Notes under the pieces: generated by a model
Told to the model about the DNA's origin: nothing
Database searches by the model: none
What the model saw: only the letters and a program-made list of their open reading frames with translations
Origin: Psococerastis gibbosa
Lineage: Eukaryota > Arthropoda > Insecta > Psocodea > Psocidae
Direction of reading: 5' to 3'
NCBI GenBank assembly: GCA_963971405.1
Contig: OZ020490.1
Location: forward strand, 25,321,464 to 25,385,463
DNA length: 64,000 nt
Shown: positions 1 through 64,000 of the stretch, one piece after another
Numbering within the stretch: the first letter of the stretch is position 1
How the letters are laid out: each line of letters begins with the position of its first letter
Position numbers and translations under genes: made by a program

Positions 1-469
1 TAGAGGTAATTGATGTCTCAATGAAAATACAAGCCTTATAAAATGCAACTGCTGGGTGCGAGCCATTGGGATATTTTCATTTCCAATCGGATTTTATGCA
101 TTGGGTTGGGATAAAACGTGTCAGCAGATTAATTAGCCCGCGCGGATTTAACTTTCAGGCAGTCAGTTGACTAGAACATTTCAGTAACGAACCTCGAAAT
201 TGCCGACTTTCTTGGCATTAAACATAGGCCCATAATGTTCCTTGTAATAACCTTTCACCAATTTGCGGAATTTCAAGCTGTTAAACACTGTTGCCAACGT
301 TTGTCACCATGCCATAGACACCAATCACTACGTGAGCAATTTTAAGTTGGTCATTTCCTTTCTAGAGGTAAAGTAGTGTATTCTGTTAGTTGGACCAAGC
401 AGTCTCTGAGGGTGACATTTACCGAAGGAATGTTCTTTGGACTTTGCTTGGGCCTAAATAAGTTATAAG
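1..469. other. No recognisable feature
   Basis: AT-rich sequence without a supportable exon, RNA gene or repeat that recurs elsewhere in the window. Probably intronic or intergenic. Confidence 0.4.
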
Positions 470-676
470 AACGGGTCCAATTTTACTCGAACATGCCTTC
501 CTATTCATCAATTATTAGATATGAGTAATTACATAGTAAATAATTTTCCTATGGTTAAATTTCGGATGCCTCGATGTCCCCTATCCCAAAGCACTAAATT
601 GGTGGATGGGATTGCATATTATAGAATCTAGAGTCTAGGCCATCCCAATGCTTTCCTTATACTACGTATAAATTAA
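470..676. mobile_element. Internally deleted copy of the 0.9-kb TIR element (family H)
   Basis: The left part (from GAACGGGTCC and TTTTACTCGAACATG) and the right end (CTTTCCTTATACTACGTATAAATT) match the two ends of the longer copies at about 13,150-14,015 and 39,735-40,695. Roughly 650 bp of the middle is missing. This is a typical MITE-like deletion derivative of a DNA transposon; no coding capacity. Confidence 0.6.
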
Positions 677-1288
677 AAGAAAAAAATAAGTTACTAAAGT
701 TAAAATCACCTGCATATGAATTAAACGCAACGCCACTGACGAAGAACCTATTGATATTATAAGCATGCCGTCGGCATCTAGTGGGCATATTCTAAGCGCG
801 TGCCACACACGTGCATATATCATCGGCGATTCATATTTTTGAGTTTTACTCGTTTTTTGCCCACTAGCTTCCGACTTCCTTGTATGGGCTGGACGGCAAA
901 CGTACGCTTTTTTTCTCATCTATTCTTTACAGGAACGTGGAATTTGTCACAATGTGATTGACTGGTTTCTAGGTTTGCCGACCCGTCATTCATTCCGTTT
1001 GCCGCATCATTCTGGTGACAGATTGGCTGCAGATGTCTAGTAGGTAACCAAGCGTGGTGGCCACACGCCGAAGATGAACGATATATAGCTCTGTTGTAAG
1101 AGAACCAATGGTATTTAATGGAAGTTTATGGATGATGGACTTTGGAAAGGGAGAAAAATGCCTTTCTGAATGAGAAAACTCTCAGTATATTGCAGTATTT
1201 TATGGTGTAATTACTGACTTTTTTTAACTAACTTTTTTTGAAGAAGTAACCTCCTCGTATAACCGAAATTAGAGGATATAGAAAAAAA
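677..1288. other. No recognisable feature
   Basis: The open frame on the minus strand at 662-919 has no recognisable domain and overlaps a transposon end. Nothing else is supportable in this stretch. Confidence 0.35.
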
Positions 1289-1372
1289 TGGGACTTGGCG
1301 GGATTCGAACCCACGATTTACGCCTATTCGAGCGAAAACATTCATCCCACAAATCCATTATCTTGACACAAG
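1289..1372 (-). repeat. tRNA-like 3' half (SINE head or decayed tRNA)
   Basis: The minus strand reads GTGGGTTCGAATCCCGCC followed by AAGTCCCA and a T-run, which is a tRNA T-arm with a perfect B box (GGTTCGAATCC), a 3' acceptor-like strand and a Pol III-type terminator. No matching 5' acceptor strand or clear A box is present, so it is not an intact tRNA gene. It could be a tRNA pseudogene or the head of a SINE. Confidence 0.45.
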
Positions 1373-2723
1373 ACTGTAGCCAGAAATATTTTTCGGGAGG
1401 GCTCCACATGAGGTGAGGTATAACCTCAATATATTTAAAACTCCATTCTATCTAGTGTACATATATACATACAAATTGCATATTCTATTTAGGAGAGATG
1501 GGACATTCTCTCGAGCCAGTACCGGATTTAAAAATTTATATGAGTGTAGGCCACTCTATTTCCGCCGCCCTATGTACATACCTTTCTTAAACAATAATTT
1601 TCCATTTGTAGTAAAGGGGATTTATTGAATGTATAAAATACCATGAGAAAACCAGTGGACGTGTTTGATTTTTATTCTCTGAAATCAAGTGACCGTCTTC
1701 TGAAATCTGCCGCCCCTAAGACGCTGCCTATACAGCCTATCCAGGACTGGCTCCAACCACAGATATTTTTTATTTATTTCAGGTGCCACTCGTTTTTATT
1801 GACCAATCAGATTACGTTGTGAACGCTTCCGAACAATGCATCCCTTCAAGGGCGGATTTTGCCTCCAATTTAGGGGGAGGGGGTCAGCAGGCAGATTCAG
1901 TGGATTATAACATTAAAAAAAAAAATTAATTCCCACTGTTTATTATTTAGTGTACGTTCATTTAATTTGGGGGGGGGGGGGGTCCAGACCCCCTGACGGT
2001 TTCATGCTATTGTAACTATTTGTCTTTGTTTTACGTGGCAAGTGCATTTTGTCTAGTCTTCACTGGTTTTCCTCCCCCCCCCCCCCCCCCCTCCCCTTGG
2101 GCCAGCCACTGGCTCCTGGGACCTGAAAACGAGTAAAATCTCGAAAGCTTTCCTTATGCTAACTAATAACCGGGAAAGTAATAAATAAAATATATTCGCC
2201 ATATTTTTAATTGCAACAAGTTTTTGCGAACCTGATCAGCTTCATTATTAAAACACGGTAGTCTAGAAATTTTTCTTGTCAATCCCTAACGCAACGCCTA
2301 ACCATCTTCGAAGACGAAGAGACAATAGCCCACGAAGCAAACACCAAGCAGTTGATCAAGGTCTGATTAACAAATTAAGATGCAACCCGGCCGATTATAG
2401 TCCTAAGCATTTCGTGAACGGCCCAATCTTTTTTTGTGTCCTCTTAATTTGGCCCCCCTTATGAACTTTGGCCCTCTTTACCGTCGGTGACATTATACCT
2501 GTTCCTGGATGAGCCCGGTCGTGCGTACATTCTGCTCCAGTGGGTCTGTCTCTATGGTCAGTTGAGCACAGCTGATAGCGTTGCTTGCTGGGAACAACAC
2601 CGCTATGATGCGCGCGCATACTTTGTTTGTTGATTCACCGGGGGTAATGATTCGGCAATTTATTCCCGACGGAAGTTTTTGATGCAGTAGAGGAATGGTA
2701 GGAGCGTAGGATACTCTGAAAGG
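1373..2723. repeat. Mosaic of G/C-run repeats
   Basis: Contains a fragment beginning CAGAAATATTTTTCGGG (1,380-1,470) that recurs near 19,755, and a segment at about 1,845-2,110 with G-runs and C-runs up to 18 nt. The latter starts AAGGGCGGATTTTGCC and ends near GCCAGCCACTGG, like decayed hAT-type ends. Near 2,130-2,160 there is a scrap of family H. No exon seen. Confidence 0.4.
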
Positions 2724-3052
2724 TATATGGACCAGTGCAAAATCAGGAAGAGAGGGAGAAATGATGAGCTCTACGCGATATACCAAGAAGCTAGGACAGT
2801 AGCCGAAATCAAGAGAACCCGCATCAGGTGGCTAGGGCTCGTGGAACGAATCCCAGACAATAGGGCAGCAAGAGCAGCCTTACACAAGGTGTCCCCAGGG
2901 AGAAGACGAGTGGGACGACCACGGATGCGATGGCTGGACGATGTCGAGGTGGATCTGGTGACCCTTAGCGTCGATGACTGGCGAAGGAGAGCGCAGGACC
3001 ACGCAGACTGGCGCGATGTGACAGAGCAGGCCTAGGCCTAAGTAAGTAAGTA
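2724..3052 (+). pseudogene. Non-LTR retrotransposon (LINE-A) 3' end, ORF2 C-terminus
   Basis: The open frame at 2,727-3,035 encodes the C-terminal tail of an insect endonuclease/reverse-transcriptase polyprotein: an IRWLG..ER..DNRA block, then GRRRVGRPRMRWLDDVE, then DDWRRRAQDHADWR. The catalytic RT domain lies upstream in intact elements and is absent. The copy ends in a short TAAG tandem tail (TAAGTAAGTAAG), the hallmark of the 3' end of this family. Three further copies occur in the window (14.1, 22.3 and 52 kb), all plus strand. The 5' truncation suggests dead-on-arrival insertion. The exact clade (RTE or related) cannot be fixed from the tail alone. Confidence 0.8.
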
Positions 3053-3232
3053 AGTGGGGAAAGGTTCAGGCTGTCCGACTACAGGATGTGCTGCTGGCAG
3101 CCATTAGAGGCCCCAGTGCAAGGGACCCAATGCAAACAGGATCCAGGGTCCAATATAAACCTTGTGAGAGTTTCCTTGGTGACTTCGTGGATTTTGGAGA
3201 ACATCATGAGTAGAAGAAGATGATGGATTTTA

Positions 3233-4171
3233 CATTGGCGTAAATAGGGGGGTAACACCCGTAGTAGCCCCCCCCCCCAGGATTTCAGGTGGCAAAGACG
3301 CAATGGAGGCTAAAGGCATAGTATCCACAATAATGAAAGGGAAATTAATTTTTAGTATGCATATTTTACTTGAAAAAAAGCAACATATTGACCAAGTACT
3401 TTCACAAAAACTACATTACTCAAAATGCTTAAAACCCCAATACTTCAGAGCTATTTTTTCCACATTTTTCTCCGGGAGAGACCCCCGGGCCCCCCTCAAT
3501 GGTAGGTTTCTTCGTCGTTATAATATCTCAATTGTACTGCTTGCAAACTTTGGCGTAAATAGGGGGTCCTGGGCTAAGACCCCCCCCCCCAGAAGCACCC
3601 GTAGGCCCCCCCCCCCCCAGGATTTATGGTGACAAAGACGTTATGGAGGCGAGTACAATCCACAATAACGAAAGGGAAATTAATTCTTGGTATGCATATT
3701 TAACATGAAAGACATCATGAAAAAAATTAACGTTTTGACAAAGTATTTCACAAAAATATATTACTCAAAATGCTTAAAACCCCGATATTTCAGACCTATT
3801 TTTTCAAAATTTTTCTTCGGGGGAGACCCCCCAGGCCCCACTCAGTAGTAAGTTTATTCGTCTGTAAAATCTCCACTGTACTGCTTGCAAAATGCGTAAA
3901 ACCTCCCTAATTTGGGCCTAACCATCAATTTTTTTTCTCCGGGGGAGACCCCCGGGCCCCCTTTCTCCAGGGTAGAATATTCGTATAACCTCACTAATTT
4001 GGGCTCATTTATCAATTTTTATTTCTCCAGGTGAGACCCCCGGGCTCCCCTTTGTCCAGAGTATAATATGCGTAAAACCTCACTAATTCGATTTTTTTCT
4101 CCGGGGGATCAAAGTCATGGGGTTGTAAAGCCCCCCCCCCTCCCCAGAAATTTTGTGAATTTACGCCAATG
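3233..4171. mobile_element. 939-bp hAT-like non-autonomous element with C-runs
   Basis: Terminal inverted repeats CATTGGCGTAAAT / ATTTACGCCAATG are perfect over 13 bp. They are flanked by a perfect 8-bp target duplication GGATTTTA (3,225-3,232 and 4,172-4,179). The interior is repetitive: two diverged copies of a roughly 320-bp module (from 3,238 and about 3,552, each opening with GGCGTAAATAGGGGG), then three shorter units of about 88 bp ending in GGGGGAGACCCCCGGG-like hairpins. No transposase frame. 8-bp duplications are typical of hAT elements; family assignment beyond that is inference. A relative without clear ends lies at 10,990-11,420. Confidence 0.85.
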
Positions 4172-4779
4172 GGATTTTATCCGAAACCGGTCACTATTAA
4201 AGAATTTCATTGCGTTCTTCTTCTTCTACTCACGATGCCCACTATAAACTACACAATGCGACACATTGCTTTAAGTGCTCCGAACATTAATTTTAAATTT
4301 TCAAATTTTCGCGCCAATATAACAGCCGGTGGGCAATACGCAAGGAAACTTCCGTAAGGGTGGGAGGCTCAGCAGATGTTTTCAATGGTATGATAGATCA
4401 TCATAATTTTGAAAACAATGCTGTCATCCCTTACTCACTCTCAAAACTGCCAGTTATTAATTGCTACCACAAAGAAATAGGTTTAGTAGGTATTAATAAT
4501 CAAATATGGTATTTTGTACCGTTGCAGCGGTTGTACCTATATTTGGGTCTCTCAGTTAATTCGATATAAGTATTACTTTAAATGTCATTGGCCAAAGCTT
4601 GTATAGACCCAGTGCTTCTTATCGGTAATCTTGCCTGGTAGCAAGTCTGGAAAAATTGTGCATCCAATATACTGCTAGCAGACTTGTCACAGTTGGTAAT
4701 TGTGCCAGGCGGTTATTGAGTTGCTCTCCTATAGTAGGAATACCCTAACCATTGCGAAGTAAACAAATTAATAGGACTT
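4172..4779. other. No recognisable feature
   Basis: AT-rich sequence; two short plus-strand open frames (4,169-4,357 and 4,360-4,569) lack any recognisable domain or splice context. Confidence 0.35.
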
Positions 4780-5110
4780 TGTTGGGGCCGTTCGTGCCCC
4801 AACAGTAATTTGGCTTATTCCCCCCTCCCCCTGGGTAGGGAGGGGGAGTTCTTGGGCTATAACAGGGAATGTGGGTGGCCGGACTCAGGGCCCTTGTTCC
4901 GCCCCTGAGGCGCAACCCTTGGAGGCTGGAGCCCGGTTTCTCCCTCGTACCTGCAGGCCAGTAGTCTCGGTGCTCTCTGCAGATCTGCAGGGCAGTTGCA
5001 GTATGGTACCACTTATTGACTGTACCAGTATTTGCCTAGCTCGGTCCGCGTGTAAGTTTGTCAAGCGTGTGAGTCGAGTTCACCCCCTGGATCCTCTGAG
5101 ACCAGGGTGG
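4780..5110. other. GC-rich island of unknown origin
   Basis: Conspicuously GC-rich against its AT-rich surroundings. It opens with a hairpin (GTTGGGGC..GCCCCAAC), then a CCCCCTCCCCC / GGGAGGGGGAG inverted pair, then a 93-codon plus-strand frame (4,871-5,152) with no recognisable domain. It could be the 5' region of a retrotransposon or an unrelated CpG-rich element. Confidence 0.35.
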
Positions 5111-5819
5111 TTGTTTATAGTAAATCATAAATTGTGTGTCAACCTTAAGTGATAATTTGTAAAATATACTATGGAAAAGGAAAACTAAATTGGACTTATC
5201 ATTCTTTTAATTTTCACCACATTCCCCCGAAGTTTAAAATACCGCGTGTGGCCAATACAGACTTAGTTAAGCATACCTCAACTAAGAAAACTCAAACAAA
5301 GAAAAATCTAATAAGAGAATCTCTCTATTTCTCTCTTTTCCTCGCCCAGTTTTCCCTGAACAAGGAGCATGTATTTTAATTTAATAACTTAATATTATAC
5401 TTATTTTTATTGAATACCTACTGTGAATGATCGGAACATAAGTATAAGGGATCGGAACATGATATGCGCTATTCTTGCCCTCCTCTCTCGAATGATAGAA
5501 TTTAACCAAAAACCGTTTCATGCCCCCACGGGCCCCCCCGCCCCCCCCCCCCCCACTTCGGTGATTTCAACCTTGAAAGGAGCCATGGCGTAGGTATGAA
5601 CAGTATAGGTACTAAAGAGCGGGGAGGTTCAATAGACATTACACTTGTAGACTCACTGGCCGGCATGCATCCGTTCGCACGGTATTAAGTAACTTTTTAT
5701 GTTAACTATCTCAACGGTCATAGGCGTCATACCGTCCCCCCGTGACTTTGATATAACGACTTTTAACGTATCTCATATGAAAATACACAATATCTATGTG
5801 AAGGGGTTGGTTGTAAGAC
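5111..5819. other. No recognisable gene; C-run at about 5,530
   Basis: AT-rich sequence with a run of about 14 C interrupted from further C/G-rich sequence near 5,525-5,555. No exon or repeat family identified. Confidence 0.35.
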
Positions 5820-6085
5820 GCAGTGGCGGCGCTACAGGGCCACAGGGGTGCCCGAGCCCCGAGGGGGCCTACCCCCCCCCCCTGATAGTTTCTCCTTTTG
5901 AGATATTTTACATGTTCTTATATTGCAGAACTTTAGTAATTCAAAACCGTCAGAATTAAAACTGGTAACAAGTTACTTACTTTCGTTATCCTACCTGCTC
6001 CTAATGAAATTTTTTTTGTTTTTTTCATTGGCCCCCCAGATAGAAGTCATGTCCCCATAGTCCCCCGCCTTAAAATTAAAAAAAA
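5820..6085. mobile_element. Truncated copy of the 27.5-kb hAT MITE family
   Basis: Begins with the terminal sequence CAGTGGCGGCGCTA. The interior matches, in reverse orientation, the element at 27,524-27,762 (GAGATATTTTACATG, then TTTTTTCATTGGCCCCCCAGATAG, then GTCATGTCCCC). The far terminus is replaced by an A-rich stretch, so no second end or target duplication is visible. Confidence 0.65.
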
Positions 6086-6171
6086 TAACCTATCCTTTAT
6101 TTCCATTCCAATAAAATTTGCTATTATTCTTCATTCTATTCTTATATTGTCGTTAACACTTATCCTGAGCT

Positions 6172-6338
6172 CAAGGCCGTAACAGGTTTTTTTTCAGGGG
6201 AGGGGGGGGGGTTAGAAATTTCATTGGATATCGTACATAGTGGTTTTTATTTTTCCTCTCAAAATCCGATTCTATCTCGTATCAAGCCAAGGGGGGGGGG
6301 GTTTAACCCCCATGAACCCCTCCTTGGCTACGGCCTTG
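6172..6338. mobile_element. 167-bp hAT-like MITE with G-runs
   Basis: Ends CAAGGCCGTA and TACGGCCTTG form a 10-bp inverted repeat, bracketed by a perfect 8-bp duplication CCTGAGCT (6,164-6,171 and 6,339-6,346). Two G-runs of 9 or more lie inside. A related stretch without the insertion, running from GTTAACACTTATCC into ACTTGCAAA.ACAATAG, is present at about 6,717-6,762 and serves as a paralogous empty site. Confidence 0.9.
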
Positions 6339-6346
6339 CCTGAGCT

Positions 6347-6640
6347 GGCACTTGCAAACACAATAGTTGGGACAACTCTTGTTCCTCCTCTTCGAATGCT
6401 TCTTCTATCGAAGATTGGCGATCATCATGGCAATTGTAGACACCTAGACACCACACTTCGGACTCCCCAAAAGGAAGTCAAGTATGTAGAGTATCGAATG
6501 TACTTAGTCATGATGACTGTACTAGGGAATGGTATTGCAGTGGTTTCCAGTTGCATTCTGCATCCTTATGCCGTTGACTCTTCATTGAGTTCCTCCGCCT
6601 TCGGGGCCCAACCCCCGGACAAAAGAGTGCCCTAGTAGTA
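6347..6640 (+). repeat. Dispersed repeat, copy 1 (GATTGGCGATCATCATGG family)
   Basis: The block from about 6,390 (CTTCTATCGAAGATTGGCGA) to 6,635 recurs in the opposite orientation at 8,640-8,900. Its start also occurs at about 35,265 and 51,890. The open frame through it is shared between copies but has no recognisable domain. Likely the 3' part of a retroelement. Confidence 0.55.
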
Positions 6641-7338
6641 GTTGTTTAGTTAGTGCCGGCTAGTAATCGCCCCGCCATATAGTCATATTCTTTTTCTTCT
6701 TTCTATTCATTGTATGGCTGTTAACACTTATCCAAAGCTTGAACTTGCAAATACAATAGGCCCTTAGCCTGTTTATTTACTTATTTCGGGGGAAGAGGGG
6801 CTGCAGCTTTACCTAAGTTTTTGAACGAACTCTTATCTTTTTCTAAAAAAATAAAATTCAAATTAGGGTGAGGCCATTTCATTCCGGGGAGGGGGGGGGG
6901 GGGCTGCGACTGGCGATTCTTCCTAAGAACGTTTACCAAAAATTCTCAATAACAGATACAAAATTAATAATAAGCTTCCAAGAATTAACAATAAATTAAT
7001 AAAACTTCCCTAAAATCTAAGTAGGTAATGAAAAATTCCACAGCACTTCTGACCCTTCGCATACGCCTATGTCCACTGGTCATTTCAAGTTAACCCATGC
7101 ATGACATAAGCTAAGTACAGGGGATTGTTGTCATCGTAGGGATGCGAAGCGCACCATTTGTTTTCATTTTCACATGAGTGAAGAATTTTCCCAAAGCATG
7201 AAGTCAAGGTCGCTCCCACAGACCCGGTGCTGCTTGGCTTTTAATGGTTAGGACAATAATAGTGTAATCTTTCTGAGTTTTACCAATATAACTATTGTTT
7301 TCAACTGGATGGAACTTAACAAAATTAATGAAAAGCGG
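6641..7338. other. No gene; G-run at about 6,885
   Basis: Contains the empty-site paralog of the 6,172 MITE (about 6,717-6,762), a G-run near 6,885-6,905 within a sequence resembling other G-run repeats, and otherwise unremarkable AT-rich DNA. Confidence 0.35.
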
Positions 7339-7346
7339 GTTGAAAC

Positions 7347-7493
7347 ATGCCTAGGGGGTGGTCCAAGGGGTCCGGACCCCCTCGAAATATTTTTTTTTAT
7401 GTAAACCTGTATTGTTTGAAGAATTCATTCATTAATAAATTACGTAAAAAAATGTAGACCCCCCCCCAAATTAAAACCTGGGCACGGCCTTGG
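7347..7493. mobile_element. 147-bp G-run MITE, GGGCACGGCC family
   Basis: Starts ATGCCTAGGGGGTGGTCC and ends ACCTGGGCACGGCCTTGG, between perfect 8-bp duplications GTTGAAAC (7,339-7,346 and 7,494-7,501). The interior has GGTCCGGACC followed by a run of C near the right end. Better-preserved relatives lie at 16,692-16,874 and, inverted, at 32,565-32,768. The left end here is degraded compared with theirs. Confidence 0.8.
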
Positions 7494-7567
7494 GTTGAAA
7501 CGTGTTTTTTTTTTTTAATTCATCAACAGAAGCAGTAACAAGATGCTACGATTATTAAAAAAAAAAA

Positions 7568-7830
7568 GTAGAAGAAGCGAAATGGGTAGGGCATTTGCTA
7601 AGACATGAAATTCAGGCACACAGCACCATCATTGAGGGCACAGTGGAACGAACCTATAGAAGAGGGTGGCCGAAGAAGTTATTCACGGATGGACTGAAAA
7701 TGGACGCAGGAGCTCGAAAGTACCAACAGCTGAAGAGGAAGGCGCAGGACTGAGAGATAGGATGATCTGCAGGGAGTTGCTGCCAACCAATCGTTGAGAT
7801 TGTGACCTCAGAAGAAGAAGCCCCCGATTT
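7568..7830 (+). pseudogene. LINE-C ORF2 C-terminus fragment
   Basis: The plus frame reads KVEEAKWVGHLLRHE, then IIEGTVERTYRRGWPKK, then ARKYQQLKRKAQD before a stop. This is the W.GH..R...... I.EG...G.RGRP.K tail found at the C-terminus of insect RT-encoding LINEs. A downstream in-frame stop and loss of everything upstream mark it as dead. The same family occurs on the minus strand at 50,455-51,065. Confidence 0.7.
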
Positions 7831-8639
7831 GGGATTCCCTCCCCATTCCGCGAAGGTCGCCTGTTTCCAAAACCCACGTATTTTGTCTATTTGTCTGCGA
7901 ATTTTTTAATCAAAATAAGGTTTGCTCCTCCCACCAACCTAATGGTCTCCTGCAGCATTTTAATTGTCCTCGAAATGGTTATAGTCTCAGGGGATATTAA
8001 TAGCCATCCAAAGCAATAAAGCACATCTACAGTAGGTAATAGTCTAATGCAATACCGAATTAAATGTTTACTCTACAATCTAAATATATAGCCCTAATGA
8101 CATGGTACTGCTATACCTTACTGCCTCATTATTGTGCCTTATAATATGAATTGCAGTTAACTAGCAATATATTGGCGCAGTCTCCATATGCAACTTTATA
8201 CATGCGGGTGGTCTCCCATGGTTTTCAATTATTTGTAATTATTTTGCGGGCATGTTATTGACAAATGCATTGATTATTGTTAAGATCGTGTGGATGTGCG
8301 TGTGAGAAAAATCGTGTTACGATTAGTCAGTACCCTGCAGAGTACAATCGTATCGTATATCAATAAAGAAAATTATGGCACTAAAATTGGCTCCAAAATA
8401 AACTTTTCATGATATTGCCTGTCTTCTCTACGGAAGTTTAGGAACGACACTTGGTCACTCATTATTAATAGATTAGGTCCTGCCCAGTCCTGACCTGCCT
8501 TCAAAGTAGCTGAGCTTCTGAGTAATGTTTTGTGGTCTCAGAGGTGAAGACGCGAAAATCCGTAATCATGTAGCTCCTCTTGGTGAAAATGGAAGCAATT
8601 AATGGTGACTGAACAGATAGGAAACCGAGTTTGAGCCGG
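7831..8639. other. No recognisable feature
   Basis: Low-GC single-copy-looking sequence; no exon, RNA or repeat supportable. Confidence 0.35.
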
Positions 8640-8900
8640 GATAAGCAAAAAAAACATAGTTTTTTCTGTACAGGGCACTCTTTTGTCCTGGGGTTGGAAA
8701 ACCGGCCCTGAAGGAGGAGGAACTCAATGAAGAGCCAACAGCACAAGGATGCAGAAGGCAACGCGAAACGACTGCATTACAATTCCCTACTATGACATCA
8801 ATTGCCATGATGATCTTGGATAGAAGAGGCATTTCAAGAAGAGAAGAAGGCTCGGATTTTTGGTCGGACCGAACTGAAGACCTGCCAGTACAATACAGGA
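8640..8900 (-). repeat. Dispersed repeat, copy 2
   Basis: Reverse-oriented match of the 6,390-6,640 repeat; both share the ends near TTGTCCTGGGGTTGG / CCAACCCCCGGACAA and the GCAATTGCCATGATGATC block. The encoded frames (SSLSSSxFxA) are similar between copies but unidentified. Confidence 0.55.
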
Positions 8901-8914
8901 CTTGCCCAAACATT

Positions 8915-9352
8915 TATTTTTATTTTTTAAATAAATAAATAAATAAATATGGACTTTTTTGTTCTATTACCAGGCCAACCTAGTCTCAGCCGGCCGCCTT
9001 ACCAAGTTGAATTCAGCGGACCAGAGTAGGTTCAAAGATGCAGATAACTTGGTAGTGTGCACAGTGCCAGTAGGGAAACATGGTAGGACTTGTCCTGGTC
9101 ACCTCCGAACTAATCGTGTGACTTCACTATGTCTCCCAAGTGGTTCGGAATCCACTATAATCAGGAGGTCCCCTGTCCTATGGACCCACACCGTGGCCTG
9201 GGACTGTGTCCAATCATACTACTACTACTAAGCCAACCTACGGGAGTTAGGGCTATAAAGCCCTCTCTTACACTCAACTAGGAAGTCCCGGGACCGCCTG
9301 CTTTACATGCCCTCGAAAGCATGGACAGAAAATGTAGCAAGTGTGCGACTTA
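8915..9352 (-). mobile_element. tRNA-derived SINE-1, split by a younger SINE
   Basis: The minus-oriented SINE-1 has an AAATA-rich tail (8,925-8,950), a conserved stem GGGCTTTATAGCCC with AACTCC beside it, and a body that stops at 9,352 inside the tRNA-like head. It is interrupted at 8,983-9,231 by SINE-B, which duplicated the SINE-1 motif GCCAACCTA. Other SINE-1 copies are at 30.7, 38.5, 48.2 and 62.7 kb. Confidence 0.8.
8983..9231 (+). mobile_element. SINE-B (short form) inserted in SINE-1
   Basis: Runs from TCAGCCGGCCGCC through AGTGGTTCGGAATCCAC to an (ACT)n tail. A perfect 9-bp target duplication GCCAACCTA (8,974-8,982 and 9,232-9,240) flanks it. Full-length relatives are at 31,933-32,201 and 33,323-33,606. 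I see no convincing tRNA or 5S head, so the source RNA is unknown; insertion by LINE machinery is inferred from the tail and duplication. Confidence 0.9.
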
Positions 9353-10989
9353 AATGGCTTTTAGTGGCCGAAAATACATTGACAATGATCGGTCCCTGGC
9401 CCCCTCACTTATCACTAATCAGTCAGTCGAGCACCCAGTTATGTTCCTAAACGAATTGCAAGGAGCCTTGTGGTTAGGTTAAGTGCTTGTTAATTTTAAT
9501 GACAGTATGTGTATGTATTGTAGTTTGATCACTTAATATGCTCCGTCCCTGTAAAATACACGAATATCCGTCGTACTTTTATATATATTATATAGTAGTA
9601 AGTAGTAAATAGGTGGTATACATTGTATTATTTAAAAAAATTCTTCCTGATTTAGTATAATACATATACATAGACATGTAATGACGTGTATTAACAAATT
9701 TTGTCCACATGTTTTGTGTATGCTAACATACTGTTCATTTACGCCTAGGTAGCTAAAATTATGATGAGGCAAGGAGGCAGCAGGCGGGAGACATTAAAAG
9801 TAAAATTGGCACCCCAATGCGAGGGGTTCCTTCTGCTGCAAAATACACCCCAAATTATTTCCAACCCAGTGTTTGATTGAAAAATATAATTTTACGTGTT
9901 GGATGCGTCAATTAAGCCATCACGACCTGCCCCCAGCTATTATCCGCATTGAAGCTAAGCCGAAATGTAAGCCCTCTATTGTCTATTGTATAGTTCCCCA
10001 GTGGTACCTTGCTTACCTACTGTACAGTTAAAAATAATAAAATTGCGATTATTTGGATTTCATTGAGAAATGGGAGTTTATATAGACAGCAAACATGCAA
10101 AAACACTGGTTTATAAACTTTCTGACAATAACTCTATCGTTGTAACAAACCGGAGGGTTGTGGCCTTGACCGTTGAGCGTTGAATACATAGAAATATAAT
10201 AGAACTGGAGCGGCGGGAGTCATAATATGCCTAACAAGGCACCCGTTAACCATAAGCCAACTATCAGAGATAAGTACCAACGTAAAAAATATCAAAGTCT
10301 TACACATTGCAGCATAGCAAAACGGATACCTGGACCCGGTCAAAAACTCTGTAGTTTAGTAGTTAGCTTCTGCAGGCTATTTCCCCGCCGAATTGCGTAC
10401 TTATCTTGTGCAGGCTACACTAGCAGCCATATTGATATCGGTCTCCAGCCACGGCATCGTTGAATACCCATTTTATAAACAAAGCCCCGCGTCTCGTACC
10501 TGTTCCGTATTTGACTTGTATTATTTCAAATAATTGCAGTTTTACCTATTTCTGGCGCTTTACTGTCAAATTAAGTGTTGAGCTTCTGACTAAAGTGCAT
10601 TTCATTACAAAATTTGGAGGTTTTTCTTCCCTGTGGGGCACGTAAAAATGTTCTAAAAGGTATGTTTTTTAATTGCTTCATGCACAAATTTTAGACCTAA
10701 TGTAATTGTAATTTTTGGTTTAGTCAATAGTGTAAGCATGTCTACGCGTATACTATACCCTTCTATAGATTTTTACTATACCACTGCGGTTTAAACCATA
10801 TATTACGAACCCTCTACATAGACATTTCCAGGCCAGTCACGTGACCCCCTCCGGTTTGGCCTTAAGGGTCTTTTTCTAAATAAAAACTATTTACGAACGG
10901 CAATGTCTCAAGAGAGGCTGAGCTCTCTAGCCCCGTCCATTAAGCGAATCAGACAACCGCTTAAGGCCCCGCGCTTTTGTAGAAACTCA
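9353..10989. other. No recognisable feature
   Basis: Mostly single-copy-looking AT-rich DNA. A somewhat GC-richer block (10,140-10,500) holds overlapping short open frames on both strands without recognisable domains. No exon with a consistent splice pair found. Confidence 0.35.
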
Positions 10990-11420
10990 CTATTTTGTTT
11001 CGTGCGTGAATGTATTAAAAAAAATCCCCCCCCCCCCTTTCCAGTTTTGTAAATAAAGTCATCGTCTGCAAGTTTTTTGCCGATAAATGCGTTGAACGTC
11101 ACTATTTCACACGTATAGTTTAAATAATGTTCCCCGGGGGAAACTCCTGGACCCGCTGTTTTGAGCACTTTCAATAAGTCTTGGCTTGTAAACTGTAAAC
11201 ATTGCTGCTGTCAAAATAAACCCCCACTATTTTGGGTCTACTTGAAACATTTTAACATTTTCACCCTTGTTTGCAGTGATATTGTAGCTTCGTTTGTAAA
11301 ATCGAAACGTTATTGCTTTCAAAATGCGTACAACTAATTATTTCAGGCCTGTTGTTCGAAACATCGTCCCCGGGGGAGACCCCTCCCTCTTCAGGCTTTC
11401 TCATCTCCTGGGCACCTGCT
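10990..11420. repeat. Relative of the 3.2-4.2 kb C-run element
   Basis: Shares the CCCCGGGGGAGACCCC-type motifs, a C-run of 12 and AAAATGCGTA.AAC units with the element at 3,233-4,171, but has no visible termini or target duplication. Confidence 0.45.
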
Positions 11421-11941
11421 GAAGGAACACTAGGGTCATGCCCCTACGTTAAAAGCTGCGTACGTCCATGAGTGTTTGTTAGAACGGCTTTCACTTTTTC
11501 ATTTTTATTAAAATGGGAGCGGGAAGGCGACAGACGATACTCCGCCCCCTCATAAACTTATCGATACGCCAATGGTAGCTTGTGATTGAGTACCTAATAA
11601 AACAGAATGTCAGAAAGAAAGAAAAGCAAATGGAGAAATACAGTACCTAGAATCAAAACAATTTCATTGATTTTCTCAGAATATTCAAATTAATACCAAT
11701 TTAAGCGCAGTAACCCTTTCACCGGCCATATTTGGATTATTAGATATTTTCGCTGGGCTCAGCCACATCATTTATTCCAAAATTGTGTAGGTGTCTTATA
11801 GTGTAATTTAGCGAAATACTGATGAACGCCATCTGGAGGGCGTATCCATACTTCCGGAATGACTTGCTAATATCCTCCCCGTCGTGTCAGTACACAAGCT
11901 ATTCCTGACTATTTTATAGTTAATAGTTAAGATAATAATAA
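11421..11941. other. No recognisable feature
   Basis: Nothing beyond AT-rich sequence is supportable here. Confidence 0.3.
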
Positions 11942-12638
11942 TAAGATATGCAACGTAGTAAATAGGCGCCCCAAAATGTAATAATTTTATTTTTTGTTTC
12001 ATTAACTCAAGTCATTAATATAATTTCGCTCATTGAAGTTGTAAAAGATCACTTCGTCCATCATGTAATCGGGTATTTTTCTATTTTTTTTTCTTTCGAT
12101 TTTTCTATTTAGCGCGCAAATTTAGTTCCCAGTGGTTTTTATGAAAGAAATATGGTACTTAAAATTTAATATTTCCTATTCAATGGTGCATGAAGTAGTC
12201 TTCTACAACTTACATGAGCCAAATCTTTAATAAATTGCTTTGTTAATTAATAATTAAGAGGACATGTACGTAGAAAATGAGCACTCCAATTTTTTTTTTT
12301 TTTTACTTTTTATTTTTTTATTTAATTAACAAAGCAAGTCATTGAAGATTTGGCTCATGGGAGTTGTAGAGGACTACTTCATGCATCATATAATAGGAAA
12401 ATATTACAATTTTGGTACTTTAGTTCTTTGATAAATACCAGACTGGACTAAGATTTCTCGTATTCTGGAAGTTTTGGAAGAACTAAAAAACCGTAAAGTA
12501 AAATTACCCGATTATATTATGCACAAAGTAGTCTTCTACAACTTAGATTAGCCAAATTTTTAATAACTTGCTGAGTTAAATAAATAAAAAATGAAAAGTA
12601 TTTAATTTTTGGGTGCCAATTTCCTACGTAGCATATCC
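11942..12638. mobile_element. Fold-back element, about 0.7 kb (family FB)
   Basis: The left half and the reverse complement of the right half match almost throughout. Both run from GATATGC.ACGTAG outward, through TTAACTCA.CAAGT and a TAATCGGGTA block, into an inner arm GCATGAAGTAGTC.TCTACAACT..CATGAGCCAAATCTT. The centre (about 12,280-12,310) is a T-rich loop. Arms are about 340 bp with mismatches. Half or partial copies occur at 12,650-12,710, 33,735-34,440, 38,180-38,400 and 40,690-41,015. Transcription would give a long imperfect hairpin. Confidence 0.8.
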
Positions 12639-12710
12639 TCTTAATTAAAAAGAAAAATTCAATGAAAACCACAAATTTTGGGGGGCTAATTTTCTACGTA
12701 GCATGCTTTG

Positions 12711-13149
12711 GTATTGATATCCAAATTTGTACTTCAGGCAGCAGCTTACCACTATCACGCACTATCTATTGTACGTATCAAAAATATTGCGTGAATTTAG
12801 ATATGGCGAAACATCGACAATGACCGAGAATTGCTCACGTCGGAGTACTGTTTGTAGGTACCTATCAACTTTAAATTTTCCCACAGTTGTCTAGAATACC
12901 TTGACACCGTGTTCGTACAGGTCCGAAATTGCCTGAACTAACCAGGCTTTGTGTGAAACATTAGGTAATATATTGTAATGGTAATTAGGTTGCGATATAT
13001 GCTCATCATATTGGTAGCAGGAAGCGACTTATCAATATAATTTCATTAAGAACAAAGCAATATAAGTCTTTTAATGAATGTATTGAATATGTGTGAATAC
13101 AAAATCTGCGATTTGAAGAAAGACTTTACCAATGACTGAAAGGTAGAGA
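12711..13149. other. No recognisable feature
   Basis: Sequence between the fold-back element and family H; no exon or repeat recognised. Confidence 0.3.
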
Positions 13150-14015
13150 TAAAAACCGGTCCGAGTTCACTCAAACATGCTTTCCAATTTATCAAAATTA
13201 TTCGATAGAGAAAATTAGTAATTTTATGGCAAATATTTTTCCTATGGTTAAATTTCCTATATCTCGGGGGGGGGGGGGGGGGGGTTGTCCACCTGACGTC
13301 ACTGGAAGTGAGGTAAATTCTCGATAGGTCAAACAAACACATTAATTACCACACAGCAATAATGGCAGGGCATGCAATGCATTTGAGCGCGAATTTTCTA
13401 TCATTTTTTTCAAAAAATAATTTTTTGGGCAAAACCAAATATTTTTTTTGGGAAAGCAACCTATCCGGTTTCGTTACTCAATTTAACACCTAAAACATGC
13501 TTGAAGGTAGAAATCATCGATAGAAAGGTTTCGCATTTTTTAGTCATTTTTTTCATTAAAATTTAGTTATTTTTATTTTTTTACCCCCAGAAGCAAACTA
13601 TCAAGGGGCAAGCGACCCCCCGCATTTTGTCAACATTAATAACGACTACAATCTACGAGAATTTAAAAGAAATCGTTGGAGCCGTTTTTGAGAAAAAAAT
13701 TTTTTAGACGTTTTTTTGGAGTTTTTTGAAAATAAAACCCCCCCAAATTGAGTTAGCCCAAAAAAAAAAAAATGGTCCCGAGGTATGATTTTTGTGAACC
13801 TACATGCCAAATTTCACTCAAATCCACTGAGTAGTTTGCCCGGAAATCGACGAACAGACAGACAGACCGACAGACAGAAATTTTGTAAAAACCACTTTTT
13901 TGGGTTCCTGGGACCTCAAAACGTGTAAATCCGTTGAAATTTCGGAATCAAAAATTTCGACCATCACAAAGCTTTCCTTATACTACGTATAAATTGGAAA
14001 GCAAAAATAGAACGG
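13150..14015 (-). mobile_element. Family H TIR element, near-complete copy
   Basis: Inverted ends GCTTTCCAATTTAT (13,179) and ATAAATTGGAAAGC (to 14,002), with AACCGGTCCGAG just outside the left one. The interior includes an 18-nt G-run (about 13,266), a (CTGT)n-like microsatellite written here as ACAGACAGACAGACCGACAG, and the signature GGTTCCTGGGACCTCAAAACG. The copy at 39,735-40,695 is the same element in the opposite orientation. No transposase; probably a non-autonomous DNA transposon. Confidence 0.75.
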
Positions 14016-14059
14016 TTGATTGTCAGTATCGTACACCGCATTGGCTTAAAAATATGTGT

Positions 14060-14600
14060 GGGCAAGTGTGTATGGATCAGAGAGGCAAGGACAGAGAGTG
14101 GCGTAACCGTAGAAACAATGAGCTCTACGCGATGTACCGAGAACCTACGATATTAGCCGAAATCAAGATTTATTAGTTATATTAGTAAGCTTAGAATTTA
14201 TGAGATTATTATTTTTTATATTAATACTTAAATTGTGAATATTTACTGAGAAATATATTTTAATATATTATTGAATTTCTTGTGTTTGTGAAGGGGCTTT
14301 TGGATTGTCTTTATTAGTATTAGTAGTGATTATTATCAGAAAATAAAAAAGCATTGGGTGTTGGGGCACGGGGAACGAACGCCAGACAATAGGGCTACAA
14401 GAGCAGCCTTACACAAGGTGCCCCAAGGGAGAAGACGAGTGCGACTACCACGGATGCGATGGCTGGACGACGTCGAGGCGGATCTGGCGACCCTTGGCGT
14501 CGATGACTGGCGAAGGAGTGCGCAGGACCGCGCAGGCTGGCGCGATGTGGCAGAACAGGCTAAGGCCCTTCACGGGCGCCTAGGAGTAAGTAAGTAAGTG
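14060..14600 (+). pseudogene. LINE-A 3' end, interrupted
   Basis: Encodes the ELYAMYREP..LAEIK block up to 14,167, then about 180 bp of unrelated AT-rich DNA, then resumes with GERTPDNRATRAALHKVP and GRRRVRLPRMRWLDDVE to the TAAG tail at 14,587-14,598. The IRWLG portion normally between them has been replaced, so this is an insertion with a small deletion. Confidence 0.8.
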
Positions 14601-14962
14601 CCTCCAACCACAAGAAGACAAGGAAAGCTGTACAATATCCATGTACAAAAATGGGTGAAAAAAGCATCAGGGTAAGTTGTAGAGGCACTAGAATTGGTTC
14701 AGAGAGGCATCAGGTGCAGATGGAAAACTAACGGCGAAACTTATTCAGCTATTTTGCGAACTACTTCAGGTACTTATAAAACTACAAGAGAAGCAAAGTT
14801 TAGAGCTACTATAGTCTGGGTCAACATTTTCATTTCCTAAGCCATGGTTAGCAAGTTTTAAAAAGCAGTTGATTGTTTGGAAGAATGGTGGGGTTACATG
14901 AACTTTTATGCTCCGACAGAGGTAAGTAATATCCTGAAGGACGTTTTATGGCCTACTGGTAA
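14601..14962. other. Unassigned sequence downstream of LINE-A
   Basis: Two GGTAAGT motifs (14,669 and 14,920) look like donor sites on the plus strand, but no matching acceptor or extended open frame makes an exon convincing. Confidence 0.3.
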
Positions 14963-15205
14963 TAATAATAATAATAGTGCCTTTATTGAACTAGGCTCCC
15001 CTAGCGGAGTTAGGGCCTTCGGGCCCCTTCTTATGGATTCCGGACATTGTATTGTTTCTGTATGAATTTTTGACCAGTGGCAAACTGGTATACGTCCTCC
15101 AAGTCAACCTACACCGGCTACAAGTGATAAAGGACAAGCTGAGACAAGCTTACCATTGACGCAATGAAACAGGCGAAAGCATTACTTAACCAAGTACAGA
15201 TACGA
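14963..15205 (-). mobile_element. SINE-2 (shares its 3' module with SINE-1)
   Basis: On the minus strand: a head with TCAATGGTAAGCTTGTCTCAG and TGTAGCCGGTGTAGGTTGAC, a body ending in GGCCCGAAGGCCCTAACTCC, and a (TAT)n tail. The CCTAACTCCGCTA module is shared with SINE-1, suggesting both used the same LINE partner. Other copies: 32,775-32,935 (+), 36,485-36,625 (-) and 60,865-60,970 (-). Confidence 0.65.
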
Positions 15206-15617
15206 GTCATACGAGGTACTGTATGGGAGGTAATCAAAAGGGGTTTATCCAATTTACTTACTACTTTTCTTTTTAATCGAATCTATAATTTACTGAATAA
15301 AATGGTGTAACTGACAGTGAAGAGGAATAACAATTTACAGTTCCGGAAATAGGTACCTATCATTACAGGTTCACTTCCGGTTTGAACCAAATCGTCCAGG
15401 CGGCCAGGCCATATTTTCAATGAAAGAAAATTATTTTTGAGTGAGTCATTTTGTCCGTACCAAATGTTAACTTTTATGAGCCTTGATTTTCTTGGGACTT
15501 TTCAAAATTTTCATTTCAGTTTTTTAGCATTTGAATTCATTGGGTAAAATTATCTTGTTTAAATGTTTACATTTCAAATCCCAGGTTAAGATGAAAAATA
15601 ATCGTCATAGTAGGTGC

Positions 15618-15745
15618 GAGTCTCTACACGCCATGTGATCGGAGAAGTGTCATAACTCAACATGGGTACTAACGTACAGAGGCGACTGAAGAGGTCAATC
15701 GGATACATTCACTAAATTATTTGTATGCGATTAACCTTTTATTTA
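15618..15745 (-). repeat. Dispersed CAGTCGCCTC repeat, copy 1
   Basis: The GCATACAAA..TTTAATGAATGTATC / GACCTCTTCAGTCGCCTC block recurs at 23,335-23,505 and 62,305-62,470 on the other strand, each next to an A/T-rich run. Looks like a poly-A-tailed retroposon of unknown family. Confidence 0.55.
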
Positions 15746-16266
15746 AAAAACAAAAAAAAACGTGCATCTTGAACCGAATTGATCAGCAAAGGTTCGATAC
15801 ACTTTCAGCTGCGGTGAATACGTCATTACATGACCGTTCAAGACGTGAGAAGTTTATAATGTAAGAAACCAATAGAAACCCGTTAACAGGGGGCAGGGGA
15901 ACAGTTGATCCCCGAGTAAACCTTTAGAATAAATGAAAATTGAAATACTTAGAACTTCTATGATGGTTCGTCGCTGAAAACGTGGAGGTTGTTTGTTCGG
16001 TTGAATCACTCTAACCCCCCAGTTGATAGACTAGAGCTACGAATAAGCACGTTGACCGCGTTTGCTTGATTGAAAGTTTTTTTCCACCACCGAAGGTTGT
16101 TCGAATCCGGATTGTTTCATCATCCAATACAGGCCATTCACAGTCAAAGAGGCCGAAGACCTAGCCTCAAATACAAACGAAATACCAGACAGCGCTAACG
16201 AGAAATGGCCGAAACACCATACGAAAACTCAGTAGCCGAACGCCCCGGTGAGCTTTACAAATGGCG
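15746..16266. other. No recognisable feature
   Basis: No exon or repeated family identified. Confidence 0.3.
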
Positions 16267-16500
16267 TTAATTCAATCGGTCTGGATTTTCTGAGAGGGGC
16301 ACTACTGACAATGCAGCAAGGAATTCCGGTGGCAATAAGGTAACAAAAAGGGGACCCAGTATGGTGCCTTGAGGGAATCCTTTGGGCACTATCATGATTA
16401 ATTTCATGGAGGACGCGGCTATAAGTCCATCTGGTACCGCGTGAAATTGACACACCCGGTTTTGAGTTACCTGGAATACTTTTTTTTTTCTTACTGGTGT
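16267..16500 (-). pseudogene. Reverse transcriptase palm fragment (LINE)
   Basis: The minus frame contains KGFPQGTILGPLFVTLL, matching the conserved RT motif (..G.PQG..LGP.LF...) of non-LTR retrotransposons, preceded by CQFHAVPDGLIAASS. It lacks the catalytic YADD box and breaks at both ends, with alternative frames open for part of its length, so it is a decayed fragment. Confidence 0.6.
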
Positions 16501-16691
16501 TTAGTACTCTTTCATTTTGATAGTCTGTAATATAATGATTTTGTTGCATCCGGAATGGTTCGATCTGGTTTTATGCGCGATGACATTCTTTCCTTGCGTG
16601 GCACTCGGATTTGAATGAGAATTTTTAATTAAGTTTCATTGAAATTGTCATGATGTCGATATTAGATTATTGTTCACAAGACAGTATGTGA

Positions 16692-16874
16692 CAGGGCCAT
16701 GTCCAAGGGGGTGGTCCATGGGGTCCGGACCCCCCCCCCCCCCGAAATAAATGTTTGTATGTAAACCTGAATGGTTTGAAGAATTTATCCATCAATTCAG
16801 TAATAAATTACGTTAAAAAATGGTTGGACCCCCCCGCCCCCCCCCCCCGAAATCAAAACCTGGGCACGGCCTTG
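16692..16874. mobile_element. G-run MITE, GGGCACGGCC family
   Basis: Starts CAGGGCCATGTCCAAGGGGG and ends CCTGGGCACGGCCTTG, with internal GGTCCGGACC and two long C-runs (14 and 9-10). Flanks TATGTGA/TATGAAG are only partly similar, so the target duplication is uncertain. Confidence 0.65.
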
Positions 16875-17544
16875 TATGAAGTATTAAACGTATCCTGGCC
16901 TAGCCTTCACGTAACGTTTTATTTTTTGTGACAAGGATAAAAAAACTCCCCAAGATGCGAAACTGAAATTACTACAATTCCATTGTACAGGTAATAACAC
17001 TGCCACATAGGTACAATATTAGAGTTAGTTAGTTACATTCTAGAGGTCAACTAGTAAACATAATAATTCAAACAGAGAAATTTTTTTATCCCTTTTAAGC
17101 AAGACCAGGAAATGTGCCAGCACCTTTCCGAACAAGTAATTAATAACTTTTTGCCTTTTTTGAGCTGACTTCGACCCTTTGACAGCAACTAAAATTTTAT
17201 GATTACGGTCAATAGTATGCAAATATAACATTAAGGTCGTACCCAGGTTTTTTTTCTTGTTAGACTACATGCTAATTGACACATCATTGCAACAAATTAA
17301 AGGTACCTATTTATTAATTTCCGGTGCCAGAAACAAGCTTTATCTCTATGAAATTGCCATCAATAGTGTAATCCACATTTCTCTTCGTGTCTCTGCAGCT
17401 TCAACATTTGAGGCTACCACCTCAATGCCTCATATCTCAGCACGAATTATTCACTTATTTCCTCACAACAATGCAACTCCACAGCTTTCATTGTCTCCAT
17501 CCATCATCTTATCAGGCTTCCAAGACATTTTCCCTGTAAACCAG
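16875..17544. other. No recognisable feature
   Basis: AT-rich DNA; no supportable gene. The plus-strand 98-codon frame at 17,257-17,553 has no recognisable domain and runs into the TATA cluster below. Confidence 0.3.
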
Positions 17545-17597
17545 GTCACGTGACGCAATGCGGGGGTGCTTGTATATAAAGTTTAGCATTCAATAAA
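17545..17597 (+). promoter_or_regulatory. E-box / TATA / AATAAA cluster
   Basis: A 10-bp palindromic E-box GTCACGTGAC (17,545-17,554) lies 18 bp before TATATAAA (17,573-17,580), followed 12 bp later by AATAAA (17,592-17,597) and again at about 17,651. A TATA box so close to a poly(A) signal is typical of an LTR U3-R region, so a solo LTR is possible, but I cannot define its ends. A host promoter is the alternative. Confidence 0.3.
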
Positions 17598-18245
17598 GCG
17601 TTCTGTAATCATTTGTACACGATAGGTGTCGGATAGGTGCTAAGTGGGCAATAAAACACTTCACCAATCACACCATCGTAAAGTGTTGTGCCCGGCACGC
17701 TCTTAAGACGAGATCTCTTCTTTAAGCGTTGAAGAGGCTGCAAAGGACCTTTGCGCGGCGGTCCTCAGGCTTCCTTTGACATGCCGAGGCTTCCTCATTG
17801 AATTCATATAGCTCTTTTATGTTACTCTGACAGGTTAAAGTCGATAACGGTTGGCGAGAATGGTTTTTAACATGTTAGCATGTGGGTAAATATCGGGGGT
17901 TTTTATCAGGTTTTATGGTTTAATCTAGGTTAGTTTTTGATGGTTCTTCTGGATGAACCTCTCCAAACACCAAACTGAAGAAGCACGATTAACCGGTAAG
18001 GTTTAAGTCTGAGGACTGACAGAGGGGCCTCTTTCTTGGCCAGTGCTCTATTTTGGTGGATGTTGTGCCCAGCGTCATGTTTATCGGACGCTCTTCGAGA
18101 GCAGAACAAGTCAATTGCTTGTGCGCAACTGTCCTTCCTGGATGCGATAATAGTACGAATTTCAGTCTATATAAATAACGGGTTCAAACCCCCCCCCCCC
18201 CCCGAAATGAAATGGCTTGACACTAGGTAGAATCGGATTTTGAGA
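17598..18245. other. Possible downstream part of an LTR; otherwise unknown
   Basis: Moderately GC-rich at 17,620-17,800 (GTGTTGTGCCCGGCACG). No domain or repeat match inside the window; a 17-nt C-run lies at about 18,188. Confidence 0.25.
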
Positions 18246-18710
18246 GGTGGCATTAAAAGGTGGGCAAACTTAGTCACTTAAAGCCGAAATGATCCACAAT
18301 TTAACCCTCTCCTTATTTGTCCGGGCATGGAAACCTTGCACTGAAACCACGGTGGCATTAAATGGAGGGCAGACTTAGTCGCTTACAGCCGGAATGATCC
18401 ACAATTTAACCCCCTCGTTATTTGTCCGGGCATGGAAACCTTGCACTGAAACCACGGTGGGATTAAATGGTGGGCAAACGTATTCGCTTACAGCCGGAAT
18501 GATCCACAATTTAACCCTCCTCATTTGTCCGAGCATGGAAACCTTGCACTGAAACCACGGTGGCATTAAATGGAGGGCAGACTTAGTCGCTTACAGCCGA
18601 AGTGATCCACAATTTAACATTCTCCTCATTTGTCCGGGCATGTAAACCTTGTACGGTAACCACTCCACCATTGTGCCATTAAATGGGGGGGCGGACTAAG
18701 TCGCATAAAG
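18246..18710. repeat. 105-bp tandem repeat, about 4.4 copies
   Basis: Units start near 18,246, 18,351, 18,456 and 18,559, with a decayed fifth at about 18,672. Each has GGTGG.ATTAAA, then AGCCG.AATGATCCACAATTTAAC, then TGTCCGGGCATG.AAACCTTG. The 105-bp period equals 35 codons, so a minus-strand frame stays open over two units; I regard that as a by-product. Confidence 0.9.
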
Positions 18711-19281
18711 CACATAATAAGATTGGGATCGTCACTAATGACCACTATTAAGGTGCATGATGCAGATGCAACGAAACAGATGCACGTTGGTGGTCAAATG
18801 AAAGCAGTCCCCCGGGCCGGGACATCTAACAACTGTCTTGCTCCCTTGTGTCGGTAACCGCTTTATGTGACTTCGTGAATACCTTTTAATAGGTAGATAT
18901 ACAATAATCAGTAGAAGGTCATGCTCGTTTTGTAGGACAACAGGTCCCTATATACTGTACCGCTTGTTTTCCTATAATTGATCGAGGACAGTTCTTTAAG
19001 GAATTTGAATTACTTGTGGGGTCCTTGCAAGGCTATTACGAGAATACACAGTTAAATTATCGTCGGGTGTAGTGAGGATTTGGGGGGGGGGGGGAGTAGC
19101 TTCTACAAACTTACAATTATATGCCAGAATCAGGCTGTCTTTCTGCATTATACTGATGGTGTAGCCCACAATGGTTTGCTAGGCCTGAATCCTGATTTGA
19201 AAGGTTGGTGTGAGGCCTATATATATACTCCAGTATAATGATCTTGAGTCGGGGTTTGGACTCAAAGGTCCCCCAGTCGTA
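18711..19281. other. No recognisable feature
   Basis: Contains a 14-nt G-run at about 19,081; no gene or repeat family identified. Confidence 0.3.
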
Positions 19282-19647
19282 CTAGTCGAGTTCTATTGCT
19301 TCTGCGAATCTCGCTATGACAGCAGGTTGGACTACTGGAGTCCAACCGTCAATACCAACAGCGCACCCTAGGTGCTCAAGTCTGGAGCGCCAGATCACAT
19401 GGCACTCAGCGAGGATGTGCCATCCACTTTCGGCCTCCATCGCTCAATATCGGCACAGATTGTCCCTTTGCACACCAATGCGGGTGAGGTGATGTCTGAA
19501 ATTGCCGTGACCAGTGAGCAGGGATATCACCCGACGTACGCGTGTTCTATCCCATTCCAGCAGATCCTTAGCTCTTTTTGGCGCCTGGATGTTTAATGAG
19601 GCGCTTCTTATGAAGACATTCAGATTCCTCCAGGCTACAAGGTGTGG
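19282..19647 (-). pseudogene. LINE ORF2 C-terminus with zinc-knuckle-like end (R1/Jockey-like)
   Basis: A 122-codon minus frame reads through RVRRVISLLTGHGNFRHHL, then RIGVQRDNLCRY, then HILAECHVIWRSRLEHLG, to a TAG stop. The LTGHG..R.HL.R.G......C..C......HIL..C pattern is the C-terminal cysteine/histidine region of R1/I/Jockey-group LINEs. One internal TGA replaces the second cysteine position (CRY-stop-A). Nothing of the RT domain remains upstream. The single lesion in 366 bp suggests a fairly young 5'-truncated copy. Confidence 0.75.
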
Positions 19648-20322
19648 GGCCTAAGTAGTTGAGGAAAGTTAAAAAATACGTTAAATAGTGGTGTTTTACT
19701 CAAAAACCGTTAGATACTACAGGTACTTGTAGTTAGAGACCCAGAGACGCAGCCAGAAATTTTTTCGGGGGGTCCATCTGACGTCACCGGAGGTGAGATA
19801 ACATCAATATATAAACTCCATTCTATGTTGCAAATATTTCAGGCCACTACAGTCCAGCAGTAGGCACATAGAGTAATTTGAATTTATTGTATCGTGGTTT
19901 GCAGCTTCAGAGCGTAAGAATCCCAGTACGTCTATGAAATTACTCGTTTATTTCTGACCGCGGCCGCTAGCCCGTGACACTATTGTTAGAACAGATACTT
20001 TTTGATATGACAGTTACATTTAGACTTATAGTTCTTTATGAAATTAATTGTGATAACTAGTTAAATTGATTTTTAAGCTACTAGGGTTCGTACGAGCGAT
20101 TCGCTGTGTTGTTGTCAGGCTACCACCTTACAAAAGCTGTGGCGACCCTTAAGTTAGGTGTTGGGATGAGAAGATCTCGTCGATTTTGCTCTAAAAATGA
20201 GCAAGTCCACCAACATAAACAATGTAAATTTTTTTAAAAATAATTAATAACAATTTGACTCACCCCTTTTGTGCAGATATGTGTGCTCGTGAGAATTAGT
20301 GCCAAGAGGTTCATCAACTTAC
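19648..20322. other. Probable intron; G-run repeat scrap near 19,755
   Basis: Apart from a CAGAAATTTTTTCGGGG fragment related to 1,380-1,470, no feature. On the gene model proposed here it lies downstream of the microexon, in an intron. Confidence 0.35.
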
Positions 20323-20355
20323 CATCAGAATTGGTGCTGTGCGGCCCATTCTCCT
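20323..20355 (-). CDS. 33-nt microexon of a minus-strand host gene
   Basis: On the minus strand a long pyrimidine tract ends TTTCTTTCTTTTAG, followed by 33 nt and a strong donor GATG/GTAAGTTG. Two bases complete the split codon of the exon at 27,814-27,931 (C+AG = Gln); then ENGPHSTNSD is encoded, and one base is left over. Entry and exit are therefore both phase 1 and the exon is 11 codons long, so it can be skipped or included without changing frame. Starting at the next AG (20,353) would bring a stop. A second possible donor, GGG/GTGAGTC at 20,263, would give a 92-nt version that is also open. The protein is not identified. Confidence 0.65.
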
Positions 20356-21429
20356 CTAAAAGAAAGAAACCAAAGCCAATTTTAGTATTTTGTGCTGGAA
20401 AAATCATAGCAATAGAAATATAAGCCTAGGAAGGTTATAAATTAAAGCGGGAAAATAAAAATTTGTTAAGCGCCAAAAATTTGAAATTCGTTTTATCACT
20501 TAAATATGATCCAAGTGACATGGCCAATGTCCTGTAAACAGCGCCAAGTGACAGTGGCAAAATTGTAGTTGCAGTTGGTAAATAGATGGCAAGACATCAT
20601 GTCATGCATTACGGCATAAAAAAATTGTGATAACTGAAAATAATGATTTTGGCACTTAACCAGGTTTTTATTTCCACGCTTCAATTTAAGTAGGTACTCA
20701 TTAAAACTATTATATTCCTATGAACGAAACTGTAACATTAAAACAAAGCTTTCTTTTTATACTAACGTATAAATATCTGTACAGTATACCTTTTGTTCTT
20801 AAACCTATTTTGAGAGGTAATTTCGACCAGCATGGGTTTTATTGCATGGAGTTGTATGACTTTTGTTATTATTCGTTGAATTTGGAATTAGTCGTAGGTT
20901 CAGCAGCGATGTTTGCCACCAAGGTACCAGCTTCGTAGTCAAAATAATCTAAACACTGATGATATCTGACGTTCACCCTGCCGAAACGTTTGCATATAAT
21001 ATAAGTAAATAACACCATAATGCTCAAATTCGACCAGTGACCTCCGATTCTCGAACAAATCAGAGTACCCCATAACTTTTTTTTGAAGTAAGTTATGACA
21101 AAACAATTTGGAACCCTTTGTAGTCCCCTCCCTATGGCCATGACTATGCCGTTTACTATTAACTTATTCCTGGGGTTAAAAATGTAAACCAAACAATTTT
21201 GAATAACATTCAAAAATTACCTTGTTTACATTTTTTATCCCATGGATAAGATGAAGAAAATCGCCATAGTAGGCCTACTGGTCGCCATACGCCTGAAATA
21301 CATTAATTAATCGTAAAGGCGGCTATTCCACAAGTCAATATTCCGTCATTAATGCTTCAATAATAAGTCTCTATCATACTATAACTTAATTTATAATAGA
21401 TATGTTAAGTATCTACATAATAGTCTCCT
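20356..21429. other. Probable intron with a MITE-like fragment
   Basis: At 21,165-21,285 a segment with GGGGTTAAAAATGTAAAC, facing GTTTACATTTTTTATCCC and followed by ATCGCCATAGTAGGCC, resembles segments near 15,590 and 48,480. Nothing else supportable. Confidence 0.4.
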
Positions 21430-21818
21430 TAGGCGCACATTCCACCGACCGGCTAGGGCTATTTACAAAACGGTGACGTGGTAGCAGACATTCAAGACGT
21501 AGGTGGCGTTTCCACCGACCTCGCATTGCAGAATGCAAATGACATTGACGGAAATTAGAATTTTTCTTTTTATAGAAATCTATTAAAATGTTTGTACTTA
21601 ACATATCCCATGACGCCATTTTTTTAATTTTAGTTTGTTTGTTTGTGATTTTACTGTATGATCATTGATCAATTTTAACTATGGCATATAGGAAAATAAA
21701 CATTTCCGTCAATTCTGCAATGCGAGGTCGGTGGAAACCCCGCCTAAGTCTTGAATGTCTGCTACCACGTCACCGTTTTTGTAAATAGCCCTAGCCGGTC
21801 GGTGAAATGGGCACCTTA
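21430..21818. mobile_element. Family F inverted-repeat element, copy 1
   Basis: Long inverted arms start near GGCGCACATTCCACCGACC and end near GGTCGGTGAAATGGGCACC, with an inner repeat TTTCCACCGACCTC / GAGGTCGGTGGAAA. A palindromic core GATCATTGATCAATTTTAAC sits near 21,660. Copies at 38,891-39,220 and 43,459-44,380. No coding capacity. Confidence 0.8.
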
Positions 21819-22261
21819 AAACAAAAACCTCATCAATTATTGATGCACAAATGACGGAATATTGACAAGTCGAATAGCCGGCGTGGGAGTCGTTATAATT
21901 GTGCATCATACTGTTGAAAAAAATTAAATTCCAATTTCCAACACATTTGCAATATCGTGAAAGAATGCAATTCGTATAGGAAAGTTGCAGCAGTGCTCTT
22001 CGTCAGTGAGTAATGTGAAATTTTTCTCGTGCGGGAGTGCATTTTGCTCTAATAGACCAATAATGAAGTCAAAAGTTTTAATAGGAATAATAACAACACG
22101 CTTACTACCTGTTTGATAAATATTGTACCGTTCACTACCTAGTTGATTAATATGTGCATAGGCGGGGTCTGGCTAGATGGGTCACGACCCTATTGAGCAG
22201 AGTCTGTATTTACGGGCGTCAGTTGCTTTTGCTCTTGTTCCTTTATTGTTTTTAAATTCGT
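21819..22261. other. No recognisable feature
   Basis: AT-rich DNA without a supported feature. Confidence 0.3.
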
Positions 22262-23098
22262 AGAACTACGAGAATGAATTTGCCAGTATTATACGGTTGC
22301 AAATGCAACGAATGCCATCAGCCAGACAATGAGCATCAAGAGCAGCCTTATACAATGTGCCCCAAGGGAGAAGGGAGAGAGAGGAAGGGACAGAGAGAGA
22401 GAGAGAGAGGGGCGGAGAAGATTGAGATTGAGGGAGAGTGAGGCGTATCCGTAGAAGTGATACGTGATATACCAACAGAACCTACGACAGTAGCTGAAAT
22501 CAAGAGAGCCCGCATTAGGTGGCTAGGGCACATGCAGCGAATGCCAGACGACAATAGTGCAAGGAGAAGAGGGTGCACAAGGTGCCCCAAGGGAGAAGGG
22601 AAAGAGGGAGGGACAGAGAGAGCTTTAGACATGATGAACTCTGCGCGATATACCAAGAACCTACGGCAGTAGCTGAAATCAAGAGAGCCCGCATCAGGTG
22701 GCTAGGACGTACGGAACGAATGCCAGACGACAATAATGCAAGGAGAGGAGGGTGCGCAAGGTGCCCCAAGGGAGAAGAGAAAGAGAGACATGATGAACTC
22801 TGCGCGATATACCAAGAACCTACGACAGTAGCTGAAGTCAAGAGAGCCCGCATCAGGTGGCTAGAACACATAGAACGAATGCCAGACGACAATAGGACTA
22901 CAAGTGCAGCCTTACACAAGGTGCCCCAAGGGAGAAGACGAGTGGGACGACCACGGATGCGATGGCTGGACGATGTCGAGGAGGATCAGGCAACCCTTGG
23001 CGTCGATGACTGGCGAAGGAGACCGCAGGACCACGCAGGTTGGCGCGATGTGGCAGAGTAGGCCAAGGCCCTTCACGGGCCGTAGTGCCAAGGAGTAA
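22262..23098 (+). pseudogene. LINE-A 3' end with a tandemly amplified module
   Basis: The stretch encoding YQEPT.VAE.KRARIRWLG..ERMPDDN occurs three times in tandem (starting about 22,468, 22,650 and 22,808), each followed by a GCA(A/C)AAGGTGCCCCAAGG block. After these comes a single normal tail: GRRRVGRPRMRWLDDVE and DDWRRRPQDHAGWRDVAE. The amplification keeps a 162-codon frame open (22,573-23,061). A partial fourth unit with a GAGAGA-rich expansion lies at 22,290-22,440. Ends at AGGAGTAAGTA. Confidence 0.85.
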
Positions 23099-23334
23099 GT
23101 ATATGGTTGCAAATCTTGAGATATCCAAATGGTGGAACTTTACAAGTGCACAAAATCTAATTTAGATCGTGGAACTATTTATGTTCAGAGGGGTAGAATA
23201 CAAGAGCAATATTAGTCAATCGTCCTGAAAACCATCAGTTCTTCTCAATACTATGCCTGACGTTGGGAATAACGCTCACTTCAGAAATTCAATTCAATTC
23301 AATTTTTTTTTTTTTTTTTTTTTTTTTTAATACT
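23099..23334. other. Poly-T run
   Basis: A 23-nt T-run at about 23,306-23,328 adjoins the dispersed repeat that follows, consistent with the A-tail of a minus-strand retroposon. Confidence 0.5.
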
Positions 23335-23505
23335 ATTCGCATACAAACAATTTAATGAATGTATCGGAATAACCTCTTCAGTCGCCTCTGTAGGTAATAC
23401 CTGTGTTGATTTATGACGGGTCACCGATCGTATGATGTGTAGAGACTCTCACAAGTATGAACAAGCTACCACTATGCCATCGAAGACTTAATATTGATAC
23501 CATTG
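23335..23505 (+). repeat. Dispersed CAGTCGCCTC repeat, copy 2
   Basis: Matches 62,305-62,470 over GCATACAAA, TTAATGAATGTATC, CCTCTTCAGTCGCCTC and GTAGAGACT. Confidence 0.55.
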
Positions 23506-23966
23506 ATACCAACAGCAAAACAATTACAATTTATGACAAACGGCATACCGCAAGGCACTGGCCCGTGTGCAGTTTAACGTTGGTTACCTATCTAAAGATA
23601 TATAAAAAATAATAATAATAAAAAAATAAAAATAAAAAAAAATAATGTAATTGTAATTGTAATTTTTGAAGGACTTTTTATGGACCCAAGGTCTAAACAT
23701 TTAAAAGCATCCAATATCAAAATATTAATGTTAAATTAATTATTAAACGTCGCCCCCTTCCCCTGACAACGGGTTCCGCCCTAATTATTCGATGACCGCG
23801 AGGCCCATGCCTAATAACACAGCAGGCAATGTAAGCCCAACTAACCCTATGTTAAATCATTTTAATGTTAAGTTTGGGTAGGTTATGTCCTAAAGCTAAA
23901 ATACAATGTAGAAAGCAGACCTTAACCAGCAGCTTTGATCTTTCACAGCAACCCATTGTGTATAGT

Positions 23967-24159
23967 CCACGCAAAATGAGTAAAGTATGGACATGGAATG
24001 TTTTGGTCCTGTCCAACACTGTAAAAACATTCCTTGCACCATTTTGTGTTACCTTGTTGCATTGGATGCAAGGCATAACAAAAATTGTGCAAAGAATATT
24101 TTTACAGTGTTCCACAGGATCAAAACATTCCATGTCCATACTTTTCTCATTTTGCGTGG
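23967..24159. mobile_element. 193-bp near-perfect hairpin element
   Basis: Two arms of about 90 bp, starting CCACGCAAAATGAG and ending CTCATTTTGCGTGG, fold around a 12-nt loop (TTGCATTGGATG). Mismatches are few. Similar open frames appear on both strands only because of the palindrome. Outer flanks (TGTATAGT / ATATACCATATAGTG) extend the symmetry weakly. Probably a hairpin-type MITE. Confidence 0.85.
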
Positions 24160-25449
24160 AATATACCATATAGTGAGGACAGTGCTAGCTCCGGCCCTGA
24201 AGGACCCCTGAGGCGTCATAACCACTTATGTCGGCAATGTTACATGCAGGCCGTTTATCGGTGCCTCTGACAGTATTGAGGCGTAGTCACAAATGTATGT
24301 TTTACACGCTTGCACTAAATAAATATTAAATAACTACATAGCCTGCTCCTAGTACCCTTTTAAAGCTCGTACATTTTCGCTGGCACAGTGTTTATTTAAT
24401 TTCTTTGTTAATCAAAACTTCCGCTCTCATTGGTAAGAAAGGTTTTTTAGTTTAGAAAAGCAAGAAGAAATAAAATTGTCTTTATTTGCCATTTAGACGA
24501 ATTGACCCATTTTTTGTGTCCCCTACTATATATACTAGTATATATATGTAATAAATCAGTACGACGTTATACGATTCAATCTATAAAAGATATATTACAT
24601 TGTTACATAATCACAATTATAATACATTACAGACAAATAAAAGATAAAAGAAGAAAGATGTTTTACATACCTATAAAAGAATTGAATAACACCATTTTGT
24701 AAATCATAATAATAATAATGGAATAATATAATAAACTAAGCATAATGAATAATTATAAATATGATAATAATTTATAATTTACATATAGCCTATATAGCCA
24801 TGTGGGTATGCTGTCTTGAGGGTGTTGTTTAAATTAATAAGAACTGCAATACATTTAAATTTTAAAGAAATGGTTGGAGACGTTTTTTTATTTTTTTCCT
24901 AGGTTTTTATTTCCCCCCCCCCCCCCCCCCCGTTTTTTTTAGTTTTTCCGGTTTTCCCGCCAAAATCATGTTAGCCCTTCCAATAACATTTTTTCTGAGA
25001 TGTCATTTTTGTGAAACTGTACGCCGTATTACAGACCGACAGACGTTTCGTAACAATGAATTTTACTTTGGGTGGAACACCTTACAATACATAATTTCTA
25101 ACTTAGGTGGAGCCCATTGTCAGAAGGGGTGCTGTTTCGGGAGGAGGTGCTACTCCCATCGCCAGGTTTAGTCTTGAGAATGACTGATGGTTTCTGGACG
25201 ATTGTCTCATTGCTCTTGTATTCTACTCTGAATTATTGAGTAATTCCGATCCCCTTGAGGGTTCGAACAACTGTTCTTCCGATTGAAATGCAAGCTATCT
25301 AGAGTTTAGAGTTTACTAGTTTGAAACTTATGTATTTAGCCTACATCTTTTGACATAGAAAATTAGGCAGTCTCTGGTATTGTACTGGATGCTGGACAAG
25401 CGAAAATGCGAAAAATCTCTATGTTCTATTCTTGTTCGGGGCTGGATAC
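24160..25449. other. AT-rich intronic or intergenic DNA
   Basis: Includes low-complexity ATA-rich DNA (24,480-24,800) and an 18-nt C-run (about 24,914). The motif TTGTACTGGATGCTGGACAA at about 25,380 is repeated at about 25,763, indicating a local direct duplication. No exon. Confidence 0.4.
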
Positions 25450-25638
25450 CAGTGGCGTAACTAATTTTTGGGGGTCCTTACGCAAGGCAGAGCAGTGCCC
25501 TCCTCCCTCTATAATTTTTTGGAAATCACGTACATCACTTAACTTTCTGGTGCTGAATTTGGTTTTGTTTTTAAACTTTCATTTTCCCTTTTGGCCCTTA
25601 AGCCTTGCGTAACTTGCTACCCTTCTGTTACGCCACTG
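25450..25638. mobile_element. 189-bp hAT-like MITE
   Basis: Ends CAGTGGCGTAAC and GTTACGCCACTG form a perfect 12-bp inverted repeat, flanked by perfect 8-bp duplications CTGGATAC (25,442-25,449 and 25,639-25,646). A subterminal TTACGCAAGGC / GCCTTGCGTAA pair extends the symmetry. CAGNGGCG ends with 8-bp duplications are characteristic of hAT elements. Confidence 0.95.
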
Positions 25639-26076
25639 CTGGATACTGCAGTCTGTCAGCTTTTTAATCATTCTTCTTTTCTGTCGACCATAATCCTGGA
25701 ATACTTTAGAATACTTTTAGGTGTTACCGTTTTAGGTTTAGAAAATTAGTCGATCTCTGGTGTTGTACTGGATGCTGGACAAGCGAAAATGCAGTGGACA
25801 CATGGAAGAGTGTTATCCAAACAGATGCGCAATCGCCTCTTCTTTAGATGCCCCGATTAGCCATCTTATCGCGATCGGACCTGAATTACAAGGTCAAACG
25901 CTTTCATTGTCATGTCCGACCAATCTCTTATTATTTGGGCCATCGGACTGGCTTGTACCTGTATGGTTTGTACAGGCGCCTCCCTAATTGCAACCCACAA
26001 CTGTCAACTTTATTTGAAGAGTAAGATGTGACACAAGGACGGAACCTGAGTCCAGACAGAATATTAGATAATATGA

Positions 26077-26261
26077 CAATGGCGGAGTCACGGGGGGGGG
26101 GGGGGGTCAGGGGGCCATGACCCCCCTAAATGAGTAAATTCATAAGATACCTAGTAAAAAAAATTGAATAAAACTCAACTTTTCAACAAAAAATTACCTT
26201 TAAAACTTACAAGAAAACTTGTGACCCCTCCCCCCTAAATTTTCGGCTGGATCTGCCCTTG
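26077..26261. mobile_element. 185-bp G-run hAT-like MITE
   Basis: Starts CAATGGCGGAGTCACGGGGG and ends GGCTGGATCTGCCCTTG, with perfect 8-bp duplications TAATATGA (26,069-26,076 and 26,262-26,269). A G-run of 14 follows the left end and CCCCTCCCCCC lies near the right end. No coding capacity. Confidence 0.9.
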
Positions 26262-26664
26262 TAATATGAAGTAAGGAAAATAGAGTGAAACGGGATTTGA
26301 TTCCAGGTCTTAGGACGGCGATAGATGAAAGGTGCTGAGTGTTTCGTACAAGAAGCAATGCAAGAAATGGTTGCGCATTTTTTTCGCTAGAAGTTTCAAG
26401 ACAAGAAATCTTATTTTCTTGCCTAGTTTTGTTGTAAAAATCACTTAAAAAATTAATAATTACTTTACTTTACTTTCTATTCATATAAATTTTAATAGCT
26501 TTTATTGTACTTTAGTAGAAAGAGGGGATTTGGACCGAGACACCCTCTTTCCTATATTTCATGTGTCACTAATATTTAGCACTCCCATCATTTAAATTGT
26601 CTATGTCAAAATATCCAATAATATACATATCGTCATGAGGTGTGCTCTGAAACGCGACCTGAAG

Positions 26665-26870
26665 CAGCAGGGACGGTTTCAGAAAAAGTTTTCGGGGGGG
26701 GGGGGCGATGGCCTGAAAAATATCGCGATTCTTTTACTTGAGTAATATATTTTTTTAATTTACTTCAAAAGTCCATTCTATCTAGTTTAAAGCTATTTCT
26801 CTGGAGGGTGGGGGGGGGGGGGGCGGCCGCCCCCACGCCCCCCCAAAAGGATCCGTCCATGAACTGAAGG
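26665..26870. mobile_element. Probable G-run MITE
   Basis: Starts CAGGGACGGTTTCAG and ends CCCCAAAAGGATCCGTCCATG. The termini are partly inverted (GGACGG / CCGTCC) and G/C-runs flank both ends. Target duplication is not clear (CCTGAAG / ACTGAAG offset by a few bases). Confidence 0.5.
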
Positions 26871-27064
26871 ATGCAACAGTTCAAGATTCCCTGACAACAA
26901 TTGGGATTAAGTTCCGTGGTACAGCAGACGAGCCCGTATAAAAGACTTGTGGATGATGTCGGTGCGGTGTAGAGCGTTTTCAATATTTATATATATTTAT
27001 ATTATAAGTACTCAGATTCTCAAATCGTTGAGGTAGCAAAAAAATATATGAGAGCTTTATCTAT

Positions 27065-27310
27065 GAATTTGGAGAATCTAGCTTTCTTCTTCAAGAAGTG
27101 AAGCCGTGGAAGAAAATTGGACCAGCGTATCAACGAATGATCTTCCTAGTAACGCAGGAGATAAACGTATTGCTTCACTTTTGATACTATTCCTGTCACT
27201 ACAGCGACAGCAGAACGTACGTTCTCGTTACTTTAAAAGGCTCTTCAGCCTTTTTGAGGAGTAAAATGGGGGAACTATTTATTATGGCCAACTATTGAAT
27301 AGAAATCGAA
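27065..27310 (+). pseudogene. hAT transposase C-terminal (dimerisation) fossil
   Basis: One frame encodes DTIPVTTATAERTFSLL, matching the hAT dimerisation core (L.LPVSTA..ERSFS.L). It is followed, after frameshifts, by KRLFSLF and then FLRSKMGE, corresponding to the RLKT.LR..M.. segment. Upstream, EVKPWKKIG may be part of the same domain in another frame. At least two frameshifts and several stops make it dead. It sits about 215 bp from a hAT MITE (27,524) and 0.8-1.6 kb from two more. Confidence 0.7.
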
Positions 27311-27523
27311 AAGTTATTCCAAGACAAAGAATAGAAGAATGCGTTTAAGAAAATGCAAAAATGAAGATGACAATAACGTAACCGAATTCATTAATTATAT
27401 TGGCAATTTTTTGCAATTCTTTTTTTTTAGTCGTATTTAATCTTAGCCCCATCATTGGTCTCATTCTAGATTCGCGCCTGTTAATAAATATGTAGCGCGA
27501 AGCACCCTGCGCCGGTTAGAGTA

Positions 27524-27762
27524 CAGTGGCGGCGCTAGAAATTTTAAGGCTGGGGGGGGGCATGGAGGGGCATGACTTCTATCTGGGGGGGCCAATGAAA
27601 AAACAAAACATTTTTCATTGGGAGTAGGTATACTGTTCACTAATTCTGCAATTTAACAGCATGTAAAATATCTCAAAAGTGGGGGGGGGCCCCGGAGGGG
27701 CTGGAGAAACTGTTGGGGGGGGGGGCCAGGCCCCCTCGGGTACCCCCGTAGCGCCGCCACTG
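27524..27762. mobile_element. 239-bp G-run hAT MITE beside the coding exon
   Basis: Ends CAGTGGCGGCGCTA and TAGCGCCGCCACTG are a 14-bp perfect inverted repeat. A perfect 8-bp duplication TTAGAGTA flanks it (27,516-27,523 and 27,763-27,770). Several G-runs of 7-11 lie inside, so its plus strand could form G-quadruplexes. Its nearer duplication ends 41 nt from the splice donor of the coding exon. A truncated inverted relative is at 5,820-6,085. Confidence 0.95.
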
Positions 27763-27813
27763 TTAGAGTAAAGACTAAAGTATTAAGGTATTCTGTGTGA
27801 ATGGACCACTTAC

Positions 27814-27931
27814 GTTTCTTTTTGGGCTCGTCTTGCAGAAGACCGTAGTGGACCATATCGTGGTGGGACGAGTCCGGATGATCCTCATGGTGACTCATCC
27901 CCATCTCCATGCCAAGCATTCCACCACTTGC
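27814..27931 (-). CDS. Internal coding exon of an unidentified nuclear protein
   Basis: Minus-strand exon between TTTTTAATTGCAG and the donor GAAAC/GTAAGT. It is 118 nt long, entering in phase 0 and leaving in phase 1, and encodes 39 residues: ASGGMLGMEMGM, then SHHEDHPDSSHHDMVHYG, then LLQDEPKKK. Met-rich and His/Asp-rich low-complexity sequence ends in a basic PKKK cluster, which suggests a nuclear regulator. The split codon begins with C; joined to the microexon at 20.3 kb it becomes Gln. Read through the donor, the frame would give PKKKRKW, but the consensus GTAAGT argues against that. A paired-type homeodomain protein such as Rx (where PKKKH would precede the homeodomain) was considered; it is unproven, and inclusion of the microexon speaks against it. 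Upstream and downstream exons are not seen nearby. Confidence 0.8.
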
Positions 27932-28033
27932 CTGCAATTAAAAACAATTATTTCAATAAGTCTGCCTGCCTGCAGCCGTAGCATAACGCTCGAGAATAAC
28001 TTATCCGGGAATAAATGTAGACAAATAAATAAA

Positions 28034-28442
28034 TATACTGTTTAAGGCTGAGTGTGCAAAATGTTTTGTAAACAAGAAGTTTTGCTGATTTTATGACGAA
28101 ACTAATTTATTGCTTGTTCCACAGATACAAAGATAACAAAGTGAACAGATACAAAACTTATAAAAAATACAAGTTATCGCAGGAAGTTTATATTTTCTGA
28201 ACTGAAATATTATTACCTTAGAAAAATGGGACAAAGAGCCTCAACCCCATTTTGTAGAACAGTTGTAAATCTGTAGGGGAAATAGACAGCTTTCACAGAA
28301 AACTCGTATTTTTTAAGATTTTTTCATCTGTTCCCATTTATATCTTTGTGGCTGTGGAACGAGCAATTAATTAATTTCGTCCAAAAATTACGATAATTTC
28401 TTGTTTACCAAACATTTTGAAAACTCAGGCTTAAACAATATA
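28034..28442. mobile_element. 409-bp MITE with about 115-bp inverted arms
   Basis: The left arm from TATACTGTTTAAGGCTGAG and the right arm ending CTCAGGCTTAAACAATATA are inverted, continuing through TGT..GTAAACAAGAA and GCTTGTTCCACAG / CTGTGGAACGAGC. Both ends are bordered by TATA-like sequence. It lies about 100 bp upstream of the coding exon's acceptor (minus-strand sense). Confidence 0.85.
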
Positions 28443-28462
28443 AATTCATAAACATCAGTCAT

Positions 28463-28866
28463 CTAGACTGTCCTTCTCATAGATTTTAATAATAATACTA
28501 GATAGCGAACCCCCATGCTCTCTGTAGGGAGTGTTGTGAAGCCATAAGTGCTATAAGTGGATAAAAAGAACGGAAAGAACGCAAAGTACCTGTTCTTAAA
28601 TGGGTACTTCTCGACGAAATAAATTTTATCTTGATTTAATATCAGTTAATATTGTCTTTTCTGTAACTATTGATCAAAATCCACTGAAAATAAACGGAAA
28701 GATTGAACTTTTGAAAGTAATTTTCACAGAAAATGTTAGGAAATCTCATAAGAACTCAAGGTAAATGAATGTAAACGTTTTCTATCCACTTGCAATGGCG
28801 GATGGCTTCAAAACATGCAGGGGAGTTCGCTATCTAGTATTATCATTAAAATCTATGGTCCTTCTA
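28463..28866. mobile_element. About 400-bp inverted-repeat element
   Basis: Inverted ends of about 60 bp run through CATAGATTTTAAT.ATAATACTAGATAGCGAAC on the left and its complement on the right, then GAAGCCAT / ATGGCTTC further in. It follows the previous MITE by about 20 bp. Confidence 0.8.
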
Positions 28867-29118
28867 TACTCGTGAGAGTCCATCTCAGAGTTAAAACCAG
28901 GAATACTAGACCAAAAACCTTGTTCAGTGTCAATCCCAACTCAAATGCACCTCTTGATAGGATAGTTAGAACAATTAATAGTCTTAGCGATCTCGATCCA
29001 GTTGCACTGAGCCTGCCCAGCAACTGTAGACGGTCTTGTATCTTGATTTTGTGTTTTATTTTAATTTTTAAAGACATGCTAGTACTTTACATTGCATATT
29101 TTACTTTAATGTACAGTA

Positions 29119-29407
29119 AAGCTGGCCAGGGCTCCAAACGGACTCGCGCCAAGCCAAATAGCGCGTCCTGTTCCATTTGGCGTTACCGCCATCTAGAGGG
29201 GTCATCACGACTACGCTGAACCAGTCGTTCCAAATCTTTCAAATTGTACAGTGTGACGATATGGAAGAGGTACTTTTTGAAAGATTTCGAGCGACTGCTT
29301 CAGCGCATTCGTGATGACCCCTCTAAATGGCGCTGACGCCAAATGGAACAGGACGCGCCATTTGGCTTGGCGCGAGTCCGTTTGGAGCCCTCGTGAATGG
29401 CCAGCTT
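29119..29407. mobile_element. 289-bp MITE flanked by TA (Tc1/mariner-like)
   Basis: Termini AAGCTGGCC / GGCCAGCTT are bordered by TA on both sides (29,117-29,118 and 29,408-29,409). Long arms (about 125 bp) pair through GGGCTCCAAACGGACTCGCG and GCGCGTCCTGTTCCATTTGG. Unusually GC-rich compared with its surroundings. A TA duplication suggests mobilisation by a Tc1/mariner transposase; none is present. Confidence 0.85.
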
Positions 29408-30100
29408 TAGTGCTATTATTTTATTTTATATACATATAACTTACTACACGTTTTATGTGACTTTACTTTAATGTAAGTGTTATCGAATTTCGGACTCAAA
29501 TCTGTTGATGATACAAATATAATCTATATTTATTATTAAGCTTATTGTTATACTAGTATTTCTGTTAAAGTGTACAGTACAAAATTATAAGTACAAAAAA
29601 CGCGAAGGGGAGGGGGGTACTCCAATTTGCTCACAAAAGAAGCTCTACAGCCTACTGTCCAATATAGCGTTAGAAAATCCACTGCTCAAAATACAGGATC
29701 GGATGATTTCAAACTAAAGCAGAAAATAATCTATTTACAAAGTGTAAAATTTGATAGGTTTAGCCCGGTCATTATGAAAATTTGGATCTAGATCCCAGGT
29801 GGCTATTGACGATACGCTACAATGTAATCTTCATCATTAACACCGATCCATAAAGATTTGAACTTTACGAAAACATCCTCGAGTGTTGAAACACATTTCA
29901 CCGTGATCATACACGGTGTAAAACAAATATAATCACGACTGTTCATCGCGGCGCTAATGATATCGCATGTTCTGCGATGAACAGTCTTCATTGCTTTATA
30001 CGTTTAGTACAATATAAGCAAAGCTTTGTGATGGTCGAAATTTTCGATATCTGTATTTCAGTGGATTAACACGTTATGATTCGCTTCTCAACAGTAGCCT
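29408..30100. other. No identified gene; family H scrap near 30,000-30,090
   Basis: A 62-codon minus frame at 29,803-29,991 (…DYICFTPCMITVKC…LWIGVNDEDYIV…) looks protein-like but matches nothing I recognise and has no clear splice sites. A fragment with AAAGCTTTGTGATGGTCGAA belongs to family H. Confidence 0.35.
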
Positions 30101-30249
30101 TCAGGCCCGTACCCAGGATTAAATTTAAGGGGGGGGGGGCAAGAACAAACATTTTTATAAATGATCGGTACATCCGTAGTGATTTTAGTAGTTTTAGCTA
30201 AAACTCTTACATTATTATTTTTCTAAAATAAAATTGGGTACGGGCCTGA
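30101..30249. mobile_element. 149-bp G-run MITE, GGCCCGTACCC family
   Basis: Ends TCAGGCCCGTACCCA and TGGGTACGGGCCTGA are inverted, flanked by 7-bp duplications GTAGCCT (30,094-30,100 and 30,250-30,256). One G-run of 10. The 56,339-56,514 element is the same family. Confidence 0.85.
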
Positions 30250-30744
30250 GTAGCCTACCAACAATTTTCTGATATTTTAATTTCATTAATAAAAAACATA
30301 TTGCCGATATATTTTTGAACACAAGAGCACGGACATGTCTCCCCATATCTTTGTTGCCTTCATTGTGTCTTGAGTTTTATCAATAATTATTTAAATTTAA
30401 TAGCCTACCTTCATTGCATTTATTGACGTAAGAATAATAATTAGATCCATGAACTTATCCATAACAACTCTGACCCCAACAATCTTTCTTGTAGGTGGAG
30501 ATTCTTTCTATTGTTTTCAGTGAGTACTCATCAGACATTCAAATAAATTATGACAACGTCAACGTTCGGTGACCTAATAATACTTTCCTTATGAATTGCA
30601 ATATCAAAACATTTTTTCCACACCTCGTAAATAAAACATTATTATACTTAATTTGAATAAATTTCGTTGTATATGTAGCATTAGTACCTACGCATACTGT
30701 ACGTAGTGCACCTGCAGACCTGCTTAATAATGGTTTTTTGTTTT
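30250..30744. other. No recognisable feature
   Basis: AT-rich DNA; nothing supportable. Confidence 0.3.
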
Positions 30745-30900
30745 ATTACTCTCATACACTCAGCTGGGAAGGTCCGGGACCGCCTACTATACATGCCGTC
30801 CAAAGCATGGCCCCAAACGAAGAAGTGCTGTGAGACTCGAACCAACAACCTATCGGGTGAAAGTCGGAGTTCGTACCACAACATATACACTAATACACTA
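30745..30900 (-). mobile_element. SINE-1 head fragment
   Basis: Contains the tRNA-like B box (minus strand GGTTCGAGTC), the A-box region and the body, but lacks the GGGCTTTATAGCCC 3' module and tail. A truncated tRNA-derived SINE. Confidence 0.7.
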
Positions 30901-31213
30901 TAGGTTAGCTGGTAGAATAGCCCTTCGGGGGCTAAAGCTCGCCTAATATAAAGCCGTTTTTCATTTCATTTCATTCCATTTCACTAAAAAAATTTTCCGC
31001 ACCTCGTTGCTATTTAATTATTATACTTAATTTTAATAAAATTTCTTGTATGGTACTAGTACCTACATATAGGGTACGTGATGCACCTGGAGGCCTGCTG
31101 GCGTTCAATGGAAGATAAAAAGTCATGGCCTGATAGTAACTTACACCATACAAGTGATTGCCAGTCAACAGTCATGATAAAGGGCTGTCCTCAACAGAAT
31201 AGACTGCTAGACT

Positions 31214-31476
31214 AGTAGAGTCGAATCCAATGGCTGGGTCATGTACACCGTATGCAAGGGGAGAGGACGTCGAAGCTTGTTTTCGAAGACACCTTAAACC
31301 ACCCTAGGCGGCCCGGTAGGCCAAGGCTCAGATGGAGAGACCATGTGCTCGAGAAAGTGCACGCAACCGGCACCCGAGACTGGAAGCGAGCGGCGGAGAA
31401 TCGTCCGAGGTGGCGTGGTGTAGTGGCAGCGGCCAAAAGTCCCCCCGGGCTGGACGCGCCAACCTATGTCAAGTAA
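31214..31476 (+). pseudogene. LINE-B ORF2 C-terminus
   Basis: The plus frame reads RIQWLGHVHRMQGERTSKL, then PRRPGRPRLRWRDHVLEKV, then DWKRAAENRPRWRGVVAAAK to a stop. It has the same architecture as LINE-A (WLGHV.RM / GRPR.RW.D / DW...A..R..WR) but with different sequence, so it is a second family. Only the tail survives. Confidence 0.75.
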
Positions 31477-31920
31477 GACTAGTAGAGCGCTACAATAGGC
31501 CACTTGACAGTTGTAACAATAAAATAAAAATTATGTTAGATACATAGGTAGGTGATAGGTTTAAAATAATAAAATATTTTTTTGATAATTTAAATTGTAA
31601 ATATTGAAAAAATGTATAAATAAAATATAATGGTGTCCTTAGCTGTGGATTACAAGAGCCAAACCACCAGCTTACAAGAAAATGACGTCACATTCCGCAT
31701 TGGGAATTAGGGACGTGTACAGGCGGTGCCTCCGCAGCCATCACAGATGACGTTACATTCCGCAGTCACATTTTTAACCATCGAACTTATATTGACGGGG
31801 GAAATATGTTTTCTCCCTACTAAATAACGTTTTCTTAGGGAAAAAAACAATGTCAATGGGTATAAAATAAATCTACTAATGCATTAAAATACTTCTTCAA
31901 AAATTTTCAAGTAACCAATT
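31477..31920. other. No recognisable feature
   Basis: AT-rich, with two similar short blocks (ATGACGTCACATTCCGCA at about 31,681 and ATGACGTTACATTCCGCA at about 31,747). Confidence 0.35.
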
Positions 31921-31932
31921 AGATGATTGCAT

Positions 31933-32201
31933 GGGCCGGCCGCCATACCAAGTTGAATCCAGCGAACCAGAACAGGTTCAAAGCTGCAGATAACTTGGTC
32001 GTGTGCATAGTGCCGGTAGGGAGACATGGTAGGACTTGTCCTGGTCACCTCCGAACCAATCGTGTGACTTCACTGTGTTTCCCAAGTGGTTCGGAATCCA
32101 CTATAATCAGGAGGTCCCCTGTCCTATGGGCTGGCGTAGGTCGCTCTATGGGCCTAAGTAGTCGTTATTAACCCGACGAACACTACTATACTACTACTAC
32201 T
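31933..32201 (+). mobile_element. SINE-B, full-length short form
   Basis: From GGGCCGGCCGCC to CCCGACGAACACTACTA plus an (ACT)n tail, between perfect 12-bp duplications AGATGATTGCAT (31,921-31,932 and 32,202-32,213). This is the cleanest copy in the window and looks recent. Confidence 0.95.
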
Positions 32202-32213
32202 AGATGATTGCAT

Positions 32214-32564
32214 TGAATCGGCTTTAGCACGTGGGAACACAGTTGGTTCCTCATAAATTTTTAATTCAATTTAATTTAATTTAAATCATTTCAATTTAAT
32301 TTTGTATTTAGTGATACATTTTATCATTTTATGTAAACCTGTGTTGTTGAAGAATTGGAATATAAACTTGATTGAAAATCCTGAGTTCAATAATTAATGA
32401 AAAATTCTAATTCAAGGTAAAGTAATAGCAAAAAAAGGGCTTATACTATGTGACCCAAACACATAAGTCAGCAGTTTACACGAGTCAATCTTCCAAATAG
32501 AACCCTTTGGAAATAATTGTAAGTTAACTTTTGTGGGACTCGTATCTATAGGTACTTCACTCAG
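32214..32564. other. No recognisable feature
   Basis: AT-rich with AATTTAATTTAA low-complexity sequence near 32,265-32,305. Confidence 0.3.
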
Positions 32565-32768
32565 CAAGGCCCAGCCCAGGTTTTGATTTGAGGGGGGGGG
32601 GTTCAATTTTTTTTTTAAAGTAATTTATTAATGAAAGTCCATTCTATCCAGTGTTCAAACTCAAATAAATTTATTCCAATTCTAACTTCAATACAGGTGT
32701 ACATAAAAAAAATCATGGGGGGGGTCCGGACCCCTTGGACCACCCCCCTGGGCAGTGGGCACGGCCAT
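32565..32768. mobile_element. G-run MITE, GGGCACGGCC family, inverted
   Basis: Reverse orientation of 16,692-16,874: starts CAAGGCCCAGCCCAGG, ends TGGGCACGGCCATG, with GGTCCGGACC inside. Flanks share GGTACTT, with six extra bases on the left. Confidence 0.65.
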
Positions 32769-32774
32769 GGGTAC

Positions 32775-32935
32775 TTGTTTTTGCCTGTTTCATTGCGTCA
32801 ATGGTAAGCTTGTTTCAGCTTGTCTATTATCGCTTGTAGCCGGTGTAGGTTGACATTGAGGACATACGGAAATAATACAAATAATGTCCGAAATCCATGA
32901 GGGACCTATGGGTCCTTCGGGACATTATTTTATAT
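32775..32935 (+). mobile_element. SINE-2, plus orientation
   Basis: Carries GTCAATGGTAAGCTTGTTTCAG, TAGCCGGTGTAGGTTGAC and the downstream AATAATGTCC..GGACATTATT module; ends in ATATATCATT low-complexity repeats. Confidence 0.6.
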
Positions 32936-33309
32936 ATCATTATATATCATTTTATATATCATTATATATCATTTTAAACTTTTGTAGGTATTCCCGCATA
33001 GTTTTCATGTGGGATTGTGTGAATAGACACCACCCACAATAAAGCACCATCTAAACCCTACGACGAACCGTCGCCCAGGAGTTTAGCAGTTTTGTGATAA
33101 GATCGGTGTGAGACGGGACTCACGTAATAGCTAAGCGGTCTCTAAATCAAACGGCTGCTTCGTAGCCAAGCCGTGTGCGTGTACAACACTATCTGATTAG
33201 CTGGGGGCACGCATCGCGGCGAAAAGGCACCCTCTTTATACCTATACCTGCAGGTACATATTATTTTTTTTTAATATTTTTTATTGCAAATTTTTGTTGT
33301 TTGTAATAA
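32936..33309. other. No recognisable gene
   Basis: Starts with (TATATATCATT)n; then a moderately GC-rich single-copy-looking block at 33,040-33,230 with no recognisable domain. Confidence 0.3.
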
Positions 33310-33322
33310 AAGTAATATAGTA

Positions 33323-33606
33323 GTAGTAGTAGTGTTCGTCGGGTTAATAACGACTTAGGCCTCATATTTGGGCCCATTGAGCGACCCCGACTTGACTGCC
33401 CTATGCCAGCCCATAGGACAGTGGACCTCCTGATTATAGTGGATTCCGAACCACTTGGGAAACACAGTGAAGTCACACGATTAGTTCGGAGGTGACCAGG
33501 ACAAGTCCTACCATGTTTCCCTACCGGCACTGTGCACACGACCAAGTTATCTGCAGCTTTGAACCTGTTCTGGTCCGCTGGATTCAACTTGGTATGGCGG
33601 CCGGCT
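33323..33606 (-). mobile_element. SINE-B, full-length short form, minus orientation
   Basis: Tail (TAG)n at 33,320-33,333 and head GCGGCCGGCT at the right. Perfect 13-bp duplications AAGTAATATAGTA (33,310-33,322 and 33,607-33,619). Confidence 0.95.
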
Positions 33607-33734
33607 AAGTAATATAGTAAGAAATCATTGTAAAATTGCATGAGGATTATAAGAATCTTATATGAGTCTCTTGCCTTTTTATAAATAGGCTACGTTTAGA
33701 ATAAGATTATTTTAGTTAAAAGAGGATTTGCTAC

Positions 33735-34440
33735 GTAGAAAATTGGCATCCCAAAATTAAATACTTTTTTTTTCATTAACTCAGGAAGTTATTAAACACT
33801 TGGCTCATTCAAGTTGTAGAAGACTACTTTGTGCGACATATAATCGGGTATTTTTACTTTTCGGTTTTGTAGTTTTTCCAAAAATTCCAGATTACGCGAA
33901 ATTTTAGTCCCCCCTGGTTTGTATGAAAGATTTAAGGTACCAAAAATATTAATATTATTTCCTTACTTTTTGTTTTATTTATTTTTCCAACGCCTGCTTT
34001 TAGAATTTCTGCCTTAAGCAACCTTGATTACCTTGTCAGCCTGGTGGGGGAGTGAGTCTGTTTATTCACTTGAGGCACCCTAAGGGCAGACTGCTTCATC
34101 TCGGGGAGAAGGGTAGTTGACTGACAGGGTGGACCTCCTGATTATAGTGGATTCCGAACCACTTGGGGAACATAGTAAAGTCACACGATAAATTCGGAGG
34201 TGACCAGGACTCGACACGCGCTTAGATTGCCTAAGCTCGTCACCATGTCCCACCATGTTCCCCTTCCAACGCTGTGCACACTACCAAGTTTGCCGCAGTC
34301 TGGAACAGGCTATATATTATTTCCTATTATATGATGCATGAAGTAGTCTCCTAAAACTTACATAAGCCAAGTCTTTAATTACTTGCTTTGCTAATTAATT
34401 AAAAAATAAAAAGTCAATAAAAGCAACAACTTTTTGGGAG
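33735..34440. mobile_element. Fold-back family FB copy, split by SINE-B
   Basis: The left piece (33,735-33,963) and right piece (34,314-34,440) match consecutive parts of the FB element, from GCTACGTAGAAAATTGGC to GCTTTGCTAATTAATT. They are separated by the SINE-B long form, whose duplication lies in FB sequence. Confidence 0.8.
33964..34313 (-). mobile_element. SINE-B long form inside FB element
   Basis: 350-bp insertion with perfect 12-bp duplications ATATTATTTCCT (33,952-33,963 and 34,314-34,325). Shares the GTGGATTCCGAACCACTTGGG core with the short form, but carries an extra 3' module (CCAACGCCTGCTTT…GAGTGAGTCTG) and an A-rich tail. Other long copies: 45,914-46,330 and 63,205-63,578. Confidence 0.9.
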
Positions 34441-35424
34441 CTAATCCTTATCAGGACTAAACCATCTAATCAGACCATCAACAGGAAATCAAACTGCAAT
34501 AGCAGGAAGCCAATCAGGAGCGAGGAAGGCTCCACCCCACCCCCTCGTCTTAGTATAAATATCCCCTTGCCAAAACAGTTGCTATGGAGTGTGCGCCACT
34601 GAAGATGCCGACCGCAGCTGTTAACGAAACGTTTTGAAGTATACGTTCAAATCGACCATCATTCCCGATTCTCTTATGGCCTAATTGGGAATGTAGGTAT
34701 GTAATAATGCAATAGACTATGGCACCCAACGATGAAAAATTATAAAATTATATGAATGGCCTAATAAAAATCTATCTTTTAACCTCAAAGTCAGGTACCT
34801 ACTGTACAACAGTAGTCGAGACGGGAACTTTACAATTTCTGTTACATTTTTTATTATCTGGCTATAACCGTTAAAAAATACACCAAGTCGGACAATTAGT
34901 AAATCCCTCTCGGTTCATTGAAAGCGCCACTGTAATACGGAATCGTTTATGTAATTACGCTGACCAACTGTTATGGTAAAGAGCGTTGGACACCGAGAAA
35001 ATGGTTTTAATTTTACTTTTATTCTGTGATTTCATAATCTCAGATTTTTTATAAGGCAAGTACAGAGGCTCATTTTTTATTTACTTATACAGTAGCAAAC
35101 TCTACGCTTGCAGTATGGTCTTGTTTTTGCTATCGTATTTGATTAATTGGACTTTTCTCGTGCCTATATACCTGTAAGACTGGAATTTCTTTGGTAAGAT
35201 GAGTCTAATCTAATGAAGAAAAGAGTCTAATTTTTCATTCAATCGTAAATTCTTCTTTAAATGCCTCTTTTACCAAAGATTGGCGATCATCATGGCAATT
35301 TAGACCTTGGAGACTGCTACTCTTGCCAAACAACTCCCCCAGGTTTTTCAACCAGGATGTTTTAATGTTTTTTTCTCTCTCATTGTTAAAATTGACTTTG
35401 TATAGGTTTACGAATAAAGTTAAA
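34441..35424. other. Mixed debris, no gene
   Basis: At 34,545 TATAAATA precedes a fragment GCCACTGAAGATG…GAAACGTTTTGAAG that resembles the arms of the 57-kb palindrome. At 35,265-35,300 there is a scrap of the 6.4-kb dispersed repeat. Nothing else. Confidence 0.35.
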
Positions 35425-35935
35425 TTAAAAATTCACAACCGGTTTCGGCTCACGCCATCGTCAAGTGCGATTGAAAACAGATAAAACAAAAGGTATGCAA
35501 GCTAAAACAAAATAAAACTCATTGTCAAGATAACACTCGACAGCATCGCATAAAGTAATCAATTTAAATTAAACAATTAAACATTAACCAATGGAAGCGC
35601 CAACAAGGGGGAACTACTTAAAGAGGTTATGTCATTAAGTAACGATTTGTTTTTAACCATAGCTTCCCTAATCTCAATGGTTTCTAAATTATCAAGAAGT
35701 TTCCCCTTGTTGGCTACATGTAAGATCTTAAAATTATCGAAATCACAGGCATGGTTGTGGGTGTTTATATGTTGGGCAAAGGCGGACTGAGTGTCGGGCT
35801 TTCCTACCCCCCCCCCCCCCCGTCTATGCTCCGCTATTCTTTCTTCAAACCCTCTCCCAGTTTGTCCATTATATAAGCTACCACAATCATTACAGTCTAG
35901 TTGATAAACCCCTGATTTTCTCCCGAAAAACTAAG
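35425..35935 (-). pseudogene. Penelope-like element 3' part: GIY-YIG endonuclease
   Basis: The minus frame encodes GVYQLDCNDCGSLYNGQTGR then GFEERIAEHRR, a G-run, and after it SAFAQHINTHNH, FDNFKILHVANKGKLLDNLE and TIEIREAM. This is the C-terminal GIY-YIG nuclease of Penelope-like retroelements: GVY stands for the first motif, and the second is LYNG instead of LYIG, so one conserved position is altered. A 15-nt C/G homopolymer sits between the motif pair and the rest. The end carries GATGGCGTGAGCCGAAACCGG, typical of the 3' end. Reverse transcriptase is missing upstream. Confidence 0.85.
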
Positions 35936-35966
35936 CCTAAGGCCAAAGAGGTTGAGATATTTCGCT

Positions 35967-36165
35967 TTAATGGGTTAGCCTGCTTAACTTAGTGTTTTTC
36001 ATCAAGGCTGCAGCAGTTTGATGCCAATATAAATTAGCAATAGCTCTTAGCAGTCTATCATCGATGCCAACACTAGTTAGGTTAATTAATTTCTCGTGGC
36101 TTACATAGTCAAAAGCCTTTTGGAAGTCAATAACACACAAGTAGACCTCTTTGTTCACATCTATC
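35967..36165 (-). pseudogene. LINE reverse transcriptase fragment (motif A region)
   Basis: The minus frame reads NKEVYLCVIDFQKAFDYVSH, then EKLINLTSVGIDDRLLRAI. CVIDFQKAFD is RT motif A with its catalytic aspartate, in the form used by RTE/CR1-group LINEs. Broken on both sides; no motif B or C. It abuts the Penelope fragment, but I see no evidence that they were ever one gene. Confidence 0.75.
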
Positions 36166-36484
36166 TCTTCGTGTGAAAAATTGAAAAAAACAGGCGCGTA
36201 TTAATATGGTTTCAAGCCCCCTCCCCCTCTCTGGATGCGCCACTTGTGCTAACCCTACAGCCTTGATTTGCAAATGCTTGCTCCAACGGCAATAATAATA
36301 ATAATATAGAATAGATGGAGCCTAACCATAAACTATAAGAATTGCCGATAGCAGTGGAATTAAAAAAAAAAAAAATGTAGATAGGTAAAAATGTCCAGAA
36401 TGACGTTGTTATGAACCTAGGCCTCCTTCAAATGCCAACGACCCCTTGTATTTTGGAAATTTATTTATATTGTTTCCGTAAAAT

Positions 36485-36625
36485 TTTTGGGCCATTGGCG
36501 AAGTGGTATACGTCCTCGATGTCAACCTACACCGGCTACAAGCGATAATGGACTAGCTGTGACAAGCTTACCATTGGCGCAGTGTAACAGGTGGAAGCAT
36601 GACTAAACCAAGTACAGATACGAGA
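36485..36625 (-). mobile_element. SINE-2 fragment
   Basis: Contains CATTGGCGAAGTGGTATACG, CAACCTACACCGGCTACAAG and GACAAGCTTACCATTGGCGC on the plus strand, as at 15,075-15,205. The 3' module is absent. Confidence 0.6.
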
Positions 36626-37929
36626 CAGAAATGGCAAAGGAAGCGTTTCCAGTTTGTATGTGGTTCCAACATTAAAAAAGAAAATAGCGGGAAATTTAAA
36701 AACAAATGAAAAACAGGCAGATCTGCTGACAACAGAACTGCCTCGCAGTAAGTTCTGCGTGCATCACTCGCAATCTAAGTAGATTTATGTTGACTGTATT
36801 ATGCTTATTGCGAGACCACCCGCTTACATAAGGAAACTATCACCGAATCGTTAATTGACTGAGCTACGGATGCCCACATTACCCGGCTTGCTCTCATTTT
36901 CTCACATTTTCGTTGCTTAATTCGCCAGCTACTGTATGTAAACACAAAACCTCCATCTTCTTCTCTTGTGCCGCCCGCTGCGACCTGACACTGATGCCTG
37001 GATCATTATCACCGAGCAGTTATTTTACCCACTGCGGACTTTGAGGATTCAGCATGGTTATATAGGCCGACAAAGAGAGTATATAAACCGGCCTTCATAA
37101 ACTTAAATGACCGCGAATGTAGGTGAACTATTCATTTTACGGATGAAAATATGGTCGAATTAGATATAGAGATGTTAGTACCTATGTATAGTAAATCAAT
37201 TGTTCGTTGGATAATATAAAATTCTTTTGGATTCGTAGCACAGCACCTGCATTAAAAGATAACTTATCGCAGAATAAGCGTTAAATGCGTTAAAACAGCA
37301 TATAGTTTTTATTTGTTTTTTGAGGGAGTTGAAGTTGAAAAACCCACGAAAAATTGATGCATAAAAACTTGAATGTTGGTAGCCTGTTTCAATTTCCCTC
37401 TTCTCCTAACTCCTTCGCAGCGCAGAAACCCTTAAACAAAGTGTATAGCTGCAGAAAAAGACACGATTATCCTCAAGTATTGCCGATAGGCGGTTCCATG
37501 ATAGTTCGTAGAAGGAAAAAAGGGTAATTCGGTTTAGGATATTTCGCAGTTAAGTCTATTTTTGAATTGAGCCTGTAGAATATTGATAGGGTCCTCAGCC
37601 CCTTCTCTTGAAATGGGGGGGGGGGGCACTTGAACGCCATACAAGTCGGTGCGACTGGAAAGGGGCGTTATTTCCAACCCTTGTCTCATGTTAAGAAATT
37701 CCATCGTGATGGGTTTAGTCAGCACATCATTGACGTATATTGCAAAAATACCTGGGGGGGGGGGGGTCTTAGGACACCATAAATTCCGTGCCCCTGGTTG
37801 ACAAAATCTGAGGGGAGGGAAGGGGGAATCTCAAAACTGTAAGGCATTAATATCCAGAATTGCAGTGATTCAAACATAAAGATTGACAAATCAATAACAA
37901 TCCCAAACTACGAAATTGCCAATATATAG
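36626..37929. other. Single-copy-looking DNA, no gene assigned
   Basis: 36,830-37,100 is richer in GC and repeat-free, and contains TATATAAACC (37,079) on the plus strand. It might be regulatory, but no exon can be defined. Two G-runs at 37,615 and 37,755 lie in repeat-like sequence. Confidence 0.3.
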
Positions 37930-37995
37930 GTAATTTGCATATTATTGGACTTTGCCTGTTTGCAAATAAATGCTTCTTTATTTTATTTATTTCAT
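37930..37995 (+). repeat. CR1-like LINE 3' tail
   Basis: ATTATTGGACTTTGCCTGTTTGCAAATAAA then a T/A-rich tail, closely matching the end of the LINE at 59,147-59,668 (ATTATTGGGCTTTGTCAG..TTGCAAATAAA). Confidence 0.65.
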
Positions 37996-38504
37996 TAATA
38001 TAGACAAATTTTTGCACTAAAGTGGTTTAAAAAAATATTGTTATTATCTGCGATAATTATTCGTTTATTTATTAAGAGGAAGCTGGCTGTACACGTTGGC
38101 CACCCCTGAATCACCATTAAATAGGTTGGTTTATATTTATTATTAAAGGTAATACTTCAAGTTACATAGATTTGGTCTACTCAATTGATAGAGGACTACT
38201 TCATGCATTGTACTGCGTCGATTTATTTAGTTTTAGTCTAGGGAGTTTTCCGTGAAACTGATAACCGACAGAAATTTACCGAATTATCGAATTCATGGAA
38301 AAATTATACCAACAGAAATGAATAACACCTTATAATATAGGGTGCATGAAATAGTCTTCAAGCAATTGAGTTAACCAAATCTTTTTCAGTAAAAAATATA
38401 AACCAACCTGATTCAGGCTGATCCAGGGGTGGCCAATTGGTACGGCCAGCATCCCCTTAAGTTTTTCAATCAATTTGTTTTGTTTCCTCGAAAATCGTGG
38501 AAGA
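37996..38504. repeat. Remnants of fold-back family FB
   Basis: GAGGACTACTTCATGCAT (38,190) and GGTGCATGAAATAGTCTTC (38,340) are opposite arms of FB, about 150 bp apart. Confidence 0.5.
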
Positions 38505-38725
38505 CTTAAATAAATAAATAAATAAATAAGGACTTTTGGCCTATTACTAAGCCAGACTAGCGGAGTTAGGGCTATAAAGCCCTCTCTTACACTCAACTAG
38601 GTAGGCCCGGGACCGCCTGCTTTACAAGTCCTCCGAAGCATGGCCAGAATATGTAGAAAGTGCAAGACTCGAACCAACAACCTTTCGGGTGATAGTCAGA
38701 GTCCTTACCACTACTCTACAAGACT
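38505..38725 (-). mobile_element. SINE-1, full length
   Basis: Minus strand: tRNA-like head with A-box-like TAGTGGTAAGGACTC and B box GGTTCGAGTC, body, GGGCTTTATAGCCC hairpin, then an (AAAT)n tail at 38,508-38,530. Pol III promoter spacing is tRNA-like. Confidence 0.85.
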
Positions 38726-38890
38726 ACAAGACTTGACAAGTACCTGAGGGTGGGTACCAGACCCCCCTACCCAGTTTAGTCACAGCAGAAAACTTCCTTT
38801 GTGGCTCTGGGCTTAGCCTACAACCCATTTTGTAATACATTTTCAGCTGTATCATCAATTTTCCCGTCCTCACTGCGTATTTTCTCCTCT

Positions 38891-39220
38891 TAAGGCGCAG
38901 TTTCCACCGACCTCTCATTGCAGAATGCAAATAACATAGACGGAAATTTTTGTTTTACTCTATGCCATAGTTAAAATTGATCAATGATCATAGAGAAAAA
39001 TCACAAACAAACAAACTAAAATTAAAAAATGGCGTCATGGGATATGTTAAGTACAAACATTTTAATAGATTTCTATAAAAAGAAAAATTCAAATTTCCGT
39101 CAATGTCATTTGCATTCTGCAGTGAGAGGTCGTCGGAAACCTCGCCTAAGTCTTGAATGTCTGCTACCACGTCACCGTATGTGTATTTTGCACTTGCAGG
39201 TCGGTGGAAACCGCGCCTAA
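38891..39220. mobile_element. Family F inverted-repeat element, copy 2
   Basis: Ends TAAGGCGCAGTTTCCACCGA and GGTCGGTGGAAACCGCGCC, with an internal GATCAATGATCAT core. Same family as 21,430 and 43,459. No clear target duplication. Confidence 0.8.
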
Positions 39221-39734
39221 TCGGCATTGACAATTCCAATATTTTGAATAATTTGAATAGTTTCAGTATTTGAGTTGATACCGGCCGAGGTCATGGAGGT
39301 ATATCATTATTTGTGTACGTAAGGCACAGGAAACTGGTTTTTATCTATGTCGATACGACGACCTTGCTGTATGTAACTACAATCATCCGACAGTGTAGTG
39401 GACAACAGAAATATGCCATAAAACGTATAGCCTTGCTGGTAACGAGCATAGTTTGTTTATTGGTGCAATTTGCAATGGTACAAAAAGTCTGTCTTTTAGT
39501 CCTAACTAGGTGTCATGGTAACAGAATGACATAATTTGACGTTGGCTTGTCCAATAGCGATTTTGTCCAGACAATTCTTTGATTAAATCACGGGTAAGAG
39601 CTAGAATAGGAAAAGGAACATTGGACGAACGTTATTACATCTATAGTTACACTAACACAGTGGAAATTGTATACTCTATAGAGCTAGCCATTGATGAGAA
39701 CTGTTGAGAACAGTATACAGTATATGTGAAAATA
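39221..39734. other. No recognisable feature
   Basis: A 73-codon plus frame at 39,313-39,534 has no recognisable domain. Confidence 0.3.
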
Positions 39735-40695
39735 AAATGTTCCTTTTTGCTTTCAAATTTATACGTAGTAGAAGGAATGCTTTGTGATGGTCGAAATTCT
39801 CGATTCCGAGATTTCAACGGATTTACACGTTTTGGGGTCCCAGGAACCAAAAAAAGTGGTTTTTACGAAATGTCTGTTTGTCGCTCTGTCTGTATGTCTG
39901 TCTGTTCATCAATTTCTGGGCAAACTACTCAGCTGATTTTGATGAAATTTTGAATATAGGCTTGCAAAAATCATACATACCTCGAGACCATTTTTATTTT
40001 ATTTTGGGCTAACTCAATTTGGGGGGGGGGGGGGGTTTATTCTCAAAAAAATTCCCAAAAAAGTCTAAAAAAATTGTTTCTCAAAAACGGCTCCAACGAT
40101 TTCTTTTGAATTCACATATATTGTAGTCGTTATTAATGATAACAAAATGTGGATGGTCGCTTGCCCCTTGATAGTTTGCTTCTGGGGGTAAAAAAATAAA
40201 ATTAACTCAATTATCATGAAAAATGACTAAAAAAATTTTTTTATGCGGAACCTTTCTATCGATGATTTCTACCTTCAGGTATGTTTTAGGTGTTCAATAG
40301 GGTAACAAAAACGGAAAGGTTGCATTTCCAAAAAGATATTTGCTTCGGTGCAAAAAATTAATTTTAAATTATATAATTATATTATATATAATTAAATAAT
40401 TAATTAATTTTTGAGAAATTACGGAAAATTCACGCTCCAGTACAATACGTGCCATGTGTCATTGTTACTACCGTTACAATGTATTGGTATGTTCGTTCCA
40501 GAATATGCTATTAAGATTTAAGGGGTTTTTAATATATTGAGTGGACCCCCCCCCCCCCTTCTCGAGGGATCTGAAATTTAACCATAGGGAAATTATTTCC
40601 TATGAAATTACACATGTCTACCTAGGTATATACCCTAGGTATATCTGCTAATTTATAAATTGGAAAGCATGTTCGAGTAAACTCGGACCGGTTCT
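39735..40695 (+). mobile_element. Family H TIR element, complete copy
   Basis: Inverted ends GCTTTCAAATTTAT (39,749) and ATAAATTGGAAAGC (to 40,668). In order: GATGGTCGAAATTCTCGATT, GGGGTCCCAGGAACC, a (CTGT)n-like block, a 15-nt G-run, GATAGTTTGCTTCTGGGGG, a C-run, and AACTCGGACCGG. Opposite orientation to 13,150-14,015. Confidence 0.75.
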
Positions 40696-41015
40696 TATTT
40701 AATTAAAAAAGCAAGTCATTAAAGATTTGGCTCATGGAAGTTGTAGAAGACTACTTCATGCATGATATAGGAGAAAATATTAAATTTTTTATACCTTAGT
40801 TCTTCTATAAATACCAGAACAGACAGGACAAGACTAAAATTTCGCGTATTCTGGGATTTTTGGAAGAACTACAAAACCGAAAAGTAAAAATGCCTGATTA
40901 TATGATGCACGAAGTAGTGTTCTACAACTTACATGAGCCAAAGTTTTAATAACTTGCCGAGTTAATTAAAAAAAAAATGAAAAGTATTTTCTACGTGACA
41001 TATCCTCTTAAGTAT
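40690..41015. mobile_element. Half of a fold-back FB element
   Basis: Matches the right half of the 12-kb FB element: GATTTGGCTCATG.AAGTTGTAG, then TTTTGGAAGAACTACAAAACCG, then TTCTACGT.ACATATCCTCTTAA. Directly abuts family H. Confidence 0.75.
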
Positions 41016-41911
41016 TCACATAATAGTCTCCTTAAATTAAGTTATAATATGGTAACAGACTCTTTTTAATCACATTTGACGGGAAAAGTAACCAGTGGAA
41101 TAGCCGCCTATAGCTACATTGAGTCAATGATAAATTTCTCAGCGAGTCGCCGGCGTTCGAATCGTTCGTGTGTACCGGTTAAAAACGCGTCTTCTTTATT
41201 TTCATTCTCTAAATTAGTCATTTGCGTCACGGTAGGTAGACAAAGGGTATCAGTTGACAGAGAGTCGCCGTCTGGGGCCGGCCCTGCCGCGTTTGAATGA
41301 CGTGTCCGATGACAATGCTACTAACGGGCTGGACCACAGACCACAACTCTGTTCCCGCGCTTTCCCAATTTTCAAACAAAAAACATTGAAACCAATCGAA
41401 CCGCGCCGTATCCAGCTTACACCTCCACTTACACATTCCTCGGGTAATTTCTATTTCAAAATGGAAAATTTTTAAATGGCCGCCCTCGAGTTCTATCTCG
41501 TATATGAAGATATTCGCTCTACCAAGAATATTTCTTAAATTTCAAATTTCTGTCAAGGTGTGTTAGGAGGGAGGGGGGGGGGGGTAAATAAAGCACTAGA
41601 CTGATCGATGGGATAATTGCATAGTCTAGAATGTGCAGACTAATATAAAACTACACAATGATACTTATGCTATGCACTGGAGTATGAATTCAATCAATCA
41701 ATCAATCAATAAATATAATAATCATACAATATATACAATTTGTGATATAAAAATACCATGGCCCCGGTAGGCCGTGGCCCGTGATGGGTCCAGATCAACT
41801 GTTGTTATTGTTACAATAATAGTCAATAGTCAATCCAAACAATAATATAGGAAGTATAAATAAGTTAGTAGGGAGCATATTTAATTAATTATATTTAATT
41901 GTAGTTAGGGA
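41016..41911. other. CpG-rich single-copy-looking block, no exon defined
   Basis: 41,085-41,420 is relatively rich in CpG and free of window repeats, with short open frames on both strands. No consistent splice pair. A G-run lies at about 41,572 and (AATC)n at about 41,692. Confidence 0.35.
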
Positions 41912-42095
41912 CAAGGCCATATCCAGGATTTTTTTTCGGGGGGGGGGGAAGGGGGTTTCAGAAATTTCATTGGATATTACATAGTAATTTTTATTTTTCC
42001 TCTCAAAATCCGATTCTATCTAGTGTTAAGCCATTTCATTTCGGGGGGGGGGGGGGTGTTTGACCCCCCATGAACCCCCCTTGGCTACGGCCTTG
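41912..42095. mobile_element. 184-bp G-run MITE, CAAGGCC family
   Basis: Ends CAAGGCCATATCCAGG and TGGCTACGGCCTTG, same family as 6,172-6,338. Flanks GTTAGGGA / GTTAGGAG match in 6 of 8 positions. Confidence 0.8.
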
Positions 42096-43199
42096 GTTAG
42101 GAGCTATTTGATATAGATAATATTCAGATTATCCGTGATGTCTTCAAAAAAGTATTTTCACTTCAAAAAGCAACTTATTCTGTTTCGTTTAAATCCGATT
42201 AGCACCTTGAAATTAAAAAGCATCGATAAAAAGGTTCCACAGAAATATTTATTTATTTTGGTAATTTTTCCCAAGAAAATGGAGTCTTTTAAAATTTATT
42301 TTGCCTCCAGAGGCAAACTAGCATTGGGAATGGTCGGTTTTGTTAATTTTCATGAAGGTGAATTTTTAATAAAATCAATATACATTATTTTTGCCGTTTT
42401 TGGAGGCTAAAACCCCCAAAATTATAGCCCAAAATATAGAAAAGCCTGCTCCTCGTCTATCCTGAGCATGCTTGCTACCATGGGCGCTGGTTCCATAAGG
42501 CTTGGTATGGCCCGGGCCATACCAATATTCGGATTGGTATGGCTGAGCCATACCAATAATTTTAGGAATAACCAACACCTCATATTTTAGTGTATTTTGA
42601 TAAATAAATTCACTATTTTACATTGCACTTACTTAGAACAAATCTTATAATTTATTATGAAAATTAAAAATTAAAGGAAATGAAATCGTCAAATCGATTA
42701 TTTAGATCGAAATTGGCGGGAGCCAACAGATTTATTGAAATGATAGCTACAGAGTGATGCCATATATTTATTGGGGGAGGGGAGGGGGGGCAAACTGACT
42801 CCTTCCCCCCGAAAAAAGGATTTCCTCGGGCAATGTTGGGCCATACCAATAATTTTCACAACTCGGCGCCCATGCTTGCTACCGCACCTTCCCTAATAAC
42901 TCCTCTATGAGCAATATTAGTTCTTACAGATACAACTACTTTACTCCAACACACGCTCCCGTTTCTGTTCCAGTCAACTATCTTTAAAAATCTATGAAAA
43001 ACCCTTAACCCATTATACCAAAAAATCGTGCAATAGGCAAAGGCAAACTGATGATGTAGGCGGTACCTGGGCAACTCGTCGTCTAGCGCGCTTTCTAGCA
43101 GCTTGCAGAACGACACTAGTGCCCACCACACCAACCCCATTCAAAACGATAGTACTGCACTATACATAAACATACAACGTGTAAGCCCCAAAGGGCGTA
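42096..43199. other. No gene; scraps of repeats
   Basis: Contains GCCATACCAATAATTTT repeated at about 42,548 and 42,841, bracketing a segment with G- and C-runs, possibly another MITE. The 94-codon minus frame at 42,856-43,140 has no recognisable domain. Confidence 0.35.
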
Positions 43200-43458
43200 G
43201 CGTTAAGATTTAAAAAAAATAAATAAAAAAATAAAAGAGTTTCCCGGGATGAAATTTTTATGACCTACATGTCAAATTTAAAAAAAAAAAAAAAAAACAA
43301 CACCGAAATCGTTTGCCCACACAGAGCTACAAATAAAAAGTCAGACATTTTGTAAAAACAAAAACAAAAAAAACAACACTTTTTTAGTGCTGGAACCTCA
43401 AATCATGTAATTCAGTAGAATTCTCGAAATCGAAAAGTTCGACCGCGGCTTTCCTTAG
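43200..43458 (-). repeat. Family H remnant
   Basis: AAATTTTTATGACCTACATGTC…GGAACCTCAAATCATG…CGAAATCGAAAAGTTCGACC…GGCTTTCC matches the right half of the 13-kb copy. It is cut at TTCCTTAG, where family F copy 3 inserted. Confidence 0.7.
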
Positions 43459-44380
43459 TTTCGGTTTCCACCGACCTGCAAGTGCAAAATACACCATGGA
43501 GCTAATAAAACTATGGAGCCACCATGTCGTATTTCGGCTGTGCTGGAGGACTGAAGCCACGACCACGCCCCCTCATAGGTGCATTTTGGCGGGAAATTCA
43601 AATTTAAAAGTTTTATTAAATGTTTTCTTTATTGTTTTCTTTGTTGTTTCATATATTATTATATTTATTATTTACATTTATTACATATATTGTTTAAAAT
43701 TTAAATCAAAAGTACTGCAAGTTCTGCATTAAAAAAAAATATTATTATTTAAAAGTAGGGAAAACTTTGCTTAAAATATTGTTTAAAATGTAAATTAAAA
43801 GTACCTACTGCAAGTTCTGCATAAAAATATGATTGGTTACGTGGCATGATTTCCCGATCTAAATAATCTTAAATTATTTAATAAAAAATAAAATGTTACC
43901 ATGGTATCAAATGGCAAAAAGCTCAATCTGCTCCTATACTACGGAAATAGCCGAAGTCGAGTGGCTTCAATCCGAATGATTACGATTAGTCTATAGTTTT
44001 ACTATGTCTATGAAATACACATACGGTGACGTGGTAGCAGATATCATTAATAAAGGCGGGGTTTCCACCGACCTCTCATTGCAGAATGCAAATGACATTG
44101 ACGGAAATTTAAATTTTTCTTTTGGTAGTAATCTATTAAAATGTTTGTACTTAACATATCCCATGACGCCATTTTTTAATTTTAGTTTGTTTGTTTGTGA
44201 TTTTACTGTATGATCGTTGATCAATTTTAACTATGGCATATAGTAAAACAAAAATTTCCGTCAATATCATTTACATTCTGCAATGCGAGGTCGGTGGAAA
44301 CCCCGCCTTTATTAATGATACCACTGCGACCACGTCACCGTATGTGTATTTTGCACTTGCAGGTCGGTGGAAACCGCGCC
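43459..44380. mobile_element. Family F element, copy 3, carrying a nested insertion
   Basis: Left end TTTCGGTTTCCACCGACC, right end GGTCGGTGGAAACCGCGCC; flanks TTCCTTAG (43,451-43,458) and TTACTTAG (44,381-44,388) match in 7 of 8. The left arm is interrupted after AAATACAC by a 518-bp element. Without it the F copy is about 400 bp, like copy 1. Confidence 0.8.
43495..44012. mobile_element. 518-bp nested inverted-repeat element (8-bp duplication)
   Basis: Perfect duplication AAATACAC (43,487-43,494 and 44,013-44,020). Ends CATGGAGCTAATAAAACTAT and ATAGTTTTACTATGTCTATG are imperfectly inverted. The next inner segments also pair loosely (GGACTGAAGCCACGACC / GTCGAGTGGCTTCAATCC). Interior AT-rich, no coding frame. 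8-bp duplication suggests hAT. Confidence 0.85.
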
Positions 44381-44388
44381 TTACTTAG

Positions 44389-45913
44389 ACTAGCGTATTA
44401 ATGGGATAGCAAAAACTTTGCACTCTATTTAATTGACGCATCTGTATCTGGAGTATAAAGAGTTGTACAGTATATACTAGATAAGCGCTAATAATTTATT
44501 AGAACAATCAAGTTTGATCTAGACGCTTATTAACAGCAAATTAATAATAAATTAAATAATGATTCCTCTTCAATGGAAACTTGTATACCATTATACAGCC
44601 TGACACTTGGTCAACATAAATAATAATACAGACATAATATCCTGCATTTTGCATTGTTTTTAATTATGTTTTTTGTGGTTAAGTAATGCAAATGGGCCTT
44701 TGTGGCATGAAAGCTGTTTATATTATTAATTGCAATCCAATTGGTTGTAAAATGGCTGTATTCGCGCCCCTAAGTGTATTATATGCTTGAATTGAATTGG
44801 TCAATTAAGTAACTTCTTACGACTTGCGATATGCTATGCTTTTTTTTTTAGCGAAACCTATCACACGACGCATTTTCGAGTTAATCTTTTTTGCTGTCAA
44901 AGTGGTCTCAACTCTTCCTTCACTTTTATTTGTGCAAGAAAGTTTAAATAAATAGTTTTATAATGCGAGAAGAGACATATTTATTCTATGTAACTTATAT
45001 GTAGTAAAGCTAAAGCTCGCCTAGTATAAAGACTTTTTCGTTTAATTTAAGGAAAGGTTTGGAATGGTCGAAATTGTAAATTTCGAGTTTATCAGCCTGT
45101 CTGTTGGTCGATATTTAGGTAAAATGCTCGGTGGATTTTGATGAAATTCGGCATGTACGTTCACAATCATATCTCGCTCGGGGAAATTTTTTTGAGTGCG
45201 GTTTGGGCATGATATGTGTAACATATGACAAGGTTTTTTCTCATTTTTGCATTTGAAGACGACAGGGGAAAAACCAGTAAGGTGATCAAAAGTTGATTTT
45301 CCAGAAATCGAATTTAAAGTTGAAAGTAGCCGTTTCTTCCCATGTATTCTGTTTTTTCCCACGCCATTAGTGCAGAACCTTACTTGGTTTTCTTCGGTTT
45401 TGTTAGGTCATCTAAAACTACATTAAAAACTGAACAGAATGCCACCATTATCTCAATTTCGACCAAAAGTGCACCTTTCCTGTTTTTCCCCTGACGTCTT
45501 CATTTATTTACTTTATTTTTTTAAGCTGGGTTTGGCTAGCTCCTCATGCTGTGCGGAGGTACTAGGTACTATTGTACACACATTTCAACTCTTTTTTTAA
45601 CGTTTTTAGAGATACCTGCATAAATAAACTACAATGAATATATAGTACATAGACAGCCAGTGGCAACATACTATATTAGGGGTGGGCTACTAATGGTGGT
45701 GGGTGGCATTGCAGTAGAAAGAGTGGAGAATGTTTGATATAGTTCAATTAGGGCTGGACAAGGTTCGTTGTAACATCCAAATAACCCCAGCCTGTCTGTC
45801 TTATGCCCAATGAATCAACGCTGGTGTTTGGGCGAACCTACTTTGAGGTATTTTAGCGCCATAATTTTTTGGGTGGTTGGTAAAGGAATGGGAAGTAGAA
45901 TCCGAAGGAACCA
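44389..45913. other. No gene; family H scrap at 45,045-45,185
   Basis: GGAATGGTCGAAATTGTAAATTTCGAG and TTTTGATGAAATTCGGCATGTA belong to family H. The rest is AT-rich DNA without recognisable features. Confidence 0.4.
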
Positions 45914-45914
45914 G

Positions 45915-45965
<51 letters not shown>

Positions 45966-46330
45966 CCAACGCCTGCTTTCAGCATTTCTGCTTTAAGCAA
46001 CCCTGTCAGCCTGGCGGGGGGAGTGAGTCTGTTCGTTAACTCGAGGCACCCTAAGGGCAGACTTCTTCACCTCGAGGAAAGGAGAGTTGGCTGACAGGGT
46101 GGACCTCCTGATTAAAGTGGATTCCGAACCACTTGGGGAACATGGTAAAGTCACACGATTAAATCGGAGGTGACCAGGACTCGACACGCTCGTAGACTGA
46201 CTGGTATAGTCTCAGCGCGTTGTCATGTCCCACCATGTTCCCCTGCCAACGCTGTGCACACTATCAAGTTTGTCGCAGTTTGAAACATGCTCTGCTCTCA
46301 TGGATTCGACATGGTAAGGCCGTTGGCTGC
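45914..46330 (-). mobile_element. SINE-B long form with (TTG)n tail
   Basis: A (TTG)16-17 microsatellite (45,914-45,964) is the tail (AAC on the SINE strand). Then CCAACGCCTGCTTTCAGC, GGGAGTGAGTCTGTTCG, the GTGGATTCCGAACC core, and a head ending near GCCGTTGGC. Target duplication not found. Confidence 0.8.
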
Positions 46331-47439
46331 TATGCATTGGAATAGGAAAAACATGGCTTCTGTAGTTTTATCAACGACGGTGGGAACCTACCTGAATCCT
46401 TTCTTCTTCTTATTATTAAAAATATATAACATAATAAGTAAATTACAAACAATAATTACATAATTTCTTATTTTAGAAGCATTGTATAAGTCCTTTGTCT
46501 CAATGTTTGCCTCAGAGCATGGGGGTGGGGACACATTTTGATGATTTTTGGGAGCGGGATCAAATTCCACCGAGAAGTTGCCCCCATATCGACGAACAGA
46601 CATTTCGTAAAAACCACTTTTTGGGGTTCCTGGGACCGCAAAACCGTTTGCCGGACTAACCCATGGGCAATTGGGGCACAGGATTACGCCCCCCCCCCAA
46701 AAAAATACCTAAAATTCTGGCCCCCACAACGATACTTTTTTTTTAAAATAAAAAAATTGAAAGTTGAATACAATGGGGTTCATTTGTGACGTCATTTTGT
46801 AGATGGCAGCACCAGTTGCAATGATATCAAAGCGTTGATTTTTCCATAAGCCTCAATACTATTTTAAAATGATTTTTAATTACGTATTATTTTAAGGTGA
46901 TATTTTTCTATACATCATGGAGAATATATATATTAAATTATATGCAGCGAAATAAGGTCCAGGCCCATAGTAAAAATATTATAAAAAATATTAAAAGAAC
47001 TAATTAGATGCTATGAGCTTAGCTTTCACATGCAAACGGCGGCCATTTTGAATAATATGGATATCGGATTGTCATCAGCGAACCTAGTGACCAAAACTGT
47101 CCCTACAGAACCTCACTTCCAAACAAAGTTTGTACATGCACAAATATTTGAATAGTCCGCTTAATATACTCTCCATGTTTATATTTTATACTGTACACTA
47201 CCGGTGTGCTTAGGGCTTAAGTGTTCTAAGTCTTTGGTTATATTTTATACTTAGGGCCTAAGCAGCCTAAGTCTATCCTGAAATCTAAATTTGGCACAGT
47301 TGATTTCAATGACAGTGATAAAAATACTGTACAACGCTTCTAAATAACAAGGATATAGCCTATGTTTCGAATAACAAAATAAGTCTACATGCATAATCAG
47401 TGGTATATTTGCATTTTACGTAATATGTACATTATTAAT
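46331..47439. other. No gene; family H scrap at 46,520-46,640
   Basis: GACGAACAGACATTTCGTAAAAACC and GGGTTCCTGGGACC are family H. AT-rich otherwise; TTATATTTTATACT is repeated near 47,180 and 47,240. Confidence 0.4.
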
Positions 47440-48175
47440 TTTGTTTTGTCATATTTTAACTGTGCAATATTAGAAAATGACTAACGAGAGATTTACTGAA
47501 CGAATTATGCGCAAATGTCTTAGTTTTTGTCAATATGATCTGTAAACTGCTGTATAACGTATATCGGAATAGTCCACTTGGTTTATACTTACTGAACGAA
47601 TAATGCGCAAATGTATTGACTTTTGTCATATTTTAATTTTTAACTGAGCAATATTAGAAAATGACTAACGAGAGGTTTACTGAATGAATTATGCGCAAAT
47701 GTCTTGGTTTTTGTCAATATTATCTGTACACTGCTGTATATAACGTATATCGGAATAGTCCAGTTGGTTTATACTTACTGAACGAATTATGCGCAAATAT
47801 ATTGACTTTTGTCATATTTTAATTTTTAACTGAGCAATATTACAAAATGGCTAACGAGAGGTTTACTGAATGAATTATGCGCAAATGTCTTGGTTTTTGT
47901 CAATATTATCTGTACACTGCTGTATATAACGTATATCGGAATAGTCCAGTTGGTTTATACTTACTGAACGAATTATGCGCAAATGTATTGACTTTTGTCA
48001 TATTTTAATTTTTAACTGAGCAATATTACAAAATGGCTAACGAGAGGTTTACTGAACGAATTGTGCGCAAATGTCTTGGTTTTTGTCAATATTATCTGTA
48101 CACTGCTGTATATAGCGTATATCGGAATAGTCCAATTGGTTTATACTTACTGAACGAATTATGCGCAAATGTAAA
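47440..48175. repeat. 186-bp satellite-like tandem array with dimeric structure
   Basis: The landmark CTAACGAGAG recurs at 47,481, 47,665, 47,851 and 48,037 (periods 184, 186, 186). Within each unit TACTGAACGAATTATGCGCAA occurs twice, about 95 bp apart, so the unit is a diverged dimer. The array breaks at 48,172 where SINE-1 inserted and resumes briefly at 48,405-48,475. A further partial unit lies at 48,913-48,955. Confidence 0.95.
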
Positions 48176-48400
48176 ATAAAATAAATAAATCGTGACTTTT
48201 TGTTGTTCTATTACTAAGCCAACCTAGAGGAGTTAGGGCTATAAAGCCCTCTGTTACACTCAACTAAGATGACCTGGGACCGTCTGTTTTACATACCTCC
48301 GAAGCATGGCCAGAAAATGTAGCTGTGTGGGACTCGAACCAACAACTTTTCGGGTACAAGTCGGAGTCTGTACCACTACTCGACAGGTATTGACATGACA
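48172..48400 (-). mobile_element. SINE-1, full length, in the satellite
   Basis: Tail AAAATAAAATAAATAAAT on the left; GGGCTATAAAGCCC hairpin, body, and B box (minus GGTTCGAGTCCC). Flanks CAAATGT / ACAATGT are an imperfect target duplication. Confidence 0.85.
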
Positions 48401-49654
48401 ATGACAATGTATTGATTTTTGTTAATATTTTCTGTAAACTATTGTTCATATCACATAGCGGAATAATCCTGCGGGCCTACTATGGCGATTACTTTTAATC
48501 TCAACCTGGGATTAAAATTGTATACAATATAATTTTATAATGGAAAGTGTTGTTTTGTTTACATTTTTGACCCCCAAGAAATTCAGGGACGGATTTGGCT
48601 TTTGTGTGGATATAGGCCCTTGTCGCGGACATTAATAATTATTGTATGTATAGTGGGGGGGGGGGGGTGTTCACTAATAAAACCACTATTTTTTTTAATG
48701 TTTATAATCAAAATAACATACATAATTTCTTATCCTTAACTAAAATATTATACATAATTATTATTTTAATTTATTTTTTACATATGCACAAAAATTTAAA
48801 GTAAACGCGCGCGGATATATAGGCATTTGCCTCAGTTGCCTACTGGTAGATCCGCCACTGCAAATAATAAATCAATAATTAATCGCCAAAGTAGGCCCGC
48901 AGCTGGTTGAGTGGTTGACTGAACGAATAATGCGCAAATGTTATGGTTTTTGTCAATAATTTGGGGTGGGGAGGTAGCTGCACCAAATTTAGTAAATGTA
49001 TTGTAAGTTAATTTATTACGCTCTAATTTAATATTTAATATATACACTACAGATGCTTGTTCTATTTTGTCCCACAAATACCACCCCCCCCCCCCCCCCC
49101 CCGGGAGCTGGATCAGTCCCTGATTGTAGGGATAGGACGTGGTGAATGGTCTACGCAAAACCGTAGTGTCTGATTCAGAAGATTTTATTAGAATTTAATA
49201 AAAATTCACCAAGTATTTAAAATAGCAGAAGCGCAGTTACGGCTCGCTCATTAAAATGTCTCTTTAGGTCCTTTTCAATGCAGTAGGTAACCGTGCTGAC
49301 AACTACCCGAATACATCTCAATTCGGCTCCCTTCTTGGCCGCAAACTGTCCAGTCTTCTATGGGATTCACCTGTGGCCATGTCCAGTAAATGGGTCTCGC
49401 AACAGGTGGCTTGGACCTAAAGATCCTCGGGGCTCATTCACACCATAGTATCACTAATGCCCGCCAGGCTATTACGCCTATACTTAGCTTATAGGGTCTC
49501 GTGTCGGGTTTTAGGCCATCACAAATTATGGGCTATTAATAGGTCTGAGTTTTGTGGGTGTTCGATTTTATTTGTTTACATTGTGGTGATGTATGCCCCT
49601 ATAGGCTATCAATGCCGATGAGTTGTTAACTTGTTAATAGCTTTCCTAATTATG
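48401..49654. other. Repeat debris; one protein-like frame
   Basis: 48,476-48,600 is a MITE-like fragment (GGCCTACTATGGCGATTAC). G- and C-runs at 48,655 and 49,083 lie near hAT-like ends (CAGGGACGGATTTGG, GATCCGCCACTG). A plus frame at about 49,270-49,420 (…SQFGSLLGRKLSSLLWDSP…) looks protein-like but is unidentified. Confidence 0.35.
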
Positions 49655-49825
49655 CGTTAGTATAAGGAAAGCTTTGTGTTGGTTGAAATTTTCGATTTCG
49701 AGATTTCGGTGGATTTACACGTTGTTACGAAATGTGTGTTTGTCGGTCTGGCGGTCGATTTGCGGGCAAACGATGAAATTTGGCATGTAGGTTATAAAAA
49801 ATCATATTGTCTCGGGACCATTTTT
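49655..49825 (+). repeat. Family H fragment
   Basis: TATAAGGAAAGCTTTGTGTTGGTTG, TTTCGATTTCGAGATTTC and GTCTCGGGACCATTTTTTTA match the left half of family H. Confidence 0.7.
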
Positions 49826-50454
49826 TTAGGGAGATTCATCAACCTATTGAGATGGCGACCAGTGTTCGACTTCCGGAAAATTTCTTCACAACGGGTCATT
49901 TCATGACCCCCTGAGCCTAAAACCACCCTCCGTTCAAAATATACATATATCACATACATGTATTATACATATGTGAGTCATTATCAAAAACATTGACAAT
50001 TTCCTGTCCAGCGTATATTAGACTATCCAGTGGCACTTTGTAGTTGTTTGCTGGAATGAGATTGGCCAGATTTTGTTAGCATACTACATTACTAATAAAT
50101 AATTTTTTTGCAGAACCTTTCCATCGATGCTTTCTAACTTTAGGTAGCCTATGTTTTAGGTGTTATGTAGAGTATCGAAAAACTATCAAAATCGGACCAA
50201 GATTTCCTACAGTCCAATTTTGATAATTTATAATGACGGTGTTCAGGACACTAAAGCGCTTTAACTAGAGACACACAAGATCTAAATATTGGGACCACGT
50301 GGGACAGGTGGACCACATAACGAATGGCTGAGGCGTATCGCATTGATAATGCTGGCCACTACGCCGAGTTATGTCCCTTCGAAAGAGGACCACGCTCTAG
50401 TGTCGCGTTTTCACCAGATCATTTGGACTGATGCATGTTTTGGTGTTCGAAGTT
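49826..50454. other. No recognisable feature
   Basis: No gene or repeat identified apart from scraps of family H near 50,100-50,160 (AACCTTTCCATCGATG). Confidence 0.35.
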
Positions 50455-51065
50455 CCCTGTTCCTTCTTCTGAGGTCACAATCTTAACAATTGGTTGGCAG
50501 AAACTCCTTGCATATCATCATCCAGCTCTCTCGTTCCTGTGCCTTCCTCTTCAGCTCTTGGAACGTTCTACGTCCTCCTTCAGTTGATCCATAGATTTCT
50601 TCTTCGGCCGCCCTCTTCTATTGGTCCCTTCCACTGTGCCGTCAATGATGGAGTGAACGAGTTTTTTCCCTTCGAAAGAGGATAACGCTCCAGTGTCGCG
50701 TTTTCACCAGATCATTTGGACTGATGCATGTTTTGATTATCGAAGTTCCCCGTTCCTTCTTCTGAGGTCACAATCTTAACAAATGGTTGGCAGAAACTCC
50801 TTGCATATCAACCTCCAGCAGCCTGATCGAGGCGATTATAATACCGGTATTTATTTAATCCCCTGGCAATAAAAATGTAAACAAGATAATTTTATAATGG
50901 AAAGTGCTATTCAAAATTTGTTTGTTTACAGTTATAACCCTATAGGGTATTTATTTAACCCCGGTATTACTATATAATCGCTTCGATCAGGCTGCAGCTG
51001 ATCCATAGATTTCTTCTTCGGCCGCCCTCTTCTCATGGTTCTTTCCACTGTGCTCTCAATGATGG
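50455..51065 (-). pseudogene. Two LINE-C tail copies in tandem
   Basis: The minus strand encodes IIDGTVEGTNRRGRPKKKS, then a ...FQELKRKAQERESW... region, ending near the GATTGTGACCTCAGAAGAAGG tail. A second copy (50,755-51,065) has the same tail and the GGGCGGCCGAAGAAGAAATC part separated by a MITE (50,819-50,994). Both are fragments. Confidence 0.7.
50819..50994. mobile_element. 176-bp MITE inside LINE-C
   Basis: Ends CAGCCTGATCGAGGCGATTATA and TATATAATCGCTTCGATCAGGCTG are inverted; the next segment pairs via TATTTATTTAA and AATGTAAAC / GTTTAC. Compared with the neighbouring LINE-C copy, about 80 bp of LINE are missing at the insertion point. Confidence 0.8.
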
Positions 51066-51879
51066 TGTGAACCAGTTATGTCCCTTAGAAAGAGCACCAG
51101 TGTCGCTGATGTCGGTGTTGCAGTGGACTGATGCTTGTTTTCATGGTCAAGAAAGTCAATATTTATTTATTTATAGTTATTTATTTTTACCATCAAACTT
51201 AACTTCGTGGTGCCACATATTTTTCCTCTACAAATAACGGTTTTATGAAAATAAATAAGTTTAAGGCGTATAAATACAAATCTACTATACTAATGCATTA
51301 GCATAGGTTTTCAAAAATTGTCAAATAGCCTATTAAGGTTGCTATGTGGACCCAGGCCCGGTGGAAATTTTTTATAATAGGAAAAGTTTCGAACATCAAA
51401 TTACGGTTCGTAGTCTACACCTCTACGAACCGGACAACGCAGGACAGGTAACAGTGTATCATGGCTAAATTCGGTAGCCAGGTACCGACCCCCTGCTGCG
51501 TGCCTTCTGGCTTTCCCATCGACCTAGAGCTTTGCAGAACCAATGTGAAAATGATACCTAAATTACAGCTAGATCAATTACTAAACCAAGTCCTTCGTGA
51601 GACTTTCTAATTCGCAGCCGATCGGTTCAGTATCCCGGATTGCTGGAATTGTTCTCCCCTTTGTTATATAGTGTTTTCACATCACGCAGAAGTTTCAGAG
51701 GCTATACAAAAGTTAATGGCTTGAGTATTTAGAGGTGTATAGATCTGTAATGTCCAAGGTATTTATCCCATTCTTTTAATCGATTATCATTTTGTTGGCT
51801 ATCACCTTTACGCCTTTAGTAGTTGATTGACATTTCGAAATGTAAGTTAATAATTTAATTGAGTTCTACGAGTATCTTC
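51066..51879. other. No recognisable feature
   Basis: GC-moderate block at 51,420-51,720 with no recognised domain. Confidence 0.3.
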
Positions 51880-52290
51880 TTCTTCTTTAAGTGCCTCTTC
51901 TATGGAAGATTGGCGATTATCACGGCAATTTGGGCCTTGGAGATTGCTGATTTGCTGCTCCAGTGCAAAATCAGGAAGAGAGGCGCATCCATAGAAATGA
52001 TGAGCTCTCTATATATATACACCATATACCTAGAGCCTACGATAGTAGCCGAAATCAACAGAGCCCGCATCAAGTTGCTAGGGCACGTGGAACGAATGCC
52101 AGACAATAGGGCAACAAGGACAGCCCTACATAAGGTGCCCCAAGGGAGAAGACGAGTGGGACGACCACGGATGCGATGGCTGGACGACGTCGAGGTGGAT
52201 CTGGCTACACCTGGCGTCGATGACTGGCGAAGGAGTGCGCAGGATCGCGCAGTCTGGTACGATGTGGCAGATCAGGCCAAGGAGTAAGTA
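51880..52290 (+). pseudogene. LINE-A 3' end, longest non-amplified copy
   Basis: A 142-codon frame (51,859-52,287) includes LLQCKIRKRG, EPTIVAEINRARIKLLGHVE, GRRRVGRPRMRWLDDVEVDL and GVDDWRRSAQDRAVWYD. The upstream CTTCTATGGAAGATTGGCGA shows that the 6.4-kb dispersed repeat can lie directly 5' of LINE-A. No RT domain. Confidence 0.8.
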
Positions 52291-53085
52291 ATTAAGACTG
52301 CTGATCTGAAAAGGGAAGTCGTGCTTTTGCCAAACCACTGCCTCATGTTTTTCAACCACGTTGATCTGACCTTCTTCTGCCGGGAGACCTCAATTTTTCT
52401 ATCTTCCCATGGATTGATGAATCAGTAGAATCCGGGAAGATAGGCCGTGGTCGTGCTGAAAGAGTACTTCCAAACTTCCAAACACATCCCCCTGCCCACA
52501 CAGTTGCTGCTGAGAAAATTTAGGGGGGGGGGGGGAGGTCACAAGTTATATGTAAGTGGAAAATGTAATTTGTTTGTTGAAAATTCACATGTCAAATGCA
52601 CTGATTCTGTTCACCTTGTGTCAACGGCCTTTCCTCCATACCACAAGATCCCAAATAGAGGAATAGGCAATATGGAGGATCCACCACCAGTCCGCCGGTC
52701 GTTTAGCATGTTTTTATGCCTGGACTGATTTGTGGAAGCTTATAAACGAATCTCAAAGTTCAAGTTCTAGGGCAAACATATCTTTATTGATTTTTTAACC
52801 CACAATACCAATTATGTAAATTATTCCTGAATGAAACATGGAAGCACGTGTTTAGTAGGCGGTTATCTTGAGCACCTGTACACCCGGCAATTGCCTCACA
52901 GATGGGGAGAGAAGTTCGTCTTTAACGGTCGCGCCACCTGTTGCCGTCGAAGAAGGTTCGCAACGGATTTAAGGTATGTTATCCAAACATTTCCGCCTTC
53001 TAACGTCTTTTCCATTCTTTCTAGTTCTTCCTCTTTTATTTAACGAGTAATAGTAATTTCCATTACAAGGTTCTCACGTTCAATA
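52291..53085. other. No assigned gene
   Basis: 52,395-52,490 resembles the arm of the 57-kb palindrome (CAGTAGAATCCGGG, GGCCGTGGTCG). A plus frame at 52,831-53,043 (…LPHRWGEKFVFNGRATCC…) has a possible donor AAG/GTATGT at 52,975 but no acceptor; origin unknown. Confidence 0.35.
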
Positions 53086-53378
53086 CAATACAATACAATA
53101 TATATTTCAGTTAAACTATACAAGTAAAGTATAAGATAAAATCGTCAGTATATCGTCAAAATCAGGTAGTTCTGTCATTGTGATTGTGCTAGTGCCTCAG
53201 TGACAGTGTAGAAAGCTTTGTTTAAGAGATGGTTTCTAAGCAATTTAGGGAAGTTAGAAGCATTTCTCGCCACTCTCAGTTCAATCGGGAGTTTTCTAAG
53301 GTAGGCGAAACCTTGGAGTATAGGATCCAGTCGCTCACATTTGGCTGTGCGTGGCGCTGGCCTTACAAGGTCAGTGGC
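53086..53378 (-). pseudogene. CR1/Jockey-like LINE C-terminus and 3' tail
   Basis: The minus frame (stop at 53,175) reads RPAPRTAKCERLDPILQGFA, then YLRKLPIELRVARNASNFPK, then LLRNHLLNKAFYTVTEAL. The W/LP.E.R.....FK..L..HLL pattern is the end of CR1-type ORF2. It is followed by a short 3' UTR and a (TATTG)n tail (53,083-53,102), the 3' signature of such elements. Its upstream side is cut where hAT-like ends (CAGTGGCGG) begin. Confidence 0.75.
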
Positions 53379-53612
53379 GGTTCCAAAAATTTCTCAAGGG
53401 TGAGGCAGTGGCGGATCCACAGGGTGGTCACGGGGGCCATGACCTTGTTTCTTCTGATAAGGAATTCCAAAACCTATAGGGGTGTTCACTGCCAATGAGA
53501 GATTCAAAACCATTTTGTTCTCACCTTAATTTTAAGAATGATTTCTCGAGAGAGAGGGAGAAGTATAGACTAATGTGACCCCCTCCTAAACGTTCCACTG
53601 GATCCGGCCTTG
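53372..53612. mobile_element. Probable G-run hAT-like element(s)
   Basis: Two starts, CAGTGGCGGTTCC (53,372) and CAGTGGCGGATCCACAGGG (about 53,407), share this window's hAT terminal motif. The right side has CCACTGGATCCGGCCTTG followed by a 13-nt G-run. The ends do not give a clear duplication, so boundaries are provisional. Confidence 0.45.
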
Positions 53613-53943
53613 GGGGGGGGGGGGATCTTTTGCTTTCACTACTGAAATGCCCACCCGTTAGTCTTGCAAATATACGAATGAACGCAATTTTGTGGGGGTG
53701 ACTAAACCAGTTTGTAGAAAATATTTTGCATATTGTTAATCGTCGCAACTTGAAGCATGAAGAGTAATTTCTTCCTATAAACTTGGAGGGACTACTATCT
53801 ACTGTATTACATACCTGTACTGTGTCATAATATATGAATAATAATATATTAATCAGTTTACTTATACAATACTAATTATCTTAATATTGTAAATAATAAT
53901 TTTTTTTCAGGTTCCGGCAAGAAATAGTGACGGTCTTACATAC

Positions 53944-54044
53944 CTGGAACGGAAATGGTTTAGGAAACGGACTTTCTTGAATCACGGTGGCGACATTTCA
54001 CTAACACCCGCGCACTGAAACCACACTCCACGAGGTTTGTGAAC
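53944..54044 (-). other. Putative non-coding (5' UTR?) exon, minus strand
   Basis: Acceptor TTTATTTTTTCAG/GTTCAC and donor TTCCAG/GTATGTAAG bracket 101 nt. All three frames contain stops, so it is not coding; it has one tiny ATG frame of four codons. It lies upstream, in minus-strand sense, of the coding exon at 27.8 kb, so it could be a 5' UTR exon of that gene, or part of a lncRNA. No transcript support is available. Confidence 0.45.
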
Positions 54045-54659
54045 CTGAAAAAATAAATACCAAAGTTATGATTAGATTACAACTGCATTAGCTTATAAGC
54101 ATAGAATTACTATTTCATATTGTTGAACGTAGACCTGCAGTCTCAGCGCGAACAGATTAACGAAAGAAGGCTTAATTAAGTCAAGGAGAGGGGGGGGGGG
54201 TCCAGGGTGCAGCGTACACTAATTAGAATGAAGTTTTAAACATATTCAGGTTACCTCCCTCCGGGGACGTCAGATTGGTTCAATAATTGTGGCCAATCTG
54301 TGTAAGGTACACATGATGATTTGATTGATTGATTAATTGATGCACCAAAATGCTCAAAAATTTCTTCTGTTTCTCCCAATAATTTAGACACCCCCATCCA
54401 TTTTGATAAAAATTTAGAAAAACGGGAAAAGCCGTTCTCATCGGCGTAAGCCTTTAATTTAGTGGGACCTCAGTGTCCTTTGCGGAGATTGAAAGGAGGC
54501 TCAGTGGTCTCCCCCAGGGGAAATCTTTTGAAAAAAAATATATGCCTTAAATGCTAGGGTTTTACGCACTTTGATAGCAATACCTTTGATTTTTCATAAT
54601 ATATATTTTTTTTTTTTACACTCATAAGGCTCCCCCGCCCCCGATTGTTTCTTAATTTG
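54045..54659. other. No recognisable feature
   Basis: G-run at 54,190; no gene or repeat family identified. Confidence 0.3.
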
Positions 54660-55216
54660 TTGATTACCATTCACCACGCCATTCTCCTCTTCGGGTCCTT
54701 CCCCCAAAACTATCGTCAAACCTCCCCAACAGAGTCTTCTTGCCTTTCTCCCACTGCAAACTGCAGTCTAAGGCAACACAATGCAGCTGGCGCAGACACA
54801 GCCTCCTCCTCACCCATGCGTGGACGCGGTCCCATGTGACGTAGAGTTCCAGATCAACAGGCCGCATCGACATGCACCGTGTGAGGCGGCGCGTCTTCGT
54901 TTTCAGCCCGGCTGATTCTGTGCGGGCAATGGTCCGTGTAGGTGCTACTAAACGGGAAGCAGGTGATGCAATGTCAAGGTCACCACGTGCGAGGGTGGCC
55001 AATGCAGCGACCGACGTGGCGAATCTTTGGGAGGCTGTAGAGGGTGGACAAAGCACTACTAGAAAGGTAGTTGGAAGGTGTAAAGAACTTGCACTGTGGA
55101 GGGTGGCCAATGCAGCGACCGACATGGCGAATCTTTGGGAGGCTGTAGGGGGTGGACAATGCACTACTAGGAAGGTAGTTGGAAGATGGAAGGAACTTGC
55201 ACTGTATGCTTGTTAA
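54660..55216. other. CpG-rich block with overlapping frames and in-frame duplication
   Basis: GC- and CpG-rich compared with its surroundings. The plus strand has a 114-codon frame (54,872-55,216) ending in a 36-codon module (ANAATD.ANLWEAV.GGQ, TTRKVVGR.KELAL) duplicated in tandem: 108-bp units at 54,991 and 55,099. The minus strand has a 166-codon frame through the same sequence. I recognise neither protein; codon-like divergence has not been measured. Could be a transposable element or a small gene. Confidence 0.4.
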
Positions 55217-55266
55217 AAAGGGTGGAGGTACTAACGGGTGGATCCATTATTTACGTCTGCGGAGGG

Positions 55267-55274
55267 TATAAAAG
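55267..55274 (+). promoter_or_regulatory. TATA box candidate
   Basis: GGGTATAAAAGGG, a consensus-quality TATA motif about 50 bp after the CpG-rich frame. Any start site would be near 55,297-55,300, just before an ATT-repeat microsatellite (55,320-55,350). No downstream gene seen, so its use is uncertain. Confidence 0.3.
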
Positions 55275-55374
55275 GGAACTGGGCTAAATAGGAATTCGCC
55301 CTTCGTCCTTCACCTATTTATTATTATTATTATTATTTATTATTATTATTCTCCGTATTATTATTGTTTATTGT

Positions 55375-55530
55375 TTTCCTATTTATACGCAGTATTAGGA
55401 TGGTCGAAATTTTCGATTCCGAGGTTTCAGCGGATTTACACGTTTTGAGGTCCCAGCAGTAACCCAAAGCGGTTTTTAAGAAATGTCTGTCTGTCGGTCT
55501 GTTTGTCGATTTGTGGGGAAACAAAATGCA
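55375..55530 (+). repeat. Family H fragment
   Basis: GGATGGTCGAAATTTTCGATT, AGCGGATTTACACGTTTTGA and GAAATGTCTGTCTGTCGGTC match family H. Confidence 0.7.
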
Positions 55531-56338
55531 CCGTACGGCCCTGAGGTGGGCGTCAGATTACGTCTTAACTCTTCATGTAGCTATTTATTGTAGTACCTGA
55601 ATAAAGATACTAGGTACTCACTACTGGCTATCAGATTTAATGCAGTACATGAGCCGCATTCCGCAAGCAATTTCATTTAGACGTTGTACGGGTATACTGT
55701 ATACCTAAAACCGCAGCGGACACTATAGTACGTCTACTGGTTGCCATTCCCAGAAACTTGGACGCTTTGTTCCGGCCATGTCGTGAAGTCATGCCCGGTT
55801 TTAAGGATTTACAACCATTGTACCGGACTATTGTGACGCTTGTGTACCAATTCCTCCTCAGTACTGCAATTACGTTTTGATTTCGGGCTCAGCCTGTCAG
55901 ATAATGAAGATCCTGCACACCCATTCTCACATCTTCTCAACACTTTTACAATATTCGTGCCTCATGGCTTCCAATATGCACAAGCTGCCGTCGGCCGTCG
56001 CGTTGCGTCCTAAACTTTGCTATTATTCCGCGTACCTCCTACACGACTCGCTTCTGCCCCATTGTTGTCCCTAGCTCCTACGAACAACTCTTTACCCGGT
56101 AATTGATTTTTTATGGCTTCTGGACAGGGGTTTTTGTTGTCTGCGTTTGGATCCAAGCCCGTCGCTTATATTGCTGGGCATACAATTCTGTGAATTGTAG
56201 AAACGGCTAATAAATTGCTAATGTAGTGTAATTGCTGGCTTATAACTGGGAATGATGCTTGTTAGAGTTCTATATTGGGAGGATGGATAATTCTCTCCCG
56301 CCAATAGGGACGTATTTAAGGTATCTGCCACCTCTAGG
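55531..56338. other. No assigned feature
   Basis: A single-copy-looking block at 55,860-56,080, moderately GC-rich, with a 65-codon plus frame lacking a known domain. Could be regulatory. Confidence 0.3.
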
Positions 56339-56514
56339 CAGGTCCGCACCCAGGATTTTTTTTTTGCGGGGGGGGGGGGGGCATGACCATTTTTTTTTTA
56401 TAAATGATATATCCGTAGTAATTCATCTTTGAGACTGTCAATACAATGACCATCTGACCAAATTTTGGGGGGGAAGGGCATGGCCGCCTTGCCCCCCCCT
56501 TGGGTACGGGCCTG
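56339..56514. mobile_element. 176-bp G-run MITE, GGCCCGTACCC family
   Basis: Ends CAGGTCCGCACCCAGGATT and CTTGGGTACGGGCCTG, flanked by perfect 8-bp duplications CCTCTAGG (56,331-56,338 and 56,515-56,522). Contains G-runs of 13 and 8 and a C-run of 8. Same family as 30,101-30,249. Confidence 0.95.
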
Positions 56515-56848
56515 CCTCTAGGTAGCGACGTTTGCCCCCCCCCCCCCCCGTAGGTATTTCAGTACTTGTACTCGCCCGATTTGATTTCGACTGATTCAAT
56601 TTTGACTGTTTTGCTTGTATTGTGGTCTAATATTCATTCATTCATTCATGCATTCATGGCAAACATGGGCATGTGACAAAGATTTGAGTACTTGGCAAGC
56701 TCACGAAGTTTCGAACTCAATTAACATTTACGACGCTTACACTACCCCTGCATTTGACAAATAGGCCTAATCTAATTGAATAAATTTGGTATTCGATTTG
56801 GAAAATAATTGAAATGTAACTGCAAAGGCTTTCACGGCCGGAGTCAAA

Positions 56849-57117
56849 TGAAGAACCAGTAGAATCCGGGCTGATGGGCCGTGGTCGAATTGAAAGTGAA
56901 CTTCCAAACGTTTCGTTAAAATCTGCGGTCAACATCTTCAGTGGCGCTGCGTAGACTTCGAAGGTTGTACCTTAGCGAGCTACGGAGCCACCGAGGTACA
57001 ACCTTCGAAGTCTACGCAGCGCCACTAAAGATGTTGACCGCAGATGTTGACGAAACGTTTGGAAGTTCACTTTCAATTCGACCACGGCCCATCAGCCCGG
57101 ATTCTACTGGTTCTTCA
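56849..57117. repeat. 269-bp near-perfect palindrome
   Basis: Two 124-bp arms (56,849-56,972 and 56,994-57,117), starting TGAAGAACCAGTAGAATCCGG and meeting at AGGTTGTACCT / AGGTACAACCT around a 21-nt loop. Arm sequence (GACCGCAGAT.TTGACGAAACG) is shared in part with 34,580-34,650, 52,395-52,490 and 61,140-61,205, so it derives from a dispersed retroelement end. Head-to-head duplication of that end is the simplest origin. Confidence 0.9.
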
Positions 57118-57399
57118 ATAATTGAAATTCCTTTGATTCGTGGCATTTACACCGATCACCTGCTAATAACTCTATATGTCAGACCCGTATAATCAGGAGT
57201 TCAATTCGATCTTGGGGGAGGGGGGTTTTATGTTATGGTACAAGTAATGGTCGAGTGAACCACTCCCCACTATATGGCAAGTACGCTATAGGCAAGTGAC
57301 AAATATCTGTCTTAGGGAGTTCACCTAAAGAGGGAAAGATAGAGATATATAGATAAAGAGAGGAACTAGTACCAGCTCTCAGGCCTCAAGCCTCATTGG
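57118..57399. other. No recognisable feature
   Basis: AT-rich flank of the palindrome. Confidence 0.3.
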
Positions 57400-57735
57400 G
57401 GTGTCGTGCCACGACTTTTTTTTGGTCCGATAAGCCCATCACCTGCTGATGGATGAAAACCTAAAAGCCACGACACAAGAGCTTTTTAAATTGGCCTTCC
57501 TCACCAGTTTTTACCTCTCGGCATGAGGCTTTTTTTCCCCTGCATCTTACAAAATCACACTGAAGACTTCAATCGAATTTCGAGGCGACTGCATAGACAT
57601 TCAGTTTTCGAAGTAACCAGAGCGATCTTGGCTCTGGAATAATGAAACCCATCAATGCGTTCCAGGAATTGAACTGGAGTCTACAATTGACCGTAACGAA
57701 GATGTCCAGAACTTCCAGCTAAGCTTGGCGTTTGA
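57400..57735 (-). mobile_element. tRNA-derived SINE (SINE-3), single copy here
   Basis: The minus strand shows an A box TAGCTGGAAGTTCTGG (57,706-57,721) and a B box GTTCAATTCC (57,664-57,673) with tRNA-like spacing. After them comes a body with CCAGAGCCAAGATCGCTCTGG and CCTCATGCCGAGAGG hairpins, reaching AGCTCTTGTGTCGTGGC near 57,470. Ends and target duplication not resolved. Confidence 0.7.
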
Positions 57736-57839
57736 TTCAATTTGCCCTTCTGTTTATAAATGATCTCCTTACCGAGTTAGAATTCAAAGTAGCTTAAACA
57801 TGCCCCAATATTCATTCATTTATATCAATTAGGTATTGA

Positions 57840-58120
57840 ATTTCATTTCGATTCGGTTTTAACATGTTTCAGTATGGTAATGGTGTTTTTATCCTGTTCT
57901 TTAAAATACCGTAGCTTCGAGTATTTTTTTTTAGGATCAGCAGCCATAGTGCCAAGGTGCAAGAATAACTTATCCTGGTATAAGACAGTGGAGATTTCAT
58001 TTTGATTGGGTTTTAACATGCTTCAGTATGGAAATGTTTTTATCCTGTTCTTTAATATACCGTAGCTTCGAGTATTTTCACGTCACGGCGAAATAATAAC
58101 TTATCCTGGAACAATATATT
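57840..58120. repeat. Tandem duplication, about 154-bp period
   Basis: TTTTAACATG.TTCAGTATGG, TTTTTATCCTGTTCTTTAA and TACCGTAGCTTCGAGTATTT occur at 57,857 and again at 58,010, followed in both by AATAACTTATCCTGG. The first unit has an extra segment. Confidence 0.85.
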
Positions 58121-59146
58121 TTCTATTTTTTTCTATGGTTTTTTTTTAAATCCTGCTTTTATGTGAACCGTCCAAGGTCCCTGTAAGATTTAAAGAAAAA
58201 TATCCAGGAAGAAATTGCCAACGTAACGCCTGCTATGCTTGAAACAGTCATCTCAAACACCAGAAATCAGTACACTCAATGTATCGAGAATGGGTGACGT
58301 CGGCTAATTGATTAGAACTTCAAAACTATGTAAGACAAAACTTTATAGTCTCACCTCTCGAACGAGAATACTAGCACTCCGCTACGACAGCTTATAGCGT
58401 ATAAATTGGAAAGCAATAAAGAAAAAATTAATATAGAAAATAGGGCCCAATAAAGATATCCCTTTATAGTTTATTGAATACCTAAGCAGTAATAATTTTT
58501 AAAAACATAACCAATAAAAAGAAATCCACCAACCCACAATAATTTCAAATAAAAACCAACCAATTTCAAACCGTCGACAAAATTCCCCTTAATTTTCTGA
58601 TTTCCTTTTTTGTCGCTTTCAGATCGTGAAATGGCATTGTGGCGACACTCTCGAGAAGTAAACTGTCCGTGGTCAGCCGGTAAAAAGTAGCTTGAAGTAT
58701 TGCACTAATTTTCAGGCGATCATTCTATTTCTGGGTGCCATTCGCTAGGCTTTGTGTTATAGCCAGTTACGTTGTTTTTATTTTCATACGACGTGTTAGA
58801 TTGTTCTAAATTTGCGACTTTCTTCTTGCGCCATAGATTGTTATAACATTTAGGCGTTCGAGGAATTTTTATTGTTCTTTTTTGTCTGTTGTTGCTTATA
58901 TGCGTAAATGTGTCGGACGGCTTTTTATATTAGGGTCAAGTTAGAATTTATGACATGAGTGGAGTGTTAACTTCGGCAGGCAGAAATATTGCTTTTTATA
59001 TCATGTATATTTTTTCAATTGGTATTCTCATAATGTACGAATCTACAATATACTATATAGGTTGATATTTGGGTAGCTCCAACCATTTTGTTTTCAAATT
59101 GCTTTTTATTGACATTCTTCTGCAACAACTTTAATGGGTCACAGCC
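58121..59146. other. No assigned gene
   Basis: 58,315-58,420 carries a family H end (GTATAAATTGGAAAGCAATAA). TTTTTTGTCGCTTTCAG at 58,605-58,622 is a good acceptor-like site on the plus strand, but only 13 codons (IVKWHCGDTLEK) follow before a stop, so no exon is called. Confidence 0.3.
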
Positions 59147-59668
59147 TTGTATGAGTCAGTCGATTCATCAGAGCTCTTAGAAAAACTTTTAATTAATACC
59201 CCAAATAGACGATCCAGAGACAAAGACCTTTCTTATCTTCAAACTCCCCGAATTAATATATGTGCGAATACTCCCATTTACAGGCTAACTAAAATATTTA
59301 ATCTTAATGCTACACATTTAGACATTACCGATAACAAACGTAAATTTATTAAAACATTAGCTATAATGAATCCAATAGACTACCTTTTATAAGATTACCA
59401 TTTTTATGTATCGGCAGATAGTATTACTTTATAGTATTACTTTTTATTTTTATCATTACTTAACAACTAGATAACTTGTATACAACTTATCTCTTTAATC
59501 TTCACATTGTTAAATAGATGTACGATACACTGCTTATAATTATAATTGTACAATAGTTATGTATCACACATGTAAATTATGATAAGCATAGTTAAGTAAG
59601 TTAAGTTAATTTGCATATTATTGGGCTTTGTCAGTTTGCAAATAAACGTTTATTTATTTATTTATTTA
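59147..59668 (+). pseudogene. CR1-like LINE C-terminus and 3' end
   Basis: The plus frame to 59,392 contains RRSRDKDLSYLQTPRINICA then NTPIYRLTKIFNLN, the typical C-terminal TPR.N....SP..R....FN pattern. A 3' UTR follows, ending TTATTGGGCTTTGTCAGTTTGC and AATAAACGTTTATTTATTTATT. The tail also occurs at 37,930-37,995. RT missing. Confidence 0.7.
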
Positions 59669-59704
59669 TACCTATGCAATAGTAATAATAAAAGAACTTT
59701 GTTA

Positions 59705-60045
59705 TTACTTAAAATTTATTTAAAGCAACCGGTTTCGGCACTTTACCATCGTCTGGCTGCAACATACAAACAACACTTCATAAATAAATAAGTAAAGACA
59801 ATGGTTCTGAATATTTATGTTGGTGACATTGGAAAATTGGCGGCAAGATCCACTTGCGGTAATATTCTCATAAAAATTACATCGCTGAAAACGTTTATCT
59901 GAGTTCATAGCTTTTTTAATCTTAATCACCTCTGGGGAGTCCAGCAATTTTCCATCCTCACCCAGATTTAACATTTCAAGATTATTAAAGTTACAAAGAT
60001 GGCCTGCCACTTTAAATATATTTTTAACAATACTTGACAAAGTTA
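59705..60045 (-). pseudogene. Second Penelope-like element C-terminus
   Basis: The minus frame reads AGHLCNFNNLEMLNLGEDGK, then LLDSPEVIKIKKAM, matching the region after GIY-YIG in the 35-kb element (FDNFKILHVANKGKLLDNLE.IEI). It ends QTMVKCRNRLL, the in-frame reading of the GACGATGGTAAAGTGCCGAAACCGG 3' end. The GIY-YIG core itself is absent. Confidence 0.75.
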
Positions 60046-60864
60046 TTTTATTTTTTACGAAGCATTACAAAATGAATGTTGAAAATACAGTATTACTGAA
60101 ATAAGTAATGGTTTCGTAAATTGTAATTATCATAAAAGGTCCCAATTTCTTCCTCTCACCTTTCAATTTTTCAAACTACCAACGGGCACACATACTCACA
60201 CACGCACACCTCATCTTAGCCTACTTTGTATGATTACCCCCTCGCATACTGCTGTAAATTTCAGATTTAATTTAATTTAATTGGCCTTGCAAACCGTGAA
60301 CAAGTGGTTCAGATCTAACGATCTTGCCAGTTTATCGCAGCCGTCATCTAATATCGCGGCTTTCACTACATCTTTTTATATAATGTTTTAATCCAAGCGG
60401 GGGCGGTACGGTGGCAAATTTAGAAAATCACTCTTTTTAGATTTAGATTTCGCGATATGATAGAAGAAACTGTAATTTTTGTCGTTTGCATTCTCTTCAA
60501 CCATTATTATTATTATTATTGCCTTGCGTATTGGCTGGCGTTCTAAGAGCTCTATGAAGTTGATTGCTCACTTTTTTATTCACTTGTGAGTTAAGGGCCC
60601 ATTCGAGTGAAGGACGATAAACCGTCAGATCAGGTTGAACGTAGCGGTGTAGAGAATGGCGGTTAGAAGGAAGTAGAAAAATGAGGTGAGGCCATGTTTG
60701 TCCAACCCCCCCCCCCCCCTCTTAAGGTTGTAACTTAAGAAATTTGCTAGTTAACCAAAATGACGACTACCAGAGTTCTGTCTTTTTTTTAAAGGAATTT
60801 TTATGGGCCCAGGCCTACTTATGGTATTGAAACGACACCATGGGTTTCGGACATGATTTGTATT
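60046..60864. other. No recognisable feature
   Basis: (ATT)n microsatellite at about 60,502; C-run at 60,706. Nothing else supportable. Confidence 0.3.
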
Positions 60865-60970
60865 TTTTCCGTATGAATTTTTGGCCATTGGCCCATATGC
60901 CATAATATACCAGTTCTGGTATACGTTCTCGATGCCAATCTACATACAGTCACCGGCTAGAAGCGAGGTC
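60865..60970 (-). mobile_element. SINE-2 fragment
   Basis: TATGAATTTTTGGCCATTGG, CTGGTATACGTTCTCGATGCC and CACCGGCTAGAAGCG match SINE-2; the copy has a small internal duplication and no 3' module. Confidence 0.5.
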
Positions 60971-62304
60971 TGTTTTACTGTTCAATTGTCGAATTTTCGA
61001 AATTTCTGCAATGATTTCTTCAGGCGTGATTTTATGGGGAGATCATGGGGTTGTAATATTTTGAAAATGTGAGATTGTGCTATATTTTCGTGTTGTATTA
61101 AGTTAATTTAAATGAAACACTTAGGATTTTATAATCACAAAGGCTTTGACGGCCAGAGTTACGTGGCGGAGCTGTAAAATCCGGCCTATATATCCTCCCG
61201 GATTCCACTGCTCCCCCCCCCCCCAGCACTGGTTTTTAATTATTATCATTAAGTTGTTTGTTTAATAATGTGAAAAATAAAATAAATTGTAAATAGGTTA
61301 GCTGGTAGAATAGCCCTTCGGAGCTAATTCTCGCCTAATATAACTAATATAAAGACGTTTTTCATTTCATTTCATTTCACTTGTCTGAACTTCTTTAGAT
61401 GAAATACCGCCTTGTGAGAGTGTAAGGGTATTATTATTATTATTATTACTACTGATGGGCTTATTAATTCGTAAGTTAATTTTTAGTTAGTTAGTTTTTA
61501 GCAAGTTTGAGTAGCCTAATTTTCTTTTTTTAGTTTAAAAAAATAACTTATTTATTTGGCATGACTGACTGTGGTATGCTGTGCTGTGAGGACATTGGCT
61601 ATTGAAGGTTGGGGCTTCGGACAATTCTCCGCATGGGGGAGGGGGGAGGGCGGTTAACTTGGGATCCGGGAGTGTTTCCACCCCCGAGAGGTAAGAGAAA
61701 GAAACACTGATCCGAGTATCAAAATATGCAAATTTCTTACAGCAATATTATAAATCAAACAGGAATTCCCAAAGATGTAAAATATCTAGACCGCAACTGT
61801 CTTCTAGCCGGCTAATCGAATTTCAGAATGTCGCCACAAAGTCTGAAAAAAGCCCGTGAAATCTCCAGCAGAGGAGATTCCTGGACAATTCTGGAGGACG
61901 TTGGTGGCTGGAGAGAACATTGGTTTAATATCCGTTACAAATTTCATGAAATCTAGCTGATGTCTAGGTTTTGTCGTTGGACTTTTTTGTCTCTGTGCCT
62001 TAATTTGATTGATAGATTGGTGCACCGGCTCAGCCGTGCATTGACTTGGATCTTTTTGATTCTCATCAGTTCGAGGTTCTGATCCTTTTTATATGTGAAT
62101 ATCCACGTTGTTTTCTTGGAAAATTAATAAAACCATATTAAACGTGCATTAGAACGTGCTTTTATCACTAAGAAAAATTTTAAGTATAGAAATAAGCACA
62201 AGTAAGCTTTTTGTATTTTTAGAGTATTTAGATATTTTATATATAATTTTTCTATGAATTTTATGATATATGTATTTTATATATAATTTACTGTATATAT
62301 TGTA
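60971..62304. other. No gene; scraps of repeats
   Basis: 61,135-61,205 resembles the palindrome arm (AAAGGCTTTGACGGCC). 61,296-61,345 matches the short block at about 30,905-30,955 (TTAGCTGGTAGAATAGCCCTTCGG). The 73-codon minus frame at 61,804-62,025 is unidentified. Confidence 0.35.
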
Positions 62305-62470
62305 TATATTTTTTAAAGATGTTAATCGCATACAAAGAATATTAATGAATGTATCCGATTGACCTCTTCAGTCGCCTCCGTATAGGTTAGTACCCGTGTC
62401 CGTCTCCGATCGCATGGCTTGTAGAGACTGGCACGAGTACAAGCACGCTACCACCTTGCCATGGAAGCCG
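62305..62470 (+). repeat. Dispersed CAGTCGCCTC repeat, copy 3
   Basis: Best-preserved copy: TTTTTTAAAGATGTTAATCGC, GACCTCTTCAGTCGCCTCCG, then CCGATCGCATGGCTTGTAGAG and GCTACCACCTTGCCATGG. T-rich upstream side fits the A-tail of a minus-oriented retroposon. Confidence 0.6.
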
Positions 62471-62659
62471 ATATTTAGTGTATACATATATTTCCAAATT
62501 CCACTACACTTTTTGTATTATTATTAATGTGACTTCTTAAAGAAAATTCTCTTGAGAGGATTAGCCCATTTTTTTTGGCTTTTTTGACTTTTCCTGTTTC
62601 TGTTTCACTTGCTCAATGTCAATCCAGACCGGCTACAAGGTCAAGGACATGGGTACAAA

Positions 62660-62862
62660 GTCAGGACATGTAGAGTAGTGGTGCGGACTCTGACTTTCAC
62701 CCGAAAGGTTGTTGGTCCTACACTTTCTACAATTTCTGGGCATGCTTCGGAGGGCATGTAAAGCAGGCGGTCCCGGGCCTTCCTAGTTGAGTGTAAGAGA
62801 GGGCTTTATAGCCCTAACTCCGCTAAGTTGGCCTAGTAATTGAACAAAAAAAGTCCCTATTT
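62660..62862 (+). mobile_element. SINE-1, plus orientation
   Basis: Head AGAGTAGTGGTGCGGACTCTG, a B box weakened to GTTGGTCCTAC (GGTTCGAGTC elsewhere), body, GGGCTTTATAGCCC hairpin and AACTCCGCTA, then a short A-rich end at 62,845. Confidence 0.8.
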
Positions 62863-62981
62863 TACAAGGGGCAATAGCGGCGTCCAATTTTTTGGCTTGG
62901 TTCTTAGTTCAACTAAGTCATTATTTTTGCATCGCAGTCGTTCGGACATTTATTACTTATACTCTTTCTTCTCTTTTATCC

Positions 62982-63200
62982 TTAAGAGGGGTCAGCGATA
63001 CGGCCGATTCTCATCCACTCCCTGCAATTCTGCGCTTTGGGTGCAGTTGCTCCTACAACAATTCTGAGGCCTTGGCGAACTTTTGCTTCTACCCTTACCC
63101 TGGGCTGTCCTCGTCTTCTTTTTCCCTCAGCTTCTATATGTTTTATCCGCTTTATCAGGTCATCTGTCTCCATTCCTTCGACGCCCCACCATGACAGTCG
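62982..63200 (-). pseudogene. Possible LINE tail fragment (LINE-B-like)
   Basis: The minus frame WSRLSWWGVEGMETDDLIKR…GKRRRGQPRVR… …NCREWMRIGRIADPS has the WWG.…M……RRRGQPR…WR…ADP layout of LINE ORF2 C-termini. It lies directly 5' (window sense) of SINE-B. The match is by pattern only. Confidence 0.5.
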
Positions 63201-63204
63201 TGAC

Positions 63205-63578
63205 CATGGTCTTACCATGTTGAATCCATGAGAGCAGAGCATGTTTCAAACTGCGGCAAACTTGGTAGTGTGCACAGCGTTGGCAGGGGCACATGATGGG
63301 ACATGATAACGCGCTGAGACTATACCAGTCAGTCTACGTGCATATCGAGTCCTGGTCACCTCCGATTTAAACCTGTGACTTTACCATATTCCCCAAGTGG
63401 TTCGGAATCCACTATAATCAGGAGGTCCACCCTGTCAGTCAACTCCCCTTCTCCCTGAGGTGAAAGGGTCTGCCTTTAGGGTGCCTCAAGTTAACAAACA
63501 GACTCACTCCCCCCACCAGGCTGATAGGGATGCTTAAAGCAGAAATGCTGAAAGCAGGCGTTGGAAACAAACAAACAT
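63205..63578 (+). mobile_element. SINE-B long form, plus orientation
   Basis: From CATGGTCTTACCATGTTGAATCC through AGTGGTTCGGAATCCAC and CAGACTCACTCCC to CAGGCGTTGGAAACAAACAAAC. The (AAAC)n end is its tail. The minus-strand 86-codon frame overlapping its head (62,982-63,242: WWGVEGMETDDLIKRIKHIE, RRRGQPRVR) resembles another LINE tail just upstream. Confidence 0.8.
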
Positions 63579-63614
63579 TTTATTAATCTAAGAACTATTC
63601 CATAAATGAGTGCG

Positions 63615-64000
63615 ACAGAATAATTTACGTTTTAGTTACGTTTTGTAGCCTGTAATGTAATCGTATCCCGGCAACACAAATCCTACCAAGGAACTTACAC
63701 TTATAACTTTAGTGTCGGGATTACTATAAATGTATTTTAATTAGTGTATGTTTTGGCAAACAAATATTCAGTTCAAAAAATATTCAATTAAATTCACTTG
63801 TTACAGAATAATTTATGTTTTAATTATGTTTTGTAGCCTGTATTGCAATCGTATCCCGGCAACACAAATCCTACCAAGGAACTTACACTTATAACTCTAG
63901 GGTCGGGATTACTATAAATGTATTTTAAATAGTGTATGTTTTGGCAAATAAATATTCAATTAAATTCACTTGTTACATTTTAAATTGGTAATCTGGCAAT
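63615..64000. repeat. 188-bp tandem repeat, two copies to the window edge
   Basis: ACAGAATAATTTA.GTTTTA starts at 63,615 and 63,803 (period 188). Both units share CGTATCCCGGCAACACAAAT and TATGTTTTGGCAAA.AAATATTCA, with over 90% identity by eye. The array may continue beyond 64,000. Confidence 0.9.

Follow-up and report, generated by a model that had tools for sequence, protein, structure and literature searches.

The 64,000-nucleotide stretch of Psococerastis gibbosa DNA analysed here (the window) contains non-autonomous hAT transposons along with fragments of them, and most carry long runs of G or C near their ends. Most of these elements probably form one lineage, moved by hAT transposases of the DUF4371, zinc-finger-MYM-1-like type. 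The explanation that we favour, by a modest degree and with its binding-site step included in that judgement, is that the runs were inherited with the transposon ends, were lengthened by slippage, and grew from a box that lies in the transposase binding region. The runs also reach beyond the MITEs.

The window was searched for paired ends of the hAT-like form CANNGNC bounded by an exact 8-bp duplication, and six elements were recovered (3233-4171, 6172-6338, 25450-25638, 26077-26261, 27524-27762 and 42479-42874), compared to none in 20 dinucleotide shuffles. This search and the flanking sequences confirm the first-pass annotation in its report of short hAT elements flanked by 8-bp target duplications, most of them with G/C runs, including an element at 41912 whose duplication matches at 6/8 positions and one at 25450 with hAT ends and no long run. 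Two of its readings are amended. A duplication is present at 7,347, but the sequence given for it (GTTGAAAC) was one base off, GGTTGAAA with CA...TG ends being the better assignment; and for the element placed at 30,101 with a 7-bp duplication, which starts at 30102, both flanks contain AGTAGCCT, the left copy having an additional T, so that a full 8-bp duplication may exist. The elements at 26668-26861, 16692-16874, 32565-32769 and 53406-53612 are additional to that annotation, as is 42479-42874, which is without a long run. Target site duplications (TSDs) of 8 bp are present for window copies of the MITEs A, C, D, F, G and H, all of which have short terminal inverted repeats starting with CA, and also for copies of families A, C and G elsewhere; these duplications, the CA..TG ends and a full-size DUF4371-hAT relative of family G bear out the hAT-like nature that had been proposed (Table 1). 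When the window was compared by tblastn with nine local hATs, each represented by its longest frame, nothing was obtained at E 0.01, so a suspected hAT transposase remnant near 27165-27310 (peptide TTATAERTFS) is only a weak lead.

Table 1. hAT-like elements and fragments in the window.
Feature	Position	Strand	Characteristics
Family H element	3233..4171	-	939 bp; TSD GGATTTTA; ends CATTGGCGTAAAT; internal repeats; four C-runs of 10-13 on + strand (G on -)
Family A MITE	6172..6338	+	TSD CCTGAGCT; G10 and G11
Family A MITE	41912..42095	+	184 bp; TSD 6/8; G14 and G11 (G11 starts at nt 27)
Family A fragment	18160..18252	-	C15 run; score 92
Possible family A fragment	6840..6910	+	G13 run; score 37, within background
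Family K, left end of A/B/C relative	1369..1480	+	interrupted run GGGAGGG; right end looked for, not found
Family B element	26668..26861	+	ends CAGGGACGG/CATGGACGG; G12 and G14; TSD 7/8 (ACCTGAAG / AACTGAAG), beyond 3 extra bases
Family C MITE	7346..7492	-	TSD GGTTGAAA; run of 9
Family C MITE	16692..16874	-	183 bp; two runs (12 and 14); flanks without clear TSD
Family C MITE, degraded	32565..32769	+	G10 and G8
Family D MITE	56339..56514	+	TSD, CCTCTAGG on either side; G14 starts at nt 30
Family D MITE	30102..30248	+	G11; TSD AGTAGCCT, extra T on left side
Family F MITE	26077..26261	-	TSD TAATATGA; G6AG4 box at nt 27 (right end); G15 at nt 16 (left end)
Family G MITE	27524..27762	+	239 bp; TSD TTAGAGTA; four G sites
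Family G element, truncated	5822..6077	-	C11
Family M element	53406..53612	+	ends CAGTGGCGGATCC / CAAGGCCGGATCC; TSD 6/8; right flank is a G13 run; perhaps inserted into another hAT end, ~53373
Possible element L	1847..2111	+	hAT-like ends; TSD absent; runs G14 and C18; perhaps two separate pieces
Family I MITE	25450..25638	+	TSD CTGGATAC; long run absent
Family J MITE	42479..42874	+	TSD CTTGCTAC; longest G-run 7
Fragment, family F relative	52510..52590	-	G13 run; score 73
Possible fragment, family K relative	54150..54260	-	G11 run; score 59, that of the highest background window

Families A, C and G were followed through the organism's own 409-Mb genome, where each is multicopy; a first look gave 2364, 2053 and 1547 candidates respectively, of which 40 were scored per family and the best 28 (A), 10 (C) and 10 (G) were fetched. 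All three combine the short length (167-239 bp), non-coding content and high copy number of MITEs. Duplications are perfect in 18/28 copies of family A, 7/10 of C and 5/10 of G, and have one mismatch in a further 6, 2 and 4. The presence of the run, a point raised by the first-pass annotation, appears fixed per family, in that a run of at least 9 G occurs in 48/48 of these best-ranked copies (window copy included), a set in which run-less copies are under-sampled because the copies fetched are the best matches to run-bearing queries; among the five A/B/C elements of a blind sample, one was without a run of 9. Run length, also raised there, differs between copies of the same family. In family A the lengths at the two ends are uncorrelated with each other (rho -0.09) and with divergence (rho 0.23 and -0.15), and ten near-identical copies of a full-length 826-aa hAT, whose run lies about 50 nt in from the end, have runs of 11-18 G and ends that are nearly the same. 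The C-runs of 5-7 in family A copies vary little, and in family G the run at site 2 measures 7 in 9/10 copies and that at site 3 measures 6-8 or 12. The changing run lengths probably arise from copying slippage. Homopolymer errors in the assembly could account for part of the length differences.

Within the window, 27 of the 45 G/C runs of at least 9 lie in hAT-like elements (22 in listed elements, 5 in fragments), four of these assignments being doubtful: two runs belong to possible element L, which has no duplication, and two to the fragments at 6891 and 54190, with scores of 37 and 59, neither of which exceeds the maximum (59) of 54 background windows. Run density is 5.9 per kb inside elements and fragments compared to 0.30 per kb outside. 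The statement that such elements explain most of the runs thus holds narrowly for the window, but it is overstated for the genome: in a 200-kb sample from nine chromosome-sized contigs, including the window's own, only 13/46 runs cluster with hAT-like elements, and runs are found as well in an unrelated, non-hAT-like repeat and in other DNA that clusters with nothing. Poly-G lengths are bimodal genome-wide, with a trough at 8 and a second mode at about 11-16; in the same comparison poly-A/T lengths have no second mode.

In 11/17 elements the first G-run begins at a distance of 25-29 nt from one of the tips and 14-18 nt from the opposite one, compared to a mean of 0.86 and a maximum of 7 in 2000 shuffled sets, for bins that were chosen after the window was seen and with cases that are not independent because the tips of A, B, C, D and the full-size hAT L101 are alike. 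Across the 200-kb sample, end motifs lie 25-29 nt upstream of a run in 11 cases, compared to 2.75 expected per 5-nt bin, and the 14-18 bin shows no excess (4 compared to 2.75).

The closest alternative is that a functionless short G-stretch in some ancestral hAT ends was lengthened by slippage and multiplied by copying, an account that differs from the favoured one solely in the binding-site step and to which we assign a substantial probability, somewhat below an even chance. It agrees with the bimodality of poly-G even in unclustered DNA and in the non-hAT-like repeat, with the uncorrelated run lengths of family A, and with the existence of several hATs in this genome that are without such a run: the 735-aa hAT has none, and no run of at least 6 was seen at the fetched places of the 836-, 732-, 768- and 558-aa hATs, not all of whose ends were located. 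It is less easily reconciled with the near-constant distance from the tip to the first run in A, F, G, H and L despite different intervening sequence, or with the 25-29 nt peak in the 200-kb sample, although that peak is partly owed to families A to C.

Independent gain of the runs by separate MITE families, as the first-pass annotation held, finds no support in most families, several of which align with each other outside the runs. With runs compressed, A and B score 52 compared to a null maximum of 24, B and C 42 compared to 26, and B and K 39 compared to 20, so that for these four families (A, B, C and K) independent origin is rejected; a common left end occurs at seven places, and the CAAGGCC, GGGCACGGCC and CAGGGACGG elements have terminal or internal sequence in common, which the CAGGCCCG elements probably share. 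Family D is barely above the null when compressed (29 compared to 26 against A, 32 compared to 26 against C), while with runs kept in the best matches to A copies are C (3e-10) and D (1.5e-7); D probably belongs with A, B, C and K, by its left end only. Nor is convergence borne out for family G, since the ends of a full-size relative are already G-rich. DUF4371-type, zinc-finger-MYM-1-like hAT transposases are abundant and intact in this genome, and one such full-size hAT, L100, with G-rich ends and a TSD, aligns at both ends to family G (E 7e-8 and 1e-5 with runs compressed, three-element target); its longest frame contains DUF4371 and yielded no hAT dimerisation domain. Two others have both domains: L072 (850 aa, with a TSD) has family-H-like 14-nt tips, CATAGGCGTAAATT, with a weak alignment to H (E 0.08), and L101, with the tip AGGATTTTATTTC-G12, shares only the tip motif with the MITEs (best E 0.004 for A and 0.014 for C, with B, D and F no better). 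None of the full-size hATs compared emerged as a mobiliser of A, B, C, D or F. Pattern scans for the shared left end gave 0 matches in viral_contigs and genome_contigs, and searches for protein relatives confirmed no locus for L072 or L100 in viral_contigs or for L072 in genome_contigs. Of the named relatives of the transposases, those with the best scores come from aphids. The differing inner sequences of F, G and H, and the near-background scores of D, speak for convergence, which may apply to F and H but is improbable as an account of the families together. Homopolymer errors in sequencing or assembly that inflate the runs or make them variable are more improbable still: sequencing is known to be less reliable in long homopolymers, but little variation is seen among the shorter runs of the copies concerned, A/T runs are without a second mode, and run presence is tied to family and position.

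According to the favoured explanation, short G-boxes next to an A/T stretch would have belonged to a putative transposase binding region of the ancestral ends, at a distance of about 27 nt from the first tip and about 15 nt from the second, and the G-box may still take part in transposase binding. Once boxes reached about 8 G, replication slippage in this host would lengthen them until they level off at an equilibrium of about 13-15, and the host would handle poly-G tracts alike inside and outside the MITEs. In mismatch-repair-impaired lines of C. elegans, G/C runs below 9 gain bases and those above 9 lose them (PMC8727991).

Comparable elements are known. The Pegasus-like silkworm families BmMITE-13 to -16, as described in the available part of PMC2997013, have 8-bp duplications of any sequence and the ends CAAGGGCGGATCCAG, CAGTGGCGGATTA, CAGTGGCGTACCTA and CAGTGGCGGATTT, are alike only in these ends, and are thought to share a transposase; the present elements resemble them, by description only, in duplication length and end type, and differ in their G-runs, which that text does not mention. 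The Tip group of hATs (BuT2, Tip100) has 8-bp TSDs and short ends, BuT2 having the hAT dimerisation domain and DUF4371, and the likeness rests on the shared DUF4371 domain, TSD length and short ends; here too the accessible text mentions no G-runs (PMC3942097). Buster2_NA1_RP of Rhodnius, likewise a non-autonomous insect hAT with a G-run in its terminal region, has a stretch of eight G in its terminus CAGGGGGGGGCCAACCT, with bat relatives having CAGGGGTGGCC, but it is Buster-type and its run lies within the tip itself (PMC4298943). Herves has a short subterminal transposase motif, CG/AATTCAT, which binding assays show to be bound unequally at the two ends; a short subterminal motif at both ends is common to Herves and the present elements, but the motif here is G-rich and known from sequence, while that of Herves was shown by binding (PMC3143072). 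A literature search, with most subscription papers and Repbase outside its coverage, found no report of such a G-box. Similar G-run ends occur among Repbase hATs.

A more far-reaching proposal, which we put forward only tentatively and consider rather unlikely as a whole, is that the putative recognition site of a DUF4371 hAT lineage includes G-tracts at set positions near nt 27 and nt 15 from its two unequal tips, a separation of roughly one helical turn, possibly with G-quadruplex-forming ends, and that the lineage thereby scatters through its host genome poly-G loci, probably thousands, that lengthen themselves. If this is true, then a motif of the transposon ends also serves to seed a highly mutable kind of homopolymer, and a very large number of poly-G loci would be available whose starting state is known; comparing copies at one site would then make measurable both the threshold of poly-G slippage and its equilibrium length. 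A little-studied group of hAT transposases would also gain a concrete, testable candidate recognition element.

The run-bearing hAT-like elements recorded in the window by the first-pass annotation are a sound observation. When an exact 8-bp target site duplication and hAT-like ends were required together, six elements were found in the window and none in 20 shuffles; searches that tolerated one or two mismatches in the duplication gave 6 elements against a shuffle mean of 0.05 and 9 against 0.4, respectively. The recorded coordinates correspond to real elements, although two of the duplications need small corrections, and the table includes a further intact element. The window, which lies on contig C15 of a 409-Mb genome and has a G+C content of 39%, contains 45 G or C runs of at least 9 and only two of exactly 8.

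The presence of G-runs in several families had been attributed to convergence, but this is unsupported for most of them. A repeat search placed seven left ends in one repeat family, in which the CAAGGCC, CAGGCCCG and CAGGGACGG ends are grouped, T-stretch and G-run included. In uncompressed comparisons, family A copies were matched by C at best at E 3e-10 and by D at 1.5e-7, values in which the run forms part of the score. With all G/C runs shortened to four, A and B align inside the element with a score of 52 (null maximum 24), B and C with 42 (null maximum 26), and K, a run-poor left end at 1369, aligns to B, C and A with 39, 36 and 32 (null 20), while D remains near the null against both A (29; null 26) and C (32; null 26). 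Clustering the contexts of 91 runs (45 in the window, 46 in a 200-kb sample of other DNA) put the A, B and C runs together in a single cluster of 20. The hAT MITEs whose ends carry a G-box, a short G-stretch near the tip, probably belong to a single transposase group.

Candidate full-size relatives were sought by protein domain, and nine full-size places were inspected. The hAT dimerisation domain search (150 of 913 candidates scored) returned, among others, numerous open frames with equal scores, of 836, 735 and 826 aa, and the DUF4371 search (150 of 476 scored) added frames of 768 and 732 aa. In DUF4371 families such as L049, L098 and L099, open frames with equal scores (836, 732 and 768 aa) occur by the dozen, which suggests that these families were active very recently. 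In 10 of the 12 listed places of the 826-aa hAT, which were fetched, the ends are 13 bp (CAGGCCCGGCCCG), the duplication is perfect in 8 and one base off in two, and a single G-run of 11-18 lies about 50 nt from the right tip of otherwise nearly identical ends. L072 (850 aa, DUF4371 and hAT dimerisation domains; duplication CGCTTGAC, tips CATAGGCGTAAATT, G8 and G7 boxes) has tips similar to those of family H but aligns to it weakly (E 0.08), and the top-scoring named relatives of its protein are from aphids, several being named zinc finger MYM-type protein 1-like. L100 (682-aa frame, DUF4371; duplication CCCGCGCT) is aligned by family G at both ends, and L101 (two frames separated by one stop; duplication GTACATAC) has an end, AGGATTTTATTTC-G12, which resembles a subterminal stretch of A (E 0.004) and C (E 0.014). 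The 735-aa hAT has different ends and no run, and the 836-, 732-, 768- and 558-aa places that were fetched showed no run of at least 6, although some of their ends were not located.

For 17 elements, 11 of them in the window and 6 others, the position of the runs was evaluated at each tip, using runs of at least 4 G and 0-based positions, with the run of one B tip corrected to 17, within range. In 12 of the 17, whichever first G-run lies further from its own tip starts at 25-29 nt, and in 11 this is combined with a first run at 14-18 at the opposite tip. In 2000 sets with the order of homopolymer blocks shuffled, the first count averaged 2.5 and never exceeded 9, and the second averaged 0.86 and never exceeded 7. 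Neither pattern is shown by I, J, the 735-aa and 826-aa hATs and the CAGTGCCGGG element, and M shows the first spacing only. Because these bins were defined on the window, the 200-kb sample is a fairer test, though families A-C contribute to its peak: there a CANNG(G/C)C motif lies 25-29 nt upstream of G-runs of at least 5 in 11 cases, where the expectation per 5-nt bin is 2.75, and in six of the 11 the distance is exactly 26; the 14-18 bin (4 against 2.75) is not clearly above background.

For family A, 40 of 2364 candidate places were scored and the first 28, the window copy among them, were taken: 18 duplications are perfect, 6 have one mismatch and 4 are worse. Ten of 40 scored places gave 7 perfect, 2 with one mismatch and 1 with three for family C, and 5 perfect, 4 with one and 1 with six for family G. 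All 48 copies carry at least one run of at least 9, but because the queries themselves bore runs and the fetched copies were the top matches, run-bearing copies are over-represented among them. Applied to the blind 200-kb sample, the duplication search found six elements, five of family A, B or C, of which four have a run of at least 9 (the exception is L040 9153-9300); the sixth, L034 6371-7388, has CAGTGCCGGG ends and is of another kind.

The MITEs are a source of long runs, but the claim that they supply most of them does not extend to the 200-kb sample, in which, by clustering, hAT-like families account for 13 of the 46 runs (9 join A/B/C and 4 join H) and repeat X for 8, and the other 25 group with neither. 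Repeat X, which is not hAT-like, has many matches within the sample and occurs in the window also at 13266, 40021 and 40546. Run density is 0.70 per kb in the window, three times the 0.23 of the sample, and the window is a run-rich, MITE-rich spot of a genome that seems generally to expand poly-G.

Features located in the window in addition to the recorded elements
Position	Strand	Feature
42479-42874		Intact hAT-like element; exact duplication, no long run
12100-14010	-	Repeat X, abundant; own G-runs at recurring places (12-19 in clustered cases)
39740-40990	+	Repeat X, as above
27165-27310		Possible decayed hAT transposase end (peptide TTATAERTFS); unconfirmed by tblastn of the longest frames of nine local hATs
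28478-28857		380-bp element, about 40-bp nearly perfect inverted ends, flanked by GTCCTTCT; unlike the hAT set
29128-29391		Palindrome; 122-nt arms, 91% complementary, spacer about 20 nt
56849-57117		Palindrome; 124-nt arms, 98% complementary, spacer about 20 nt
35577-35930	-	Open frame, weak GIY-YIG match (E 0.0012, below cut-off), crossed by a C15 run at 35807
47454-48173		Tandem repeat, period about 186 bp

Run length differs between copies: it spans 6-19 (left) and 9-20 (right) for the longest runs of the 28 A copies and the copy at 6172, which diverge by a mean of about 4% outside the runs and whose C-runs are a steady 5-7, and 11-21 and 9-14 in the ten C copies. Of the ten copies of family G, nine have 7 G at site 2 and the tenth has 8; site 3 has 6-8 or 12 (10 for one copy in a plain listing), and site 4 has 10-14 except for one copy with 5. 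Over the window and the 200-kb sample, G/C run lengths dip at 8 and peak again at about 11-16, a pattern that family G displays within a single family, and A/T runs have no second mode. A mutation study of C. elegans whose mismatch repair was impaired (PMC8727991) reports that G/C runs on balance gain bases below 9 and lose them above 9, and that indels are commoner in G/C than in A/T runs. Taken with the family G lengths and the bimodality, this means that the long run lengths are explicable by slippage, without selection. The box and its position may require selection. G-boxes, with a putative function in hAT MITE ends, would turn into variable poly-G loci.
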